From IMG/VR virus record IMGVR_UViG_3300044447_000013, positions 1-47,444 of that record: a stretch of 47,444 nt of DNA, one strand, 5' to 3'. Shown in pieces: positions 1-47,444 of this stretch (positions are counted from its first letter, which is position 1; each line of letters opens with the position of its first letter). Position numbers and translations under genes: made by a program. The stretch comes from a virus. A model generated the notes under the pieces. It ran no database searches. It was not told where the DNA came from and saw only the letters and a program-made list of their open reading frames with translations.

Positions 1-21
1 CGCCAGCATACTCGTAAATAA

Positions 22-65
22 ATGCTCACGCAAGCATTGACATTCCATGCTTACGCGAGCATACT
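22..65 (+). promoter_or_regulatory. Early promoter (left allele) with two palindromic operators
   Basis: A -35 TTGACA at 37-42 and a -10 CATACT at 60-65 are separated by 17 nt. Two 16-bp palindromes, ATGCTCACGCAAGCAT (22-37) and ATGCTTACGCGAGCAT (47-62), touch the -35 and cover the spacer and -10, with centres 25 bp apart. This is the arrangement expected for a repressor-controlled early phage promoter. A weaker half-site (AGCATAC) lies at about 6-12. No repressor that would bind these sites is recognised in the window. Confidence 0.75.
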
Positions 66-84
66 AGAGAAGTACCAAGCACGA

Positions 85-98
85 CGGCGGAAACGCCG
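85..98 (+). promoter_or_regulatory. Leader hairpin with GAAA tetraloop upstream of first gene
   Basis: CGGCG-GAAA-CGCCG forms a 5-bp stem closed by a GNRA-type loop, just before the AGGGAG ribosome binding site (101-106) and ATG at 117. The right-end copy has CGGC-GAAA-GCCG at 47322-47333. One G-C pair is lost from both arms together while the loop is kept, which argues for selection on the RNA structure. Confidence 0.6.
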
Positions 99-207
99 AA
101 AGGGAGTAAACACCAGATGGCAACACAGTTCACCGCATACAACGAATACATGGCCGCGTTCGACGCCGAACAACGCGCTCGCGCTCGCTCGGCCGCGTTC
201 CTCACGG
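99..207 (+). repeat. 109-bp terminal direct repeat, left copy
   Basis: Bases 99-207 are identical to 47336-47444 (offset 47237). The repeat covers the ribosome binding site and the first 30 codons of the first early gene. Similarity continues upstream imperfectly to the -10 box and then stops at the operators, so this is not a plain assembly overlap. Confidence 0.9.
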
Positions 208-380
208 CGAGCGTCGCGAAGTACCTACCGACGCTCGCGCCGCCGACCTTCGCGCCGAAGGCGGTCGCGCCCGCCGCGGACTTCACCGACGAGCACACGT
301 GCGACGAGGCGTGGCGCGCCGAGATGCGCGCCGCGCAGCGCGCGGAGTGGAACGAGAACACCGATTGGAGGACTCGCTAA
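117..380 (+). CDS. Early hypothetical protein, 87 aa
   Basis: First gene of a rightward early operon, directly behind the operator-controlled promoter. ATG at 117 has AGGGAG 10 nt upstream. The product is Ala/Arg-rich, probably helical, with a conserved-looking N-terminus (MATQFTAYNEYMAAF). No family is recognised. The stop TAA abuts the ATG of the next gene, indicating translational coupling. The first 91 bp of this gene recur at the right end of the window. Its position resembles early control or takeover genes, but that is only positional inference. Confidence 0.75.
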   Translation: MATQFTAYNEYMAAFDAEQRARARSAAFLTASVAKYLPTLAPPTFAPKAVAPAADFTDEHTCDEAWRAEMRAAQRAEWNENTDWRTR

Positions 381-923
381 ATGGAAAAGCTAAAGCTCAC
401 CCCGAACCGCCCCGAAGTGATCGCGCTCGCGTTCACCGCAGGCAAACCCGTTTCCTCGAACTTCACCGGCGATCAGATGATGTACACCCTCACCGATGGC
501 CGTCTCTGGTTCGCGGACCTCGAAGCCGCCGCTAAGGTCGACGCGCTCAACTTAGGCCGCGGCGAACCCTGCGAGGTCACGATGTGCATGGACCGCGCGA
601 AGAACAAGAGCTACGAGGTTCGGTACGTAGACGGGGCAACCGCGCCAGCGACGCAAGCGCCCCAGGCCCCCACCCGCCAGCGAGTCGAAGCGCTGACGAG
701 TGGTACAGCTGCCCAGGTGGCTCAAGTACACCCGCAATATAACGCACCCGCGCCCAACAGCACGGGCGGAGCCCTGATGGGCTGCTTCATGAGCGCGATC
801 GACGCCATCGTCGAAGCGCAAGCGTACGTCACGCGCCGCGGCCTCGCGATCACGTTCACCGCGGAAGACGTCCGCTCGACCGCGATTTCCGCGTACATCG
901 GACTGCAAAAAGGTGGCCGCTAA
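381..923 (+). CDS. Hypothetical protein, possible OB-fold and helical tail, 180 aa
   Basis: Starts at the base after the previous stop. Residues about 1-75 alternate hydrophobic strands with glycine turns (FTGDQMMYTLTDGRLWF, then RGEPCEVTMCMDRAKNKSYEV), a pattern compatible with an OB-like beta barrel. A Pro/Ala/Gln-rich linker (about 85-130) follows, then a helical tail (about 135-180). That layout suits a single-strand-DNA-binding or recombination accessory protein, but no family signature is certain, so the function remains unassigned. Confidence 0.7.
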   Translation: MEKLKLTPNRPEVIALAFTAGKPVSSNFTGDQMMYTLTDGRLWFADLEAAAKVDALNLGRGEPCEVTMCMDRAKNKSYEVRYVDGATAPATQAPQAPTRQRVEALTSGTAAQVAQVHPQYNAPAPNSTGGALMGCFMSAIDAIVEAQAYVTRRGLAITFTAEDVRSTAISAYIGLQKGGR

Positions 924-1247
924 ATGGCGGCCCACACGTTCGCGGTTCCCGACTGGAACGACCTGGCCGACGCGAGAGAGCAATCTCTCGCGGCCGGCGA
1001 GCGCCTCGCGGAAGACGCCGCGGACGCCGCGGCCGACTGCTGCTGCGGCTCGGCCGACGAGGTCGCGAAGCTTACCGTGAAGCTCGCCAAGGTCCACATG
1101 CTACTGAAAGCCATTCGCCGCGTCACGCCGCGGCCGGCACGCGCGGAAAGTGCCGACGACGAGCCGCTCGAACTCGCGGTGATCGGGCACGCCGCCGCGA
1201 TTGCGACGATCCACGCGCGCATCGATTTGTATCTGGGGAGGAGCTAG
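924..1247 (+). CDS. Hypothetical acidic helical protein, 107 aa
   Basis: ATG immediately follows the preceding TAA. The N-terminal half is Ala/Asp/Glu-rich with an odd CCC cluster (ADCCCGSADE, about residues 38-47); the rest is predicted helical. No recognised domain. Third-position GC is high, as in its operon neighbours. Confidence 0.65.
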   Translation: MAAHTFAVPDWNDLADAREQSLAAGERLAEDAADAAADCCCGSADEVAKLTVKLAKVHMLLKAIRRVTPRPARAESADDEPLELAVIGHAAAIATIHARIDLYLGRS

Positions 1248-1249
1248 CC

Positions 1250-1570
1250 GTGACAAAGCAAAAGACGGTAGTCGAAGTCTTTACCGAGGCGTGCGCGGCC
1301 TTCTACCGCGCGATCTCGGAACTAGATCAAGTCGCCGTCCCCCGTGGCGGCGACTTGCAGCACGAGGCGTACAAGGCCACAGGCGCACTGCAGAAGACAC
1401 TCGACGCGGCGGTGAAGGACTGGAACGGGGAGGAAGAACTGCCGCCCGTCAGCCTCTGCGCCGGCGCAGATAGCTGGGAATCTTGGGCAGCGAAGTGCGA
1501 GAAATACGCCGCGGGCTTGGAGCCCGGCGGCTACTGCACTGAATGCTTACTGGCAAAGGGGAGGGCGTGA
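1250..1570 (+). CDS. Hypothetical protein, 106 aa
   Basis: GTG start at 1250 with GGAGGAG 7 nt upstream, a strong ribosome binding site that fixes the start. The product is mixed helical with four Cys in its second half (SLCAGAD, KCEKYA, YCTECL), the last pair as CTEC, possibly metal-binding. The TGA stop overlaps the next ATG by one base (TGATG). Unrecognised. Confidence 0.7.
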   Translation: MTKQKTVVEVFTEACAAFYRAISELDQVAVPRGGDLQHEAYKATGALQKTLDAAVKDWNGEEELPPVSLCAGADSWESWAAKCEKYAAGLEPGGYCTECLLAKGRA

Positions 1571-1794
1571 TGGAGAACTGCATGATCGAGGAGCCCCCGC
1601 CCTTTGTCGGGCAGTTTGACGGCGAGGAAGGCGCATATCCCGAACTCGCGTGTCCGAGGTGCAACGCGGTCGGCGACGTGGCCGAGCTGCCGAGCTATTG
1701 GTTCCCCTATCCCGAAGGCGAGCGGGAAGCAACGGGCGAGACGCATCTCGAATGCGGCAATTGCGGCTGGAGGAGCGATGAGACACAATACTGA
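1570..1794 (+). CDS. Small zinc-ribbon protein, 74 aa
   Basis: ATG at 1570 is part of the TGATG overlap with the upstream gene. Residues 30-33 CPRC and about 63-66 CGNC form a four-cysteine zinc-ribbon pattern, with an aromatic/proline stretch (SYWFPYPEGE) between. Small zinc ribbons of this sort are common in phage early regions as nucleic-acid or protein binding modules. The precise role is unknown. Confidence 0.7.
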   Translation: MENCMIEEPPPFVGQFDGEEGAYPELACPRCNAVGDVAELPSYWFPYPEGEREATGETHLECGNCGWRSDETQY

Positions 1795-1930
1795 TCCGAT
1801 AGAGCAAGCGCGCCTCCTCGTCGAGGAGGCCAGCGGCGACTGGGACGCGGTCGAGCACGCGCGCGTGTTGATCGAGGGCGAAGGCGCGGCGCGCGAAGAC
1901 GAGAGCGAACTCGAACGAGCGCGCCGATGA
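1778..1930 (+). CDS. Small acidic helical protein, 50 aa
   Basis: ATG at 1778 follows GGAGGAGCG, a near-perfect ribosome binding site located inside the end of the zinc-ribbon gene, and overlaps it by 17 nt. The peptide is strongly acidic and amphipathic (DPIEQARLLVEEASGDWDAVEHARVLIE). No family recognised. Confidence 0.6.
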   Translation: MRHNTDPIEQARLLVEEASGDWDAVEHARVLIEGEGAAREDESELERARR

Positions 1931-2034
1931 TCGCCCGAGGACGCCGCATCACGATAAAGGATGTCAGCATCTTCGCAGGCTTCGCGCTCTTCGTGGCGCT
2001 GATCCTGTTTTGCATTTTCAAGGTACCCACGTAG
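1927..2034 (+). CDS. Single-span membrane peptide, 35 aa
   Basis: ATGA overlap with the preceding stop. A basic N-terminus (MIARGRRITIKD) is followed by one hydrophobic segment (VSIFAGFALFVALILFCIF), giving a one-pass inner-membrane peptide. It is the last gene before a strong terminator. Early membrane peptides in phages often act in superinfection exclusion or in regulating lysis; nothing here decides between these. Confidence 0.6.
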   Translation: MIARGRRITIKDVSIFAGFALFVALILFCIFKVPT

Positions 2035-2068
2035 ACTAGAAGCTCGCTTCTCCTGGTAGCCAACTTTA

Positions 2069-2104
2069 CCCCTCACGGCTTTGGCGGGCTGCGAGGGGTT
2101 TTTT
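2069..2104 (+). terminator. Rho-independent terminator of early operon
   Basis: CCCCTC (2069-2074) pairs with GAGGGG (2093-2098), followed immediately by six T residues (2099-2104). It ends the 117-2034 operon. Confidence 0.85.
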
Positions 2105-2166
2105 CGTTTTGTGTTGACGTTCTCCGCGCCGCGGCGTCAGTATTATCCACAGAGGAGAATCACCGC

Positions 2167-2334
2167 ATGGCAACAAAACCAGCAGCATCCGCGAAGGCGC
2201 CCGTGAGAAAGACCGTCGCGAAAGCGAAGACCGCCGCGACCGCCGCGCCGAAGACGAGAGCAATGGGCGCCGCCTCCGGAGGCGCGATGCCCGCCGCGAC
2301 GCCCGCGAAGAAGCCGATGAAGAAGAAGCGGTAG
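2167..2334 (+). CDS. Lys/Ala-rich histone-H1-like peptide, 55 aa
   Basis: ATG at 2167 preceded by AGAGGAG. Composition is almost entirely Ala, Lys, Pro, Thr and Arg with repeated AK/PAA units, ending KKPMKKKR. This is the composition of bacterial H1-like DNA-binding tails, so a nucleoid-associated or DNA-condensing role is likely. It stands alone between two terminators. A possible promoter (TTGACG at 2114, TATTAT about 21 nt further on) is poorly spaced. Confidence 0.7.
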   Translation: MATKPAASAKAPVRKTVAKAKTAATAAPKTRAMGAASGGAMPAATPAKKPMKKKR

Positions 2335-2380
2335 ACTTTTCGTCGTGTAACGTCGTGCCGGCATGAGCCGCCGGCCGGAG

Positions 2381-2408
2381 CGCCTCGCGTGCAAGCGCGA
2401 GGCGTTTT
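2381..2408. terminator. Bidirectional terminator between convergent genes
   Basis: CGCCTCGCG (2381-2389), loop TGCAAG, CGCGAGGCG (2396-2404), then TTTT. A 9-bp perfect stem sits between the rightward H1-like gene and the end of the leftward integrase gene, where it can serve both. Confidence 0.8.
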
Positions 2409-2413
2409 CGCGT

Positions 2414-3085
2414 TTACGACCAGTCGCGGTTCTTCTCGACGGACTCCTCGCGCCGACGCTTGCTGAAGTGCATGTAGATGTCGGTGCTTGCTGAGTCGCG
2501 GTGTCCGAGCCAGTCCTGGATGGCGTCGGGTTGGTTGCCGCGTTCCGCCAGATGCGTGCCGCACGAATGCTTAAGCGCGTGCATGTGCGCTTTCTCGGGC
2601 CGCAGGCCTGCGAGCGCGCTGTACTTTTTCATGAGCCCATCGAGGCGGAAGCGCGAGATACCCTTGCGGCCCTGGCGGGAAGGGAAGAGCGGACCTGGCG
2701 CTGTACCGCGGTCGAGCTTCAGGTACGCTCGCAACGCTTTCAGTTCTTCGGGGATGAGTTTGTGTTCCCGCGAGATCGAGCCTTTGCCCCTCCGGATGTA
2801 GAGCAGCCCGTCGCGGTCGCGGTAATCCGCCATCTGGAGCAGGCCGATCTCGTGAGCACGCAACCCGTGATGGTAGGTAATCCGGAAGATGGCGCGGTCG
2901 CGCCGACTGTCCATGGCCTTGAAGAGAGCGGCTATTTCCTCGGGTTGGAGGTACATAGACTCCTCCAGCTCGGTCCGCTTGAACGCTTTCCGCTTCTTTA
3001 TTGGCTTTTCAGGCGCGAGTGCAACAATGTCCGCAGACTGTTGCACTGGAGCCGAAAAGGCCCGTTTTTTACCAATGTTTTTCAT
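2414..3085 (-). CDS. int: Tyrosine recombinase / phage integrase, 223 aa
   Basis: Site-specific recombinase expected to integrate the phage genome. Catalytic residues are visible in order: R76 (HGLRAHEIG), K101 (RGKGS beta-hairpin), H169-A-L-K172-H173 in place of the usual HxLRH, H195 (LGHRD) and nucleophile Y204 (DIYMHF). The second catalytic Arg is thus a Lys, a substitution I believe occurs in some small phage recombinases. At 223 aa it lacks most of the N-terminal core-binding domain; residues 1-45 are basic and probably disordered. It reads leftward from a palindrome-rich promoter. Confidence 0.92.
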   Translation of the reverse strand: MKNIGKKRAFSAPVQQSADIVALAPEKPIKKRKAFKRTELEESMYLQPEEIAALFKAMDSRRDRAIFRITYHHGLRAHEIGLLQMADYRDRDGLLYIRRGKGSISREHKLIPEELKALRAYLKLDRGTAPGPLFPSRQGRKGISRFRLDGLMKKYSALAGLRPEKAHMHALKHSCGTHLAERGNQPDAIQDWLGHRDSASTDIYMHFSKRRREESVEKNRDWS

Positions 3086-3117
3086 TTGAGCCTCTTTCGC
3101 GCGAGAGAGTAATGTTG

Positions 3118-3155
3118 CACTCGCGAGTGTAGAGGCTAGTCGCCATTGGCGACAA
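3118..3155 (-). promoter_or_regulatory. Integrase promoter with two palindromic sites
   Basis: On the minus strand TTGTCG (3155-3150) and TACACT (3131-3126) are separated by 18 nt. A palindrome TCGCCA-T-TGGCGA (3140-3152) overlaps the -35 and spacer, and a perfect 12-bp palindrome CACTCGCGAGTG (3118-3129) overlaps the -10. Both look like operator positions for regulators of integrase expression. Confidence 0.6.
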
Positions 3156-3257
3156 ATGAGGACATTTACTCAATAATTACAGGGGTTTCGGGCGTTCGCC
3201 CCGCCGCGCGCGCCCGCACGTAAGTGGACGCAAAATCGGCCTTTCCTAAAAACGCGC

Positions 3258-3548
3258 CTACCCCGCCGCGGCCGCGCGTTCGCGCTTCGCCTGGCGCCAG
3301 CGCTTTCGCTGCGCGCGCGACATCTTCGCGCGCGTCTCCTGCGAGAACGTGCGCTTCTTCGGAGCGACAACGGCCACACCGCCCCCATCGCCGTCGTGGT
3401 TATGAGGCGTCCGACCTCCGCGCACGCGTTCGCGTAGCTCGGCTTGGATCTCGGCAATGTGGCCGACAATGTTGTCGCGACGAAGCTCGTACCCGAGGAG
3501 CGCGGCTTCGAGAATGGACCTTTCGAGGTTAGGCATTTCGAAGATCAT
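3258..3548 (-). CDS. Small basic-tailed hypothetical protein, 96 aa
   Basis: Chosen start is ATG at 3548 (MIFEMPNLER); a longer frame upstream is Arg/Gly-rich and looks non-coding. Residues 8-45 form a likely helix; the C-terminus carries the motif KKRTFSQETRAKMSRAQRKRW, split over residues about 63-84, a basic tail found on many small bacterial proteins. Possibly nucleic-acid binding. It follows the 78-aa gene by 17 nt. Confidence 0.6.
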   Translation of the reverse strand: MIFEMPNLERSILEAALLGYELRRDNIVGHIAEIQAELRERVRGGRTPHNHDGDGGGVAVVAPKKRTFSQETRAKMSRAQRKRWRQAKRERAAAAG

Positions 3549-3565
3549 ACCCCAGCCGGCAGCGC

Positions 3566-3802
3566 CTAGCCCGCCGTGTGGGCGCCGCCGGCGCTTTGCC
3601 GCACCGTGCCCTGCGACGACTCGAACGCCGCGATCTGCTGCGCGCAGTACGCGCTGAGGCGGTGCATGGCGTCGATCTGGTTCGATGGTGTCGACAGGGC
3701 AGGGAAGCCGGTATTCTTCATCCATTGCTCGAAGTTCAGGCAGAAATTGCGAACCTGCGTGGGCGGTTCGGGTTCCAGGATCATCGCGGTGAGTTTCAGC
3801 AT
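3566..3802 (-). CDS. Hypothetical protein, 78 aa
   Basis: ATG at 3802 preceded on the minus strand by AGGG. The sequence (LEPEPPTQVRNFCLNFEQWMKN then IDAMHRLSAYCAQQIAAFE) has natural amino-acid composition and helical periodicity. No family recognised. It is probably transcribed divergently from the gene at 3838; TATATT at about 3812-3817 could be its -10. Confidence 0.6.
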   Translation of the reverse strand: MLKLTAMILEPEPPTQVRNFCLNFEQWMKNTGFPALSTPSNQIDAMHRLSAYCAQQIAAFESSQGTVRQSAGGAHTAG

Positions 3803-3837
3803 GGCCCTAATATACAGCGCTGTGACGACTGAGAGAC

Positions 3838-4110
3838 GTGACGACCGCGCAATTCCTCACCCAGCTCGCCGAATCCTTCGAACACCCGAGCGTGCCCGCC
3901 CAATGGGCGGCCAACCCCGCCGCCTGCGCGAAGAACGCACGCCGCTGCCGCGACTTCGCCACGATCGCGCTCAACGGCGAAGACGCAGCGCGATGCGAAC
4001 ACGCGCGGCTTTGCGGCTTTATCAAAGCCGCGGCAGGTCGGTCCGCTTCAGCCCGGCGAGGCGCATCGAAGTCAGCCGCGCCTGCAAGTGGCTCCGCACG
4101 CGTACAATAA
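3838..4110 (+). CDS. Hypothetical protein, 90 aa
   Basis: GTG at 3838. Residues 1-67 have strongly coding third positions and several Cys (NPAACAKNARRCRDF, ARCEHARLCGF), suggesting a small metal-binding or disulphide-bearing domain. The last 23 residues are low complexity and overlap the end of a convergent gene, so the true C-terminus is uncertain. Function unknown. Confidence 0.5.
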   Translation: MTTAQFLTQLAESFEHPSVPAQWAANPAACAKNARRCRDFATIALNGEDAARCEHARLCGFIKAAAGRSASARRGASKSAAPASGSARVQ

Positions 4111-4228
4111 CCGCGTAGCGCTGCGGACCGTCGAGCCCGTCGAGCGCCTCGTCGCAGCACTCGACGATATGCCCGACGGCCTGTTCCTGCGGGTTGGGAA
4201 CATGCGGATCGTCGGGCAGCTTCATCAT
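4022..4228 (-). CDS. Hypothetical protein, 68 aa
   Basis: ATG (4228) directly follows the TAA of the 115-aa gene upstream, suggesting coupling. The sequence MMKLPDDPHVPNPQEQAVG...RYAVIVRVRSHLQARL looks like a small helical protein. It overlaps the convergent 3838 gene tail-to-tail by about 90 nt. Unrecognised. Confidence 0.55.
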   Translation of the reverse strand: MMKLPDDPHVPNPQEQAVGHIVECCDEALDGLDGPQRYAVIVRVRSHLQARLTSMRLAGLKRTDLPRL

Positions 4229-4576
4229 TTACGCGGTCGCGGGAGGCGGCGGCGCGGGCGTGAGCGACGCCGTCAGCGCGTCGAGCTTGTCGCTCGCGGA
4301 ATTGATCGAGCTAACCGCTGTTTCGACGTCGGCGGCCGCGACCGAGCCGTCCGGTTGCTTCGCCGCGAGGAGAGCGGCCGCAATCGCCGCTAATACCGCG
4401 CTGGTCGACGCGGAGTCTCGCGCGACCGCCGCCATGAGGTCTTTTCCTGCCTGATTGATAACCGTGCCCATGTTGAGAAAGCCTTTCGTAACCGCGGTTG
4501 TAAGCAGCGTAACCGCTGTTGTGAGGTTGTTGATTGCCCCGACCAACGGATCGGAGCCACGAGAGAAGAACGTCAC
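4229..4576 (-). CDS. Helical coiled-coil-like phage protein, 115 aa
   Basis: Long Ala/Thr/Leu heptad-like stretches (NNLTTAVTLLTTAVTKGF, DKLDALTASL) and a proline tail (TPAPPPPATA). It overlaps the upstream gene by 4 nt (ATGA) and abuts the next gene. Proteins of this kind are common in siphophages without assigned function. A hydrophobic patch (AVLAAIAAALLAA, about residues 60-72) might insert in membrane. Confidence 0.6.
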   Translation of the reverse strand: MTFFSRGSDPLVGAINNLTTAVTLLTTAVTKGFLNMGTVINQAGKDLMAAVARDSASTSAVLAAIAAALLAAKQPDGSVAAADVETAVSSINSASDKLDALTASLTPAPPPPATA

Positions 4577-4797
4577 CGCGCCACCCGGCGCCGCGCGCGT
4601 TCGCGCAGCCGTTCGCGTTCGCGATTCGCCGGCAGCGCTTCGCGCCGCGCCCGCGTGGCCTTAGATTTAGCGGTCGCGCGGTACTTAGCTGCCGCCACGG
4701 TGAACCTTGTCGAGATCGCGGCGAAGTAACCCTCGGGAAAGGATTCTTCGAGGCCGCCGAGAGGACTGCCGACCAAAGAGCGCGGTTCGATCCACAT
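4573..4797 (-). CDS. Basic hypothetical protein, 74 aa
   Basis: ATG at 4797, 16 nt after the end of the collagen-like gene. N-terminal part is compact (WIEPRSLVGSPLGGLEESFPEGYF); the C-terminal half is very Arg-rich (KSKATRARREALPANRERER). Possibly nucleic-acid binding. Couples by ATGA to the next gene. Confidence 0.55.
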   Translation of the reverse strand: MWIEPRSLVGSPLGGLEESFPEGYFAAISTRFTVAAAKYRATAKSKATRARREALPANRERERLRERARRRVAR

Positions 4798-4813
4798 GTC
4801 TATTCTGCACTTT

Positions 4814-5341
4814 TCAATAACCGGACACGAGAATATCTACAACGCCAGTCCACACCACGCCCGCGTTCGGCACGACGCGAAGGCCCGCGACCGTGTACGT
4901 CGTCGGCGGCTGCTTCACGCCCGCGACGAAGACCTGTAGCACCGTCGTGGTCGAGGTGAACCCCGCGAACGGATACGATCCGTCGGACGCGGCGTTGAGC
5001 CCGTCCTGCTCGCTCGTGAGGATCTGCGGCGCGTTCACGGTGATGTTCAGCGCGAGCGTGCCCGAGCCTGGCTCGCCAGGCGCACCTTGCGGGCCGGGAG
5101 GCCCCGGCACGCCTTGCTTCCCGGCGGAGGCGGCGTTGGTCGAGAGCTGGACCACGCCGGGAATGGTGAAATCGAGCGAGAAGCCCTTCATGCCGCACCA
5201 GGAGACTGTCCCCGCGAATGAGCACAATTGCATGGGCAGAAAGTAAGTGTTGGGAGGCGGCGGCGCGAGCACGGGCACGGGCGGCGCGGTCTGCGCGAAC
5301 GCGCACGTGACGGCGAAGAGGAGGGAGGCGAGTTTGTTCAC
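4814..5341 (-). CDS. Exported collagen-like protein with adhesin-type C-terminal domain, 175 aa
   Basis: GTG start fixed by the CGACGACTA start-associated motif 6 nt upstream. Residues 1-17 are a classical signal peptide (NKLASLLFAVTCAFA, then QTAPP). A proline-rich spacer and a beta region with two Cys follow. Residues about 76-92 are Gly-X-Y repeats (GVPGPPGPQGAPGEPGSG), and a C-terminal beta domain (TTTVLQVFVAGVKQPPTTYTV) resembles repeats seen in tail-fibre and adhesin proteins. It lies in the accessory block, not with virion genes, so secretion from the lysogen is more likely than virion assembly. Role inferred, not shown. Confidence 0.7.
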   Translation of the reverse strand: MNKLASLLFAVTCAFAQTAPPVPVLAPPPPNTYFLPMQLCSFAGTVSWCGMKGFSLDFTIPGVVQLSTNAASAGKQGVPGPPGPQGAPGEPGSGTLALNITVNAPQILTSEQDGLNAASDGSYPFAGFTSTTTVLQVFVAGVKQPPTTYTVAGLRVVPNAGVVWTGVVDILVSGY

Positions 5342-5356
5342 CCCTTCTAGTCGTCG
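5342..5356 (-). promoter_or_regulatory. Start-associated motif, copy 1
   Basis: Minus strand reads CGACGACTA-GAAGGG-GTG. The TAG inside the motif is also the stop of the upstream gene. One of seven occurrences with the same spacing to a start codon. Confidence 0.7.
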
Positions 5357-5559
5357 TTAGTTCGTTCGAGGTTCACGCGGACCACGGGGTCGTCTTCGCC
5401 TACACCGCCAAAGCAGCTACACTCGCGACGCTGGTGCGCTACTGATCCCATCACCATCCGGATCGTGCATTCGTAATGGTAAATGCGAAGGTGCGCCGGT
5501 ATGCGGTCGGAACCGCGTTCTTCCGCGGTCACGGGTTCGTTGCAGTTCGGGCAGTTCAC
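5347..5559 (-). CDS. Small zinc-ribbon protein, 70 aa
   Basis: GTG (5559) overlaps the stop of the upstream gene (GTGA). CPNC at residues 3-6 and a C-x-C pair (ECSCFGG) near residue 48 give a treble-clef or ribbon-like zinc site; a lone Cys occurs in YHYEC. The upstream extension of this frame is Arg-rich and not coding-like. Function unknown. Confidence 0.65.
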   Translation of the reverse strand: MNCPNCNEPVTAEERGSDRIPAHLRIYHYECTIRMVMGSVAHQRRECSCFGGVGEDDPVVRVNLERTNDD

Positions 5560-5768
5560 AGCGCGCCCCTCCGCATCGCCGCGATGGCGGCGTTCGCTTC
5601 GCCTTCCGTGTAAATCTCGACGAGCGGCGCGGACTCGACCTCGCCGACGCACGCGCTACAGAGATCCGCCTCGACCCAGTGGCACGACTGACCGGCAAGA
5701 TCAACGCACGCATCCTCGTCGGTGCAGCCGCACACGCGGCACTGAGCGGTCACCAGGCCGCCTCTCAT
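5556..5768 (-). CDS. Cysteine-rich CxxCGCT-type protein, 70 aa
   Basis: The pattern QCRVCGCTDEDACVD, then CHWVEADLCSAC gives at least six clustered Cys plus His, likely two zinc sites. This C-x-x-C-G-C-T/D...C-x-W...L-C-x-x-C arrangement recurs in phage and mobile-element proteins of unknown function. The C-terminal helix (EGEANAAIAAMRRG) may mediate contacts. Coupled at both ends by 4-nt overlaps. Confidence 0.65.
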   Translation of the reverse strand: MRGGLVTAQCRVCGCTDEDACVDLAGQSCHWVEADLCSACVGEVESAPLVEIYTEGEANAAIAAMRRGAL

Positions 5769-6286
5769 AACTTCTCCAGATCCGCGCGCCGGTACTTCCG
5801 CGAGAGCCGCGCGACGCGCCCTTCGCGAGCGAGGCGGCGAATCGTGTTGGCTGGCAGGCCCGTGAGGCGCACAGCCTCGCCCATCGGCACGTAAATCGTC
5901 TGCAGCGCGTTCCGCGAAACGTCTTCCGCGACGCCGGCGAGGCGGGCCAGCGCAGCGGCGAGTCCGCTAAATGTCTCGGTCGAGCGCGCGTCGATGCTGT
6001 CTGAGATGGTCGCCAGCGCGGAGTCTTGCACGCGAAACGTCGTCTTCTGCGCGTTCACGATGCGCTCGACGTCGCCGGGGTGGAAGATCGAGACGCGCGC
6101 CTGCCCGGGCGCCGTGCGGAACTTCTGCTCGATCTGCCCTTTCTTCGCGAGGCGTTCGATCTGCTTTTCGCTCGCGCCGATGGCTTTCGCCGCCTCGGGC
6201 TTCGTGAGCCACGCGCTAAGATCGGGCTCGGTCGCGCGCGTGTCGATGCGGTCTATCGTCGCTGCTGCTGTGCCTTCATTTTCCAT
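5765..6286 (-). CDS. Double HTH (MerR/excisionase-like) regulator, 173 aa
   Basis: Two DNA-binding modules. The first, about residues 24-75, begins WLTKPEAAKAIGASEKQIERL and has the HTH-wing layout of excisionase/MerR-type domains. The second, about residues 130-173, begins YVPMGEAVRLTGLPANTIRRL and ends in a basic wing. Each is preceded by a copy of the D-x-I-D-x-R-x-T-E element (residues 12-20 and about 94-103), suggesting an internal duplication or fusion. It could act as Xis or as a repressor, but is not beside the integrase. Confidence 0.7.
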   Translation of the reverse strand: MENEGTAAATIDRIDTRATEPDLSAWLTKPEAAKAIGASEKQIERLAKKGQIEQKFRTAPGQARVSIFHPGDVERIVNAQKTTFRVQDSALATISDSIDARSTETFSGLAAALARLAGVAEDVSRNALQTIYVPMGEAVRLTGLPANTIRRLAREGRVARLSRKYRRADLEKL

Positions 6287-6509
6287 CGGGAGCCACCTCG
6301 CGCCTGCTGGCTTGCAGCGATTCCAGTTCCTTAACCGCGTCTTGCAGCAGGCGGCGGACTACGGCAAGATCACCGGCGGTGATGTGAGGTTTGCCTCGAA
6401 ATATGGTGAGCATCCGTTTGATCCACGCCTTGATTTCTCCCGGCGTCAGATCGGCGCTCTCGGTCGCGCGCGTGTCTATGCGGTCGGGCGTTGTGGTTTC
6501 AGGCGACAT
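6276..6509 (-). CDS. Small helical protein with N-terminal DRIDTRATE element, 77 aa
   Basis: ATG at 6509. Residues 9-17 are DRIDTRATE, the dispersed element; the rest is one compact helical domain (TPGEIKAWIKRMLTIFRG...LAVVRRLLQDAVKELESL). Overlaps its downstream neighbour by 11 nt. Unrecognised. Confidence 0.6.
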   Translation of the reverse strand: MSPETTTPDRIDTRATESADLTPGEIKAWIKRMLTIFRGKPHITAGDLAVVRRLLQDAVKELESLQASRREVAPDGK

Positions 6510-6825
6510 CGGAGGCTCCCCTTCGGTTTGGCTTGACCTTCTCCTGGTAGTACTGCCGGGCGTATTGCCGCCTCGCCTCCTTTTTGGCCTCCTCGTCCTC
6601 CGTGCCGTGCGCGCGCGAGGCGGTTGGAGCCACGAGCGAGGCGAGATACTCGGGCGTGTGCCAGATTACCCGCTTCCCATCTTGGCCGCAATACATGACG
6701 CGGAAACACTCGTCGCAGAGTGTATGGCCCTCGGCGGCATGATCGCCACAGCCCGTGCCGCAGGGGATTGGATCGCTCTCGGTCGAGCGCATGTCTGAGT
6801 TGTCTACCTTCTTTTCGTTTTCCAT
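6499..6825 (-). CDS. Zinc-finger protein, 108 aa
   Basis: Residues 11-16 carry a degenerate dispersed element (DMRSTE). A Cys/His cluster follows (CGTGCGDHAAEGHTLCDECF, about 22-41, then YC), compatible with two zinc ions. The basic C-terminal helix KKEARRQYARQYYQEKVKP suggests nucleic-acid binding. ATG at 6825 has AGG about 6 nt upstream. Confidence 0.65.
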   Translation of the reverse strand: MENEKKVDNSDMRSTESDPIPCGTGCGDHAAEGHTLCDECFRVMYCGQDGKRVIWHTPEYLASLVAPTASRAHGTEDEEAKKEARRQYARQYYQEKVKPNRRGASDVA

Positions 6826-6873
6826 TTCGACCTTTCACTTCGTACTTGAACCTGATGAGCATCTCACATGCTT

Positions 6874-7392
6874 TCACTTCATACTCGAACTTTCTATCAG
6901 CACCTGCGCGCCGACCTCGGAACACGTCGTGTCGATCGAGCCGTCGCGCCAATTCGGGCGCGGCCCTTTCCCGTCGCGCCACGCGCAGAACGCCGCCCAC
7001 CACGCGCAGCGGAACTCGCCGCAGACCATGCAGCGCCCCGTGCGGTCGACCTCGAACGTCGGACCGCGTCGCGCGATCTCGGCGTTGAGCGCTTCGAACT
7101 CGTCTTCGGTATTGCGGAACGTGAGCGTAAACCTAATAGAGGTGAGATCCGCGCCCGGCGTGTTGGCGTACCTGAGTTGAGACGCCTCGGTCGAGCGCGT
7201 GTCTACTCCGTCTGGGATGGTGGGGCGCACGAAAGTTATCGAACCGATGACCTCATACGTTCCGCCCGCCGCCGGATCGACGCCCACGATCGCGCGCGCC
7301 GCTTTTCGCGGCGCCCTCCGCCCGCGCTTCGGCTCGCGCCCCGGGATCGGCGTGAGGGGCGCGCCGGGTCGCCATGCGAAGGGCTTTTTCAC
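6874..7392 (-). CDS. Hypothetical protein with zinc-site and dispersed element, up to 172 aa
   Basis: The GTG at 7392 overlaps the previous stop (GTGA). The first 54 residues are basic and low complexity. The DGVDTRSTE element occupies residues 61-69; an internal GTG (MRPTIPDGVDT) would place the element at residues 7-15, as in its paralogues, so the start is uncertain. After it comes a beta-rich domain (LTSIRFTLTFRNTEDEFEALN) and a possible metal site (CMVCGEFRCAWWAAFC). Function unknown. Confidence 0.55.
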   Translation of the reverse strand: MKKPFAWRPGAPLTPIPGREPKRGRRAPRKAARAIVGVDPAAGGTYEVIGSITFVRPTIPDGVDTRSTEASQLRYANTPGADLTSIRFTLTFRNTEDEFEALNAEIARRGPTFEVDRTGRCMVCGEFRCAWWAAFCAWRDGKGPRPNWRDGSIDTTCSEVGAQVLIESSSMK

Positions 7393-7667
7393 GCGTCGTA
7401 CCTCGGATCGTCGCCGAGTGAGGCGAGCTGCGCATAAGCGTGGAAGCCATCCTCTCGCAGGCGTTTAATCATTCTGTCGACCACCTCGCGAGCGGCCTTA
7501 GCCGATGGTCCGTTGTTTTGAGGATGGCGGAGGGACAATTGCAGGCCGCCAATCACAGCAATCGCCGCGACGAGGTCCATATAAACCGGCAACACATAAT
7601 CCTTCTTACCCTTGTTGTGTTCGACAGCGACCTCGGCGAGCAGCTTCTCGACGTCTTCCGGTTTCAC
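7389..7667 (-). CDS. Hypothetical protein, 92 aa
   Basis: GTG start overlapping the HNH gene stop. Predicted helical (KPEDVEKLLAEVAVEHNKGKKDY, then AAREVVDRMIKRLREDGF) with a hydrophobic stretch (YMDLVAAIAVIGGLQLSL) too short and polar-flanked to be a sure membrane span. Unrecognised. Confidence 0.6.
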   Translation of the reverse strand: MKPEDVEKLLAEVAVEHNKGKKDYVLPVYMDLVAAIAVIGGLQLSLRHPQNNGPSAKAAREVVDRMIKRLREDGFHAYAQLASLGDDPRYDA

Positions 7668-8110
7668 GCGCCCGTCCCTTCCGGCATTTCCGCCGCTCGC
7701 AAAATCGGCCTCGTCGCATCCTTGCGCGTTGAACGCGTCTCGCGATGGTGAAGCTTGTCGTAATTAAGGTGGCACCACTGACAGAGGGCCTTCAGGTTCT
7801 CGTCGCGGTCATCGCCCGCAACGTGGTTGAGGTGGGCGATAGTGAGCACCACGCGAATATTGCGGGGAAGGGCGGGGAAGGCAACGTTTAGATCAATCTT
7901 CCCGGTATGGTCGCGCCAGTAGAGCCCCTCCGCGCATACCCACCACATACACCGCCGCCCCTCGACGACGCGCGTGAACGTGAACACGCGCGCCCCGTTC
8001 GGCTTTCCGCACTCTTCGCAGCCATCGCCCGCACGCGCGAGGATGCGCGAACGCGTCTCGAACCAGCTCGTTCCGCGGTAGAACTGCGCGAGATCCTTAC
8101 CAATCGGCAT
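7664..8110 (-). CDS. HNH endonuclease, 148 aa
   Basis: The zinc-binding HNH fold is clear: C31-x-x-C34 (CEECGKPNG), the catalytic strand TIAHLNH (H93, H96), N105 in DENLKALC, and C110-x-x-C113-H114 (CQWCH). Length fits small phage HNH nucleases. Such enzymes nick or cut DNA; near terminase they assist packaging, but this one sits in the accessory leftward block, so a homing or defence-related role is as likely. ATG at 8110; overlaps the upstream gene by 14 nt. Confidence 0.85.
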   Translation of the reverse strand: MPIGKDLAQFYRGTSWFETRSRILARAGDGCEECGKPNGARVFTFTRVVEGRRCMWWVCAEGLYWRDHTGKIDLNVAFPALPRNIRVVLTIAHLNHVAGDDRDENLKALCQWCHLNYDKLHHRETRSTRKDATRPILRAAEMPEGTGA

Positions 8111-8378
8111 AGGCCGTGTCCTTCTTCGCGCGCGCGAGCACGCTTTCGAGCATCTTCTCTTCGACCGCGGCCGCGCACTCCAGCGCTTGCTCGATATCGA
8201 CGTCGGTCGCGAGGTAAAGCGCGCTCGCGCCCTGGATGATCGACTGCATCCGCAACGCGATGCCCGCGATGAACTGCGCGCCCGTCGTCGCGTCGAGTTC
8301 GTCCATGACGAACGCCGCGAGGTTCATGAGTTCGCCGAGCGCGATGCGGCGGTCGCGCGAAACGAACGGCTTAGGCAT
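8097..8378 (-). CDS. Hypothetical helical protein preceded by repeated leader ORF, 93 aa
   Basis: ATG at 8378 lies within the end of a 28-codon leader ORF, one of three related leaders in the window. The product is all-helical (RRIALGELMNLAAFVMDELD, FIAGIALRMQSIIQGASALYL). Unrecognised. Confidence 0.6.
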   Translation of the reverse strand: MPKPFVSRDRRIALGELMNLAAFVMDELDATTGAQFIAGIALRMQSIIQGASALYLATDVDIEQALECAAAVEEKMLESVLARAKKDTAYADW

Positions 8379-8457
8379 TGGCGCACCTGTCGCGACGAAA
8401 ACCGTCGCTTACGCTTCGCAGTGGGATTACAAGGCGCGAAGACAAAAAGTGGTTCAT
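8371..8457 (-). CDS. Repeated leader peptide, copy 1, 28 aa
   Basis: Sense strand ATG (8457) to TAA (8373-8371): MNHFLSSRLVIPLRSVSDGF, then RRDRCANA. Contains the hairpin GCGACG-GTTTT-CGTCGC. The stop overlaps the start region of the 93-aa gene. A one-base deletion relative to copies 2 and 3 changes the last residues. Similarity to the other two copies is spread over about 80 bp and includes the amino-acid sequence. Confidence 0.55.
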   Translation of the reverse strand: MNHFLSSRLVIPLRSVSDGFRRDRCANA

Positions 8458-8459
8458 AG

Positions 8460-8657
8460 TCACCTGCGCCGCCTTTCCGCTGCGGCGGCCGCTTCGCGTT
8501 CGCGTTCCGCGGCCTCGGGCGCGCGCTGGCTCGAAAGGATGCGCAGCAGCGCCGCGTTGTTGGCGCGCACGCGGACGATCTCGCTCGTCAGCCACAGGTT
8601 GATGACGAAGAGCACGAACGAGCCGCACGCGAGCAGGTAGAACGCGAAGTTCGTCAC
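8460..8657 (-). CDS. Single-span membrane protein with Glu/Arg tail, 65 aa
   Basis: Residues 4-25 (FAFYLLACGSFVLFVINLWL) form a membrane span; the rest is a charged helix (EIVRVRANNAALLRILSSQR, then EREREAAAAAERRRR). The topology resembles small holin/spanin-like or exclusion peptides. It ends 2 nt before the leader peptide ATG. Confidence 0.6.
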   Translation of the reverse strand: MTNFAFYLLACGSFVLFVINLWLTSEIVRVRANNAALLRILSSQRAPEAAEREREAAAAAERRRR

Positions 8658-8941
8658 GCGCCCTCCCCGCTGTGCCCATAGAGCCGCACTTTCAGCCCCG
8701 CCGCGTTCGCGAGCCAGCCGTGCTCGATCTCGCGCAGGAACGTGTGCGCTTTCGCGCCGGCGAAGCGATAGAGCACGTCGCCCGACGCCGGATCGACCTC
8801 GCTCCCCTCGAACGTGACGCGCCGCGTCGTGACGGCGCCCTCGCGGAAGTCGGACTCCGCGAGCAGGTAATCGTCGAGGCGGACCAGGTCCGCCGCGTGC
8901 AGTTCGGTCGCGCGCGTGTCTACTCGGTCTGACGGCGTCAC
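8654..8941 (-). CDS. Hypothetical protein with N-terminal DRVDTRATE element, 95 aa
   Basis: GTG at 8941 overlaps the MerR-type gene stop (GTGA), which supports this start over the longer Arg-rich frame. Residues 5-13 are DRVDTRATE. The rest is a small alpha/beta domain (TTRRVTFEGSEVDPASGDVL, AHTFLREIEHGWLANAAGLK). Unrecognised. Confidence 0.6.
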   Translation of the reverse strand: MTPSDRVDTRATELHAADLVRLDDYLLAESDFREGAVTTRRVTFEGSEVDPASGDVLYRFAGAKAHTFLREIEHGWLANAAGLKVRLYGHSGEGA

Positions 8942-9336
8942 GCTTTCACCTCGCACACGAGCACGCCGCCCTTGGCGGCGATCGCGATCTCGATCACGTC
9001 GAGCCCGCACTCGGCGAAACGCACGCGGCGGCCCAAGCGGTCGAAGACCACGAAATACGGCGGAACGACGTGCGCGCGGCGGATGGCCGCGATCACGCGG
9101 CGGCGGGTTGAGGCGTAGTGCTTACCCAACCGCACCGCCAGGCGAGCGAGCGGAAGTTCGGAGCGCGGAAAGACGCGGGATCGCCCGTTATACCCGGGCC
9201 CGGGCATCAATTGCGGTCGCAAGATACCCTCCTGGCTCCACCACTGGATCTGCCGCTCGGTCGCGCCCGTCGCCGCGCAGAGTTCGCGCGTCGTGAGCGT
9301 GGCCGTATCGCAATTTGCAATAGCCGTACCCGTCAT
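8938..9336 (-). CDS. MerR-type HTH regulator, 132 aa
   Basis: ATG at 9336 with AGGAGAGGACG directly upstream on the minus strand, a strong ribosome binding site. Residues 15-42 (LTTRELCAATGATERQIQWW, then SQEGILRP) are a MerR-family HTH; a wing (GRSRVFPRSELPLARL) and a helical dimerisation segment follow, then a small beta C-terminal domain (YFVVFDRLGRRVRFAECG). It may regulate early or lysogeny genes, a role inferred from its family and location. Confidence 0.75.
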   Translation of the reverse strand: MTGTAIANCDTATLTTRELCAATGATERQIQWWSQEGILRPQLMPGPGYNGRSRVFPRSELPLARLAVRLGKHYASTRRRVIAAIRRAHVVPPYFVVFDRLGRRVRFAECGLDVIEIAIAAKGGVLVCEVKA

Positions 9337-9542
9337 CGTCCTCTCCTTTCGCTCGCGTCGCAATACGCCGCGTAACGCCAGCCGAGTTCCCACGCCCACG
9401 CCGAGTCCGGCCACAACGCGACCGGGAACGGGTTCGCGCTTTGCGGCCACTTGCCGCCGTAGGCGGCCGCGCCCGCGTCGAACGACTCGGCGAGCGTGAA
9501 CGAGACGCGCACGAGGCGCCCGTTCGCGACGCGCGCGGTCAT
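9333..9542 (-). CDS. Hypothetical protein, 69 aa
   Basis: ATG at 9542, ATGA overlap with the MerR-type gene. Trp/Ala-rich C-terminal half (FPVALWPDSAWAWELGWRYA). Its start codon lies inside an 18-bp direct repeat (9531-9548) flanking a 296-bp insertion, so before insertion it was probably coupled directly to the 118-aa gene at 10191. Confidence 0.55.
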   Translation of the reverse strand: MTARVANGRLVRVSFTLAESFDAGAAAYGGKWPQSANPFPVALWPDSAWAWELGWRYAAYCDASERRGR

Positions 9543-9844
9543 TGGGCGCGCTCCGTAGTTTTACTGATTGCGGGAGGGTTGAGGAGATCGGGTACTCTGG
9601 TATTCGAAAACTCGACCCACGGAGCCCCCGCGGAAACGGGCAGCGCGAGTGAACACGCTGTTGGCCGGCTGCCGTGGGTCGAGTTTTGACCGCCCCGCGC
9701 CCACGCGGGGTGGGCTCTCCTGTTACGACTTCGGTCCTGAGCTAATGTAGGCACTCGCGCGCCAGGCGCGGCGTTGGCTCGCTCACATTCGCTCGCAAAA
9801 AGTACTAGTACCGCGGGGCAGGGAAGGCGCGCGGTCATTGGGCG
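9531..9844. repeat. 296-bp insertion bounded by 18-bp direct repeats
   Basis: GCGCGCGGTCATTGGGCG occurs at 9531-9548 and again at 9827-9844. Both copies cover a CAATGA stop/start overlap on the minus strand. The segment between them holds no convincing gene but is dense in hairpins. It looks like an insertion, or a duplication of the junction, within a formerly continuous operon. Confidence 0.6.
9607..9687. ncRNA. Branched hairpin element (candidate structured RNA or bidirectional terminator)
   Basis: AAAACTCGACCCACGG (9607-9622) pairs perfectly with CCGTGGGTCGAGTTTT (9672-9687). After one bulged base AGCC pairs with GGCT, enclosing two hairpins: CCCG-CGGAAA-CGGG (9627-9640) and CAGCG-N10-CGCTG (9641-9660). 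Another hairpin CCCCGCG-N4-CGCGGGG follows at 9693-9710. The A-tract and T-tract at the ends would let it terminate transcription from both sides. Confidence 0.5.
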
Positions 9845-10191
9845 GCCCTCCTCGTGAGTTTGGCAATTTTGCGCGGCCGGGCGGTTTCCGCCGCGATGCC
9901 TTCGATGATGCGATAGCCGCCGATGTCATCAAGGGCGCTGTCGATTTTCGCCTGAAGGGCATCGTCCAGCTTTTTCCGCGCAGGGTTGGGCTCCCAAGGC
10001 TCCCGCAAAAGAGCCGCAGCTTTGTACTTCCAGCCGTCTCCATCGCGGGTCCGGACGACGATACCTTTCAGGACCAGATCTTCCACGGCCTTGTGCGTCT
10101 GGAAGACATCCGCGCCAATGGCTGCCGCAATGCCTTCCAGCGTCGCCACGTCGCCGCTCATCCACTCGCGTGAATTGCGTCCTTTCTTCAC
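9835..10191 (-). CDS. Winged-helix-like DNA-binding protein, 118 aa
   Basis: GTG at 10191 with GGGAGGTGATTC immediately upstream, the best Shine-Dalgarno in the window, located in the 3' end of the initiator gene (GTGA overlap). Residues about 12-55 (GDVATLEGIAAAIGADVFQT, then HKAVEDLVLKGIVVRTRDG) fit a winged helix. The C-terminus is helical and basic. Its place just downstream of the initiator is where helicase loaders or replication accessory proteins occur (lambda P position), but no ATPase motif is present. Confidence 0.65.
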   Translation of the reverse strand: MKKGRNSREWMSGDVATLEGIAAAIGADVFQTHKAVEDLVLKGIVVRTRDGDGWKYKAAALLREPWEPNPARKKLDDALQAKIDSALDDIGGYRIIEGIAAETARPRKIAKLTRRAAQ

Positions 10192-11264
10192 GAATCACCT
10201 CCCGCGCCGTGCGTCTTCTCGGCCCGCTCGCGTTCGGCCCGCTCGCGAGCGTTCCGCTCCATCTGCTCTTCCTGGTAGCGCTGGTCGAAGTGGGCTTTCT
10301 CAGCGAGAAAGGCGACTTCCTTTCTATGCGCAGCCCCGATCTGTTGAGCCAGGTTCCTCAAAAGGCCATGATTTTCAGTAAAGCCGCGAGCGCGCCGGCG
10401 GACCAGGGCGAGGAAATCGGCGTGCGGCGCGTCGCCCAAGCGGCGAAGCACGTCGCGCCAGAGGGGCGCCTCAGCGGCGAGGTTTTCACGTAGAATCGGG
10501 AACAAGATCTCGTTCACCGCGGCAAGCAAACCCGCACTCGAGTGCGGGTTTCGCTCCCCTTCGTCTTCCTCAACCGCCTCCTCAATACCCGCACTCGAGT
10601 TCTGGTTTCGTTCGCTAAGTTGTTCATCTATAAGGCCGAACTTTTGCGCGAGTCCGCAGGTCTGCGCGTTTGGGCACGCTTCCGCGAGCGCAATCGGCGG
10701 CCCTCCGTTAATCTGAACGAAGACGGCGGACGGCGCGGCCTGACGTAAAGCCCTTAGGGGCGGGGAACTGCCGACCTCCGCGAAACCCGCACTCGAGTGC
10801 GGGTTTGCGTCGACGATCCCTTCCGACTGGGGCGGCTTGCGGGTGACCGTCCGCGGATCGCGCAAGGGAGCCTTCAGGAAGTTCTGGTCGAGAGCCTTGT
10901 ACTCTCTGCCGCGGCCGGCGCGGCGGACCAGGAGCAGTTGCAAGCTGTCCTCCGCGAATTCGAGATCGTCGTCCTCGTCAGGAAGATCACCCGGCGCCCA
11001 GCGCCCGATTTTCTTGAGCGAGCGGTGCACAATTTCGACGCTGACGTTTGCCTCGTCAGCGAACTCCGCCTCCGTGATGCGCACCCAGTCCGTCCCTTGC
11101 AGGCAGTACATACGATCGACGACAGTGCCGACAATAGAGTGTTGGGTGGGAGTGCAGCGCTTCTTCAGCTTGAAATAGGAGCGCGGAATCTGTGAGTACG
11201 GGGCGCGCGGCGCGGGTCTAACCCGCGGTTCGGGGGTTTCTAGTTGTTGTTGGGTGCCGGCCAA
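10188..11264 (-). CDS. Replication initiator-like protein carrying internal iterons, 358 aa
   Basis: Likely start TTG at 11264 (MAGTQQQLETPEP); the open frame extends to 11423 but the added part is basic and unlike the rest. The N-terminal domain (RSYFKLKKRCTPTQHSIVGT onward, through ITEAEFADEANVSVEIVHRS) resembles a winged-helix replication protein. The middle holds three in-frame copies of a palindromic DNA repeat, read as NPHSSAG, NQNSSAG and NPHSSAG. The C-terminus is a charged coiled coil (RYQEEQMERNARERAERERA). Organisation parallels lambda O, whose gene contains its own origin iterons. Function inferred. Confidence 0.65.
   Translation of the reverse strand: MAGTQQQLETPEPRVRPAPRAPYSQIPRSYFKLKKRCTPTQHSIVGTVVDRMYCLQGTDWVRITEAEFADEANVSVEIVHRSLKKIGRWAPGDLPDEDDDLEFAEDSLQLLLVRRAGRGREYKALDQNFLKAPLRDPRTVTRKPPQSEGIVDANPHSSAGFAEVGSSPPLRALRQAAPSAVFVQINGGPPIALAEACPNAQTCGLAQKFGLIDEQLSERNQNSSAGIEEAVEEDEGERNPHSSAGLLAAVNEILFPILRENLAAEAPLWRDVLRRLGDAPHADFLALVRRRARGFTENHGLLRNLAQQIGAAHRKEVAFLAEKAHFDQRYQEEQMERNARERAERERAEKTHGAGGDS
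10528..10608. repeat. Origin-type iterons 1 and 2
   Basis: Iteron 1 is a 24-bp perfect palindrome at 10528-10551 with core CCCGCACTCGAGTGCGGG. Iteron 2 at 10587-10608 has an intact left arm (ACCCGCACTCGAGT) and a degenerate right arm (TCTGGTTT). Both lie within the initiator gene. Confidence 0.75.
10783..10806. repeat. Origin-type iteron 3 (perfect 24-bp palindrome)
   Basis: Same AAA-CCCGCACTCGAGTGCGGG-TTT palindrome as iteron 1, in the same reading frame of the initiator gene. Confidence 0.75.
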
Positions 11265-11301
11265 AGCATCTTCTCTTTTCCTTCGCCTCGCCGTTGGCCG
11301 C

Positions 11302-11517
11302 TTAGAACGCGAAACGAAAAGTGCTCGTACCGATTGAAAGGCCGAAAGAAACTTTGTATTCTGGGTTCGTGGGTGCCGACATAAGCGCCTCACGGGTCCC
11401 CGAAGTAAGTTCGGTCCTGTCACATCGGATGTTGCTGTTAGTTTTTAGCGGCCAACAGCAGCACTGGTAGGGCAGAAGCAGCCGGTTCACCAACGTTGTT
11501 ATGACCAACGTCGGCAT
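11302..11517 (-). CDS. Possible small protein, 71 aa
   Basis: ATG at 11517 has GGGAAGG about 7 nt upstream, a good ribosome binding site. The sequence (PTLVITTLVNRLLLPYQCCCW) begins hydrophobic with a CCC cluster, then becomes polar. An internal ATG gives a 26-residue alternative (MSAPTNPEYKVSFGLSIGTS onward). Codon use is less GC-biased than neighbours. Real translation is plausible but unproven. Confidence 0.4.
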   Translation of the reverse strand: MPTLVITTLVNRLLLPYQCCCWPLKTNSNIRCDRTELTSGTREALMSAPTNPEYKVSFGLSIGTSTFRFAF

Positions 11518-11538
11518 CGTGCCGCCTTCCCGATTTTA

Positions 11539-11727
11539 TTACGGTGGAGAACGTGGAAATGTGTTTATCGAAATTTGAGCTCCTTTCGCGCAAGCGTAGG
11601 GCTTAGTTTCGATAACACATAGAGCGTCAAACCCCTGTAAACATTGGGCGGCCGCTGTAGTTTCGGCCGCTTTCAACCGCACGGAAATCAGCGCGATCAG
11701 CGCACAAAAAGTCAACAATAATATCAC
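11539..11727 (-). CDS. Exported or membrane-anchored small protein, 62 aa
   Basis: GTG at 11727 overlaps the previous stop (GTGA). Residues 1-20 (ILLLTFCALIALISVRLKA) form a signal peptide or signal anchor. The remainder has three Cys (QCLQGFDALCVIETKPYACA), which could form disulphides outside the cytoplasm. No family recognised. Confidence 0.6.
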   Translation of the reverse strand: MILLLTFCALIALISVRLKAAETTAAAQCLQGFDALCVIETKPYACAKGAQISINTFPRSPP

Positions 11728-11924
11728 GCAACGGCCTCGTTTAATGGCAGATTTTCCGCCGCGGCTCGCCGCCTCGCCTCTCGCGTCGCGGCCCCCTTGC
11801 GCGATATTTCAGCGCGTCTTTCCGGCGTGAGCGCCTTCGCTCGGGCACGGCCCCCCATCGCGGCGAACTCGGCTTGAGTGAGAACGGGCTTGGGGTTTTT
11901 CGGCGGTCGTGGCACTGGTGGCAT
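11724..11924 (-). CDS. Small basic protein with RAxALTPERRAEISRKGA motif, 66 aa
   Basis: ATG at 11924. N-terminal proline-rich segment, then FAAMGGRARAKALTPERRAE, then ISRKGAATREARRR: a basic helix motif common on small bacterial proteins and related in pattern to the tail of the 96-aa protein at 3258. Likely nucleic-acid binding. Three iterons lie just upstream, so its expression may respond to initiator binding. An ATG at 11954 is an alternative start. Confidence 0.55.
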   Translation of the reverse strand: MPPVPRPPKNPKPVLTQAEFAAMGGRARAKALTPERRAEISRKGAATREARRRAAAENLPLNEAVA

Positions 11925-11963
11925 CCTACGTGAAACCGCCGTTACAAGCAACATCTTTTTAAG

Positions 11964-12065
11964 ACCCGCACTGGAGTGCTGGTTTCCAGGCGTGCGTGAA
12001 ACCCGCACTCGAGTCGAAGAATTCCGTTTCTGAGTCGACGTTTTCGGACCTGGAGTGCGGGCTTT
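11964..12065. repeat. Origin-type iterons 4-6 upstream of replication module
   Basis: Iteron 4 (11964-11985) is ACCCGCACTGGAGTGCTGGT plus TT; iteron 5 (11999-12014) keeps only the left arm ACCCGCACTCGAGT; iteron 6 (12048-12065) keeps the right part ACCTGGAGTGCGGGCTTT. They are spaced about 35-50 bp apart in a stretch with no gene, ahead of the leftward replication operon. They may be part of the origin or autoregulatory operators. Confidence 0.65.
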
Positions 12066-12110
12066 CGCGCCCCCCTCCTTATTGATGAGAGAGAGATATA
12101 AACCCCTTAA

Positions 12111-12161
12111 GCAGGCAGGCAGGTTTTAATACTCAGCGACCCCGCCGAACTGCCTGCCTGC
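12111..12161. repeat. Inverted pair of GCAG tetranucleotide repeats
   Basis: GCAGGCAGGCAG at 12111-12122 and CTGCCTGCCTGC at 12150-12161 form a 12-bp stem around a 27-nt AT-richer loop. Both arms are three-unit GCAG repeats. The 12009-12273 region otherwise holds iterons and no gene. Slippage in the arms could make it variable between isolates. Confidence 0.6.
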
Positions 12162-12273
12162 CTCTCCCGCCTCTTCCCGAAACCCCGCCGAAAAAAAGAG
12201 CGCGCAAAAAGTACCCCGTACCACCGCGCCCCGACCTCTGCGACGTTTCGCGCTTCCCGCGCACACCCACTGC

Positions 12274-12798
12274 GTGCCGAAAATCCGAACGCCCTGCACG
12301 TCGGCACGCCGCGACCAACTCACGTTCGTACGCCTCATCGAACGCATTCGCCCCAACGAGTGGCACCCGATGGGGATCGAAGGGCCCACCCTGAAATGCG
12401 GCGTCGAGATCGAGGAAGCGCGCCTTTGGCCCGCCGCGCACTTCCCCCGGGTTCCGCTGCTACTCGAGTTCGCCGGCATCCTCGACGCCGGCGTTTCGCG
12501 CCAGGCGCGGCAGCCGCACACGTACGTGCTCTGGCAATACGACCTGGTGCAGCACCGCTTCCTGGAAGTCGTCCGCTGCACGGCGCACGGCATCGAATGG
12601 CTGGACGCCATACGCGCGCCCGCCTTGAACGCGCTACGCGATCCGGAACGCAGATCGGCGCTCACAGCAGCGGAAGCCGCGAAACGCGTCCACGAGGCTG
12701 TGGACGCCGAACTGCGCTACCTCGATTTCGAGGCGCGCGGGCACTTCCTGTCGAGGGTCTACGAGTCGGCGGCCGGCTGGCTCGCGCACTTGGATTGA
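12274..12798 (+). CDS. Hypothetical protein, 174 aa
   Basis: GTG at 12274; an internal ATG at 12370 (MGIEGPTLKC) is an alternative. Strong coding third positions and normal composition: RLIERIRPNEWHPMGIEGPT, then VEIEEARLWPAAHFPRVPLL and a helical C-terminus. No family recognised. First rightward gene after the origin region, upstream of the sigma factor gene by 45 nt. Confidence 0.6.
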   Translation: MPKIRTPCTSARRDQLTFVRLIERIRPNEWHPMGIEGPTLKCGVEIEEARLWPAAHFPRVPLLLEFAGILDAGVSRQARQPHTYVLWQYDLVQHRFLEVVRCTAHGIEWLDAIRAPALNALRDPERRSALTAAEAAKRVHEAVDAELRYLDFEARGHFLSRVYESAAGWLAHLD

Positions 12799-12843
12799 AA
12801 ACAAACCCCCGCTGGAGATTGGCCGCCGTTATGCTTGGAACGT

Positions 12844-13461
12844 ATGAAGGCGCACGTTCTCCGGTTTCCCAGTACGCCCCTTCCTCCCTCCGAGCCCGCG
12901 TCCAACCCCAAACCCACCCGCCCCGCCTCAAGAATCAACGCCCACGGCCACGCCCAGCGCGCACGTTCGCGCCGCGACGCCCTGGTCGAAGCTCACCTAC
13001 CCCTCGTCCGCCAAATCGCGCAGAGCGTCTCGCGCAGCTTGCCGCCGTCGTTCGACTTGGACGACCTGGTCGCCGAAGGCAACCTTGCGCTGCTCCAGTG
13101 CGCTACCCGATTTAGGCCGGACGCTCACGGCAATCCGCCGTTCGCGGCGTATGCGAGGAACCGCATTCGCGGCGCGATCCTCGACAGCGTGCGGCGGCGC
13201 CATTACCTCGAGGCGACGCGGCCGTCGATCGACGACGTGCAGCCGGCGAGCTGCGCGCCCGTGGTCGAGATCTCGATCGACCGGTTGAGGGCAGGGAAGC
13301 GCGTACGTGACGCGATCGAGTTTCTGCCGGCGGATCAGCGCGAGCTGATCGTTAACCGTTACCTCGCGGAGCGCCGCGGCATCGGCGTGACCGCGGACCT
13401 CGCGTCGGAGACGCACGTGATCGCGATTGACGCGTTGCGGCGGCGACTGAAAGCGGCATGA
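12844..13461 (+). CDS. RNA polymerase sigma-70 family factor, 205 aa
   Basis: Region 2 is recognisable: LVEAHLPLVRQIAQSVSRSL, then FDLDDLVAEGNLALLQCATR, then FAAYARNRIRGAILDSVRRR, the signature of sigma-70 core-binding and -10 recognition helices, closest in feel to the FliA/SigB class. A short linker leads to a region-4-like HTH (AIEFLPADQRELIVNRYLAE to IAIDALRRRLKAA). The length is short, with little or no region 3. ATG 12844 has GGA 5 nt upstream; TTG 12835 is an alternative. A phage-encoded sigma factor placed before the packaging and virion genes suggests control of late transcription, which is inference. Confidence 0.85.
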   Translation: MKAHVLRFPSTPLPPSEPASNPKPTRPASRINAHGHAQRARSRRDALVEAHLPLVRQIAQSVSRSLPPSFDLDDLVAEGNLALLQCATRFRPDAHGNPPFAAYARNRIRGAILDSVRRRHYLEATRPSIDDVQPASCAPVVEISIDRLRAGKRVRDAIEFLPADQRELIVNRYLAERRGIGVTADLASETHVIAIDALRRRLKAA

Positions 13462-13628
13462 CCGAGGCCGAGATCAGGGAAATCATAGCGCTTGCTGACT
13501 CTCAAACCGAACGTGCAAGGGAACTACAGCTCGCGCAGATTCGATTCAACGAGGCCAGGGGCAAAGTGTCAATGTACCTTTGGGATCTCGAACGCGAGTC
13601 GCGAGAGAAAACGCCTCGCGACGACTAA
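13458..13628 (+). CDS. Small coiled-coil protein, 56 aa
   Basis: ATGA overlap with the sigma factor stop. A single charged helix (TEAEIREIIALADSQTERAR, then ELQLAQIRFNEARGKVSMYL). Co-translated with the sigma factor, it could be an anti-sigma or partner peptide, but nothing proves it. It ends in the start-associated motif (PRDD-stop). Confidence 0.55.
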   Translation: MTEAEIREIIALADSQTERARELQLAQIRFNEARGKVSMYLWDLERESREKTPRDD

Positions 13629-13634
13629 GAGGGC
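13619..13634 (+). promoter_or_regulatory. Start-associated motif, copy 2
   Basis: CGACGACTA-AGAGGGC-GTG; the TAA of the preceding gene is inside the motif. Confidence 0.7.
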
Positions 13635-13826
13635 GTGGACCCTCTCTTTCTCACGCTGATCCTCTGTAGCACCGTAGTTCTCGTCGCTTCGTGCTTTGAC
13701 CGCAAACCCCGGTTCATTGTGGACTTCGACGGCATTCACCTCGAAGCTCACTCGGCCGAAGACATGGAGGTACTGCTCGACGCCGTCGCCGAGTTCAATA
13801 GGCCGGCCCCGGCGGCAAGCGAGTAA
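13635..13826 (+). CDS. Membrane-anchored small protein, 63 aa
   Basis: GTG start set by the start-associated motif. Residues 3-21 (PLFLTLILCSTVVLVASCF) form a membrane anchor; the cytoplasmic or periplasmic remainder (KPRFIVDFDGIHLEAHSAED) is a short beta/alpha domain. Unrecognised. Confidence 0.6.
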   Translation: MDPLFLTLILCSTVVLVASCFDRKPRFIVDFDGIHLEAHSAEDMEVLLDAVAEFNRPAPAASE

Positions 13827-13827
13827 C

Positions 13828-14250
13828 ATGCCTGCCAAACCTACTACCGTTAAACCATCGCTTTCAGAAATCGCCGCCGCCGCGCTCTCGTCGAACGTGG
13901 ACGAACTCGGCGCGCTCGAGCGCGACCTCGCGCCGTTCGCCCTCAAAATCGCCAGAGTGAAATCGCTCCGCGAAGCAATTCGAGGGCACTACGACTCGAA
14001 GCCGGGCGACTCGGTTTTCATGGCGTACGGCGAGAAGTTCTGTGTCAGCCTCGGAATGAAGTCGCGCGAAGCTACCCGGAATATCCCCAAGCTGATCAAG
14101 CTGATCGGCGCGCGGCTGTTCAATTCGATTGCGACCGTCACGGAGAAAGCGCTCAAGGCGGAAGTGCCCTGCGCCGTGATCGACGAGTGCACGACGTACG
14201 CGCTCACGGGCTTTCGTTCCATGAAAGTGTTCGAGCGAGGACAAGCGTGA
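13828..14250 (+). CDS. Hypothetical helical protein, 140 aa
   Basis: ATG at 13828, one nt after the preceding TAA. Layout: helical N-terminus (KPSLSEIAAAALSSNVDELG), charged segment, then YGEKFCVSLGMKSREATRNI and a C-terminal Cys pair (VPCAVIDECTTYAL). No family is recognised. Coupled to the next gene by GTGA. Confidence 0.6.
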   Translation: MPAKPTTVKPSLSEIAAAALSSNVDELGALERDLAPFALKIARVKSLREAIRGHYDSKPGDSVFMAYGEKFCVSLGMKSREATRNIPKLIKLIGARLFNSIATVTEKALKAEVPCAVIDECTTYALTGFRSMKVFERGQA

Positions 14251-14474
14251 TTTCGACCGTCGGCCTGCGCGTCACGTGGTTTTGCGCGAAGTGCCTCGCG
14301 CGCGCGCAAACGCATCAGGTCGCGCTCGCGGGCACGGTCACGCCGGCACTGCCGGAGGCGTGGACCGTCGCGGAAGGCCTCACGCTGTGCGGATCGTGCT
14401 CGGACACGTTCGCGGCGAGCGTTCGCGCCGTCGAAGTCGACTCGATCGACCTGGGCGAGTTTCGCGCCGCGTAG
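14247..14474 (+). CDS. Four-cysteine zinc protein, 75 aa
   Basis: GTG at 14247 overlaps the upstream stop. CAKC (about residues 13-16) and CGSC (about 49-52) make a zinc-ribbon. The middle (VALAGTVTPALPEAWTVAEG) is beta-like. Function unknown. Confidence 0.65.
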   Translation: MISTVGLRVTWFCAKCLARAQTHQVALAGTVTPALPEAWTVAEGLTLCGSCSDTFAASVRAVEVDSIDLGEFRAA

Positions 14475-14508
14475 GCAGCGCCAACGCGCTTACGGCGACT
14501 TAGTACAC

Positions 14509-14925
14509 ATGCACGTGTCTCCGCATTCTGCCCAACTCGCCGCGCTTGCGCCTCTCGGCTTTCTGATGGTCGCCGACGGCCCTACGTCGAGCATCGCGCT
14601 GTGGGGCATGTTCCTCACACTGATCGCCGGTCTCGTCGGTCGCTGGCTGGATATCAGAAAGGAAGAGAACCGGCACAAGTGGGAGATCGAGGAACGCGCC
14701 GCGCAGGCGGCAGCGATCCGCGCGGACCTGGTCGCGCATCGCGATGAACTGACGAGGGCGATGGCCGAGAACACGGCCATCACGAACGCCGTGCTCGCGA
14801 AACAGCGGACCAATGCGGATAAGCAAACCGCGCAGGTCGATGGCTTGCGCACGCAATTGACGGAAGAGCACGAGGAAAACAAGGGTCTCATCGCGGAAGG
14901 CCTCGCCGCCGCGGCGCGCCCGTGA
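14509..14925 (+). CDS. Membrane-anchored coiled-coil protein, possible holin or spanin-like, 138 aa
   Basis: ATG at 14509 preceded by GGCGACTTAGTACAC, a divergent form of the start-associated motif. A membrane span lies at about residues 28-46 (SIALWGMFLTLIAGLVGRWL), with a weaker hydrophobic N-terminus, then a long charged coiled coil (DIRKEENRHKWEIEERAAQA to the end). Holins and i-spanins can look like this. No endolysin is seen nearby, so the lysis role is uncertain. Confidence 0.5.
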   Translation: MHVSPHSAQLAALAPLGFLMVADGPTSSIALWGMFLTLIAGLVGRWLDIRKEENRHKWEIEERAAQAAAIRADLVAHRDELTRAMAENTAITNAVLAKQRTNADKQTAQVDGLRTQLTEEHEENKGLIAEGLAAAARP

Positions 14926-14963
14926 AGCCCGCGAATCTGAAGGCGAAGGCTGAAAGGCAACGC

Positions 14964-15821
14964 TCAAAGCGCGCGCCTTGTGGCCCATGCTTTTTTCTTA
15001 ATATCGCTTCTCCCTTGCGCAGTTTTACCCGCCGATGCTTTGCGGCTCCGTTCGCTACGCTGTTCGGGGGTCAACTGCGCGGCGATCTTTTTACCGATTG
15101 CGCTTCGTTCCTCGGGCGCCCTACTGTTGTTAGCTTTTTTCGTAATAGCGCTTCGTTGTTCTGGAGTTTGACTGGCCCGCATCTTTTTAAAGCGATCAGC
15201 GCATGCTTCGGAACTTCTACCGCCAGTCGATGCTTGCCACAGCGAGAGCTTCTGTTCCAGGGTCCTCTTCGCCCATCGCTCCTTCGCGATATTGATTCGC
15301 TGTTCCGGAGGAATACTAGATTGAATCGCTTTCGCGCGATTACTCCTCTGCTCGAACGTCATCGAAGCGTTCGCTTTTCGAGCGGTCTCGCTTCTTTCCT
15401 CCGGCGTTTTACTGGCGTTGACCTTTTTTATTCGAGCGCTGTGTTGTTCATGCGTGAATTTGGCGCTTCTATTCTTCGCCACCTCGCTACGCTGTTCGGG
15501 CGTTCCCCAATTAAGGGTTCCGTCGCCTCCGTCGGTAGTATTTACAAGCCGCGCCCCGCGCGCGCGGTAGATGGCGATCCACCGGCGTTCGGCTTCGCTC
15601 CAGCCGTTTCCAGTGCCAGTTTCGATCACTTCGATCAACGGGATCAGTCCGATACTGACAAGCGACATAATCCACCTTTGCCGGTACGTCTCATGCGGCT
15701 TTCTAACCGAATCGCCAACATGAACGCGCAGCCTCCATTTCGGGCTCTTCGAAGTCCACCCCACATAGCGGACCTCATTTGTACGCGGGTTTTTTAAGAC
15801 GTAAATCGACCAGTTGAGCAA
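14964..15821 (-). CDS. GIY-YIG homing endonuclease with NUMOD-like repeats, 285 aa
   Basis: N-terminal GIY-YIG nuclease: IYVLKNP (6-12) and VRYVGWT (17-23) give the variant GIY and YIG strands, with Arg after them and the Glu-containing helix SEAERRWIAIYRARG near residue 75. Residues about 105-285 consist of repeated TPEQRSxxAKK-type units (at least seven), as in NUMOD3-type DNA-binding modules. TTG start at 15821. AT-richer than its neighbours and on the opposite strand, just before terminase, which marks a mobile homing gene insertion. Confidence 0.88.
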   Translation of the reverse strand: MLNWSIYVLKNPRTNEVRYVGWTSKSPKWRLRVHVGDSVRKPHETYRQRWIMSLVSIGLIPLIEVIETGTGNGWSEAERRWIAIYRARGARLVNTTDGGDGTLNWGTPEQRSEVAKNRSAKFTHEQHSARIKKVNASKTPEERSETARKANASMTFEQRSNRAKAIQSSIPPEQRINIAKERWAKRTLEQKLSLWQASTGGRSSEACADRFKKMRASQTPEQRSAITKKANNSRAPEERSAIGKKIAAQLTPEQRSERSRKASAGKTAQGRSDIKKKAWATRRAL

Positions 15822-15888
15822 GAACCAGTGTGCCCTTAAAAGCCAATATTTAATAGCCTAAAACGCGATTCCCTAGTACCAAAAGCAG

Positions 15889-16380
15889 ATGGAAAAATCA
15901 TCAGAGTCTAACATCAAGGCCAGAGCTTTTTTAAAAGCATTTCGCGTCACGGCCAGCGTCACGGCGGCGGCGCACGCAGTTGGTTGCAGCAGGGATCTCC
16001 ATTACAGATGGCTTGCGGATAAAAAGGGCTATCGGGAAGCTTTTGAACTCGCCAAGGAGCAGGCTGCTCAAAGCCTGGAAGATGAGGCGATTCGCAGAGC
16101 TCACAGTGGAATTTTCAAACCCAATATATGGAAGGGAGACTTCTGTTACCCGGAGTCGGAATACGAGCTCGACGCCGAAAGAAGCACAAAGCGGAGACCG
16201 GTCTATAAGCTCAAGGACGGCGCGAAGCCTCGTGGCGTCCTTGAGTACTCGGATGCGCTCCTGATGTTCATGCTGCGCGGCGCGCGCCCCGAGCGCTACC
16301 GCGAGCGCGCCGCCGTCGAGATTCCCGGCTCCGGCAACCAGATCGCGATCACGATCACGCAGGCAGACGCCGACCTGTAA
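15889..16380 (+). CDS. terS: Terminase small subunit, 163 aa
   Basis: The N-terminal HTH (KAFRVTASVTAAAHAVGCSR, then DLHYRWLADKKGYREAFELA) matches the small-subunit DNA-recognition domain. Then a helical region and a C-terminal segment (YSDALLMFMLRGARPERYRE) shared by many terminase small subunits. It precedes the large subunit, with which it overlaps by one base (TAATG). It recognises the packaging start. Confidence 0.85.
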   Translation: MEKSSESNIKARAFLKAFRVTASVTAAAHAVGCSRDLHYRWLADKKGYREAFELAKEQAAQSLEDEAIRRAHSGIFKPNIWKGDFCYPESEYELDAERSTKRRPVYKLKDGAKPRGVLEYSDALLMFMLRGARPERYRERAAVEIPGSGNQIAITITQADADL

Positions 16381-17675
16381 TGCTGCTCACGCCGCGCCAA
16401 CGCGAGGCGCGGCTGCTGCTCGGCGGCGCGCAACGCCACACGCTGCTCGTGGGCGGTTCGCGCTCGGGTAAAACGTCGATCCTCGTGTACGCGGTCCACA
16501 TGCGCGCCATGCGCACGCCGGGCTCGCGGCACGTGATCCTGCGCCGCCACGGCAACGCGGCGCGCAATTCGATCTGGCTCGACACGCTGCCGAAGATCAA
16601 TAAGCTCGCGTTTCGCGGCATCAAGCTCAAGCCGCACGAGCGCGACGGCTACATGTCGCTGCCGAACGAATCGGAGATCTGGGTGGGCGGCCTCGACGAC
16701 AAAGAGCGCGTCGAGAAGATCCTCGGCAACGAGTACTCGACGATGTATTTCAACGAGTGCTCGCAGATCGAGTGGGCGTCGCGCCTCACGGCTCTAACGC
16801 GCCTCGCGCAGAATCTGCCGGGGTTGCGCCAGCGCGCTTACTACGATCTCAACCCGGCGGGCACGGGGCACTGGAGTTACCAGCAGTTCATCGAAAAGCG
16901 CATTCCCGGCACGCGGATGCCGCTGCTCGATCCCGAGAACTACGCGCACATGTTCATGAATCCGCGCGACAACGAGGCCAACCTCACCGAGGAGTACCTG
17001 CGCGACCTGGCGGCGCTGCCCGAACGCGAGCGCCGCCGCTTCCTCGACGGCCTTTACAACGCCGAGGTCTCGGGCGCGCTCTGGACCGCCGAGCGCATCG
17101 ATGCGACGCGCCTCGCCGATATGGCCGCGATCCGCATGGACATGTTCGCGCGTGTCGTGGTCGGAATCGACCCGGCGGTTTCGAGCAATGAGGATTCCGA
17201 CGAGACGGGCATTATCGTCGCGGGCCTCACGCACTCGAACCACGTCGTCGTGCTCGAAGATCTCAGCGGGCGTTACACCGCGCTCGAATGGGCGAAAAAG
17301 GCGATCCTCGCGTACCGGCGGTACCGCGCCGACATGATCGTGGCCGAAGTGAACAACGGCGGCGACCTGGTGGGCAGGAATATCCTCGCGGTCGATTCGA
17401 TGGTGCCGTTCAAGGCGGTGCGCGCCACGCGCGGTAAGGCGCTGCGCGCGGAGCCGGTCGCGAATCTCTACGAGCAGGGGCGCGTGCATCACATCGGCTA
17501 CCTGGCGGAACTCGAAGAGCAGATGCTCGGCTGGTCGCCGGTCGATCAAAACGCGAAGAGTCCGGATCGCTTGGACGCGCTCGTGTGGGCGATTACGGAG
17601 CTGATCGACCCGGGCGAACAGGAGATGCAGATGGATCTCGCGCAGCCGGGCGGCGTTCAGATCTCGCCTATCTGA
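16380..17675 (+). CDS. terL: Terminase large subunit, 431 aa
   Basis: ATP-driven DNA packaging motor. Walker A GGSRSGKTS at residues 25-33, Walker B STMYFNECSQI near residue 120, coupling motif YDLNPAGTGHW near 158, and the RNase-H-like nuclease starting VVGIDPAVSS near 260 with later acidic residues (SPDRLDALVWA near the end). Length is normal for the family. The gene is followed by a cassette of unrelated genes before the portal, breaking usual order. Confidence 0.93.
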   Translation: MLLTPRQREARLLLGGAQRHTLLVGGSRSGKTSILVYAVHMRAMRTPGSRHVILRRHGNAARNSIWLDTLPKINKLAFRGIKLKPHERDGYMSLPNESEIWVGGLDDKERVEKILGNEYSTMYFNECSQIEWASRLTALTRLAQNLPGLRQRAYYDLNPAGTGHWSYQQFIEKRIPGTRMPLLDPENYAHMFMNPRDNEANLTEEYLRDLAALPERERRRFLDGLYNAEVSGALWTAERIDATRLADMAAIRMDMFARVVVGIDPAVSSNEDSDETGIIVAGLTHSNHVVVLEDLSGRYTALEWAKKAILAYRRYRADMIVAEVNNGGDLVGRNILAVDSMVPFKAVRATRGKALRAEPVANLYEQGRVHHIGYLAELEEQMLGWSPVDQNAKSPDRLDALVWAITELIDPGEQEMQMDLAQPGGVQISPI

Positions 17676-17767
17676 ATCAGTGTCTTGGCGACCGGCAGCG
17701 CCTCAATGTCGAACATTATTTGCCCATTTCCTAGCCTCTACGCACGAAAGTCCACACACTCACGGAT

Positions 17768-17980
17768 ATGGACGAAAGTAACTTGCTCGATAAGCTCACG
17801 CCGCGCCTCTTAGCCGTTGCGAAGGGCGTTGCCCGAGGCCTTGCGAACAAGGAAATCGGCGCGCGGCTGGGGCTCACGGAAAGCACCGTAAAGTCCTACC
17901 TCTCGCGCATTTACGTGGAACTCGGTCTCGCAAGCCGCCTGCAACTCGCGCTACTGGTGATCGCCGAGAGCGCGGAGTGA
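17768..17980 (+). CDS. Stand-alone LuxR-type HTH protein, 70 aa
   Basis: Nearly the whole protein is a GerE/LuxR HTH: LTPRLLAVAKGVARGLANKE, then IGARLGLTESTVKSYLSRIY. No receiver or ligand domain. It opens the glycosyltransferase cassette and overlaps the first enzyme by 4 nt, so it may regulate that operon. ATG at 17768. The 92 nt between terL and this gene hold nothing recognised. Confidence 0.8.
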   Translation: MDESNLLDKLTPRLLAVAKGVARGLANKEIGARLGLTESTVKSYLSRIYVELGLASRLQLALLVIAESAE

Positions 17981-18735
17981 GCGCGCCCACGGTCGCAGCC
18001 GTGATGCTCGTGAACGGCCGCGAAGCGATGACGCGCCGCGCCGTCGAGTGCGTTCGCGCGCAGACGTATCCTTGCACGCTCGTGATGCTCGACACGGCAG
18101 AAGATTTCTACACGGGCCCACTGGCGCCGCATTGCGTGTATCGTCACCGCCCGGACCTCGAGCGGACGCGAAAGACGATAGGCGAACTCCGCAACACTGC
18201 GAACTACGTCACCGACGCGGACATCATCGTGCATTTCGACAGCGACGACTACTCGCACCCGCGCCGCATCGAAGAGCAAGTCGCGCTCCTCGAAGCGAGC
18301 GGCGCTGACGCGGTCGGCTACAACGAGGCGCTGTTCTGGCGCGAGCACCGGCACTGCAACTGCGCGCCGGATGCGCTCTCCCAGAACTGCACGGCGCGCG
18401 CCCCCGCCGCGTGGCTCTACGCGAACGGCGATCCGCGTTTCTGCCTCGGCGCGTCGCTCGCGTATTGGCGGCGCGCGTGGGCGCGAAAGCCGTTCGCGGC
18501 GACCTCGCAGGGCGAGGATTTTCGGTTCTGCCTGGGGCTGCGAACCGTAGGCGTGAGTAGCGTTCGCGTGATTCGCGACTTTGAGCAGCCCCCGGTTGAG
18601 TGCAAGGAGCCCCGCTTCATCGCGCGCATTCACGCGGGCAACACGTCGAACGCGTACCGCGGCATCGAGAACGCGAGCGAGTGGCGGCGCGCGCCGGAGT
18701 GGGACGCGTACTGCCGCGAAAGGATGGCGCTGTGA
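17977..18735 (+). CDS. Family-2-like glycosyltransferase, 252 aa
   Basis: GT-A fold: nucleotide-binding N-terminus (TVAAVMLVNGREAMTRRAVE), the DxD region HFDSDDYSHPRRIEEQVALL (about residues 85-104), and an acceptor-side region with GEDFRFCLGL. Expected to transfer a sugar from a nucleotide-sugar. GTG at 17977 overlaps the HTH gene. Acceptor unknown: virion protein, DNA base or host surface glycan. Confidence 0.72.
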   Translation: MSAPTVAAVMLVNGREAMTRRAVECVRAQTYPCTLVMLDTAEDFYTGPLAPHCVYRHRPDLERTRKTIGELRNTANYVTDADIIVHFDSDDYSHPRRIEEQVALLEASGADAVGYNEALFWREHRHCNCAPDALSQNCTARAPAAWLYANGDPRFCLGASLAYWRRAWARKPFAATSQGEDFRFCLGLRTVGVSSVRVIRDFEQPPVECKEPRFIARIHAGNTSNAYRGIENASEWRRAPEWDAYCRERMAL

Positions 18736-18902
18736 ACGCGAAAGAGAAAGATAAAATCAAGACGCTTCGACGCCGCGCCGATTACCTCACCGAACGCATC
18801 ACGAGCAACCCCGATAAGACTCTGAGCTTTGACTTCGCAGAGCGCAAGGCGATTCTGTGGGCTATCGAAAAGATCGAGCAAATGGAAGAGGCGGCCGCGT
18901 GA
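18732..18902 (+). CDS. Small charged helical protein, 56 aa
   Basis: GTGA overlap with the glycosyltransferase. NAKEKDKIKTLRRRADYLTE, then a second helix ending IEKIEQMEEAAA. Unrecognised; coupled on both sides. Confidence 0.55.
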   Translation: MNAKEKDKIKTLRRRADYLTERITSNPDKTLSFDFAERKAILWAIEKIEQMEEAAA

Positions 18903-19768
18903 GCGTTTGGGTTTGCGTGCCTAGCGCGCGTAAGGTCGCCGAGGTGAACGCGTGGGGCGACAAGTGGCGCGCGATGGGGTACCGCGTGGCCATCCAGCGC
19001 GACGGCGATGTGCTGCCGGATTTTCGCGTTCTGCTGAAGAATGCCGCCGGCGATCAATCCGAATCCCAGCCGCGCGCAGATTTGGTGCTTCTTGCGCGCT
19101 ACGAGGGATATGCAAAGGCAGTCAATCGGCTGGTGCACATCGTACTTTCGGAGGATCCCGCGTGCGAGTGGATCGTGATCGGCGGCGACGACGTGTTCCC
19201 GGACCCGACGAAGCGCGCGGACGAGATCGCGCTGGAGTGCCGCAAGCACTTCTACGAAGCAATCTCTTCCGTGTACCCGCTGCATCGCCCGATATGGGCT
19301 CAGCGGCGTTGGTGCCCGGAGATGCTGAAGGACGCGCATCTTCGCCCTGACTGCGATGCGTGGGCGCTAAATGGCGTCATGCAACCCACCGGCGACCGCT
19401 GGGGCGCGGACGAGGCGTGGGCGCGACAGCAGTTCCCCGACCGCCCCGCGTACATCGACCGCGTCGCGGGCTCGGCGTGGATCGGCCGCGAATTCGCGCA
19501 GCGCGCGTACGGCGGCAATGGTCCACTGTGGAGTGAGTACAAACACATGTTCGTCGATGAGGAATTACAGTGCGTGGCCGAGCAGCTCGGCGTGTTCTGG
19601 CAGCGGCGTGATCTCGCGCAGCACCACGCGCATTGGGGCCGCGACGGCTTCACGCACGCCGCGCCGGACTTTCTGCGCGAGGCGAACAGCGGCGGCCATT
19701 GGGCGAAGTACGAGGCGCTGTTCCGCGAGCGCAAGGCGGCGGGTTTTCCGGGGAGCGAGGCTTTATGA
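18899..19768 (+). CDS. Glycosyltransferase-like protein, 289 aa
   Basis: GTG at 18899 overlapping the previous stop. N-terminal Rossmann-like start (VWVCVPSARKVAEVNAWGDK) and a DxD-type motif in IVIGGDDVFPDPTKRADEIA (about residues 92-111), followed by ALNGVMQPTGDRWGADEA and a GSAWIGREFAQRAYG segment. The GT-A assignment rests on the DD motif and on its neighbours. Substrate unknown. Confidence 0.6.
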   Translation: MSVWVCVPSARKVAEVNAWGDKWRAMGYRVAIQRDGDVLPDFRVLLKNAAGDQSESQPRADLVLLARYEGYAKAVNRLVHIVLSEDPACEWIVIGGDDVFPDPTKRADEIALECRKHFYEAISSVYPLHRPIWAQRRWCPEMLKDAHLRPDCDAWALNGVMQPTGDRWGADEAWARQQFPDRPAYIDRVAGSAWIGREFAQRAYGGNGPLWSEYKHMFVDEELQCVAEQLGVFWQRRDLAQHHAHWGRDGFTHAAPDFLREANSGGHWAKYEALFRERKAAGFPGSEAL

Positions 19769-19935
19769 ATTGGGGATTTTTTACCATCTGCCTTCTGTCG
19801 GCCATGGACATAGGTGTTAATTTGGTCAACGACGGGAAGCCGAGAACGGGGAGTTACAGTTTCTTGACTTCCATTTTCGCGAGCGCCGTCCAAATCACGA
19901 TACTTCTCTGGGCGATGCACTGGACAATCCAATGA
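19765..19935 (+). CDS. Two-span membrane peptide, 56 aa
   Basis: ATGA overlap. Hydrophobic segments at about residues 3-19 (WGFFTICLLSAMDIGVNL) and 34-53 (FLTSIFASAVQITILLWAMH). One of three small membrane proteins interleaved with the enzymes of this cassette. Confidence 0.6.
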   Translation: MNWGFFTICLLSAMDIGVNLVNDGKPRTGSYSFLTSIFASAVQITILLWAMHWTIQ

Positions 19936-20645
19936 AAGCCGTCGTTTGCACGCTCGCGCTCGGCGGCTGGTACCCAGCCGGCGCGGCGCGCTTAATCCAA
20001 ACCATGCGCGAACACTCGCCCGGCATCGAAGTGCACGCGCACGTGAACACGCTGCCCTTCGGCGCGCCCGCGAACGTGCTCGAGGACGGCTACAACTACA
20101 CGGCGTACTGCGCGAAGCCTTTCGCGCTCGCCGCCGCGATGATGTCCGGCGCGGACATCGCGATCCTCGTCGACGCGGCGTTTTACGCGGTGCGCGACAT
20201 TCATCCGCTGATCGATCACATCGCGCAGACGGGCTACTACCTCTGTGACAACGGGAACAAGGTGGGCGAGTGGTGCTCGGATCGCGCCATGACGCGGATG
20301 AACGAAAACCGCGACGATCTCATGCAGATGACAGAGTGCTCAAGCTATTGCGTCGGGCTCAACTTCGCGGACGGGCGTTGCGCGGAGCTGCTGCACCGCT
20401 GGTGCGGCTTCGCGTCGGACCGCCTCACGTTCGCCGGGCCGCACACGGCGCCGGATCGCGACGGGCGCAACCGCGGCTTCGTCTCGGTCGATCCGCGCGT
20501 GCGCGGGACGAGGCACGATCAAACGGCGTTGAGCGTGCTCGCGTATCGGCTCGGGATGCAGAAGCTCTCGCAGCGGCCGCGTTTCACGGCGTACGCGGAG
20601 AGCGCGACGGACGCGACCGTGCTCGCGAATCGAGGAGGCTTGTGA
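19932..20645 (+). CDS. Glycosyltransferase-like protein, 237 aa
   Basis: N-terminus VVCTLALGGWYPAGAARLIQ and the segment AMMSGADIAILVDAAFYAVR (D-A-A in the place of DxD) resemble GT-A enzymes of the GT8 or galactosyltransferase-like type. Seven Cys, several near SSYCVGLNFADGRCAELLHR. Coupled by ATGA to the membrane peptide. The atypical metal motif leaves activity uncertain. Confidence 0.5.
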   Translation: MKAVVCTLALGGWYPAGAARLIQTMREHSPGIEVHAHVNTLPFGAPANVLEDGYNYTAYCAKPFALAAAMMSGADIAILVDAAFYAVRDIHPLIDHIAQTGYYLCDNGNKVGEWCSDRAMTRMNENRDDLMQMTECSSYCVGLNFADGRCAELLHRWCGFASDRLTFAGPHTAPDRDGRNRGFVSVDPRVRGTRHDQTALSVLAYRLGMQKLSQRPRFTAYAESATDATVLANRGGL

Positions 20646-20920
20646 TGTTCAAAGATTGGGAATGGGAAGATACGGGCTTGACGATGTTTTGCCTATTCGT
20701 CTTGAGCGTTGTTTCACTTATCATTTTCGCGATTTGCCAGGATCATTCGATTCGGTTCTATTACCTGATCGACGGGGGAAAGGCAGGAGCGTGCGTTGCT
20801 GGGCATCGTAACTGGACAAGCGACAGTACGGGCATCTTCTGCTCGCCGGATGCGCAGAACGCTGCCGAAGCAGCGAAACAATTCAACGAAGTACTCGCGA
20901 CGGGAAAGGCCCGCAAGTGA
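20645..20920 (+). CDS. Membrane-anchored small protein, 91 aa
   Basis: TGATG overlap with the preceding gene. A membrane span at about residues 12-33 (LTMFCLFVLSVVSLIIFAIC), then an outer-facing domain with two Cys (GACVAGHRNW and FCSPDA) that could be disulphide-bonded, and a final amphipathic helix. Unrecognised. Confidence 0.6.
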   Translation: MFKDWEWEDTGLTMFCLFVLSVVSLIIFAICQDHSIRFYYLIDGGKAGACVAGHRNWTSDSTGIFCSPDAQNAAEAAKQFNEVLATGKARK

Positions 20921-21654
20921 GATACACGTCGAACCTCACCGCGCCCGACCTTCGCCGGTTTTTCAAGCTCGCGAATCCGATGATCCAGAAGATGGGCCAC
21001 GACATTCCGAGCGACCCCGACTTCGACCCGAACTGCGGCTTTCTGAGCGACGACGAAGCCGCGATCCTCTACGCGGTCGCGCGCGCGTGGCCGAAGCGCT
21101 GGGTGGACATCGGCGCGCGCGTAGGCTGGACGACGTGTGCTCTCATCGATGGCGGCGCGCTGGTGAAGCCTGTTGATCCCGAGCTAAAGCTGAGTAACTT
21201 TTCGGCGCGCTTCGAGCAGAACACGATGCGCCACTGGGAGGGAGTATCGGAAGTATGGGCTCTCACATCCGAAGAGTTCTTCGCTCAGGATCATGGCGGC
21301 GGCTGCGACGCCGCCATGATCGACGGCAACCACGACGAGCCCGAGCCGACGCACGACGCGCTGCGCGCTATCGACGCGGGCGCGAGCGTGCTCGTGTTCC
21401 ACGACTTCGCGGGCAAGCCGATTCGCGACGCGGTGAACGCGCTGCTTCACGGGCAACGCTATCCGGGCGACGTACGTGATGGCATCGTCAATCTGTGGCG
21501 CGCGCGCGTCTACTGGACGCCGAACGCGATGGCGGTCGCGTGGCGCGACGGCTGCGGCTTCGTGCCGCCGGAGCACGTGCGCGATCCGCGCGCCGATTGG
21601 AGCGGCATGGAGCGGATCGTCGCGGAGGATTTCGACGTGAGGCGGTGCGTGTGA
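20917..21654 (+). CDS. Class I SAM-dependent methyltransferase, 245 aa
   Basis: Motif I WVDIGARVGWTTCALIDGG (about residues 63-81) and the acidic motif CDAAMIDGNHDEPEPTHDAL match Methyltransf_24-type enzymes often found with glycan or small-molecule modifying genes. GTG overlaps the previous stop. Target unknown; the cassette suggests a sugar or glycan. Confidence 0.7.
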   Translation: MRYTSNLTAPDLRRFFKLANPMIQKMGHDIPSDPDFDPNCGFLSDDEAAILYAVARAWPKRWVDIGARVGWTTCALIDGGALVKPVDPELKLSNFSARFEQNTMRHWEGVSEVWALTSEEFFAQDHGGGCDAAMIDGNHDEPEPTHDALRAIDAGASVLVFHDFAGKPIRDAVNALLHGQRYPGDVRDGIVNLWRARVYWTPNAMAVAWRDGCGFVPPEHVRDPRADWSGMERIVAEDFDVRRCV

Positions 21655-21734
21655 TGTTGGACTTGCTCGCGTTCTTAGTTGGGCTGGCTGCTGCACTGCT
21701 CCTGATCTGGTTCATAGAGCGGCTGGACCAATGA
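21654..21734 (+). CDS. 26-residue membrane peptide
   Basis: ATG at 21654 (TGATG overlap) to TGA at 21734: MLDLLAFLVGLAAALLLIWF followed by IERLDQ. A single span with a charged tail, coupled to the next gene by ATGA. Tight packing on both sides supports its reality. Confidence 0.55.
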   Translation: MLDLLAFLVGLAAALLLIWFIERLDQ

Positions 21735-22297
21735 CGCACCGCGAAATCTTCACCGACATCTACGCGCGCCGCGTCTGGGGCGACGGCTCCGGCGGCGGCT
21801 CCGCGCCCGGCGTGGCCGGGCCGTGGGCGGCCATCGCGTCGCGCGTGATCGCGGAACTCGCGCCCGCGACGGTGCTCGACGTGGGCTGCGGCGACGGCTG
21901 GGCGAGCGCGGGAATCGACCTCGGAGGCGCGAAATACATCGGCGTGGATCCAGTCGAGGCGATGCACCGCTATTGCTTCGCCGTGCACCGCCGCGCCACG
22001 CGCTCGTTTCGCTGCCTCGACGCGATTGCGGACGAGCTGCCCGACGCGGATCTCGTGCTGCTTAAGGAAGTTACGCAGCACCTGAGCGACGCGAGCGTGC
22101 GCGCGCTGATCGCGAAGCTGCGGCGCTATCCGGCGGTGCTGCACTGCGGGGCGTGGGCGGAACGGCTCGGTGACAACATCGAAGACGGCGGGTATCGCCC
22201 GGTAGTACTTGGTGCCTATGGAATAAAGGCGAGCCCGCGTGGAACCTGGCAATACGGTGGCACGATGTACCATGCAGAGCTTTGGAGTCCGTCTTGA
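21731..22297 (+). CDS. Class I SAM-dependent methyltransferase, 188 aa
   Basis: Motif I TVLDVGCGDGWASAGIDLGG (about residues 47-66), acidic loop GVDPVEAMHR, motif IV region LPDADLVLLKEVTQHLSDAS. Typical small methyltransferase. Near its 3' end begins the HNH frame. Confidence 0.8.
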   Translation: MTHREIFTDIYARRVWGDGSGGGSAPGVAGPWAAIASRVIAELAPATVLDVGCGDGWASAGIDLGGAKYIGVDPVEAMHRYCFAVHRRATRSFRCLDAIADELPDADLVLLKEVTQHLSDASVRALIAKLRRYPAVLHCGAWAERLGDNIEDGGYRPVVLGAYGIKASPRGTWQYGGTMYHAELWSPS

Positions 22298-22353
22298 GCG
22301 CGTGGAACTTTAAGGGGTTCCCGGCAGGGAACACACTACAGTTTCGCCATGGA

Positions 22354-22779
22354 ATGAATAAGACGCTGACGCATCGAATCTGGATTGAAATGCGGCGGCG
22401 TTGCCGAAAGCCCCACGCGCACGATGCCCACCGCTACGCGGGGAGAGGCGTCGAAGTTTGCGAGCGGTGGCAGTCTTTCGAGAATTTCTTGGCTGATATG
22501 GGAGAGTGTCCCGACGGAAATAGCATCGACCGTTTTCCGGACCAGAACGGTAACTACGAGCCCGGAAATTGTCGCTGGGCAACAGTGGAAGAGCAACAAA
22601 ACAACCGTCGATCCAATACCTTTGTGGAGATTGATGGCGTTCGCAAAACAGTAGCTCAGTGGGCACGCATTAACGGGGTTTCACCGCGAACGGCGGCCCA
22701 AAGGCTTCGCCGTGGGTGCCCGGCCCATATCGCCGTTTCTAAAGCGCCCGACAAAGGATCGAAGCTATGCGCATTGTAG
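22354..22779 (+). CDS. HNH-type homing endonuclease-like protein, 141 aa
   Basis: The motif series RIWIEMRRRC, GRGVEVCERWQSFENFLADM, GNSIDRFPDQNGNYEPGNCR and WATVEEQQNNRR is that of a common phage free-standing HNH-like nuclease; an HTH (VAQWARINGVSPRTAAQRLR) follows as DNA-binding tail. ATG 22354 is chosen; the frame is open back to 22282. A hairpin GTTCCC-GGCA-GGGAAC lies just upstream (22317-22332). AT-richer than neighbours, and it overlaps the next gene by 13 nt. Probably a mobile insertion. Confidence 0.78.
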   Translation: MNKTLTHRIWIEMRRRCRKPHAHDAHRYAGRGVEVCERWQSFENFLADMGECPDGNSIDRFPDQNGNYEPGNCRWATVEEQQNNRRSNTFVEIDGVRKTVAQWARINGVSPRTAAQRLRRGCPAHIAVSKAPDKGSKLCAL

Positions 22780-23657
22780 CCATCATGCCTGTAAGAAATG
22801 AGGCGTGGGTGTTGGGCTTCACCGCGCGCGCGCTGCTGCGCTGGGTCGACGAGCTGGTGATCCTCGACCACGCGAGCACGGACGGAACGCGCGGCATTCT
22901 CCAGCAACTTGAGCAAGAATACAGCGGCAGGCTAATCCTACTGCGTGAAGACAATCCGATATGGGAGGAGATGCGTCACCGGCAAAATCTTCTCGTGTGG
23001 GCGCGCAAGATCGGCGCAACCCACGTCGGATGCATTGACGCCGACGAGGTGCTTACCGCGAACGCGCTGCCGGACATCCGCGCGATGTTCGAGAGCGCGA
23101 AGCCCGGCGAAGTACTCATGCTGCCCTGGCTCTGCCTCAAGGGCGGCCTCGACACGGTGCACGCGAGCGGCGTCTGGGGCGAGCAGAACGCGAGCGCGGG
23201 CTTTCTCGACGATCCGGTCTGGCACTGGAGCGCGGAAGGGCGCGGCGGCTACGATCACCATCACCGGCATCCGATGGGGCGCGCGGGCATTCCGTTTCAC
23301 CCGGTACCCAACCGGCGCGCGGGGCTGATTCACTTGCAGTTCGTCTCGGAGCGGCGCTTACTCGCGAAGCAATTCCTCTATCAGCTCATCGAGCGCCTGC
23401 GATGGCCCGACAAGTTCACGGCGGCCGAGATCCGCGCGAAGTACTCGCTCACGGTTCACGCGCACCAGGTGAGCGCGATCGCGCCCGCGCCCGCCGCGTG
23501 GCTGAGTGGCTACGAGGACATCCTGCACCACCTGCACATCGACGCCGAGCCGTGGCAGCTCGCGGAAGCGCGCCGCATCGTCGCGGAGAATCCGGGCATT
23601 GAGCAGGGGCTCGACGACTTCGGGGTGCTGGCGGCAGCGCCCGCGACGACTAAGTAA
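22767..23657 (+). CDS. Family-2 glycosyltransferase, 296 aa
   Basis: Clear GT2 features: IVAIMPVRNEAWVLGFTARA at the N-terminus, LVILDHASTDGT near residue 32, and the DxD in GCIDADEVLTANALPDIRAM near residue 90. A His-rich segment (GGYDHHHRHPMGR) and a helical C-terminus follow. Last gene of the cassette before the portal. Confidence 0.85.
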   Translation: MRIVAIMPVRNEAWVLGFTARALLRWVDELVILDHASTDGTRGILQQLEQEYSGRLILLREDNPIWEEMRHRQNLLVWARKIGATHVGCIDADEVLTANALPDIRAMFESAKPGEVLMLPWLCLKGGLDTVHASGVWGEQNASAGFLDDPVWHWSAEGRGGYDHHHRHPMGRAGIPFHPVPNRRAGLIHLQFVSERRLLAKQFLYQLIERLRWPDKFTAAEIRAKYSLTVHAHQVSAIAPAPAAWLSGYEDILHHLHIDAEPWQLAEARRIVAENPGIEQGLDDFGVLAAAPATTK

Positions 23658-23659
23658 GC
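23644..23659 (+). promoter_or_regulatory. Start-associated motif, copy 3 (portal)
   Basis: CGACGACTA-AGTAAGC-GTG, located in the 3' end of the glycosyltransferase gene. It precedes the portal gene, whose start lacks a Shine-Dalgarno match. Confidence 0.7.
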
Positions 23660-25660
23660 GTGAACATCCGCCGCCGCATCCGAAAGCTACTCCTACGCAT
23701 CGAGGCCGCGCTGCGGCCCGCGCCCGTCGCGCCCGATCTCACGGGCGTCGTGCGCGAATTCGGCACGCAGCTCGTCGAGCAGATGCAGCGCGCGGACTTT
23801 CAGCGCCGCGACCAGGTCGAGCGGCTGCACGAACTCGCGGAAGCGCGGCAGATGCAGGGCACCGGCCCGTGGCAGGAAGCCGCGGGCGGCATTTCGAGCG
23901 CGCAGCTCGCGCAAGGGTTTGCTCAAGATGCCGCGCCGCTGCGCGAGTCGGGCCTCTCGGCCACCGGCGCGATGGGGCAGCTCGAACTCGACTTGCAGAA
24001 CATCGAGTGGCGGCGCGAAATCAATAACTCGTGGCTGGAGTTCTCGCGCAACGGCATCCAGCAGATTATCTTGTTGTGCCGCCTCTACTTCCTGAAAAAC
24101 CCGATTGCGCGGCGGCTGATCAACATCGTCGCGTACTACGTGATGGGGCGCGGCATCGAGGTGTCCTCCGACGATGGGCCGACCAACGACGCGATCAAGG
24201 AATTCCTCGAAGCCAACAAAGCCGTGATCGGCCAGACGGCGCTCGCGGATCTCGTGCGCAAGTCGATCTACGACGGCAACCTATTTTTCGTTTTCTTCCC
24301 GGACACGCAATCGACGGGCGCGGTGCAGGTCCGCACCATCGACGCGATTGAGATTCAGGACATTGTCACGAACCCGGACGACACCACGGAAAAGTGGTAC
24401 TTCCGGCGCACGTTCACGACGCGCACGTTCGACACGGCGACGGGCGCGATCTCGTCGACGCCGGGCGAGGCGTGGTATCCGTCCATCGGCTACGACCCGG
24501 CGGAGAAGCCGCAGACGATCAACAACGTGCCCGTGATGTGGGCTTCGCCCGTCTATCACCGCGCATACGGCACGGTCGGTAAGTGGCTGTTCGGGTGCCC
24601 CCCGATCTACCCGGCGCTGGACTGGATCAAGGCGTCGCGGCGTTACCTCGAAGCGTGCGCCACGCTCGCCGCGGCGCTCGCGCAATTCGCGGTCACGATC
24701 ACGACGAAGGGCGGCTCGCAGGCGCTCGCGGGCATCAAGCAGCAGCTCGAAACCACGGTCGGACCGAATACCAACCTCTACGATCAGAACCCGCCGCCCG
24801 TGAACGCGTCGACCTTCGCGTCCGGACCCGGCACGAAGATGGAGGCGTTCCACTCGCGCGGGCAGGGGCTCGATCCGAGCGAATGGAAGCCATTCGGCGC
24901 GATGGCGTGCATCTGCCTCGACGTGCCGCCGACGTGGATCGGCGATCTCGAAACCGCGAATCTCGCGACAGCGCAGACGCTCGACCGGCCCACGGAACTC
25001 GCGATGATGGAGCGGCAGGAGGTTCTGCGCGAGGTAGTCGTGACCATCGTGACGTACGCGCTAAACGTGCAATTGCGCGCGCCTGGCGGCAAGCTTCGCG
25101 AGCGGCTAAGCAAGATTCACGACGTCTCTAATCTCCGCGTCGTGGAAGCGCCGCGCAAGCAAACCATTGAACTCGGGCGGACCCGCTTCACCTACCTGAA
25201 TGAGGCGGGAAGGGAGAAGACGGGGCAGATCCAGAAGGACACCGATCTCGAAATTAAAGTAACCTTCCCCTCGATCCGCGAAGGCGACATTCCGGCGCTC
25301 ATCGGCGCGGTGGTCGAGTCGATGACGCTCGCGAACAAGGGCGGGCAAATCGTAGGGATCGACGAAAAAGAAGGCGTGCGCAAGCTGTTCGAGCTGAACG
25401 GCTTCGAGAACGCGGATGAGATGGTCGAGGAGATGTACCCCTCGGACGGCGACAACGCGTACGACCCGAACCGCACCATCGAAGACGCGGCGGACATTCA
25501 GGCGGCGATTCCCAAGGCCGCACCCGCGCCCACCGGGCCGCAGGTTCCCGGCGGCAAGCAACGCGCGATGGTGGACAAGACGCCGGGGCAGGAGGCGTTG
25601 ACGCGGTTAGGATGGAGCGTGGAGCGCGTGCGGAAGCTGCTGGAAAGGAAGGCGGCGTAG
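23660..25660 (+). CDS. Portal protein, 666 aa
   Basis: Forms the dodecameric vertex channel for DNA. Portal features include NPIARRLINIVAYYVMGRGI, KSIYDGNLFFVFFPDTQSTG, the RTIDAIEIQDIVTNPDD clip-like region and the PTWIGDLETANLATAQTLDR segment near residue 430. Longer than HK97-type portals, with a Pro/Ala C-terminal extension. The next gene begins on its stop codon. Confidence 0.85.
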   Translation: MNIRRRIRKLLLRIEAALRPAPVAPDLTGVVREFGTQLVEQMQRADFQRRDQVERLHELAEARQMQGTGPWQEAAGGISSAQLAQGFAQDAAPLRESGLSATGAMGQLELDLQNIEWRREINNSWLEFSRNGIQQIILLCRLYFLKNPIARRLINIVAYYVMGRGIEVSSDDGPTNDAIKEFLEANKAVIGQTALADLVRKSIYDGNLFFVFFPDTQSTGAVQVRTIDAIEIQDIVTNPDDTTEKWYFRRTFTTRTFDTATGAISSTPGEAWYPSIGYDPAEKPQTINNVPVMWASPVYHRAYGTVGKWLFGCPPIYPALDWIKASRRYLEACATLAAALAQFAVTITTKGGSQALAGIKQQLETTVGPNTNLYDQNPPPVNASTFASGPGTKMEAFHSRGQGLDPSEWKPFGAMACICLDVPPTWIGDLETANLATAQTLDRPTELAMMERQEVLREVVVTIVTYALNVQLRAPGGKLRERLSKIHDVSNLRVVEAPRKQTIELGRTRFTYLNEAGREKTGQIQKDTDLEIKVTFPSIREGDIPALIGAVVESMTLANKGGQIVGIDEKEGVRKLFELNGFENADEMVEEMYPSDGDNAYDPNRTIEDAADIQAAIPKAAPAPTGPQVPGGKQRAMVDKTPGQEALTRLGWSVERVRKLLERKAA

Positions 25661-26085
25661 TGCCCTGGCACCTCAGTAAATCCAACCCGTGCAAGATCTA
25701 CGACGAGCGCCACGAGGTCGCGGCGCTGGCGACGAGTCCGGAGCACGCGGCGCGCATCGTGGCGGCGGTGACGGGCAAGTCGCAAGAGGTCGTGCGGCTG
25801 AAGGAGCCCGCGAAGACGTTCGATTTCGCTGATGGCGGGCCGGTTCCTGAAGGTAAGACGTACCTCGTAGGCGAGCACGTCTGCGAAACCGTCATGGCGC
25901 TCAACTCCTTCGAGGACGATGAGTGCTGCGCGCCGCGCATCGCGAAAGCAGGGCGCGAGGGTAGGCTGAAGGCCGCGACCGCGTGGACGTGCCCGAAGTG
26001 CGGCTGCGACTGGACGGTCGCCGAGCGCGGCGCGATCCGGCATTGGTCGCCGGTCTCGGACGTTATGATTCTGAGGAGACCATGA
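25660..26085 (+). CDS. Hypothetical protein with C-terminal zinc ribbon, 141 aa
   Basis: GTG at 25660 shares a base with the portal TAG. The N-terminal half looks like a small alpha/beta domain (HEVAALATSPEHAARIVAAV); a CPKCGCDW motif at about residues 110-117 and a CC pair (EDDECCAP) suggest metal binding. Unrecognised; its position in the head gene cluster is the only functional hint. Confidence 0.6.
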   Translation: MPWHLSKSNPCKIYDERHEVAALATSPEHAARIVAAVTGKSQEVVRLKEPAKTFDFADGGPVPEGKTYLVGEHVCETVMALNSFEDDECCAPRIAKAGREGRLKAATAWTCPKCGCDWTVAERGAIRHWSPVSDVMILRRP

Positions 26086-26426
26086 CGAACAGGCGCGCTT
26101 TCATCACTTCGCTTCTCGGCGCGCTCGGGCTTTCGCGGTTCGTGAAGCCGGAACTCAAGCCGCCGACATACACGCCCAATCTCTATCAGCAGGGCATCTC
26201 CGTAAATTGGCGCGCCATCGTAAATGACGATCTGAAGATTTTCAGCGACATATCGACGCGGCTTGCAGATGCCAGTAATATGCGCCTGTCAGACGTGTTG
26301 AATCAGGTCGCAGAAAACAGCGGATTCACGTGGGGCGCGACTCCCGACGGGCGGATAGAGTTTCGCCGCATCTCTAGACTGCGCGCCAGCGAGCGCCGCT
26401 TCAACCCTTCGCGGCTACCCGCGTGA
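26082..26426 (+). CDS. Mosaic protein: Tat-like leader, capsid-like and tail-tip-like segments, 114 aa
   Basis: ATGA overlap with the previous gene. Residues 1-20 (TNRRAFITSLLGALGLSRFV) resemble a twin-arginine signal. Residues about 33-63 (YQQGISVNWRAIVNDDLKIF) closely match the major capsid segment YQSRASVNWRAMVNDDLGIF. Residues about 68-92 (LSDVLNQVAENSGFTWG) resemble LSDLFTQLATTSGFVWG in the tail-tip protein. It appears assembled from virion gene fragments and may be a decoy or a relic, but the frame is intact. Confidence 0.6.
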   Translation: MTNRRAFITSLLGALGLSRFVKPELKPPTYTPNLYQQGISVNWRAIVNDDLKIFSDISTRLADASNMRLSDVLNQVAENSGFTWGATPDGRIEFRRISRLRASERRFNPSRLPA

Positions 26427-27349
26427 GCCTCGTGCTCAAGCGCCGCGCGCGGCGGCTCGACGCGGCGGCCGCCGATCTCGAAGACGCGGTGGATGCTGCC
26501 GAGACGGTCCTACCCGGCACAACCCCCCAAGGCGATGGGAGAGCGCACGAACAGCTTAGCGAATCGCTCAAGCACCCGCGCCACGCCGTCTCGCTCGCGC
26601 CGATCCGCGCGGGCGTCGAACGCGTTCTCGCGCGCTTCTTTCGCCGGCAGCAGGCGCTGCTGATCCCGCAGATCAGCGAGCACTTGCGCCACGTGGTCGA
26701 CAACAATAAGAATCTGAAGGAGCGCGAAGAGCAGTCGCTCGACGCCATCTTCTACGCGTTGCCGGACGGCACGCTGCTTCCCGCCGCCGTCACCGCCGGA
26801 ATGGCGGCGGACTACGCGTCGCTCGTCAAGGCCGCCGTGAACGCGGGCTTCGCGAGCCTCGCGGACGAGATCACCAGCGACGCCGCGAAGCCCGCACTGA
26901 ACCCAAGCGACACGTTCGTCGCGACGTACATCCGCGAGCACTCGCTCGAAAAGCTCGCGGACGACTTGAACGCGACCACGGTCACGCGGTTGCAGAACGC
27001 GCTCGCCGACGCTTACGAGGACGGCGCGAGCTTCGAGGAGATGGTGCAGGCGATCAAGGACGAGTACTCGGACTTTTCGACGCGGCGCGCCTCGATGATC
27101 GCGCAGACCGGGATGAACGGCGCGTACAACGTCGGGCGCAAGCAGCTCGGGCTCGATCTCGGGTTTAACGAGAAGAGCTGGAATCCGGACGGTCTCGCGT
27201 GCCTGCTGTGCATGGCGAACGTCGCGGAGGGCTGGATCGGGATGGACGAGGAGTTCGAGTCGGGCGACGATCACGCGCCGGCGCACCCGAACTGCGATTG
27301 CTCGCTCGATATCCGGATGAACAACGACGCGCTCGCGAAAGCCGCCTAA
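26423..27349 (+). CDS. Mu-F-like minor head / head morphogenesis protein, 308 aa
   Basis: The C-terminal half has the family signature: RRASMIAQTGMNGAYNVGRK, KSWNPDGLACLLCMANVAEG, then AHPNCDCSLDIRMN at the end. The N-terminus is helical. GTG at 26423 overlaps the previous stop. Minor head proteins sit inside the capsid at the portal and usually follow the portal gene, as here. Confidence 0.85.
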   Translation: MSLVLKRRARRLDAAAADLEDAVDAAETVLPGTTPQGDGRAHEQLSESLKHPRHAVSLAPIRAGVERVLARFFRRQQALLIPQISEHLRHVVDNNKNLKEREEQSLDAIFYALPDGTLLPAAVTAGMAADYASLVKAAVNAGFASLADEITSDAAKPALNPSDTFVATYIREHSLEKLADDLNATTVTRLQNALADAYEDGASFEEMVQAIKDEYSDFSTRRASMIAQTGMNGAYNVGRKQLGLDLGFNEKSWNPDGLACLLCMANVAEGWIGMDEEFESGDDHAPAHPNCDCSLDIRMNNDALAKAA

Positions 27350-27492
27350 CCCTCGTACAACTGAACGTCAATCTCGTCATCCTGAAACACGGCGCCGAGG
27401 CGCTGTTCGACTTCGCGGCGTAAGGATTCCTGGCTGTGCGGCTGAATCTTGCCGTCATCGATCTCGATAGTCACTACGAACTGGTAGATCAC
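27346..27492 (-). CDS. Small hypothetical protein, 48 aa
   Basis: GTG at 27492 overlaps the stop of the gp10-like gene (GTGA) and its TAG overlaps the convergent minor head gene stop by 4 nt. MIYQFVVTIEIDDGKIQPHS, then a helix (ESLRREVEQRLGAVF) and DDEIDVQLYEG: a compact beta-alpha-beta peptide. Unrecognised. Confidence 0.6.
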   Translation of the reverse strand: MIYQFVVTIEIDDGKIQPHSQESLRREVEQRLGAVFQDDEIDVQLYEG

Positions 27493-27914
27493 ACCTTAAA
27501 CCCCTGCTTAGCATATGCCGCGAGAATCTCGGGCCGCGCCGTGTCGAGCGCGGGGCGCATCGTCGGCTGCGCCGCGTGCCCGGTCCAGCCCTGCGATTTG
27601 TGATCGTAGACCCACCCCTCAGGCGTCTCACCGGGATACGTGCCTTCGCCGCGCACGCCCGTTCCGTACTCGACGAACTCGGAATGCGGCGCGCTCGCGG
27701 TGACCGTGCCGCTCACGACCGTGCCGACGAGCTGCACGCTCGCCGTGTGGATGCCTTCGCGGAACTCGCCGCTGAGCACGGGCGCGATGGCTTGCGCCTC
27801 GGTCACGACGGCGCCGCAGCCCTCGGTCACGGCGGCCACGATCTTCGGGACGAAGAGCCGCTGCAGGCGAACGAGATCGGCGGGCTTGAACGCGGATTTG
27901 GCGGCAAAATTCAC
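27489..27914 (-). CDS. HK97 gp10-like head-tail / tail completion protein, 141 aa
   Basis: APVLSGEFREGIHTASVQL, then SAPHSEFVEYGTGVRGEG, and the late QPTMRPALDTARPEILAAYA follow the gp10-like consensus (TG-L...YA-yvEyGT...PFmrPAl). GTG start set by the start-associated motif. It is transcribed opposite to all surrounding virion genes, which is unusual for a structural gene and implies relocation or separate control. Confidence 0.72.
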   Translation of the reverse strand: MNFAAKSAFKPADLVRLQRLFVPKIVAAVTEGCGAVVTEAQAIAPVLSGEFREGIHTASVQLVGTVVSGTVTASAPHSEFVEYGTGVRGEGTYPGETPEGWVYDHKSQGWTGHAAQPTMRPALDTARPEILAAYAKQGFKV

Positions 27915-27929
27915 GCTTATAAGTCGTCG
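27915..27929 (-). promoter_or_regulatory. Start-associated motif, copy 4 (minus)
   Basis: Minus strand CGACGACTT-ATAAGC-GTG. It is half of a perfect palindrome AGTCGTCGCGACGACT (27922-27937), whose other half is copy 5 on the plus strand, so one site serves two divergent starts. Confidence 0.72.
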
Positions 27930-27945
27930 CGACGACTAGTTAGCC
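27930..27945 (+). promoter_or_regulatory. Start-associated motif, copy 5 (plus)
   Basis: CGACGACTA-GTTAGCC-ATG, preceding the leader peptide at 27946 and sharing a palindrome with copy 4. Confidence 0.72.
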
Positions 27946-28029
27946 ATGAACCACTCTTTGTCTTCGCGCCGTGCAATCCCGCTGCGCAGCGCAAGCGACG
28001 GTTTTCGTCGCGACCGGGTGCGCCAGTGA
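27946..28029 (+). CDS. Repeated leader peptide, copy 2, 27 aa
   Basis: MNHSLSSRRAIPLRSASDGF then RRDRVRQ. TGA overlaps the GTG of the next gene (GTGA). Contains hairpin GCGACG-GTTTT-CGTCGC. Its ATG is itself preceded by the start-associated motif, so translation is likely. Confidence 0.6.
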   Translation: MNHSLSSRRAIPLRSASDGFRRDRVRQ

Positions 28030-28331
28030 TTCTGCACTCCCTCACGATCACGGGCGCGAACACGAAAGTACCGCTTTCGTCCGGATCGCCCGCCATCGCC
28101 GGCTACACTTCGCCTAACTCCCTGCAATGTAAGTGGGTGCAGCTCGTCGCGTCCGGCGCCGGGATTCTCCTCGGCGGCGCGGAAGTCACGGCGAGCGTGG
28201 GCTTCCCGCTCGCGTCCGGCGCGGGGCAGTTCACCGCGCCCATCGCCATCGACACGGATTTCTACGATCTCTCGAACATGTTCGCGTACGTGCCGAACGG
28301 CACGACGCTTTACGTGCTCTACGGCGGCTAA
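28026..28331 (+). CDS. Small beta-rich virion-associated protein, 101 aa
   Basis: GTG at 28026 is coupled to the leader peptide. All-beta composition (ILHSLTITGANTKVPLSSGS, FTAPIAIDTDFYDLSNMFAY, ending GTTLYVLYGG). Placed directly before fibre-like genes, it may be a small decoration or fibre-attachment protein. Not recognised. Confidence 0.6.
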   Translation: MILHSLTITGANTKVPLSSGSPAIAGYTSPNSLQCKWVQLVASGAGILLGGAEVTASVGFPLASGAGQFTAPIAIDTDFYDLSNMFAYVPNGTTLYVLYGG

Positions 28332-28332
28332 G

Positions 28333-29295
28333 ATGCGAAAACTCTACATTGGCATCGCAGGGCTCGTCTTTCGCGGCGTGATGGCTGCGCAGTACACGCC
28401 GCCGCCCGCCGGCGGCGGCGGCGCTCCGACGGGCGCCGCGGGCGGCTCGCTCTCGGGCACGTATCCGAACCCCGGCGTTTCCACGTCGCTCGTGATTCCC
28501 TCCGGCGCTTCCGGCACGACTCAGACGGCGGGCGATTCGTCCACGGCCATTGCTACCGACGCATTCGTTTCGACGGCGATAGCCAACGCAATCGCGGGCG
28601 TCAATCCGGCGGTCGCGGTTCTCGCGGCGTCCACCGCGAACGTCGTCGGCACGTATGCAAACGGCGTCTCCGGCGTGGGCGCGACGTTCACGGTGACAGC
28701 GACCGGCGCGTTCTCGCTCGACGGCATCTCGATCAGCGCGATCGGACAGCGCGTGCTTTTCAAGAATCAATCGAGCGGCTTTCAGAACGGCGTGTACATG
28801 GCGACCGTCGTGGGCGTTTCGCTCGTGTCGCCGGTTTTCACGCGCGCTCTCGATTACAACCAGCCGAGCGACATCAACAACACCGGCGCGATCCCCGTGC
28901 AGAGCGGCACGGTGAACGCGACAACGAGCTGGCTTCTGACTTCGACGGTTAACACCGTCGGTACCGACGCGCTCACCTACGCGCAGTTCTCGGTCTCGCC
29001 TACGCCTACTATCAATATCCAAACAGGGACCACTTACACGCTGCTTGCCTCCGACAGCGGAAACATAGTCACGTTCAATAACTCGGGCGCGGTCGCTTGC
29101 ACGGTGCCAACTGGTCTCGGCGTCGGGTTTAACTGCCTGATCGTGCAGCTCGGCGCGGGCGCTGTCACGCCGACAGCGTCTTCGACCACGCTCAATCAGC
29201 GGCAATCGTTCACGAAGACCGCCGGGCAGTTCGCCGTGCTGAGCGTCGTCGCGTACGCGGCGAACACGTTCGTGCTCGCCGGGGATATGGCGTGA
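28333..29295 (+). CDS. Tail-fibre / appendage-like protein, 320 aa
   Basis: Hydrophobic N-terminus (RKLYIGIAGLVFRGVMAAQY) resembling a signal peptide, then GGGGAPTGAAGGSLSGTYPN, a linker widely seen in phage fibres, then repeated beta segments typical of receptor-binding appendages (FSLDGISISAIGQRVLFKNQ, SGTVNATTSWLLTSTVNTVG). ATG at 28333. The apparent signal sequence suggests either a moron or membrane-assisted assembly. Confidence 0.7.
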   Translation: MRKLYIGIAGLVFRGVMAAQYTPPPAGGGGAPTGAAGGSLSGTYPNPGVSTSLVIPSGASGTTQTAGDSSTAIATDAFVSTAIANAIAGVNPAVAVLAASTANVVGTYANGVSGVGATFTVTATGAFSLDGISISAIGQRVLFKNQSSGFQNGVYMATVVGVSLVSPVFTRALDYNQPSDINNTGAIPVQSGTVNATTSWLLTSTVNTVGTDALTYAQFSVSPTPTINIQTGTTYTLLASDSGNIVTFNNSGAVACTVPTGLGVGFNCLIVQLGAGAVTPTASSTTLNQRQSFTKTAGQFAVLSVVAYAANTFVLAGDMA

Positions 29296-29957
29296 GGGCT
29301 TCCCTTGCCGGGGCGGTGGTCTATCCGAAACCGGCCGGGCCGACGTTCGTGCAGGCGAAGGCCGCCGGCGTAGCCGGGCCTGGCGCGACGACTGTCACGT
29401 GCACATTTACGGCCAATGTCACCGCCGGGCATTTGATCTACGCGACCGTCTTAGGTGTTAGCAACAGCGCGGTTTTCACGTTTTCGGACGGCCAATCCAA
29501 TTCGTATACGACCATCGATCCGGCTAACGCGGTGGCCAACCCGCAGGCGTCTAACGAGGCGTTCACGATTGCCGCGTCGAGCGGCGCGCTCACGGTCACG
29601 GTAGTGGCCGGAACGTCGCAAGGCACGGGGCTGACTCTCGTAATCGCCGAACTTGCAGGCGTCACGGCGGTAGATCAGCACAACAGTGTGCAGAATGACT
29701 TTGGCGCGGTGCTGAAGTTTGTGGCCGTCACAACAACCCATGCGAAGACAATCGTCATCGGCTGTACCGGGCAAGACGCTAACACGACATATGCCGGCGC
29801 TTCCGGCTGGACACTGGGCACTCAGGTGGCCGTTCCCGGAAAGAACGCTTCAGCGGCATTCGTCTATCAGATCCAGTCGTCCACGGGAACATATACGCCG
29901 GCGATGACGGCCGCCAGCGTGAACGACCAGTGGCATTACACGGTCGCGTTTTTCTAG
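29292..29957 (+). CDS. Beta-sandwich appendage protein, 221 aa
   Basis: GTG overlaps the previous stop. The segment PGATTVTCTFTANVTAGHLI (about residues 30-49) and SDGQSNSYTTIDPAN resemble the N-terminus of the 1353-aa tail-tip protein (GASTVSCTFTNSVKAGNVIF and ADNQSNTYTEIA). A related fold is likely in the 44050 protein. Probably a host- or glycan-binding virion domain. Confidence 0.6.
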   Translation: MRASLAGAVVYPKPAGPTFVQAKAAGVAGPGATTVTCTFTANVTAGHLIYATVLGVSNSAVFTFSDGQSNSYTTIDPANAVANPQASNEAFTIAASSGALTVTVVAGTSQGTGLTLVIAELAGVTAVDQHNSVQNDFGAVLKFVAVTTTHAKTIVIGCTGQDANTTYAGASGWTLGTQVAVPGKNASAAFVYQIQSSTGTYTPAMTAASVNDQWHYTVAFF

Positions 29958-30295
29958 TCCGCGCTCGCTTCCCCCGGCGGCGCGGGCACGCCGCGAATCG
30001 CGTACGCGATCTCGGGGCCGCTAAAACGCTGAATCGACGTCTTCGGAAAGCGCCTCTCGAACTCGTCCGCGAGGAACGTCCGCATCGCTTCCGCGCCCGC
30101 CGCGAAGCCCGCGCTGCGCGCGATCTTCTTGCCGAGCGGCCGCGTCTCCTGGCGGTACTTATTGCGGCACGCCTTGCACCAGCGCGGGTAGTCCGTGGTG
30201 TCGAGCGCGCCGTGGCACTTCGAGCACTCGGTCGCGTTCTCGTTATCGGCTTCTTCTGTGGCTTTGTCTTGAGTGGGGACGACGGGTGGCTTCAC
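29954..30295 (-). CDS. Zinc-finger protein, 113 aa
   Basis: GTG at 30295 chosen because the start-associated motif lies 6 nt upstream; a longer frame exists. Four Cys (ECSKCHGALD and WCKACRNKYRQE) form a zinc ribbon at about residues 25-47; a helical C-terminus follows (FAAGAEAMRTFLADEFERRF). Opposite strand to the virion operon; its stop overlaps the convergent gene by 3 nt. Role unknown. Confidence 0.65.
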   Translation of the reverse strand: MKPPVVPTQDKATEEADNENATECSKCHGALDTTDYPRWCKACRNKYRQETRPLGKKIARSAGFAAGAEAMRTFLADEFERRFPKTSIQRFSGPEIAYAIRGVPAPPGEASAD

Positions 30296-30310
30296 GCCTG
30301 TAAGTCGTCG
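30296..30310 (-). promoter_or_regulatory. Start-associated motif, copy 6 (minus)
   Basis: Minus strand CGACGACTT-ACAGGC-GTG, defining the start of the 113-aa zinc protein. Confidence 0.7.
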
Positions 30311-30324
30311 CGACGGGTTCGGAG

Positions 30325-30381
30325 CGGCGCAATGTAAGCCATTTTCGCGGCGTTTCCGGCGCAATGTAAGCCATTTTCGCG
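30325..30381. repeat. Tandem 25-bp direct repeats upstream of the capsid operon
   Basis: The sequence beginning CGGCGCAATGTAAGCCATTT and continuing TCGCG occurs at 30325-30349 and 30357-30381, period 32 bp (about three helical turns). Each contains an interrupted palindrome AATG-TAAGC-CATT. It sits between divergent genes, directly ahead of the protease/capsid operon, where a regulator could act. Confidence 0.7.
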
Positions 30382-30429
30382 CCGCGATCTTGTTCGCCTT
30401 CGGGGCGGCTGCGACGCTGCGGACGACTC

Positions 30430-31833
30430 ATGATTCTCCGCTCCGGTTTTCTGCTGATCGCGCAACGCCTGCAAGAAGCCGCGGACAAGATTTCGCACTC
30501 CACCGTCCGCGACCACTTGCGCGACGCCGTCCAGGACGCGCACAAGGGCAGCGGTAAATGGGCTAACTACGTAGACCACACCGGCGACGGCGCAAGCGGC
30601 GATTGCATTTACTCGTGCGACGGCGACACGATGTCCGCGCCGTACTCGATCACGGCGACGGGCACGAAGCAAACCGCCGCGCTCGACACCGACAAAGGAT
30701 CGAAGGTCATTCCGGTAGTCACATACAAAAAGCAAATGACCGAGGCGGCCACCGATCCCGTGGCAGCCGCGGCCGCCGTAATCGCAGCCACGAAGACGGC
30801 GGAAGCCGCCGCGGCAGTCGCGAGCGAGACCGCCGGCGTGAAGCTCGTCGAATCGGCCGGCGTTGAATTTCTCACGGGCATCAACGTCGCGGAAGCCGCG
30901 CGCTCGACGTACCCGATCAAAGTGATCTCCCCCGGAACCGGCAGCAGCGCGCACTATCCCGCGGCTGTTGTCGAGCAGATGGCGCCGCTGGTCAAGCCCG
31001 GAACACTGATGTTCTGGAATCACCAGACCTCCGCAGAAGAGGCAGAGCGCCCCGAGGGCGATCTCGACCACCTCGCCGCGATTGTCACGAAACAAGGCGT
31101 CTGGAACGCGGACGGCCCGAAAGGCCCCGGCGTGTACGCCGAGGCGAAAGTGATGGCCGACTACGCGCAGAAGGTCGAAGAGCGCGCGCCGCACATCGGC
31201 CTCTCGATTCGCGCCGGCGGAACTACCACCGGCAAGACGGTCAACGGCAAACCCGAACTGAAATCGATCGACCACATCGAGTCGATCGACTACGTGACGA
31301 AGGCAGGCCGCGGCGGCCTGGCGCTCGTCGAGGCCGCCACGTACGCAGGAATTTTAGCTCTACCCGAGGCGGCGCGGATCGCTGCCAACCAAAACACAGG
31401 AGACAGCATGACCCCCGAACAACTGAAAGTCCTGGAGGCGGCCGGAAAGCTGATTCTCCTTGGCGAAGCTCGACGCGTAGCGCTCGAAACGCTTAGCGAC
31501 GTTTCGCTCAACGAATCCGCGAAAGAAGAAGTGATCCGGCGCGTATCGAAGGCAATCCCCACGAAGGAAGGCATGCTCGACGACGCGCCCTTCCGCGAGT
31601 CCGTGAAGGAAGAGGCGAAGGCCATCGGCGCGTTCGTCGCGTCCGTCTCAGGCTCGGGCAACGTCCGCTACATGGGCGGCGGCGGACCCACTCCCGTCGC
31701 GATCACTGAAGCGCAGCGCGAAGTCGACCGGGTCGCGGGCGAACGTCGCATCAAGGAATCCGAGAACATCTTCGGCGATCTCCTGGGCGACCCCACTGCC
31801 GCGAAGTTCGCGGCCAAAGGACGGGCAGCCTAA
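30430..31833 (+). CDS. Prohead protease / scaffold-like protein, 467 aa
   Basis: Middle region (PIKVISPGTGSSAHYPAAVV, MFWNHQTSAEEAERPEGDLD, HIGLSIRAGG) fits a capsid maturation protease fold with a candidate catalytic His in FWNH and Ser in LSIRAG. The C-terminal third is Glu/Lys-rich and helical (LNESAKEEVIRRVSKAI), like a scaffold. It immediately precedes the decoration and capsid genes, as protease-scaffold fusions do. The N-terminal 140 residues are unassigned. Confidence 0.72.
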   Translation: MILRSGFLLIAQRLQEAADKISHSTVRDHLRDAVQDAHKGSGKWANYVDHTGDGASGDCIYSCDGDTMSAPYSITATGTKQTAALDTDKGSKVIPVVTYKKQMTEAATDPVAAAAAVIAATKTAEAAAAVASETAGVKLVESAGVEFLTGINVAEAARSTYPIKVISPGTGSSAHYPAAVVEQMAPLVKPGTLMFWNHQTSAEEAERPEGDLDHLAAIVTKQGVWNADGPKGPGVYAEAKVMADYAQKVEERAPHIGLSIRAGGTTTGKTVNGKPELKSIDHIESIDYVTKAGRGGLALVEAATYAGILALPEAARIAANQNTGDSMTPEQLKVLEAAGKLILLGEARRVALETLSDVSLNESAKEEVIRRVSKAIPTKEGMLDDAPFRESVKEEAKAIGAFVASVSGSGNVRYMGGGGPTPVAITEAQREVDRVAGERRIKESENIFGDLLGDPTAAKFAAKGRAA

Positions 31834-32243
31834 TGATCAACCAAGTCTATGCCGGTACCGACACTTCCCGGCGCAACCCCGCCGCGTGCCTCTCGACCGT
31901 AACCGGCGGGCAGCCGGTTCTCATCGGCGCGCTTCCCGCGATCGCGCTCGACACCGCGGCGAACGTCGCGAATCTGACGCCTTCGTTTCTGTTCGGCGGC
32001 TCGTTCTCGCTCACGGTCACGGCCAAGAGCGCGCTGTCGCCCAGTGTTAACAAGGCCATCGCGCCCGGCGATCCGATTTACGCGGACGGCGGAACGCTCG
32101 ACGCGGCCTCGAACATGACCACCGGCTTCACGCTCGACGCGGCCTCCGGCGGCGTTCTGTTCGGCCATCTTGACCCGATCGGCCCGGCGCTCGCGACCGG
32201 CACAACCGCCGTGGTCACAGTACTGCTTTCGAGGGGGATGTAA
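31833..32243 (+). CDS. Capsid decoration-like (DUF2190-type) protein, 136 aa
   Basis: Beta-rich with VNKAIAPGDPIYADGGTLDA and TGTTAVVTVLLSRGM at the end, the hallmarks of DUF2190-type decoration proteins encoded just before the major capsid. TAATG overlap with the protease gene and with the capsid gene. Confidence 0.72.
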   Translation: MINQVYAGTDTSRRNPAACLSTVTGGQPVLIGALPAIALDTAANVANLTPSFLFGGSFSLTVTAKSALSPSVNKAIAPGDPIYADGGTLDAASNMTTGFTLDAASGGVLFGHLDPIGPALATGTTAVVTVLLSRGM

Positions 32244-33661
32244 TGCAGCAGAACCAGATCAGTGAGTTTCAGCAGGGCGGCATTCTCGCCGGCCAGTTCC
32301 TCCGCGAAAACGGCGACCGGATGCTGCAGCCCGGCTTCGACGGCGCAGTCACGAGCCACGCTTCGATGTCCGGCTTCACGTGCGTGACGAAGCCGCGCGG
32401 CCCGCAGCGCAACGCCCACGAAGCGCGCGTGATGGAAGCGGCGCGCTTGTTCCGCGACGTGCTCAGCGGCCAGACCAACCCGTTTTTCTTCCAGCAGGCG
32501 ATGGCGCCCACCGAAGACATGGCGGTGGCGTGGCTGCAAGAGAATTACCCCGGCATCTTTCCGGCCAACCTTCGCCGCGGCCAGTACAGCTTGCGCGAGG
32601 TCATGAGTGTCACGGATTATCAGGCGCTCTTCCTGGACGTGATCGACCGCTCGTACTTCGGCTATTACAGCGCGTACCCCATCGTGAGCCTCCCGCTCGT
32701 GAAGCAGCACGATCTCCGCGACTTCCGCGCGCGCTCGATTTACATGCTCGACAGCCTGGTCACGCCGTTCACGGCCGAGGATGCCGCAGGCCCCGCCGCG
32801 CAGCAGGCCCTTACCGGCCCGGTACCGCAGGGCGGCGCCGTTCTCGCGACCGCGTCGACCGGCCCCGTGAATTACCAGCCCACGCTCTACCAGTCCCGCG
32901 CGAGCGTGAACTGGCGCGCCATGGTGAACGACGATCTCGGCATCTTCCGCGATATCGCCGCGCGCCTCGCCATCGTTGCCAACCGCGGCATCGATATCTT
33001 TCTGACCAAGTTTTTCTTCGGCGCAGCCGGCCTGAACGCGAATCTGTTCAAGGCTGGCTATACCAACCTGATCACCACCGCTTACGGCGCGGCGTCGAAT
33101 AACCCTGCGCTCTCCCAGCAGGGCATTCAGGACGGCTTTAAAGTGCTCGCGGCCATGAAGGATTCGAGCAACCAGCCGATCTTAATGTCCGGCACTCCGA
33201 TCTTGGTTTACGGCCCGTCTTACACGGCCGTTGCCGAGAATCTCAAAGGCTCGATGCGTTCCTTCGTGCAGGTCGAGGGCGGCACGAGCAACGCGCAGGG
33301 CTTCCCGGCGCAGCTCGTCGAAGCGACCAACTGGGCCATGCAAAACATGAAGCTCGTGATGAATCCCTACATGCCGCAGGTAATGAGCGGCGCGGCGGGC
33401 AACATCGCGCAGACCGCGTGGGCCATCGTCATGGACCCGAACGCGCAGAATCGGCCTTGCGTTGAAGTCGGCTTCCTGAACGGCTTCAAAACGCCGCAGA
33501 TGTTCCGGCGCGCGGGCAACACCATGTCGATGGGCGGCGGCATCGTCGAGACCATGGGCAACTTCGACACCAACGACAGCGACACAAAGATCGTGTCCGT
33601 CTTCGGCGGCACGGTCGTCGACGGGCGCTCTTGCGTGGGCAGCAACGGCAGCGGAAGTTAG
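32243..33661 (+). CDS. Major capsid protein, 472 aa
   Basis: Position between the decoration protein and head-tail genes, its size, and sequence such as YQPTLYQSRASVNWRAMVND, NRGIDIFLTKFFFGAAGLNA and the C-terminal PNAQNRPCVEVGFLNGFKTP support an HK97-fold Mu-like capsid. A strong terminator follows. A fragment around residues 210-245 is duplicated in the 114-aa gene at 26082. Confidence 0.85.
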   Translation: MQQNQISEFQQGGILAGQFLRENGDRMLQPGFDGAVTSHASMSGFTCVTKPRGPQRNAHEARVMEAARLFRDVLSGQTNPFFFQQAMAPTEDMAVAWLQENYPGIFPANLRRGQYSLREVMSVTDYQALFLDVIDRSYFGYYSAYPIVSLPLVKQHDLRDFRARSIYMLDSLVTPFTAEDAAGPAAQQALTGPVPQGGAVLATASTGPVNYQPTLYQSRASVNWRAMVNDDLGIFRDIAARLAIVANRGIDIFLTKFFFGAAGLNANLFKAGYTNLITTAYGAASNNPALSQQGIQDGFKVLAAMKDSSNQPILMSGTPILVYGPSYTAVAENLKGSMRSFVQVEGGTSNAQGFPAQLVEATNWAMQNMKLVMNPYMPQVMSGAAGNIAQTAWAIVMDPNAQNRPCVEVGFLNGFKTPQMFRRAGNTMSMGGGIVETMGNFDTNDSDTKIVSVFGGTVVDGRSCVGSNGSGS

Positions 33662-33684
33662 TCCCGAATCCAACGGTTTCACCG

Positions 33685-33713
33685 AGCCCGCCGGTTTAGC
33701 TGGCGGGCTTTTT
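33685..33713 (+). terminator. Rho-independent terminator after capsid gene
   Basis: AGCCCGCC (33685-33692), loop of 9 nt, GGCGGGCT (33702-33709), then a T-run. It separates the head operon from the head-tail and tail genes. Confidence 0.88.
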
Positions 33714-33723
33714 CATTGACCAA

Positions 33724-34233
33724 ATGGCGAACGGAACCTTCACTTACGGAATCAATTCGGGGCAGCCCAACTACCCGATTGACGCACCGCGCCTATTGGT
33801 TTCGGATACCCAGCAGTTCGCTGCCGATGGCACCACCCCGATCTTCATTTTCAGCGATCAAGAAATCCTCGGGATGGAGTATATCGTCCAGGCGCAGTTT
33901 CAGAGCGGCATGTTCTTCTCGACGCCTGGCGGCCCTCCCGGCGGCGGCTCGCTCGGCGCGTTCCTGCCCTCGCAGCCGATCCCCTACTACCGCGTCGCCG
34001 GAATGCTCCTCAGCTCGCTCGCGGCGAACAAGGCGCGGCTCTCCTCCGTCGTGAAGCTGCTCGACGTGACCCTCGCGCCTGATAAGGCGGCGAAGGCGCT
34101 CATGGATCAAGCGAAGGCTTACTTCGACGCGGACGACAACAGCGGCGCGTTCGTGATTATCGAGCAGGTCAATAACGATTTTTCGTTCCGCGATCGCTAC
34201 TGGGCTCAGTGGCTCCGACAGGGGGCCGCTTGA
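33724..34233 (+). CDS. Head-tail connector-like protein, 169 aa
   Basis: Helical with a short loop segment, containing ISDQ-type opening (IFIFSDQEILGMEYIVQAQF) and LLSSLAANKARLSSVVKLLD, a layout reminiscent of gp6-like connectors. First gene after the capsid terminator. Assignment by position and fold pattern. Confidence 0.55.
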   Translation: MANGTFTYGINSGQPNYPIDAPRLLVSDTQQFAADGTTPIFIFSDQEILGMEYIVQAQFQSGMFFSTPGGPPGGGSLGAFLPSQPIPYYRVAGMLLSSLAANKARLSSVVKLLDVTLAPDKAAKALMDQAKAYFDADDNSGAFVIIEQVNNDFSFRDRYWAQWLRQGAA

Positions 34234-34238
34234 CCAAG

Positions 34239-34319
34239 GTGCGCTCTGTGTCTTCGCGCCCTGCAATCCATGTCCGCAGCGTAAGCGACGGGTTTTGTCG
34301 CGACCAGGTGCGCCAATGA
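34239..34319 (+). CDS. Repeated leader peptide, copy 3, 26 aa
   Basis: GTG start at 34239: (M)RSVSSRPAIHVRSVSDGF then CRDQVRQ. TGA overlaps the next ATG (ATGA). The hairpin is kept as GCGAC-N7-GTCGC although the sequence between has changed. Confidence 0.55.
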   Translation: MRSVSSRPAIHVRSVSDGFCRDQVRQ

Positions 34320-34720
34320 ATCAGTCGCTCGCGTATGAATTCGCGGCGGTCGTGCCCGCCGTTCTCGCGACGGGCCTTTGCGACTCACTCGTCTCGATCC
34401 AGCTTCCGGACGGCGTGCTGATCGACGCGGGGCAACCCTCCGGCGTCTACGTGCCCGTCAGCGGCCTGCAGAACCTCGTCGTGATGTCCGCGCCGATGTC
34501 CGAGGCGCGCATCGAGGCCAACGAAAACAAGTCTGAGGACGAAGTACAGAGCTTCGCGCCGCGCCACGTGTGGGTCGCGGGCTTCTATCCGCAGATCGAA
34601 CCGCTCGCCGCGCAAGGCGCGCAAGCCGTGATCGACGGCGTCGCGTTCGACCTGATGGGCGCGGAAGCGGATTCGCAATTTCAGACCACGCGGCTCTCGG
34701 TAAGGACGTCGGGCCTATGA
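34316..34720 (+). CDS. Head-closure / tail-completion-like protein, 134 aa
   Basis: ATG at 34316 coupled to leader copy 3. Beta-rich (DSLVSIQLPDGVLIDAGQPS, RHVWVAGFYPQIEPLAAQGA). Lies between the connector and the next tail completion gene, the usual place of the head-closure protein. No firm family match. Confidence 0.55.
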   Translation: MNQSLAYEFAAVVPAVLATGLCDSLVSIQLPDGVLIDAGQPSGVYVPVSGLQNLVVMSAPMSEARIEANENKSEDEVQSFAPRHVWVAGFYPQIEPLAAQGAQAVIDGVAFDLMGAEADSQFQTTRLSVRTSGL

Positions 34721-35214
34721 CTCCTTCTTGCGAGATGAAGCTTCGCCTCCTCGCGCAGGCGAACGCGCCGCTCGCCGCGGCGCTCACGTTCGCGACGCCG
34801 GCCGGCGCGAGCGCGTTTTGCTGGTTCGATCGCCAAATCGCTCAAGGCGACATCGGCGCGCCGTCCGACAATCGCACGGTCGTGGCCGTGAAGCGCGTGT
34901 CGACCTCGCCGCGCACGCAGTTTGGCAATCAGGGCGGACCGGTTCAGAATATCGCGCTGATCCGGATCCAGATCGACATCGCGGATTACAACGCGGAGCG
35001 CGCGCGCCAGGTCGCGCAGCTCATCGTGAATTTCTTAGCGTCGGTTTCGCTGCTCGACGCCGGCGCATTCGGAAGCCCGACGACAGCGCCGAATCAGAAC
35101 CCGAATTACCTCCTCAACGAGCGTTCGGGAATGCTGTTCAACCTTCAACCGCCCGTGTACGTGCACTCTCAGGACTGGCGGCTTTGGAACCATCAGGCGA
35201 TACCGGCCTCGTAG
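34717..35214 (+). CDS. Tail terminator / minor tail completion-like protein, 165 aa
   Basis: ATGA overlap. Contains IALIRIQIDIADYNAERARQ, VAQLIVNFLASVSLLD and PPVYVHSQDWRLWNHQAIPA, the alpha/beta pattern of DUF3168-type tail completion proteins, though that domain is not certain. Immediately upstream of the major tail protein. Confidence 0.58.
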   Translation: MTPSCEMKLRLLAQANAPLAAALTFATPAGASAFCWFDRQIAQGDIGAPSDNRTVVAVKRVSTSPRTQFGNQGGPVQNIALIRIQIDIADYNAERARQVAQLIVNFLASVSLLDAGAFGSPTTAPNQNPNYLLNERSGMLFNLQPPVYVHSQDWRLWNHQAIPAS

Positions 35215-35292
35215 ACCGGGAACCAGCAAAAGCCCGGACGGTCGAGAGATAGACCGGGCCAATAACTACCGCCGAGACGGCGGAAGGAAACT

Positions 35293-35763
35293 ATGTCGCT
35301 CATCAACGTCACTCTCCCGTATAACAACTCCGCCGGCGGCGAGGCAGCCGTAGGCTCCGTCCTCTTCGTCGGCTCGCAGGGCTCGCCCACCACCTATCTG
35401 CCCATGGGTAACTGCGGAAACATGAAGTGGGGGATGAAGGTCAAAACGGCCGACGTCACCAACCAGGGCACGCAGTGGACGCGCTCGATCCCCACGCTAT
35501 TCGACGGCGGCACGTTCACGTGCGACGTCCACTTCATTCCGTCCTCGGCGAACACGGCCACGATCGAAGGCCATAGCTTCACGAGCGGCCTCGGTTCGCT
35601 GTTCACGCAGGGCGCCATCCTCCCCTGGAAGCTCGTCTTTCCGGACGGCACCACCGAGTACTTCACCGGCTTCATGACCGATTTCCCCATGAACATGGAC
35701 CTGCAGAAGGATCTCGATGTTTCGCTCACGATCACCGTGATCGGAGAGCCGGTACTCGCCTGA
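35293..35763 (+). CDS. Major tail (tube) protein, 156 aa
   Basis: All-beta protein with the tube-protein layout: GNCGNMKWGMKVKTADVTNQ, FTCDVHFIPSSANTATIEGH, WKLVFPDGTTEYFTGFMTDF, then SLTITVIGEPVLA at the end. ATG at 35293 after AAGGAAA. Followed by the chaperone pair and tape measure, as in siphophages. The 78 nt before it hold a weak GC hairpin and no gene. Confidence 0.85.
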   Translation: MSLINVTLPYNNSAGGEAAVGSVLFVGSQGSPTTYLPMGNCGNMKWGMKVKTADVTNQGTQWTRSIPTLFDGGTFTCDVHFIPSSANTATIEGHSFTSGLGSLFTQGAILPWKLVFPDGTTEYFTGFMTDFPMNMDLQKDLDVSLTITVIGEPVLA

Positions 35764-36128
35764 TGAGCCCTGTCGAATACCCCACTGTCCAGGTGGGCGG
35801 CAAAGCTTACCAGCTGCGCTTCGCCCACTCGGCGTTCTTCCTCCTGCAGTCCTGGGGCTACCAGATCGGCGATCCGGCAAAGCCGGTACCCGTCGAGGTC
35901 CTCGCGGCCGCCGCGCTCGGCACCATCGACAAGAAAGGCGAGTGGCGCAGCGCTGGATTAACCAGCGTCTTCGACCTGCTCGACCTGATGATTCCCGGCG
36001 TCGAGCGGCTTCCCGATCTCGTCGACCCCGTGATGGACGCCCTAAAAAAAGCCGCGCCGAAGGCGGATCTCGCGCTGGTTCCGTCTCTGCCTTCGGCGGC
36101 GCCGGCGGAGAGCGAAGCGGTCAACTAA
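35763..36128 (+). CDS. Tail assembly chaperone (G-like), 121 aa
   Basis: TGATG overlap with the tube gene. Helical (RFAHSAFFLLQSWGYQIGDP, LTSVFDLLDLMIPGVERLPD). It carries a run of seven A (36044-36050) read CTA AAA AAA GCC, a -1 slippery site, and thus makes both this short form and the long fusion described separately. Confidence 0.82.
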   Translation: MSPVEYPTVQVGGKAYQLRFAHSAFFLLQSWGYQIGDPAKPVPVEVLAAAALGTIDKKGEWRSAGLTSVFDLLDLMIPGVERLPDLVDPVMDALKKAAPKADLALVPSLPSAAPAESEAVN

Positions 36129-36580
36129 CCGAGCAGGAGTGGCTGCAGCTCGAAGCGGGCGCGACCAATCGCGTGCACGGGCTGGGACTGACCCGTAAGG
36201 AGTTCTGGCGCGCGACGCCGCGCGAGCTGGAGGCGCACTCGCGCGTAGCCGAGCAGCGCCGCGACTTCGTGTCGAGCCTCTACGCCGGCATTCAGTCGAC
36301 GCTGCACAACGCGCACTTTAAGCCACCGGGGAAAAAGGGATTCACGCCGGCCATGTTCCTCTCGACGAGCAAAACGGAAGTCTCCGACGTGCCCCAGTGG
36401 AAGCGCGATCTCGAACACTCGCGCTCGGCGCTCATGCTCGCGAAGCGGCACGACCCTAACTCGGCCGAAGCCAAACAGACCGTGAGCCAATCGCAGGACC
36501 GCGCCGCACGCGCGAAGGCGGCGAAAGAGCGCGGCGAGTCGCGTGAAGTCATTGAGCGGATCATGACGGGGGTCGCGTAG
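35763..36580 (+). CDS. Tail assembly chaperone fusion (GT-like) by -1 frameshift, about 272 aa
   Basis: Slippage on A-AAA-AAA at 36044-36050 joins the first 96 codons to the -1 frame, which is open to 36580: KK then SRAEGGSRAGSVSAFGGAGG, then LTEQEWLQLEAGATNRVHGL and a basic C-terminus. A stem (CGCC-GAA-GGCG) lies just after the slippery site. In lambda, HK97 and relatives G and GT guide tape-measure folding. The overlap, the heptamer and the following tape measure make this strong. Confidence 0.82.
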
Positions 36581-39500
36581 TGGCCGTCGAGTCGATCGGT
36601 TCCGTCTCCGTCCTGATCGGCGGCGACTACTCGTCGCTCCTCATCGCGTTCGGGCAGGCGCAGGCGGCCGCGCAAAAGGCGGGCGCGGGCGTAGCGAGTG
36701 CTTTCAACGCGGGCGCCGGCGCGGCTCCGCAAATCGTAAACCAGTTCGGGCAGGCGGTAACGTCTGCAGGCGCCGCATCTTCCACGGCGGCGCCGCAAGT
36801 CGGCGCTCTCTCCGCGCAGACGGCCGGCCTCGCGACGAACGCGACGGCGGCGGCCAACGCGCTCGTACAGCAAGCGGCGGCATCCCATGCGGGACTAACG
36901 CAGATTCAGGCCACTAGCGGAGCGCTGCGCGTGCTCGAAGGCTCGGGCGGCATTCGGGCGGCAGAGCGGTTCCTCACGATGATTCCGGGCCTCGGCGCGG
37001 CGCTTGTCGCGGTATTCCCGCTAGTGGGCGCTATTGCCTTTTTCGACGTGCTCGTGAAGATCGGCGGCGAACTGGCCAAGTTCTACGCCGCGGCGGCGCA
37101 GGGGCCGGAGCGCGTACGTGGCGCGTTCGCGGAACTGAACGCGGGACTTGAAACTACCAACGACGAACTGCAGCTTGCGAACGACAAGCTCGACAACCAG
37201 ATAGCGAAGCTCACCGGAAAGCAAGAGAACGTCCTCAAGGAGATGATCGACGAGGCAGCGCTTGCGGTCGATCGTCTCGGGGCCAAGCTGGACTCGGCAC
37301 TGAAATCGATCATCGAACTGCAGAACAAAGAGCAGCTCGGTTTCTTTCAGGCCATCACCACAAATCAGGCCACGTCGACCGACTTCGCGAAGCAACTCGG
37401 GGGCGCATCGGGTGAGGGCGGCGAGCGCGAAGAGATTCGCGCGATACAGGATACGGCGCGGGAACGCATTGCAGCGGCACGGGAAGAAGAAGACCTAGAC
37501 TCGGCGAACGGTGCGCGGGCCGAAGCGCGCAATGCACTTCAGGGAAAATACACTCAACTCATCCGTCAGGCGACCGAAGAGCTTGAGATACAGCAAGCCG
37601 CAAGTAAGGCGACTCCTGGGTATGAATTCCTGCATTTCCTTGATCCCGACCGGACGAAAAACATAGAACTTGCGACTGGACTGCTCCGGTCACTCCGCGC
37701 CGAGGCGGCGTATGTCCAGAAAGAATTCGCCAACGTCGGCAAGCAGCAGGAGCTTACAGGACTCAAGGCCGAAGGCAGAGACAAGGAGCAGGGCGATCCG
37801 GCGGGAGTTGCGCGGATACGTGCCGAGGAGGCGCTCGTCCATCAGCGTGCCGAACTGAGCAAAAAGCTCATCGAGGCTTACGCCACCGAACAGCGGCAGA
37901 TCGCGCAGATTCAGATCGATGGAATCACGGCCGCGGATGGCCGCACGATAGCAGGCGCGAATGCGGACATAGCCGAAGCGGAATTCAGAGAGAAACGGCT
38001 TCTCGCGATCGCGCGGCAGCAGCGCGACGACCAGATTGCATTGATACCGCAACTCGCGGCCAAGGAGAAAGTCGGGAAGGCGAAGCCGGAACAGGACGCG
38101 ATCGACATCCAGGCAGGGGAGAAGATCAGCGCGGCGAATGCCGCGTTCTCGCTCACGGAACTTGAACTTGCAGCAAGTACGGTAACGAAGAAAAACGCGC
38201 TGCGTGCGGACGAGGCTTCCTGGCGGAGGCACCTGCTCGAAGAGACCGATCGTTTCCTGGACGAGCAGGCGAACAAGGAAATCGAACGCGCTGCCCGCGT
38301 ACGCGAGGCGCAGGCGAAGGCCACCGAAATTCAAGCGAAGTCGCAAGGCGATAGTTCTGCTCTTGCCATCGAACGCCAGAAGCTGCTCCTGGAGCAACAG
38401 TACTCGCTTCAGGTAGGCCACACCGGCGCGCAGGAGATCGCTAACGCGAAGGCTGTAATCGAGCTCGACGCGCTTGCCCGCCAGCAGAGGATCGAAGGCG
38501 CAACGAACGCAGTTAACGCCGTTCCGAATGACGACAAGAATATCGAGAGGCGCGCGCAGCTCGAAGCCGAGCTGAAAAAGCTTCAGGACGGAGCCAACAA
38601 CGCCAATATCGCGGCGAACACAAAGCTCCTCGATCTGATGCAGAAGATCAGCCTGCAGGCGCAGATCCAAAAGCAGATTTATAACTCGATCACGGAAGCG
38701 CTTCCGCAGGCGCTCGGCGGCGCGCTCGCAAAAGGGATCCTCGATCACAAGGTCGGCGAAAGCATCGGTCAGGATATCGTCAAGGCGCTTAAGGGCGTCG
38801 GGCAGAGCCTTCTCGGCGGCATCTTCACGGCGGCGATCCACAGCGCCGTGCAGTCGATCGTCGACAAGACCATAAACAAGGCCGCGAACGCCGCGAAGGC
38901 AGCGGCGGATCGCGCGAAGATCGCAGCGGCGCAAGCGCAAGCGGCCGAGACGGGCGCGAACACGACCGCTCTCGGCACCCAGACGGCGGCGGAGACCGCG
39001 AACACCGCGGCGCTCGAAGCGCTCACGGCGGCGTTGAACGCGGCGAACGGACAGATCGGCGGCGCGCCAGGCGCAGCGCCAGGCGGCCACGCGAGCACGG
39101 TTACGGTTGTCCCGACAGGCGGCGTGCCCGTCCAGGTTCCGCAAAACGCGGGCTCGGTCGGCGCGAGGGCCGAAGGCACGGCGGGGAACGTGGGCGGCGG
39201 CGTGGGCGCGGCTGCGGGCGGCATCTTCACGCGGGCAATCCAGAAGCTCGAACAGGTCATCCTTCGCGGCATCGGCGTCGACCAGAAACAGACGCAGGCG
39301 CTGAATTTCAATTCGTCCGAAATGGCGGCGAGTACCGCGTCCGCGAACGCTCAGGCGGTCCAAGTCATTGCGGCGACCAACGGCAACACCGTAGCGACGA
39401 ACGTCAACACCGGCGCGGTGCTTGCCCTGACGATTGTCGTCGCGATCAATGACGCGATATCGCTTTTCTCGGGCGGCGCGGTCGCCGGCGGCGGCTCGAT

Positions 39501-39987
39501 CTCGGCGCCTAGCTTAGTCGGCGAGAAGGGGCCGGAGATCTTCGTCCCGCACTCGCCCGGCACGGTGATTCCGAACCACGCACTGAAGGGCTACGCCGCC
39601 GGCGCGGGCCTTCACGAACTCGCCGCGCAGTATGCCGGGAAGGCTCCCGCGCACGTGCATCTGAAGGGGTTCGCCACGGGCGGCTTCCCGCCGATCGGCG
39701 TGCCCTCGATCATCGGCGAAAAGGGGCCCGAGCTTTTCATCCCGCGCGAACACGGCGCGATCGTGCCGAACCACATGCTCAAGGGCTACGCCGAGGGCGC
39801 GGGGCTCGACGCGCTGCACTCCTCGGGCGGCGCACGCGCCGGCGCGATGCACACGACGGCGTTTAGCGGCGACATGCACATCCATCTCACACAGAACAAG
39901 AGCCCGCGCGAACACGCGCAGCAGATCTTCCGCGAGCTGCCGGGCGTGGCGAAAGCGCGCGGCGCGCAGTGGAGCCCGTACTCCTAA
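36580..39987 (+). CDS. Tape measure protein, 1135 aa
   Basis: GTG shares a base with the chaperone TAG. Long helical protein, N-terminus IGSVSVLIGGDYSSLLIAFG, extended coiled coil, several Ala-rich stretches that may be membrane-active (VVAINDAISLFSGGAVAGGG). The C-terminal part has a tandem pair SLVGEKGPEIFVPHSPGTVI and SIIGEKGPELFIPREHGAIV, each continuing PNHxLKGYAxGAGL, a typical GEKGPEL domain duplicated here. Length predicts a tail of about 170 nm at 1.5 angstrom per residue. Confidence 0.92.
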   Translation: MAVESIGSVSVLIGGDYSSLLIAFGQAQAAAQKAGAGVASAFNAGAGAAPQIVNQFGQAVTSAGAASSTAAPQVGALSAQTAGLATNATAAANALVQQAAASHAGLTQIQATSGALRVLEGSGGIRAAERFLTMIPGLGAALVAVFPLVGAIAFFDVLVKIGGELAKFYAAAAQGPERVRGAFAELNAGLETTNDELQLANDKLDNQIAKLTGKQENVLKEMIDEAALAVDRLGAKLDSALKSIIELQNKEQLGFFQAITTNQATSTDFAKQLGGASGEGGEREEIRAIQDTARERIAAAREEEDLDSANGARAEARNALQGKYTQLIRQATEELEIQQAASKATPGYEFLHFLDPDRTKNIELATGLLRSLRAEAAYVQKEFANVGKQQELTGLKAEGRDKEQGDPAGVARIRAEEALVHQRAELSKKLIEAYATEQRQIAQIQIDGITAADGRTIAGANADIAEAEFREKRLLAIARQQRDDQIALIPQLAAKEKVGKAKPEQDAIDIQAGEKISAANAAFSLTELELAASTVTKKNALRADEASWRRHLLEETDRFLDEQANKEIERAARVREAQAKATEIQAKSQGDSSALAIERQKLLLEQQYSLQVGHTGAQEIANAKAVIELDALARQQRIEGATNAVNAVPNDDKNIERRAQLEAELKKLQDGANNANIAANTKLLDLMQKISLQAQIQKQIYNSITEALPQALGGALAKGILDHKVGESIGQDIVKALKGVGQSLLGGIFTAAIHSAVQSIVDKTINKAANAAKAAADRAKIAAAQAQAAETGANTTALGTQTAAETANTAALEALTAALNAANGQIGGAPGAAPGGHASTVTVVPTGGVPVQVPQNAGSVGARAEGTAGNVGGGVGAAAGGIFTRAIQKLEQVILRGIGVDQKQTQALNFNSSEMAASTASANAQAVQVIAATNGNTVATNVNTGAVLALTIVVAINDAISLFSGGAVAGGGSISAPSLVGEKGPEIFVPHSPGTVIPNHALKGYAAGAGLHELAAQYAGKAPAHVHLKGFATGGFPPIGVPSIIGEKGPELFIPREHGAIVPNHMLKGYAEGAGLDALHSSGGARAGAMHTTAFSGDMHIHLTQNKSPREHAQQIFRELPGVAKARGAQWSPYS

Positions 39988-42900
39988 TGGCACTCAGACC
40001 TTACGTAGTTCAGTCGGCAATCGCCGGTGCGGGTCCCTTCGGAGCCTCAACGGTAAGCTGCACGTTTACCAATTCGGTAAAAGCGGGCAACGTGATTTTC
40101 GTCGTCGGCAATAACTATGCCGAATTCAATAGCGTCGTCTTTTCGTTCGCCGACAATCAGTCAAATACTTACACTGAGATTGCGACCGCGCGCGGCGGCT
40201 CGCCATCGCCCTTCAGCATTCCGTTCTCATACTGCGGCCTTCAGGACGCGTGGCTCACCACGGCATCGGCGAGCGGATCGCTAACCGTCACGCTCACTTC
40301 CTCGCTGGCGGCCAAGGGGTCGCTGTTGCTGTGCATTGTTGAGGTTTCCGGACTTATCCAGAACTGCTCAAATATGATCAGTCAACCTGGCTTCGATCCG
40401 TACCCAGTCGCGTTCGCGCCGCTGCAAGTGCCTTACGGTGCGGGCGTTATCTTGGGCGTCGTCACGGCGCAGAATAAGTTTGTTCCGCCGTGGACGGAGT
40501 ATTTCATTGATGCCGGCCCTGGGTACGGATTACTTAACCAGATCAACGTCAGCGATTCGGGCGGTACGGGATTCGGCTGCACTCTGGGCGTGATTTCACG
40601 CGGTAGTCCCAGTCCTGGCGCCGTTACACCAACCGTCTCGGTCGGACCCTTTGGACCTCCCGAAAATTGGACCGCGTCGACGTTCGTGCTCGGCCCTTCG
40701 CTTCCTCCCGACTGGCTCATCGTGCAGGAGCCGCTCGGCATCGTCGACCAGTCCGCGCGGCTCTACCTCGGCGACGGCGCGAACCACTCCTTCACGCTGC
40801 AATCGCGGCAACGCGGCAGCGCGGATTACACGCTCATCGTGCGCGCCGGCGACGCATACGAGCCAACCACGGGGCAGCCGATCTGGTTATGGGATCAGAA
40901 TAAAGCCGGCTTTATCAACGTCTTCTCGGGCTTCATTCAGGACTTCAAAAATCGGCAGATCGGGCTGAACGGCGACCGCTATATCGACTGCACGGCGACT
41001 TCGCTTGAGTCGGTATTCGATACGGTTTACGCCACGCCGCTGCAGTTCGTCGATAAGACCTGCGGCGAGATCGTTACCGCGCTCTATAACGCGTTCGACG
41101 TCGGCGCGCAAGTCGATCTCGGACCCAACATCAGCGACGGCGTAACGCTTCCGCTTTTCAACACGAACTACGAAAAGCTGAGCGACCTCTTCACGCAACT
41201 CGCGACGACGAGCGGCTTCGTCTGGGGCGTCGATCCGTACACGCAGAACCTCTATTTCTGTCTTCCCTCGACGGTCGCGGCGCCGCTCACGCTCACGTCG
41301 GGAAACGCGCAGTGGGACTCGATCAGTTGGGAGTATGACGCGGCGGACTACCGCAACCGCCAGGCCATGCGCCTTAGTTACGACGCGTTCACACACTCGG
41401 CCGAGTTCTTCGTGGGCGCGGGCCAAACATCGTTTACTTTGCTCCGCCCCGTCGAGCAGGTCACCAACGCTTACATCACGCTGTCGACGCCGAACATCGC
41501 GTTCGGGCAGTTCGGCGCGAACGCGATCGCCGGCGACACGATCACGATGGGGCCGGCGGCCGGCGCGTGGCAGGCAAGCCATATCTACGCGCTCAACGGC
41601 GTGATCGTCGTGAGCGGGTTCGTCCAGAAGGTGACGACGGCGGGAACGTCCGGAAGCGGCTTTCCCGCGTTCTCGACGGTCACCGGCGCGACCACAACGG
41701 ATAACACTGTCATCTGGACGTGCCAGGGTCTGCTCGGCCTCGCGACCGGCGTCGACACTTACACCTTCGTCCTCGCGGCGCCTGAAATTCCGTGGGCGCC
41801 GAATACCTTCTATCTGCTGCACGCGCAGATCCTCGTCGAGATCGGCGGCGCTCAGATCGCGCAGCGGGCGACGTCGATCGTCGCGGCGGCGGTTTGGTCA
41901 GCCGTCACGGGGTACACGCTCGGCACGCAAATCTTCGACAGCGGGACGGGGACGGTCCAGGAGGCGAAGACCACCGGAGTATCGGGCGGCTCTGCGCCAT
42001 CCTTCTCGGGCGTAACGGGCCATACAACCACCGACAATACCGTGACGTGGGAGTGCCTCGGACCGAACGGCGGCTCGGGTCTGACCTATCCGTCGTTCTC
42101 CGCGACCGCCGGCGCAATGGTTCTTGACGGCTCGGTCACGTGGACATCGCTTGGGCCGTGCATGGATAACCGGCAGTTCGGCCAGGTCGCGATCGGCGCG
42201 ACCGCCGCGATTACGTGCCAGCATCTTGCGGACGCCATCAACTCGAACGCGGCCGTGCGCGGGCAGACCTTCAGCCTGCCGACGTGGGAAAACTCGAACG
42301 GCAACGCCATCAACGTAAGCGGCGCGACCTTTGAGTTCGAAGAGAAGGGCGCGGGCACGTCCTATATTACGGATCTGTCTTCCAGCTCGGCCGCCGGCGC
42401 GTGGACGGCTACCCACGCATATGCGCTCGGCTATTCGATCCAAGTGACCATTGCGGCGAAGGCGTACCTGCAGACGGTCACAACCGCCGGCACTTCCGGC
42501 AGTTCCACGCCCACATTCTCGTCGGTGACCGGGCACACAGTAACGGATGGCTCCGTTGTCTGGACGTGCGAGGGGCTTCTCTTTGGCTGGTTCTCCGGCG
42601 GCTCGCCCAATGTTGCCGTGACGCAAACGCAAGGTGGGACATCGCCGCAGGGCAGCGTCGGACCCAACCAGGGCGCGACGATCTCCATTCAGGTTTACGC
42701 CGTGGGCACGAACACGGCGGCGCCGTCGCTCTCCTATACGCAGGGGTCGCGAGTCGTCAATCTGGCGACGCCGCTCAATCCCGGCACGAATCTCAATGTC
42801 GAATACACGCGGCCGGACGGCAACGTGATCGAGGTCGAGGACACGGCGAAAGTGCTCGCGCTCGCGGTTCAGACCTATGGCACCGGCAAGGTGCAGCAGA

Positions 42901-44048
42901 TCTCGGATCAAAGCTCGACGGGCCTCGTCTCGACCGACGCGGCCTCCGGCCTGATCCTCGCGCAGCAGGCCCTGGCGGCGTATTCGACCGTGCCGCTCGC
43001 GATCGAGGTGCAGCTCCTGCAGGGCGGCATTCTGCCCGGACAGGAGGTCACAATTGCGCTTTCGGGCTTCATGTCGATTATCAACGCCACTTACTTTGTC
43101 GAGGAGGTGCGCGGCGAGCTAATCCCCACGTGGCCGTACCTCGACAATCCCGTCGAGTGCCCCGGCGCGGGACATTACCGCTATTCCCTCAAGCTCATCA
43201 ACATCTCTCAGATTGCCTCTTACATGGATTTCTGGGAAGGCTTCGGCGGCGGCGGATCGGGTTCGGGTGGAGGAGGCGGCGGCGCGGGCTCGTCGCTCGT
43301 CGCGACGTCGGGCGGCATCCAGAGCACGGCCGGCACGGCGCTCACGGTTGGCGGAGCCGAAGTTAAGACCGCGAGCTACGCGGCGAAATCGACGGATTAT
43401 GGGCAGCTTCTCGTCTTCAATTCAGCGACCTCGATCACGTTGACATTGCCTACATTGCCCTTCGTCCCTCCGTTTTTGCAGTGGTGGATCGAGGTGCAGA
43501 ACATCGGCGCTGGCATACTGACGATCAACCGTAATGGCCTGCTGATCGACGGCGTTGCAGCGAACCTGACACGCGGCAAGAACGGCGGCGTCATTATCAC
43601 GAGCGACGGAACGAACTTTTTCACCGAACGCGGCGGCCCGCTGATCAGGACCAACGGGACCGTTAATCTCGACCAGGGAACTCTCGATCTCACACCAGGA
43701 ATCGGCATTACCGTCGTCGAGAGTTCGCCCGGCATCGTCACGATCAGCGCCACGACTACAGCGGTCACGAAGGTTGCGGCGGGCTCTGTGACGCTTGGCA
43801 CCGCCGCGATCTCGGCGGGCGCGGCGGCTGCCACCGTAACTATGGCCGCAACGGGAACGCTCGTGGGCGACCTCGTCGTGATGAGCTTTGAGGCGGACCC
43901 CACCGGCATAGCTGGATATACGCCTGGCGCAATGCTCTCGATCATCGGGTATCCCACGAACGGCTTCGTGAATTTTATCGTCGTCAACAATACCGGATCG
44001 ACCATCACACCGGGCGCGCTGACAATCAATTGGATCGTGGAGAGATGA
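39987..44048 (+). CDS. Tail-tip / central fibre protein with triplicated binding module, 1353 aa
   Basis: ATG at 39987 (TAATG). Domain order: beta-sandwich (about 1-240) shared with the 29292 protein; hub-like core (about 250-510, e.g. DRYIDCTATSLESVFDTVYA and SLPLFNTNYEKLSDL-like text); then three related modules near residues 525-575, 640-690 and 810-860, each W-x-A/T...Y...G...T-T-G/A-G-T-S-G...F-S-x-V-T-G...T-D-x-V-x-W-T/E-C. A Gly-rich hinge (GGGGSGSGGGGGG, about 1085) separates a C-terminal receptor-binding-like region. Likely the baseplate hub and adsorption apparatus. Confidence 0.8.
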   Translation: MALRPYVVQSAIAGAGPFGASTVSCTFTNSVKAGNVIFVVGNNYAEFNSVVFSFADNQSNTYTEIATARGGSPSPFSIPFSYCGLQDAWLTTASASGSLTVTLTSSLAAKGSLLLCIVEVSGLIQNCSNMISQPGFDPYPVAFAPLQVPYGAGVILGVVTAQNKFVPPWTEYFIDAGPGYGLLNQINVSDSGGTGFGCTLGVISRGSPSPGAVTPTVSVGPFGPPENWTASTFVLGPSLPPDWLIVQEPLGIVDQSARLYLGDGANHSFTLQSRQRGSADYTLIVRAGDAYEPTTGQPIWLWDQNKAGFINVFSGFIQDFKNRQIGLNGDRYIDCTATSLESVFDTVYATPLQFVDKTCGEIVTALYNAFDVGAQVDLGPNISDGVTLPLFNTNYEKLSDLFTQLATTSGFVWGVDPYTQNLYFCLPSTVAAPLTLTSGNAQWDSISWEYDAADYRNRQAMRLSYDAFTHSAEFFVGAGQTSFTLLRPVEQVTNAYITLSTPNIAFGQFGANAIAGDTITMGPAAGAWQASHIYALNGVIVVSGFVQKVTTAGTSGSGFPAFSTVTGATTTDNTVIWTCQGLLGLATGVDTYTFVLAAPEIPWAPNTFYLLHAQILVEIGGAQIAQRATSIVAAAVWSAVTGYTLGTQIFDSGTGTVQEAKTTGVSGGSAPSFSGVTGHTTTDNTVTWECLGPNGGSGLTYPSFSATAGAMVLDGSVTWTSLGPCMDNRQFGQVAIGATAAITCQHLADAINSNAAVRGQTFSLPTWENSNGNAINVSGATFEFEEKGAGTSYITDLSSSSAAGAWTATHAYALGYSIQVTIAAKAYLQTVTTAGTSGSSTPTFSSVTGHTVTDGSVVWTCEGLLFGWFSGGSPNVAVTQTQGGTSPQGSVGPNQGATISIQVYAVGTNTAAPSLSYTQGSRVVNLATPLNPGTNLNVEYTRPDGNVIEVEDTAKVLALAVQTYGTGKVQQISDQSSTGLVSTDAASGLILAQQALAAYSTVPLAIEVQLLQGGILPGQEVTIALSGFMSIINATYFVEEVRGELIPTWPYLDNPVECPGAGHYRYSLKLINISQIASYMDFWEGFGGGGSGSGGGGGGAGSSLVATSGGIQSTAGTALTVGGAEVKTASYAAKSTDYGQLLVFNSATSITLTLPTLPFVPPFLQWWIEVQNIGAGILTINRNGLLIDGVAANLTRGKNGGVIITSDGTNFFTERGGPLIRTNGTVNLDQGTLDLTPGIGITVVESSPGIVTISATTTAVTKVAAGSVTLGTAAISAGAAAATVTMAATGTLVGDLVVMSFEADPTGIAGYTPGAMLSIIGYPTNGFVNFIVVNNTGSTITPGALTINWIVER

Positions 44049-44049
44049 G

Positions 44050-44724
44050 ATGTTGAGCTGCTTACCCTGGCCCGGGCCCGGAGGCGGAGCCGGAAGCACT
44101 CCGTTCACGCCGATTACGCTGCTTTCACACGCGCAGGCGATCGCCAACGCTACATCCGTCACGACGGGCGCGATCTCGACGACGGGCGCGAGCCTGATCG
44201 TGGTAGCCGTCCAATTCTATAGCGCGAGTTCGACGCCGTCATTGACCGACTCCGCCGGCAACACATGGACGCTCATCAACGTTGGATCGGGCGGCTTCGC
44301 GGTTCAGTACAACGCGCTTTTCTATTGCGCATCCCCGGCGACGAGTGGAAGTCACACGTTTACAGCTACGGCAAGCATCGGCTTTGCACAGCCGGGCATT
44401 TGCGTAACAGCTTGGAATAATACCGCGGCTTCGCCTCTGGTGGGAGCCAGCTCGGACTCCACCGCTTCGTTCTCGACGACGCAGCCAGGTTCGATCACTC
44501 CGCCATCAGGCCGATGCCTTTTCGTCACGGGCGCAGCGCAGGGCGCAGGAACATTAAATACGCCGACAGGATTTACACAGTCCGACCAAGGAACTACGGT
44601 CAGCGGATGGTCATATCAGACGTGTTACTTGGTGGAGGGAGGTTCAGCCATCGCACAGAACCCGACTTTCACCAATAGTTTTAATTGGATCTCGATCGGT
44701 ATGGCGTGCTTCACGCACATTTAA
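44050..44724 (+). CDS. Beta-sandwich tail appendage protein, 224 aa
   Basis: LIVVAVQFYSASSTPSLTDS, AGNTWTLINVGSGG and NALFYCASPATSGSHTFTAT follow the same fold pattern as the 29292 protein and the N-terminus of the tail-tip protein. No signal peptide is convincing. Probably a receptor- or glycan-binding appendage. Confidence 0.6.
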   Translation: MLSCLPWPGPGGGAGSTPFTPITLLSHAQAIANATSVTTGAISTTGASLIVVAVQFYSASSTPSLTDSAGNTWTLINVGSGGFAVQYNALFYCASPATSGSHTFTATASIGFAQPGICVTAWNNTAASPLVGASSDSTASFSTTQPGSITPPSGRCLFVTGAAQGAGTLNTPTGFTQSDQGTTVSGWSYQTCYLVEGGSAIAQNPTFTNSFNWISIGMACFTHI

Positions 44725-44732
44725 TCACTCCG

Positions 44733-44747
44733 CGACGACTAACAAGC
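44733..44747 (+). promoter_or_regulatory. Start-associated motif, copy 7
   Basis: CGACGACTA-ACAAGC-ATG. Here the motif lies in a 23-nt intergenic gap, not in a coding end, showing it is not simply a C-terminal codon preference. Confidence 0.75.
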
Positions 44748-45023
44748 ATGGCACTTGACGTAGAAAGCAAATCCACCCTCGACGAGGTGGTCGACCGCGC
44801 GAAAGACGCGGCACAGCAAACGCTCGCCGAGGCCGCGACGGACGGAACCGCGCTGGTCTCCGAGGTCGCGAAATCCGCGAACGCGATCGAGGACAAAATC
44901 ATCGCCGCCGTCGAGCCGCTTTTGGCTGAGATCCAGCTCGCGAACGACAACCTCTCGCGCCTGGTCGCGGTGTTCGAGAAGATCGCCGGCGGCGTGAACG
45001 TCGCGTTCGGAGGCGCGAAGTAA
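44748..45023 (+). CDS. Coiled-coil helical protein, 91 aa
   Basis: ATG at 44748 set by the start-associated motif; an upstream extension in frame is not needed. Long amphipathic helix (TLDEVVDRAKDAAQQTLAEA, DKIIAAVEPLLAEIQLANDN). Coupled to the next gene by TAATG. It resembles the 115-aa helical protein at 4229 in style. Possibly a tail-end or lysis accessory. Confidence 0.6.
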   Translation: MALDVESKSTLDEVVDRAKDAAQQTLAEAATDGTALVSEVAKSANAIEDKIIAAVEPLLAEIQLANDNLSRLVAVFEKIAGGVNVAFGGAK

Positions 45024-45418
45024 TGGCGACCGCGCTCGGCGTTCTCTCGCTCATCGCCGCGGGCTTGCCTCTCGCGGAAGAGATCTTCGATTCGATCAAA
45101 ACCGGCATCGAAGCCGTGAACAAAACGAAGGTCGCCGGAGCGAAGCTCACCGCCGAGCAGGCCGCGGCGGCGAACGCGAGCGCCACGCAAATCGCGCAGG
45201 TGTCGCTCGCATCGAAGGTGTCGAGCGGGAAGATCGCGCAGGCGGCCGTCTCGGCCGCGATTCCCGACGCTAAGGCGTTTTCGGCGCTCGTCGAGATGTC
45301 GTATCAGATGCCGCTCGCGAACGCCGCGGCGAAGCCCGCCGCGTCAACGGGGAGTATTTCGCCCGCGCAGCAGGCGCTTCTTAACGCGCTCGTGGCGGCG
45401 ATTCTTAATCCGGCGTAG
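45023..45418 (+). CDS. Hypothetical helical protein with hydrophobic N-terminus, 131 aa
   Basis: Begins ATALGVLSLIAAGLPLAEEI, a short hydrophobic segment, followed by Ala-rich helices. Last gene of the rightward virion operon, where lysis genes may occur. A holin role is possible but not supported by a clear membrane topology. Its 3' end overlaps the convergent acyltransferase by 14 nt. Confidence 0.55.
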   Translation: MATALGVLSLIAAGLPLAEEIFDSIKTGIEAVNKTKVAGAKLTAEQAAAANASATQIAQVSLASKVSSGKIAQAAVSAAIPDAKAFSALVEMSYQMPLANAAAKPAASTGSISPAQQALLNALVAAILNPA

Positions 45419-46427
45419 CCGCAACAAGAACAAGTTGAGGAGCGGGGACTGGTCTCCGCGAGGCCAGCTTCCTTCCGACCTCGACCATAGGCGCTTCGAG
45501 GAGATGGTAAGCGAGAACCGGCCCGGCCACCATCAGCAGCGCGAAGACGGCCCAGCGCGCGGCCATCGGAACAGACAGCCGGTAGAACGCCAGCCACATG
45601 ATGGGAAAGTGCAGCAGGTAGATGCCGTACGAGTACTTCGCGACGTAGTGGGCAGCTTTGGTTACGGCGGAGACGCTCATCTCCCGGAACAGGGGAAGCA
45701 TCAGGCCGATCAGCAAGCAAAATAGATATTCACGGAAAATCAAATCTGGCGAACCCGTACTCCCGAGAATCACATATCCCGCGATGAGGGCAGCAACCGA
45801 GCACGGGAACAATACGGGAGCCAGGAAGCCGGCGCGCTCACTCGTTCCTCGATAGGCAATCGCTCCACAAAGAAAACAGGGAATGTAGGCTAGCCAATAA
45901 CCATCGAAACCCAAGACCAGCGGAATGGTTGTCCCTATGGTCGCACTGGCAAACCAGAGCGCGAGCGCGGCGCTCATCGTATTGTTTTTCCTGAGCGCGA
46001 GGAACACCAGGGGCAGGAACGCGTACATCAGCATCTCGTGGGGCAGACTCCACAGCGGCCCGATAATGCTACTTCTGCCGCCGCCCTGTATCAAGAGCAG
46101 ATTCGCGAAAATGCGGGCGGTGGAAACTTGGAGAAATGTATAGTTTGGGACGTACGGGATCTTAACCAGCAGCACCAGGACGACCGTGAATACGCTGAGC
46201 GGGTAAATCCTGAAGATCCGCCGCACATAGAAAGCCGCCGTCCCGGGGCGTTTCTGGAGGGACATCAGTAGCACCAGGCTGGTGTGAACAAAGAACAGCA
46301 ATACCCCGACGTGGCCCAGTCGGTCGACACTTAAGAGCTTTTCCGGATGAAGTCCACCCCCGCGTAAATGCGAGACAAGCACGCACAGCACGGCGACCGC
46401 CCGCAGGACATCAAGATTACGATTCAC
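45405..46427 (-). CDS. Acyltransferase-3 family membrane protein (O-acetyltransferase-like), 340 aa
   Basis: NRNLDVLRAVAVLCVLVSHL with the catalytic-type His, then about ten hydrophobic spans (FRIYPLSVFTVVLVLLVKIP, GPLWSLPHEMLMYAFLPLVF with SLPHE, YGIYLLHFPIMWLAFYRLSV). This is the OafA/YrhL type, which acetylates surface polysaccharide. GTG at 46427, with a promoter 25-70 nt upstream. In phages such genes alter the host O-antigen and block superinfection (lysogenic conversion); inferred here. Confidence 0.88.
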   Translation of the reverse strand: MNRNLDVLRAVAVLCVLVSHLRGGGLHPEKLLSVDRLGHVGVLLFFVHTSLVLLMSLQKRPGTAAFYVRRIFRIYPLSVFTVVLVLLVKIPYVPNYTFLQVSTARIFANLLLIQGGGRSSIIGPLWSLPHEMLMYAFLPLVFLALRKNNTMSAALALWFASATIGTTIPLVLGFDGYWLAYIPCFLCGAIAYRGTSERAGFLAPVLFPCSVAALIAGYVILGSTGSPDLIFREYLFCLLIGLMLPLFREMSVSAVTKAAHYVAKYSYGIYLLHFPIMWLAFYRLSVPMAARWAVFALLMVAGPVLAYHLLEAPMVEVGRKLASRRPVPAPQLVLVAATPD

Positions 46428-46466
46428 AGGTCCTCGTTTCCTCTTTCCGCGCCCGTTTCCGGGTAC

Positions 46467-46500
46467 ACCACTACTATATGCTGTTGTAGTAAGTAGTGCA
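46467..46500 (-). promoter_or_regulatory. Acyltransferase promoter with CTACAAC operator half-site
   Basis: On the minus strand TTGCAC and TATAGT are separated by 17 nt (TACTTACTACAACAGCA). The spacer contains CTACAAC, the half-site of the perfect palindrome in the right-end early promoter, and ACTAC-N11-GTAGT is also symmetric here. The same regulator may control both promoters. Confidence 0.65.
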
Positions 46501-46504
46501 AGAG

Positions 46505-46978
46505 TTATTTCGCATTCTTTTTGGCCTCAAGCGCGAGCGCCTCTCCGACCGTAATGCCGCGCCGTGTCCGGTTGTACTTGCGCATAAGATCCCTCAAGTT
46601 CAACGCCTCTTTCAGTTTCGGATCGCCGCGCCGACGATCCGTGTGCGAAGCGCCCAGCATCCTGCAATAGCTCCGAACCCCGGTATAGGTGGCATCGCGC
46701 AATGCGCTTCGTTTCGTCTTCGAGATGGCAATCCTAAGCGGAAGATGATCGAAGCCCGGAAGTAATATCTGTTTACGCTCGTCTTTGGCCCTGGCTGCGC
46801 GCTCAGCCCGAATCAGCCTCACGAAGTGATTTAGTAAAAGTTGGCCGCTCAGCTCACCAATAAAGTTCGGATCGGCCGTCGAAATCAAACGCGGCGCGAG
46901 TTGGACGGCGGGGAGCTTGGGCTCCAGAATAAGGCTGTCGCGAACCGCTTCCTCCGCCGTCGCCTGCAAGCTCTTCAT
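46505..46978 (-). CDS. Hypothetical protein of the right-end control region, 157 aa
   Basis: ATG at 46978 preceded by GGAGGGTGAC, a strong ribosome binding site, preferred over a GTG at 47026. Upstream lies a 14-bp palindrome GGCTCCGCGGAGCC. Mostly helical, basic C-terminal half (ISKTKRSALRDATYTGVRSY, LRDLMRKYNRTRRGITVGEA). No clear HTH. Location between the conversion gene and the early operator makes it a candidate regulator or partner, unproven. Confidence 0.65.
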   Translation of the reverse strand: MKSLQATAEEAVRDSLILEPKLPAVQLAPRLISTADPNFIGELSGQLLLNHFVRLIRAERAARAKDERKQILLPGFDHLPLRIAISKTKRSALRDATYTGVRSYCRMLGASHTDRRRGDPKLKEALNLRDLMRKYNRTRRGITVGEALALEAKKNAK

Positions 46979-47050
46979 GTCACCCTCCACGGCTCCGCGG
47001 AGCCGTCCAGCAGTCAAATTGACCACAGTCTGTATTTGTGAAAAACAGTG

Positions 47051-47230
47051 CTACTTACCCGCCCTGTACTTTTGCATCGCGATCCGCTTCTTGCACTTCG
47101 CGCACACTCCGCAGGCGCAAGTAGGAGCGCGCCCGCCTGAACGATTCACCACCAGCGCGGAGCGCCGCCGCCCAACCTCTGAATACAACTCGGCATCGGG
47201 AATAGATGCCAGATCGATCTTCTTCGCCAC
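47051..47230 (-). CDS. Small CxCxxCxxC zinc protein, 59 aa
   Basis: GTG at 47230 to TAG at 47051: MAKKIDLASIPDAELYSEVG, RRRSALVVNRSGGRAP, then TCACGVCAKCKKRIAMQKYR. The Cys cluster plus basic helix is typical of small phage DNA-binding zinc proteins. The alternative overlapping frame lacks any such motif. Divergent from the right-end early promoter, with the CTACAAC operator between, it is a good candidate for the regulator that binds it. Confidence 0.6.
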   Translation of the reverse strand: MAKKIDLASIPDAELYSEVGRRRSALVVNRSGGRAPTCACGVCAKCKKRIAMQKYRAGK

Positions 47231-47273
47231 GAAAATAAGTTACCACAACTTCAACATGTAGTAATCTTTTCTC

Positions 47274-47302
47274 TTGACTACAACTCCATGACGTTGTAGA
47301 TT
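47274..47302 (+). promoter_or_regulatory. Early promoter (right allele) with CTACAAC/GTTGTAG operator
   Basis: TTGACT (47274-47279) and TAGATT (47297-47302) with 17-nt spacing. A perfect inverted repeat CTACAAC-N8-GTTGTAG (47278-47299) covers the spacer. Downstream sequence is homologous to the left end, but the operator is unrelated to the left one. Confidence 0.75.
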
Positions 47303-47321
47303 AGAAGAGTACCAAGCAAGA

Positions 47322-47333
47322 CGGCGAAAGCCG
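47322..47333 (+). promoter_or_regulatory. Leader hairpin, right copy
   Basis: CGGC-GAAA-GCCG; same loop as the left copy (85-98) with one base pair fewer in the stem. Confidence 0.6.
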
Positions 47334-47335
47334 CA

Positions 47336-47444
47336 AAAGGGAGTAAACACCAGATGGCAACACAGTTCACCGCATACAACGAATACATGGCCGCGTTCGA
47401 CGCCGAACAACGCGCTCGCGCTCGCTCGGCCGCGTTCCTCACGG
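47336..47444 (+). repeat. 109-bp terminal direct repeat, right copy
   Basis: Identical to 99-207. The window ends inside the first early gene. Confidence 0.9.
47354..47444 (+). CDS. Early hypothetical protein, second copy, 5' part only
   Basis: ATG at 47354; the 30 complete codons present are identical to those at 117. Runs off the window end. It is either the same gene reached again on a circular or permuted genome, or a true second copy behind another promoter. Confidence 0.8.
   Translation, partial: MATQFTAYNEYMAAFDAEQRARARSAAFLT

Follow-up and report, generated by a model that had tools for sequence, protein, structure and literature searches.

The late promoters of phage T4 carry the word TATAAATA, are read by gp55 with clamp-coupled activation and are not tied to start codons. 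Promoters read by the sigma factors of phages phiEco32 and 7-11 are well conserved and of low copy number, and a gap of one base distinguishes two that are related (PMC4331800). Those of sigma28 (FliA) follow the consensus TAAAGTTT-n11-GCCGATAA, with TAAA as the -35 core, and GCCGACAT is functional at aer (PMC2859248). Since 2011 phages have been known to carry start-associated motifs, for which a mechanism is lacking; the start-associated sequence of cluster K mycobacteriophages, GGGATAGGAGCCC, contains a Shine-Dalgarno core (PMC3203893). Word searches of the open-access literature found no description of a phage FliA-type sigma factor with promoters abutting start codons.

We analysed a stretch of 47,444 nt from IMG/VR virus record IMGVR_UViG_3300044447_000013, referred to as the window. 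It is a temperate siphovirus with integrase, terminase, portal, capsid, an HK97-gp10-like neck protein and tail genes. A 143-nt direct repeat (94%) lies at both record ends (65-207 and 47302-47444), which suggests a complete or nearly complete genome. The first-pass annotation had described a motif at near-fixed spacing before seven starts, rare elsewhere, with spacers ending in AGC, GGC, GCC or GGG and little sign of a Shine-Dalgarno sequence. All of this was borne out. The seven copies are exact and lie 15-16 nt from the start codon with spacers of 6 or 7 nt (Table 1), and a Shine-Dalgarno scan found no such sequence at six of the starts.

Table 1. Sigma gene, motif copies and neighbouring genes in the window.
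Feature	Positions	Strand	Start codon	Spacer end	Remark
Phage-encoded sigma factor, 205 aa	12844..13461	+			FliA/WhiG-type region 2 (residues about 45-120), degenerate region 4
Gene after sigma	13828..14250	+			orthologues in three sigma-bearing phages have the element directly at the start
Motif CGACGACTAG, proposed -10	5347..5356	-	5341	GGG	before 4814-5341, exported collagen-like protein; upstream gap 214 nt
Motif CGACGACTAA, proposed -10	13619..13628	+	13635	GGC	first proposed promoter 3' of the sigma gene; before 13635-13826, then gene 13828-14250
Motif CGACGACTAA, proposed -10	23644..23653	+	23660	AGC	before portal gene 23660-25660
Motif CGACGACTTA, proposed -10	27920..27929	-	27914	AGC	before gp10-like/neck gene 27489-27914
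Motif CGACGACTAG, proposed -10	27930..27939	+	27946	GCC	before leader ORF 27946-28027 and gene 28026-28331
Motif CGACGACTTA, proposed -10	30301..30310	-	30295	GGC	before 29954-30295 (product with weak endonuclease VII-like match), divergent from 30430(+)
Motif CGACGACTAA, proposed -10	44733..44742	+	44748	AGC	before 44748-45023
In-gene copy CGACGACTAC, outside set	18243..18251	+			codons GAC GAC TAC = Asp-Asp-Tyr
In-gene copy CGACGACTTC, outside set	23612..23620	+			codons GAC GAC TTC = Asp-Asp-Phe

There are nine exact copies of CGACGACTW in the 47.4-kb window, against a shuffled mean of 1.55 and a maximum of 5. The base that follows is A or G at the seven start copies and C at the two in-gene copies. 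When R is required after W (CGACGACTWR) there are seven copies, all of them before gene starts (7/7), and the motif is not equally frequent elsewhere. A matrix scan of the window was bimodal, with scores of 14.8-19.4 for the seven start sites and of at most 13.8 elsewhere. Conservation reaches upstream beyond the octamer, CG standing directly 5' of the motif in 6/7 sites. Of the 10,993 8-mers present at least three times, CGACGACT ranked first for fixed distance to called starts (binomial p = 7e-18, uncorrected), with 7/11 copies in one 2-nt bin ahead of them; by our own arithmetic, p is ~1e-12 once all words and offsets are allowed for. When all start codons of all ORFs of >=60 aa were used instead, 6/11 copies still fell 15-16 nt ahead of a start (p = 1.4e-7), so the choice of starts is not the source of the positional signal. 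Orthologues support the start codons at 23660 (portal) and 27914 (gp10-like) and, roughly, that at 30295; the start at 27946 belongs to a 27-codon ORF missed by the gene caller.

The motif starts tend to head transcription units (5/7, against 12/64 other starts; Fisher p = 0.007), a head being a start that is divergent from its upstream neighbour or follows a gap of >=100 nt. This enrichment is supporting evidence and not decisive, since the definition of a head is crude and the gene calls behind the count came from a simple home-made caller. Motif genes 23660 and 44748 come straight after co-directional genes, which counts against the promoter reading.

The window contains a single sigma-family gene, which lies 157 nt 5' of the motif at 13619, and sigma region 2 occurs nowhere else in it. 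The protein matches Pfam Sigma70_r2 (1.5e-13), FliA in the PDB (6pmi, 3.4e-11) and NCBIfam sigma70-ECF (5.3e-19; 68.4 bits, passing the cut-off of 42.9). The FliA subfamily NF005413 is matched in region 2 only (1.3e-18; 67.7 bits, below the curated cut-off of 201). An AlphaFold2 model has a pLDDT of about 90 over residues 41-120 and low confidence at the C-terminus, and Foldseek matched it to sigma region 2 structures. From these matches we assign the product to the sigma70 family, with a region 2 (the core-binding and -10 recognition domain) closest to FliA/WhiG. A canonical region 4.2 helix-turn-helix, the -35 reader, was not seen in the window sigma, where this region is degenerate and shortened. 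No conserved -35 element (TAAA-like, at fixed spacing) was found upstream of the seven sites, and an ECF-type -35 (AAC) was not common to them. Compared with the sigma28 -10 element, GACGACTA of the GACGACTW motif matches only 5/8 positions ungapped, so the sequence link is moderate; a comparable difference, a one-base gap, separates the related specificities of the 7-11 and phiEco32 sigmas (PMC4331800). The position of the octamer is right for a -10 if the start codon is +1.

Four other phage contigs carry homologues of this sigma: G415 (61% identity over region 2), G413 and G414 (46%) and G007 (36%). The G007 sigma has a canonical FliA-like region 4.2 (SRVSQLHREAL), and CTAAG-N16-GSCGATAR occurs five times in G007, where shuffling predicts 0.0; four of these sites stand directly before starts at a distance of 5-10 nt. 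Because G007 has both, there is a phage in which a sigma of this family does go with start-adjoining sigma28-type promoters. The -35 element CTAAG is present in G007, where region 4.2 is canonical, whereas the window, where it is degenerate, has no conserved -35; the change in the promoter parallels the change in the sigma.

The order of sigma gene, element and orthologue of the 13828 gene is common to the window, G415, G414 and G413, the downstream gene being orthologous in all four phages (33-36% identity). Directly before the ATG of the orthologue stands GACGACTAAGAGGGCGC in G415, GGTGACTATAACAGTGC in G414 and GGTGACTATATCAGTGT in G413, all three elements being of GACTA type. The G415 element has 15 consecutive bases in common with the window copy before 13635, whereas the surrounding DNA differs, and GACGACTAAGAGGGC is identical in this syntenic place (G415/L085). 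G415 also carries GACGACTA 13 nt before the ATG of its own sigma gene; its copies at 15650 and 5501, which are separated by 22 and 63 nt from the called start that follows, speak against the promoter reading. The orthologues of G413 and G414 have GGTGACTATAWCAGTGY next to ATG, and a single further copy of GGTGACTAT is present in each of the two genomes, again with GACTA 9 nt before an ATG. The GACTA-type elements of G413 and G414 could be read as sigma70-like boxes too. Across these phages the element thus keeps its place while its letters change with the sigma.

We put the probability at about three in four that the motif is a -10 element, read by host RNA polymerase together with the phage FliA-like sigma, and that the resulting mRNAs are leaderless or nearly so. 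The sigma would join the host polymerase and read GACGACTW as the -10 octamer, standing in for the sigma28 octamer at -14 to -7. As the octamer would occupy these positions, transcription would begin at, or about one base off, the R of the RTG start codon, the 5' end of the mRNA would lie at or within a few bases of that codon, and translation would be leaderless. Since the -10 domain of the sigma is intact and region 4.2 is degenerate, specificity would rest on an extended -10 (CGCGACGACTWR), with no -35 involved. The motif genes would then form a regulon that is turned on once the sigma is made, probably in the late or structural phase. A phage-sigma promoter would make sense of the spacing of 6-7 nt, the missing Shine-Dalgarno sequences, the occurrence in both orientations and the unrelated genes served; as expected of such a promoter, the motif occurs together with a sigma gene and heads transcription units. 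The first-pass annotation had proposed a translation signal, an operator or a recombination joint. None of these fits best, and a promoter fits better because the window has a FliA-type sigma gene, G007 has sigma28-type promoters and the motif genes mostly head units.

The nearest structural relatives of the window are G009/G010 (portal 48-49%), G012/G013 (capsid 51-52%) and L065. Conservation at orthologous starts in relatives, on which the first-pass annotation had made its motif depend, held in part: the motif was not found at orthologous starts in the structural relatives, and the sigma-bearing relatives do have a counterpart, that of G415 described above. A profile search with five sigmas found no sigma in G009, G010, G012, G013 or L065, of which G009, G010 and L065 are fragments. 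At the portal and/or 30295 orthologues, -10-like boxes stand 6-8 nt before the start in G009/G010, G012, G013 and L066, a phage in an Acidobacteriia MAG. The 30295 orthologue has TATATT (G009) or TAAACT (G012) 6 nt from ATG, or TATAAT (G013) 7 nt from it; the portal gene has TAGACT 6 nt from ATG in G009/G010 and GGTATAATT in L066. At offset 6, TANNNT has 3 and 4 copies in G009/G010 against 0.09 and 0.17 expected, counts that are not independent because the two contigs are closely related. These start-adjoining boxes have the geometry of leaderless promoters. The window motif fills the same interval, yet it is no sigma70 box; TANNNT did not fit as its identity. Within L066 (2386-2565), GATTGGTATAATT occurs twice, each time 5-7 nt before an RTG and the second time at the portal gene start, and looks like a sigma70-type leaderless start-associated promoter. 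In the window, L063 and L064 the HK97-gp10-like neck gene lies on the minus strand, in L009/L010 on the plus strand: this segment was inverted in evolution.

A translation-initiation signal, in which the ribosome, an RNA or a protein binds the word in the mRNA to select the start, would account for the near-fixed start distance, the missing Shine-Dalgarno and the single direction relative to the gene, and has a published analogue in cluster K mycobacteriophages (PMC3203893). From it one would not expect a sigma gene in this phage, the enrichment at unit heads, sigma28-type promoters in the same place in G007, or -10-like boxes at equal distance before the orthologous starts of relatives, and the motif is missing where the sigma is missing. 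We consider this explanation unlikely. Very unlikely, in our judgement, is an operator at which a phage repressor or activator binds by the start codons, as at stoperators or a divergent palindromic operator. A perfect 18-bp palindrome with a TAGTCGTCGCGACGACTW core does lie between 27914 and 27946, where two motif copies stand back to back before a divergent gene pair 31 nt apart, and the window encodes several HTH/MerR-like proteins. However, the palindrome is not kept at most other sites, where CG alone precedes the motif (in 6/7). What is conserved is thus a directional unit, and a distance of 6-7 nt to the start codon is nothing that an operator would need. Neither sites independent of starts nor a dyad at all sites, as in L5-type stoperators or palindromic operators, was seen: the dyad is kept at few of the seven sites, and the distance to the start is fixed.

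The portal of L066, a distant relative, is 51% identical to that of the window, and since it sits within an Acidobacteriia MAG an acidobacterial host is possible. A portal search of 399 genomes of the Acidobacteriia class gave no additional relative. Both this relative and the likeness to the sigma28 -10 would suit a promoter read by the host's own alternative sigma, such as host FliA, and not by the phage sigma. We think this extremely unlikely, as the element's letters change along with the phage sigma and the start-spaced motif is not above control in the MAG (6 vs 18 in the reversed control), so no host genome signal was seen there. A recombination joint, or a mobile cassette remnant making genes portable, would suit the unrelated motif genes and a separate 83-bp repeat that also adjoins three starts exactly, but its probability is negligible: the portal, gp10-like and zinc-protein (30295) genes have in-place orthologues without the motif in relatives, so these genes were not brought in with it, and flanks beyond the motif are not conserved.

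Several other candidates were rejected. An IMG/VR scan with CGCGACGACTWN2-3RRGCRTG returned 18 stretches, and those examined were mostly in-gene DDY/DDF codons or single chance matches; one match, L026, is located in G007, has C after the copy and is distinct from the G007 promoter element. For a T7-like promoter CGACT would coincide at -12 to -8, but no single-subunit RNA polymerase is among the annotated genes; a search of the window for one also found none, a weak result because the search controls gave no signal. Rfam gave no match. A tRNA-Asp(ATC) predicted at 27235-27314 falls within a head-morphogenesis gene and is probably spurious.

Other repeats were observed in the window. The 83-bp repeat has three copies, at 8376-8457(-), 27946-28028(+) and 34236-34318(+), which end in GTCGCGACCRGGTGCGCCA exactly at the RTG start codons of three unrelated genes. 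It can be read as a leader ORF, with a stop codon that overlaps the next start or follows it closely, and two copies begin at most a few bases from the stop codon that precedes them. The relatives have no copy, and an IMG/VR scan with the repeat core gave no match. In the minus-strand early genes at 5975-8938, a nine-residue tag occurs in five early proteins, twice in one of them and mostly near the N-terminus (DRIDTRATE, DRVDTRATE, DGVDTRSTE, DNSDMRSTE and DSIDARSTE); these proteins thus have a linear peptide motif in common. At 10520, 10577, 10775 and 11954 lie four palindromes, nearly identical and centred around ACCCGCACTCGAGTGCGGGTTT, which are possible operators, terminators or replication-origin repeats. 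A tandem 32-bp-spaced repeat, CGGCGCAATGTAAGCCATTTTCGCGSCG, at 30325-30384 lies just upstream of the 30295(-) motif and possibly marks activator sites.

With a candidate reader encoded in the same genome, what was a puzzling start-associated motif becomes a promoter system that can be tested. If the phage-sigma promoter is real, it would be a compact promoter yielding leaderless mRNAs, and phage-sigma regulons of uncultured viruses could be found from sequence alone; further orphan start-associated sequences in phages could then have the same explanation. We give even odds to a wider proposal: that there is a temperate-phage family with FliA-derived sigmas in which -35 recognition was lost, the extended -10 became fused to start codons and the word co-evolves with the sigma, and that in this family one DNA word sets the start of transcription and, through a leaderless mRNA, that of translation.

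Like FliA/sigma28 promoters, the window has an octamer with a CGA core, moderately similar in sequence and, if the start codon is +1, at the distance expected of a -10; it also encodes a sigma with a FliA-type region 2, and G007 has the canonical form including the -35. Unlike them, the window element is GACGACTW without a -35, goes with a sigma whose region 4 is degenerate, and adjoins start codons. With T4 late promoters the proposed element would share a -10-only form and a small phage sigma as reader (gp55 in T4). As in phiEco32 and 7-11, promoter words are short, conserved and of low copy number, the phage has its own divergent sigma (PMC4331800), the word also precedes the sigma gene (here in G415) and a gap sets apart the specificities of phages that are related. 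In contrast to those phages, the window is of a different phage type and its element is locked to start codons, which would imply leaderless mRNA. The first-pass annotation had likened the motif to mycobacteriophage start-associated sequences while calling it different, and both points stand. In common with the cluster K sequence it is a short asymmetric word a few nt before the starts of unrelated genes in one phage group; unlike it, the cluster K sequence has a Shine-Dalgarno core, stands mostly before ATG, on one strand and at non-structural genes (PMC3203893). On sequence, strand and Shine-Dalgarno content we therefore rejected membership of the cluster K class (PMC3203893); the two may nevertheless be alike in output.
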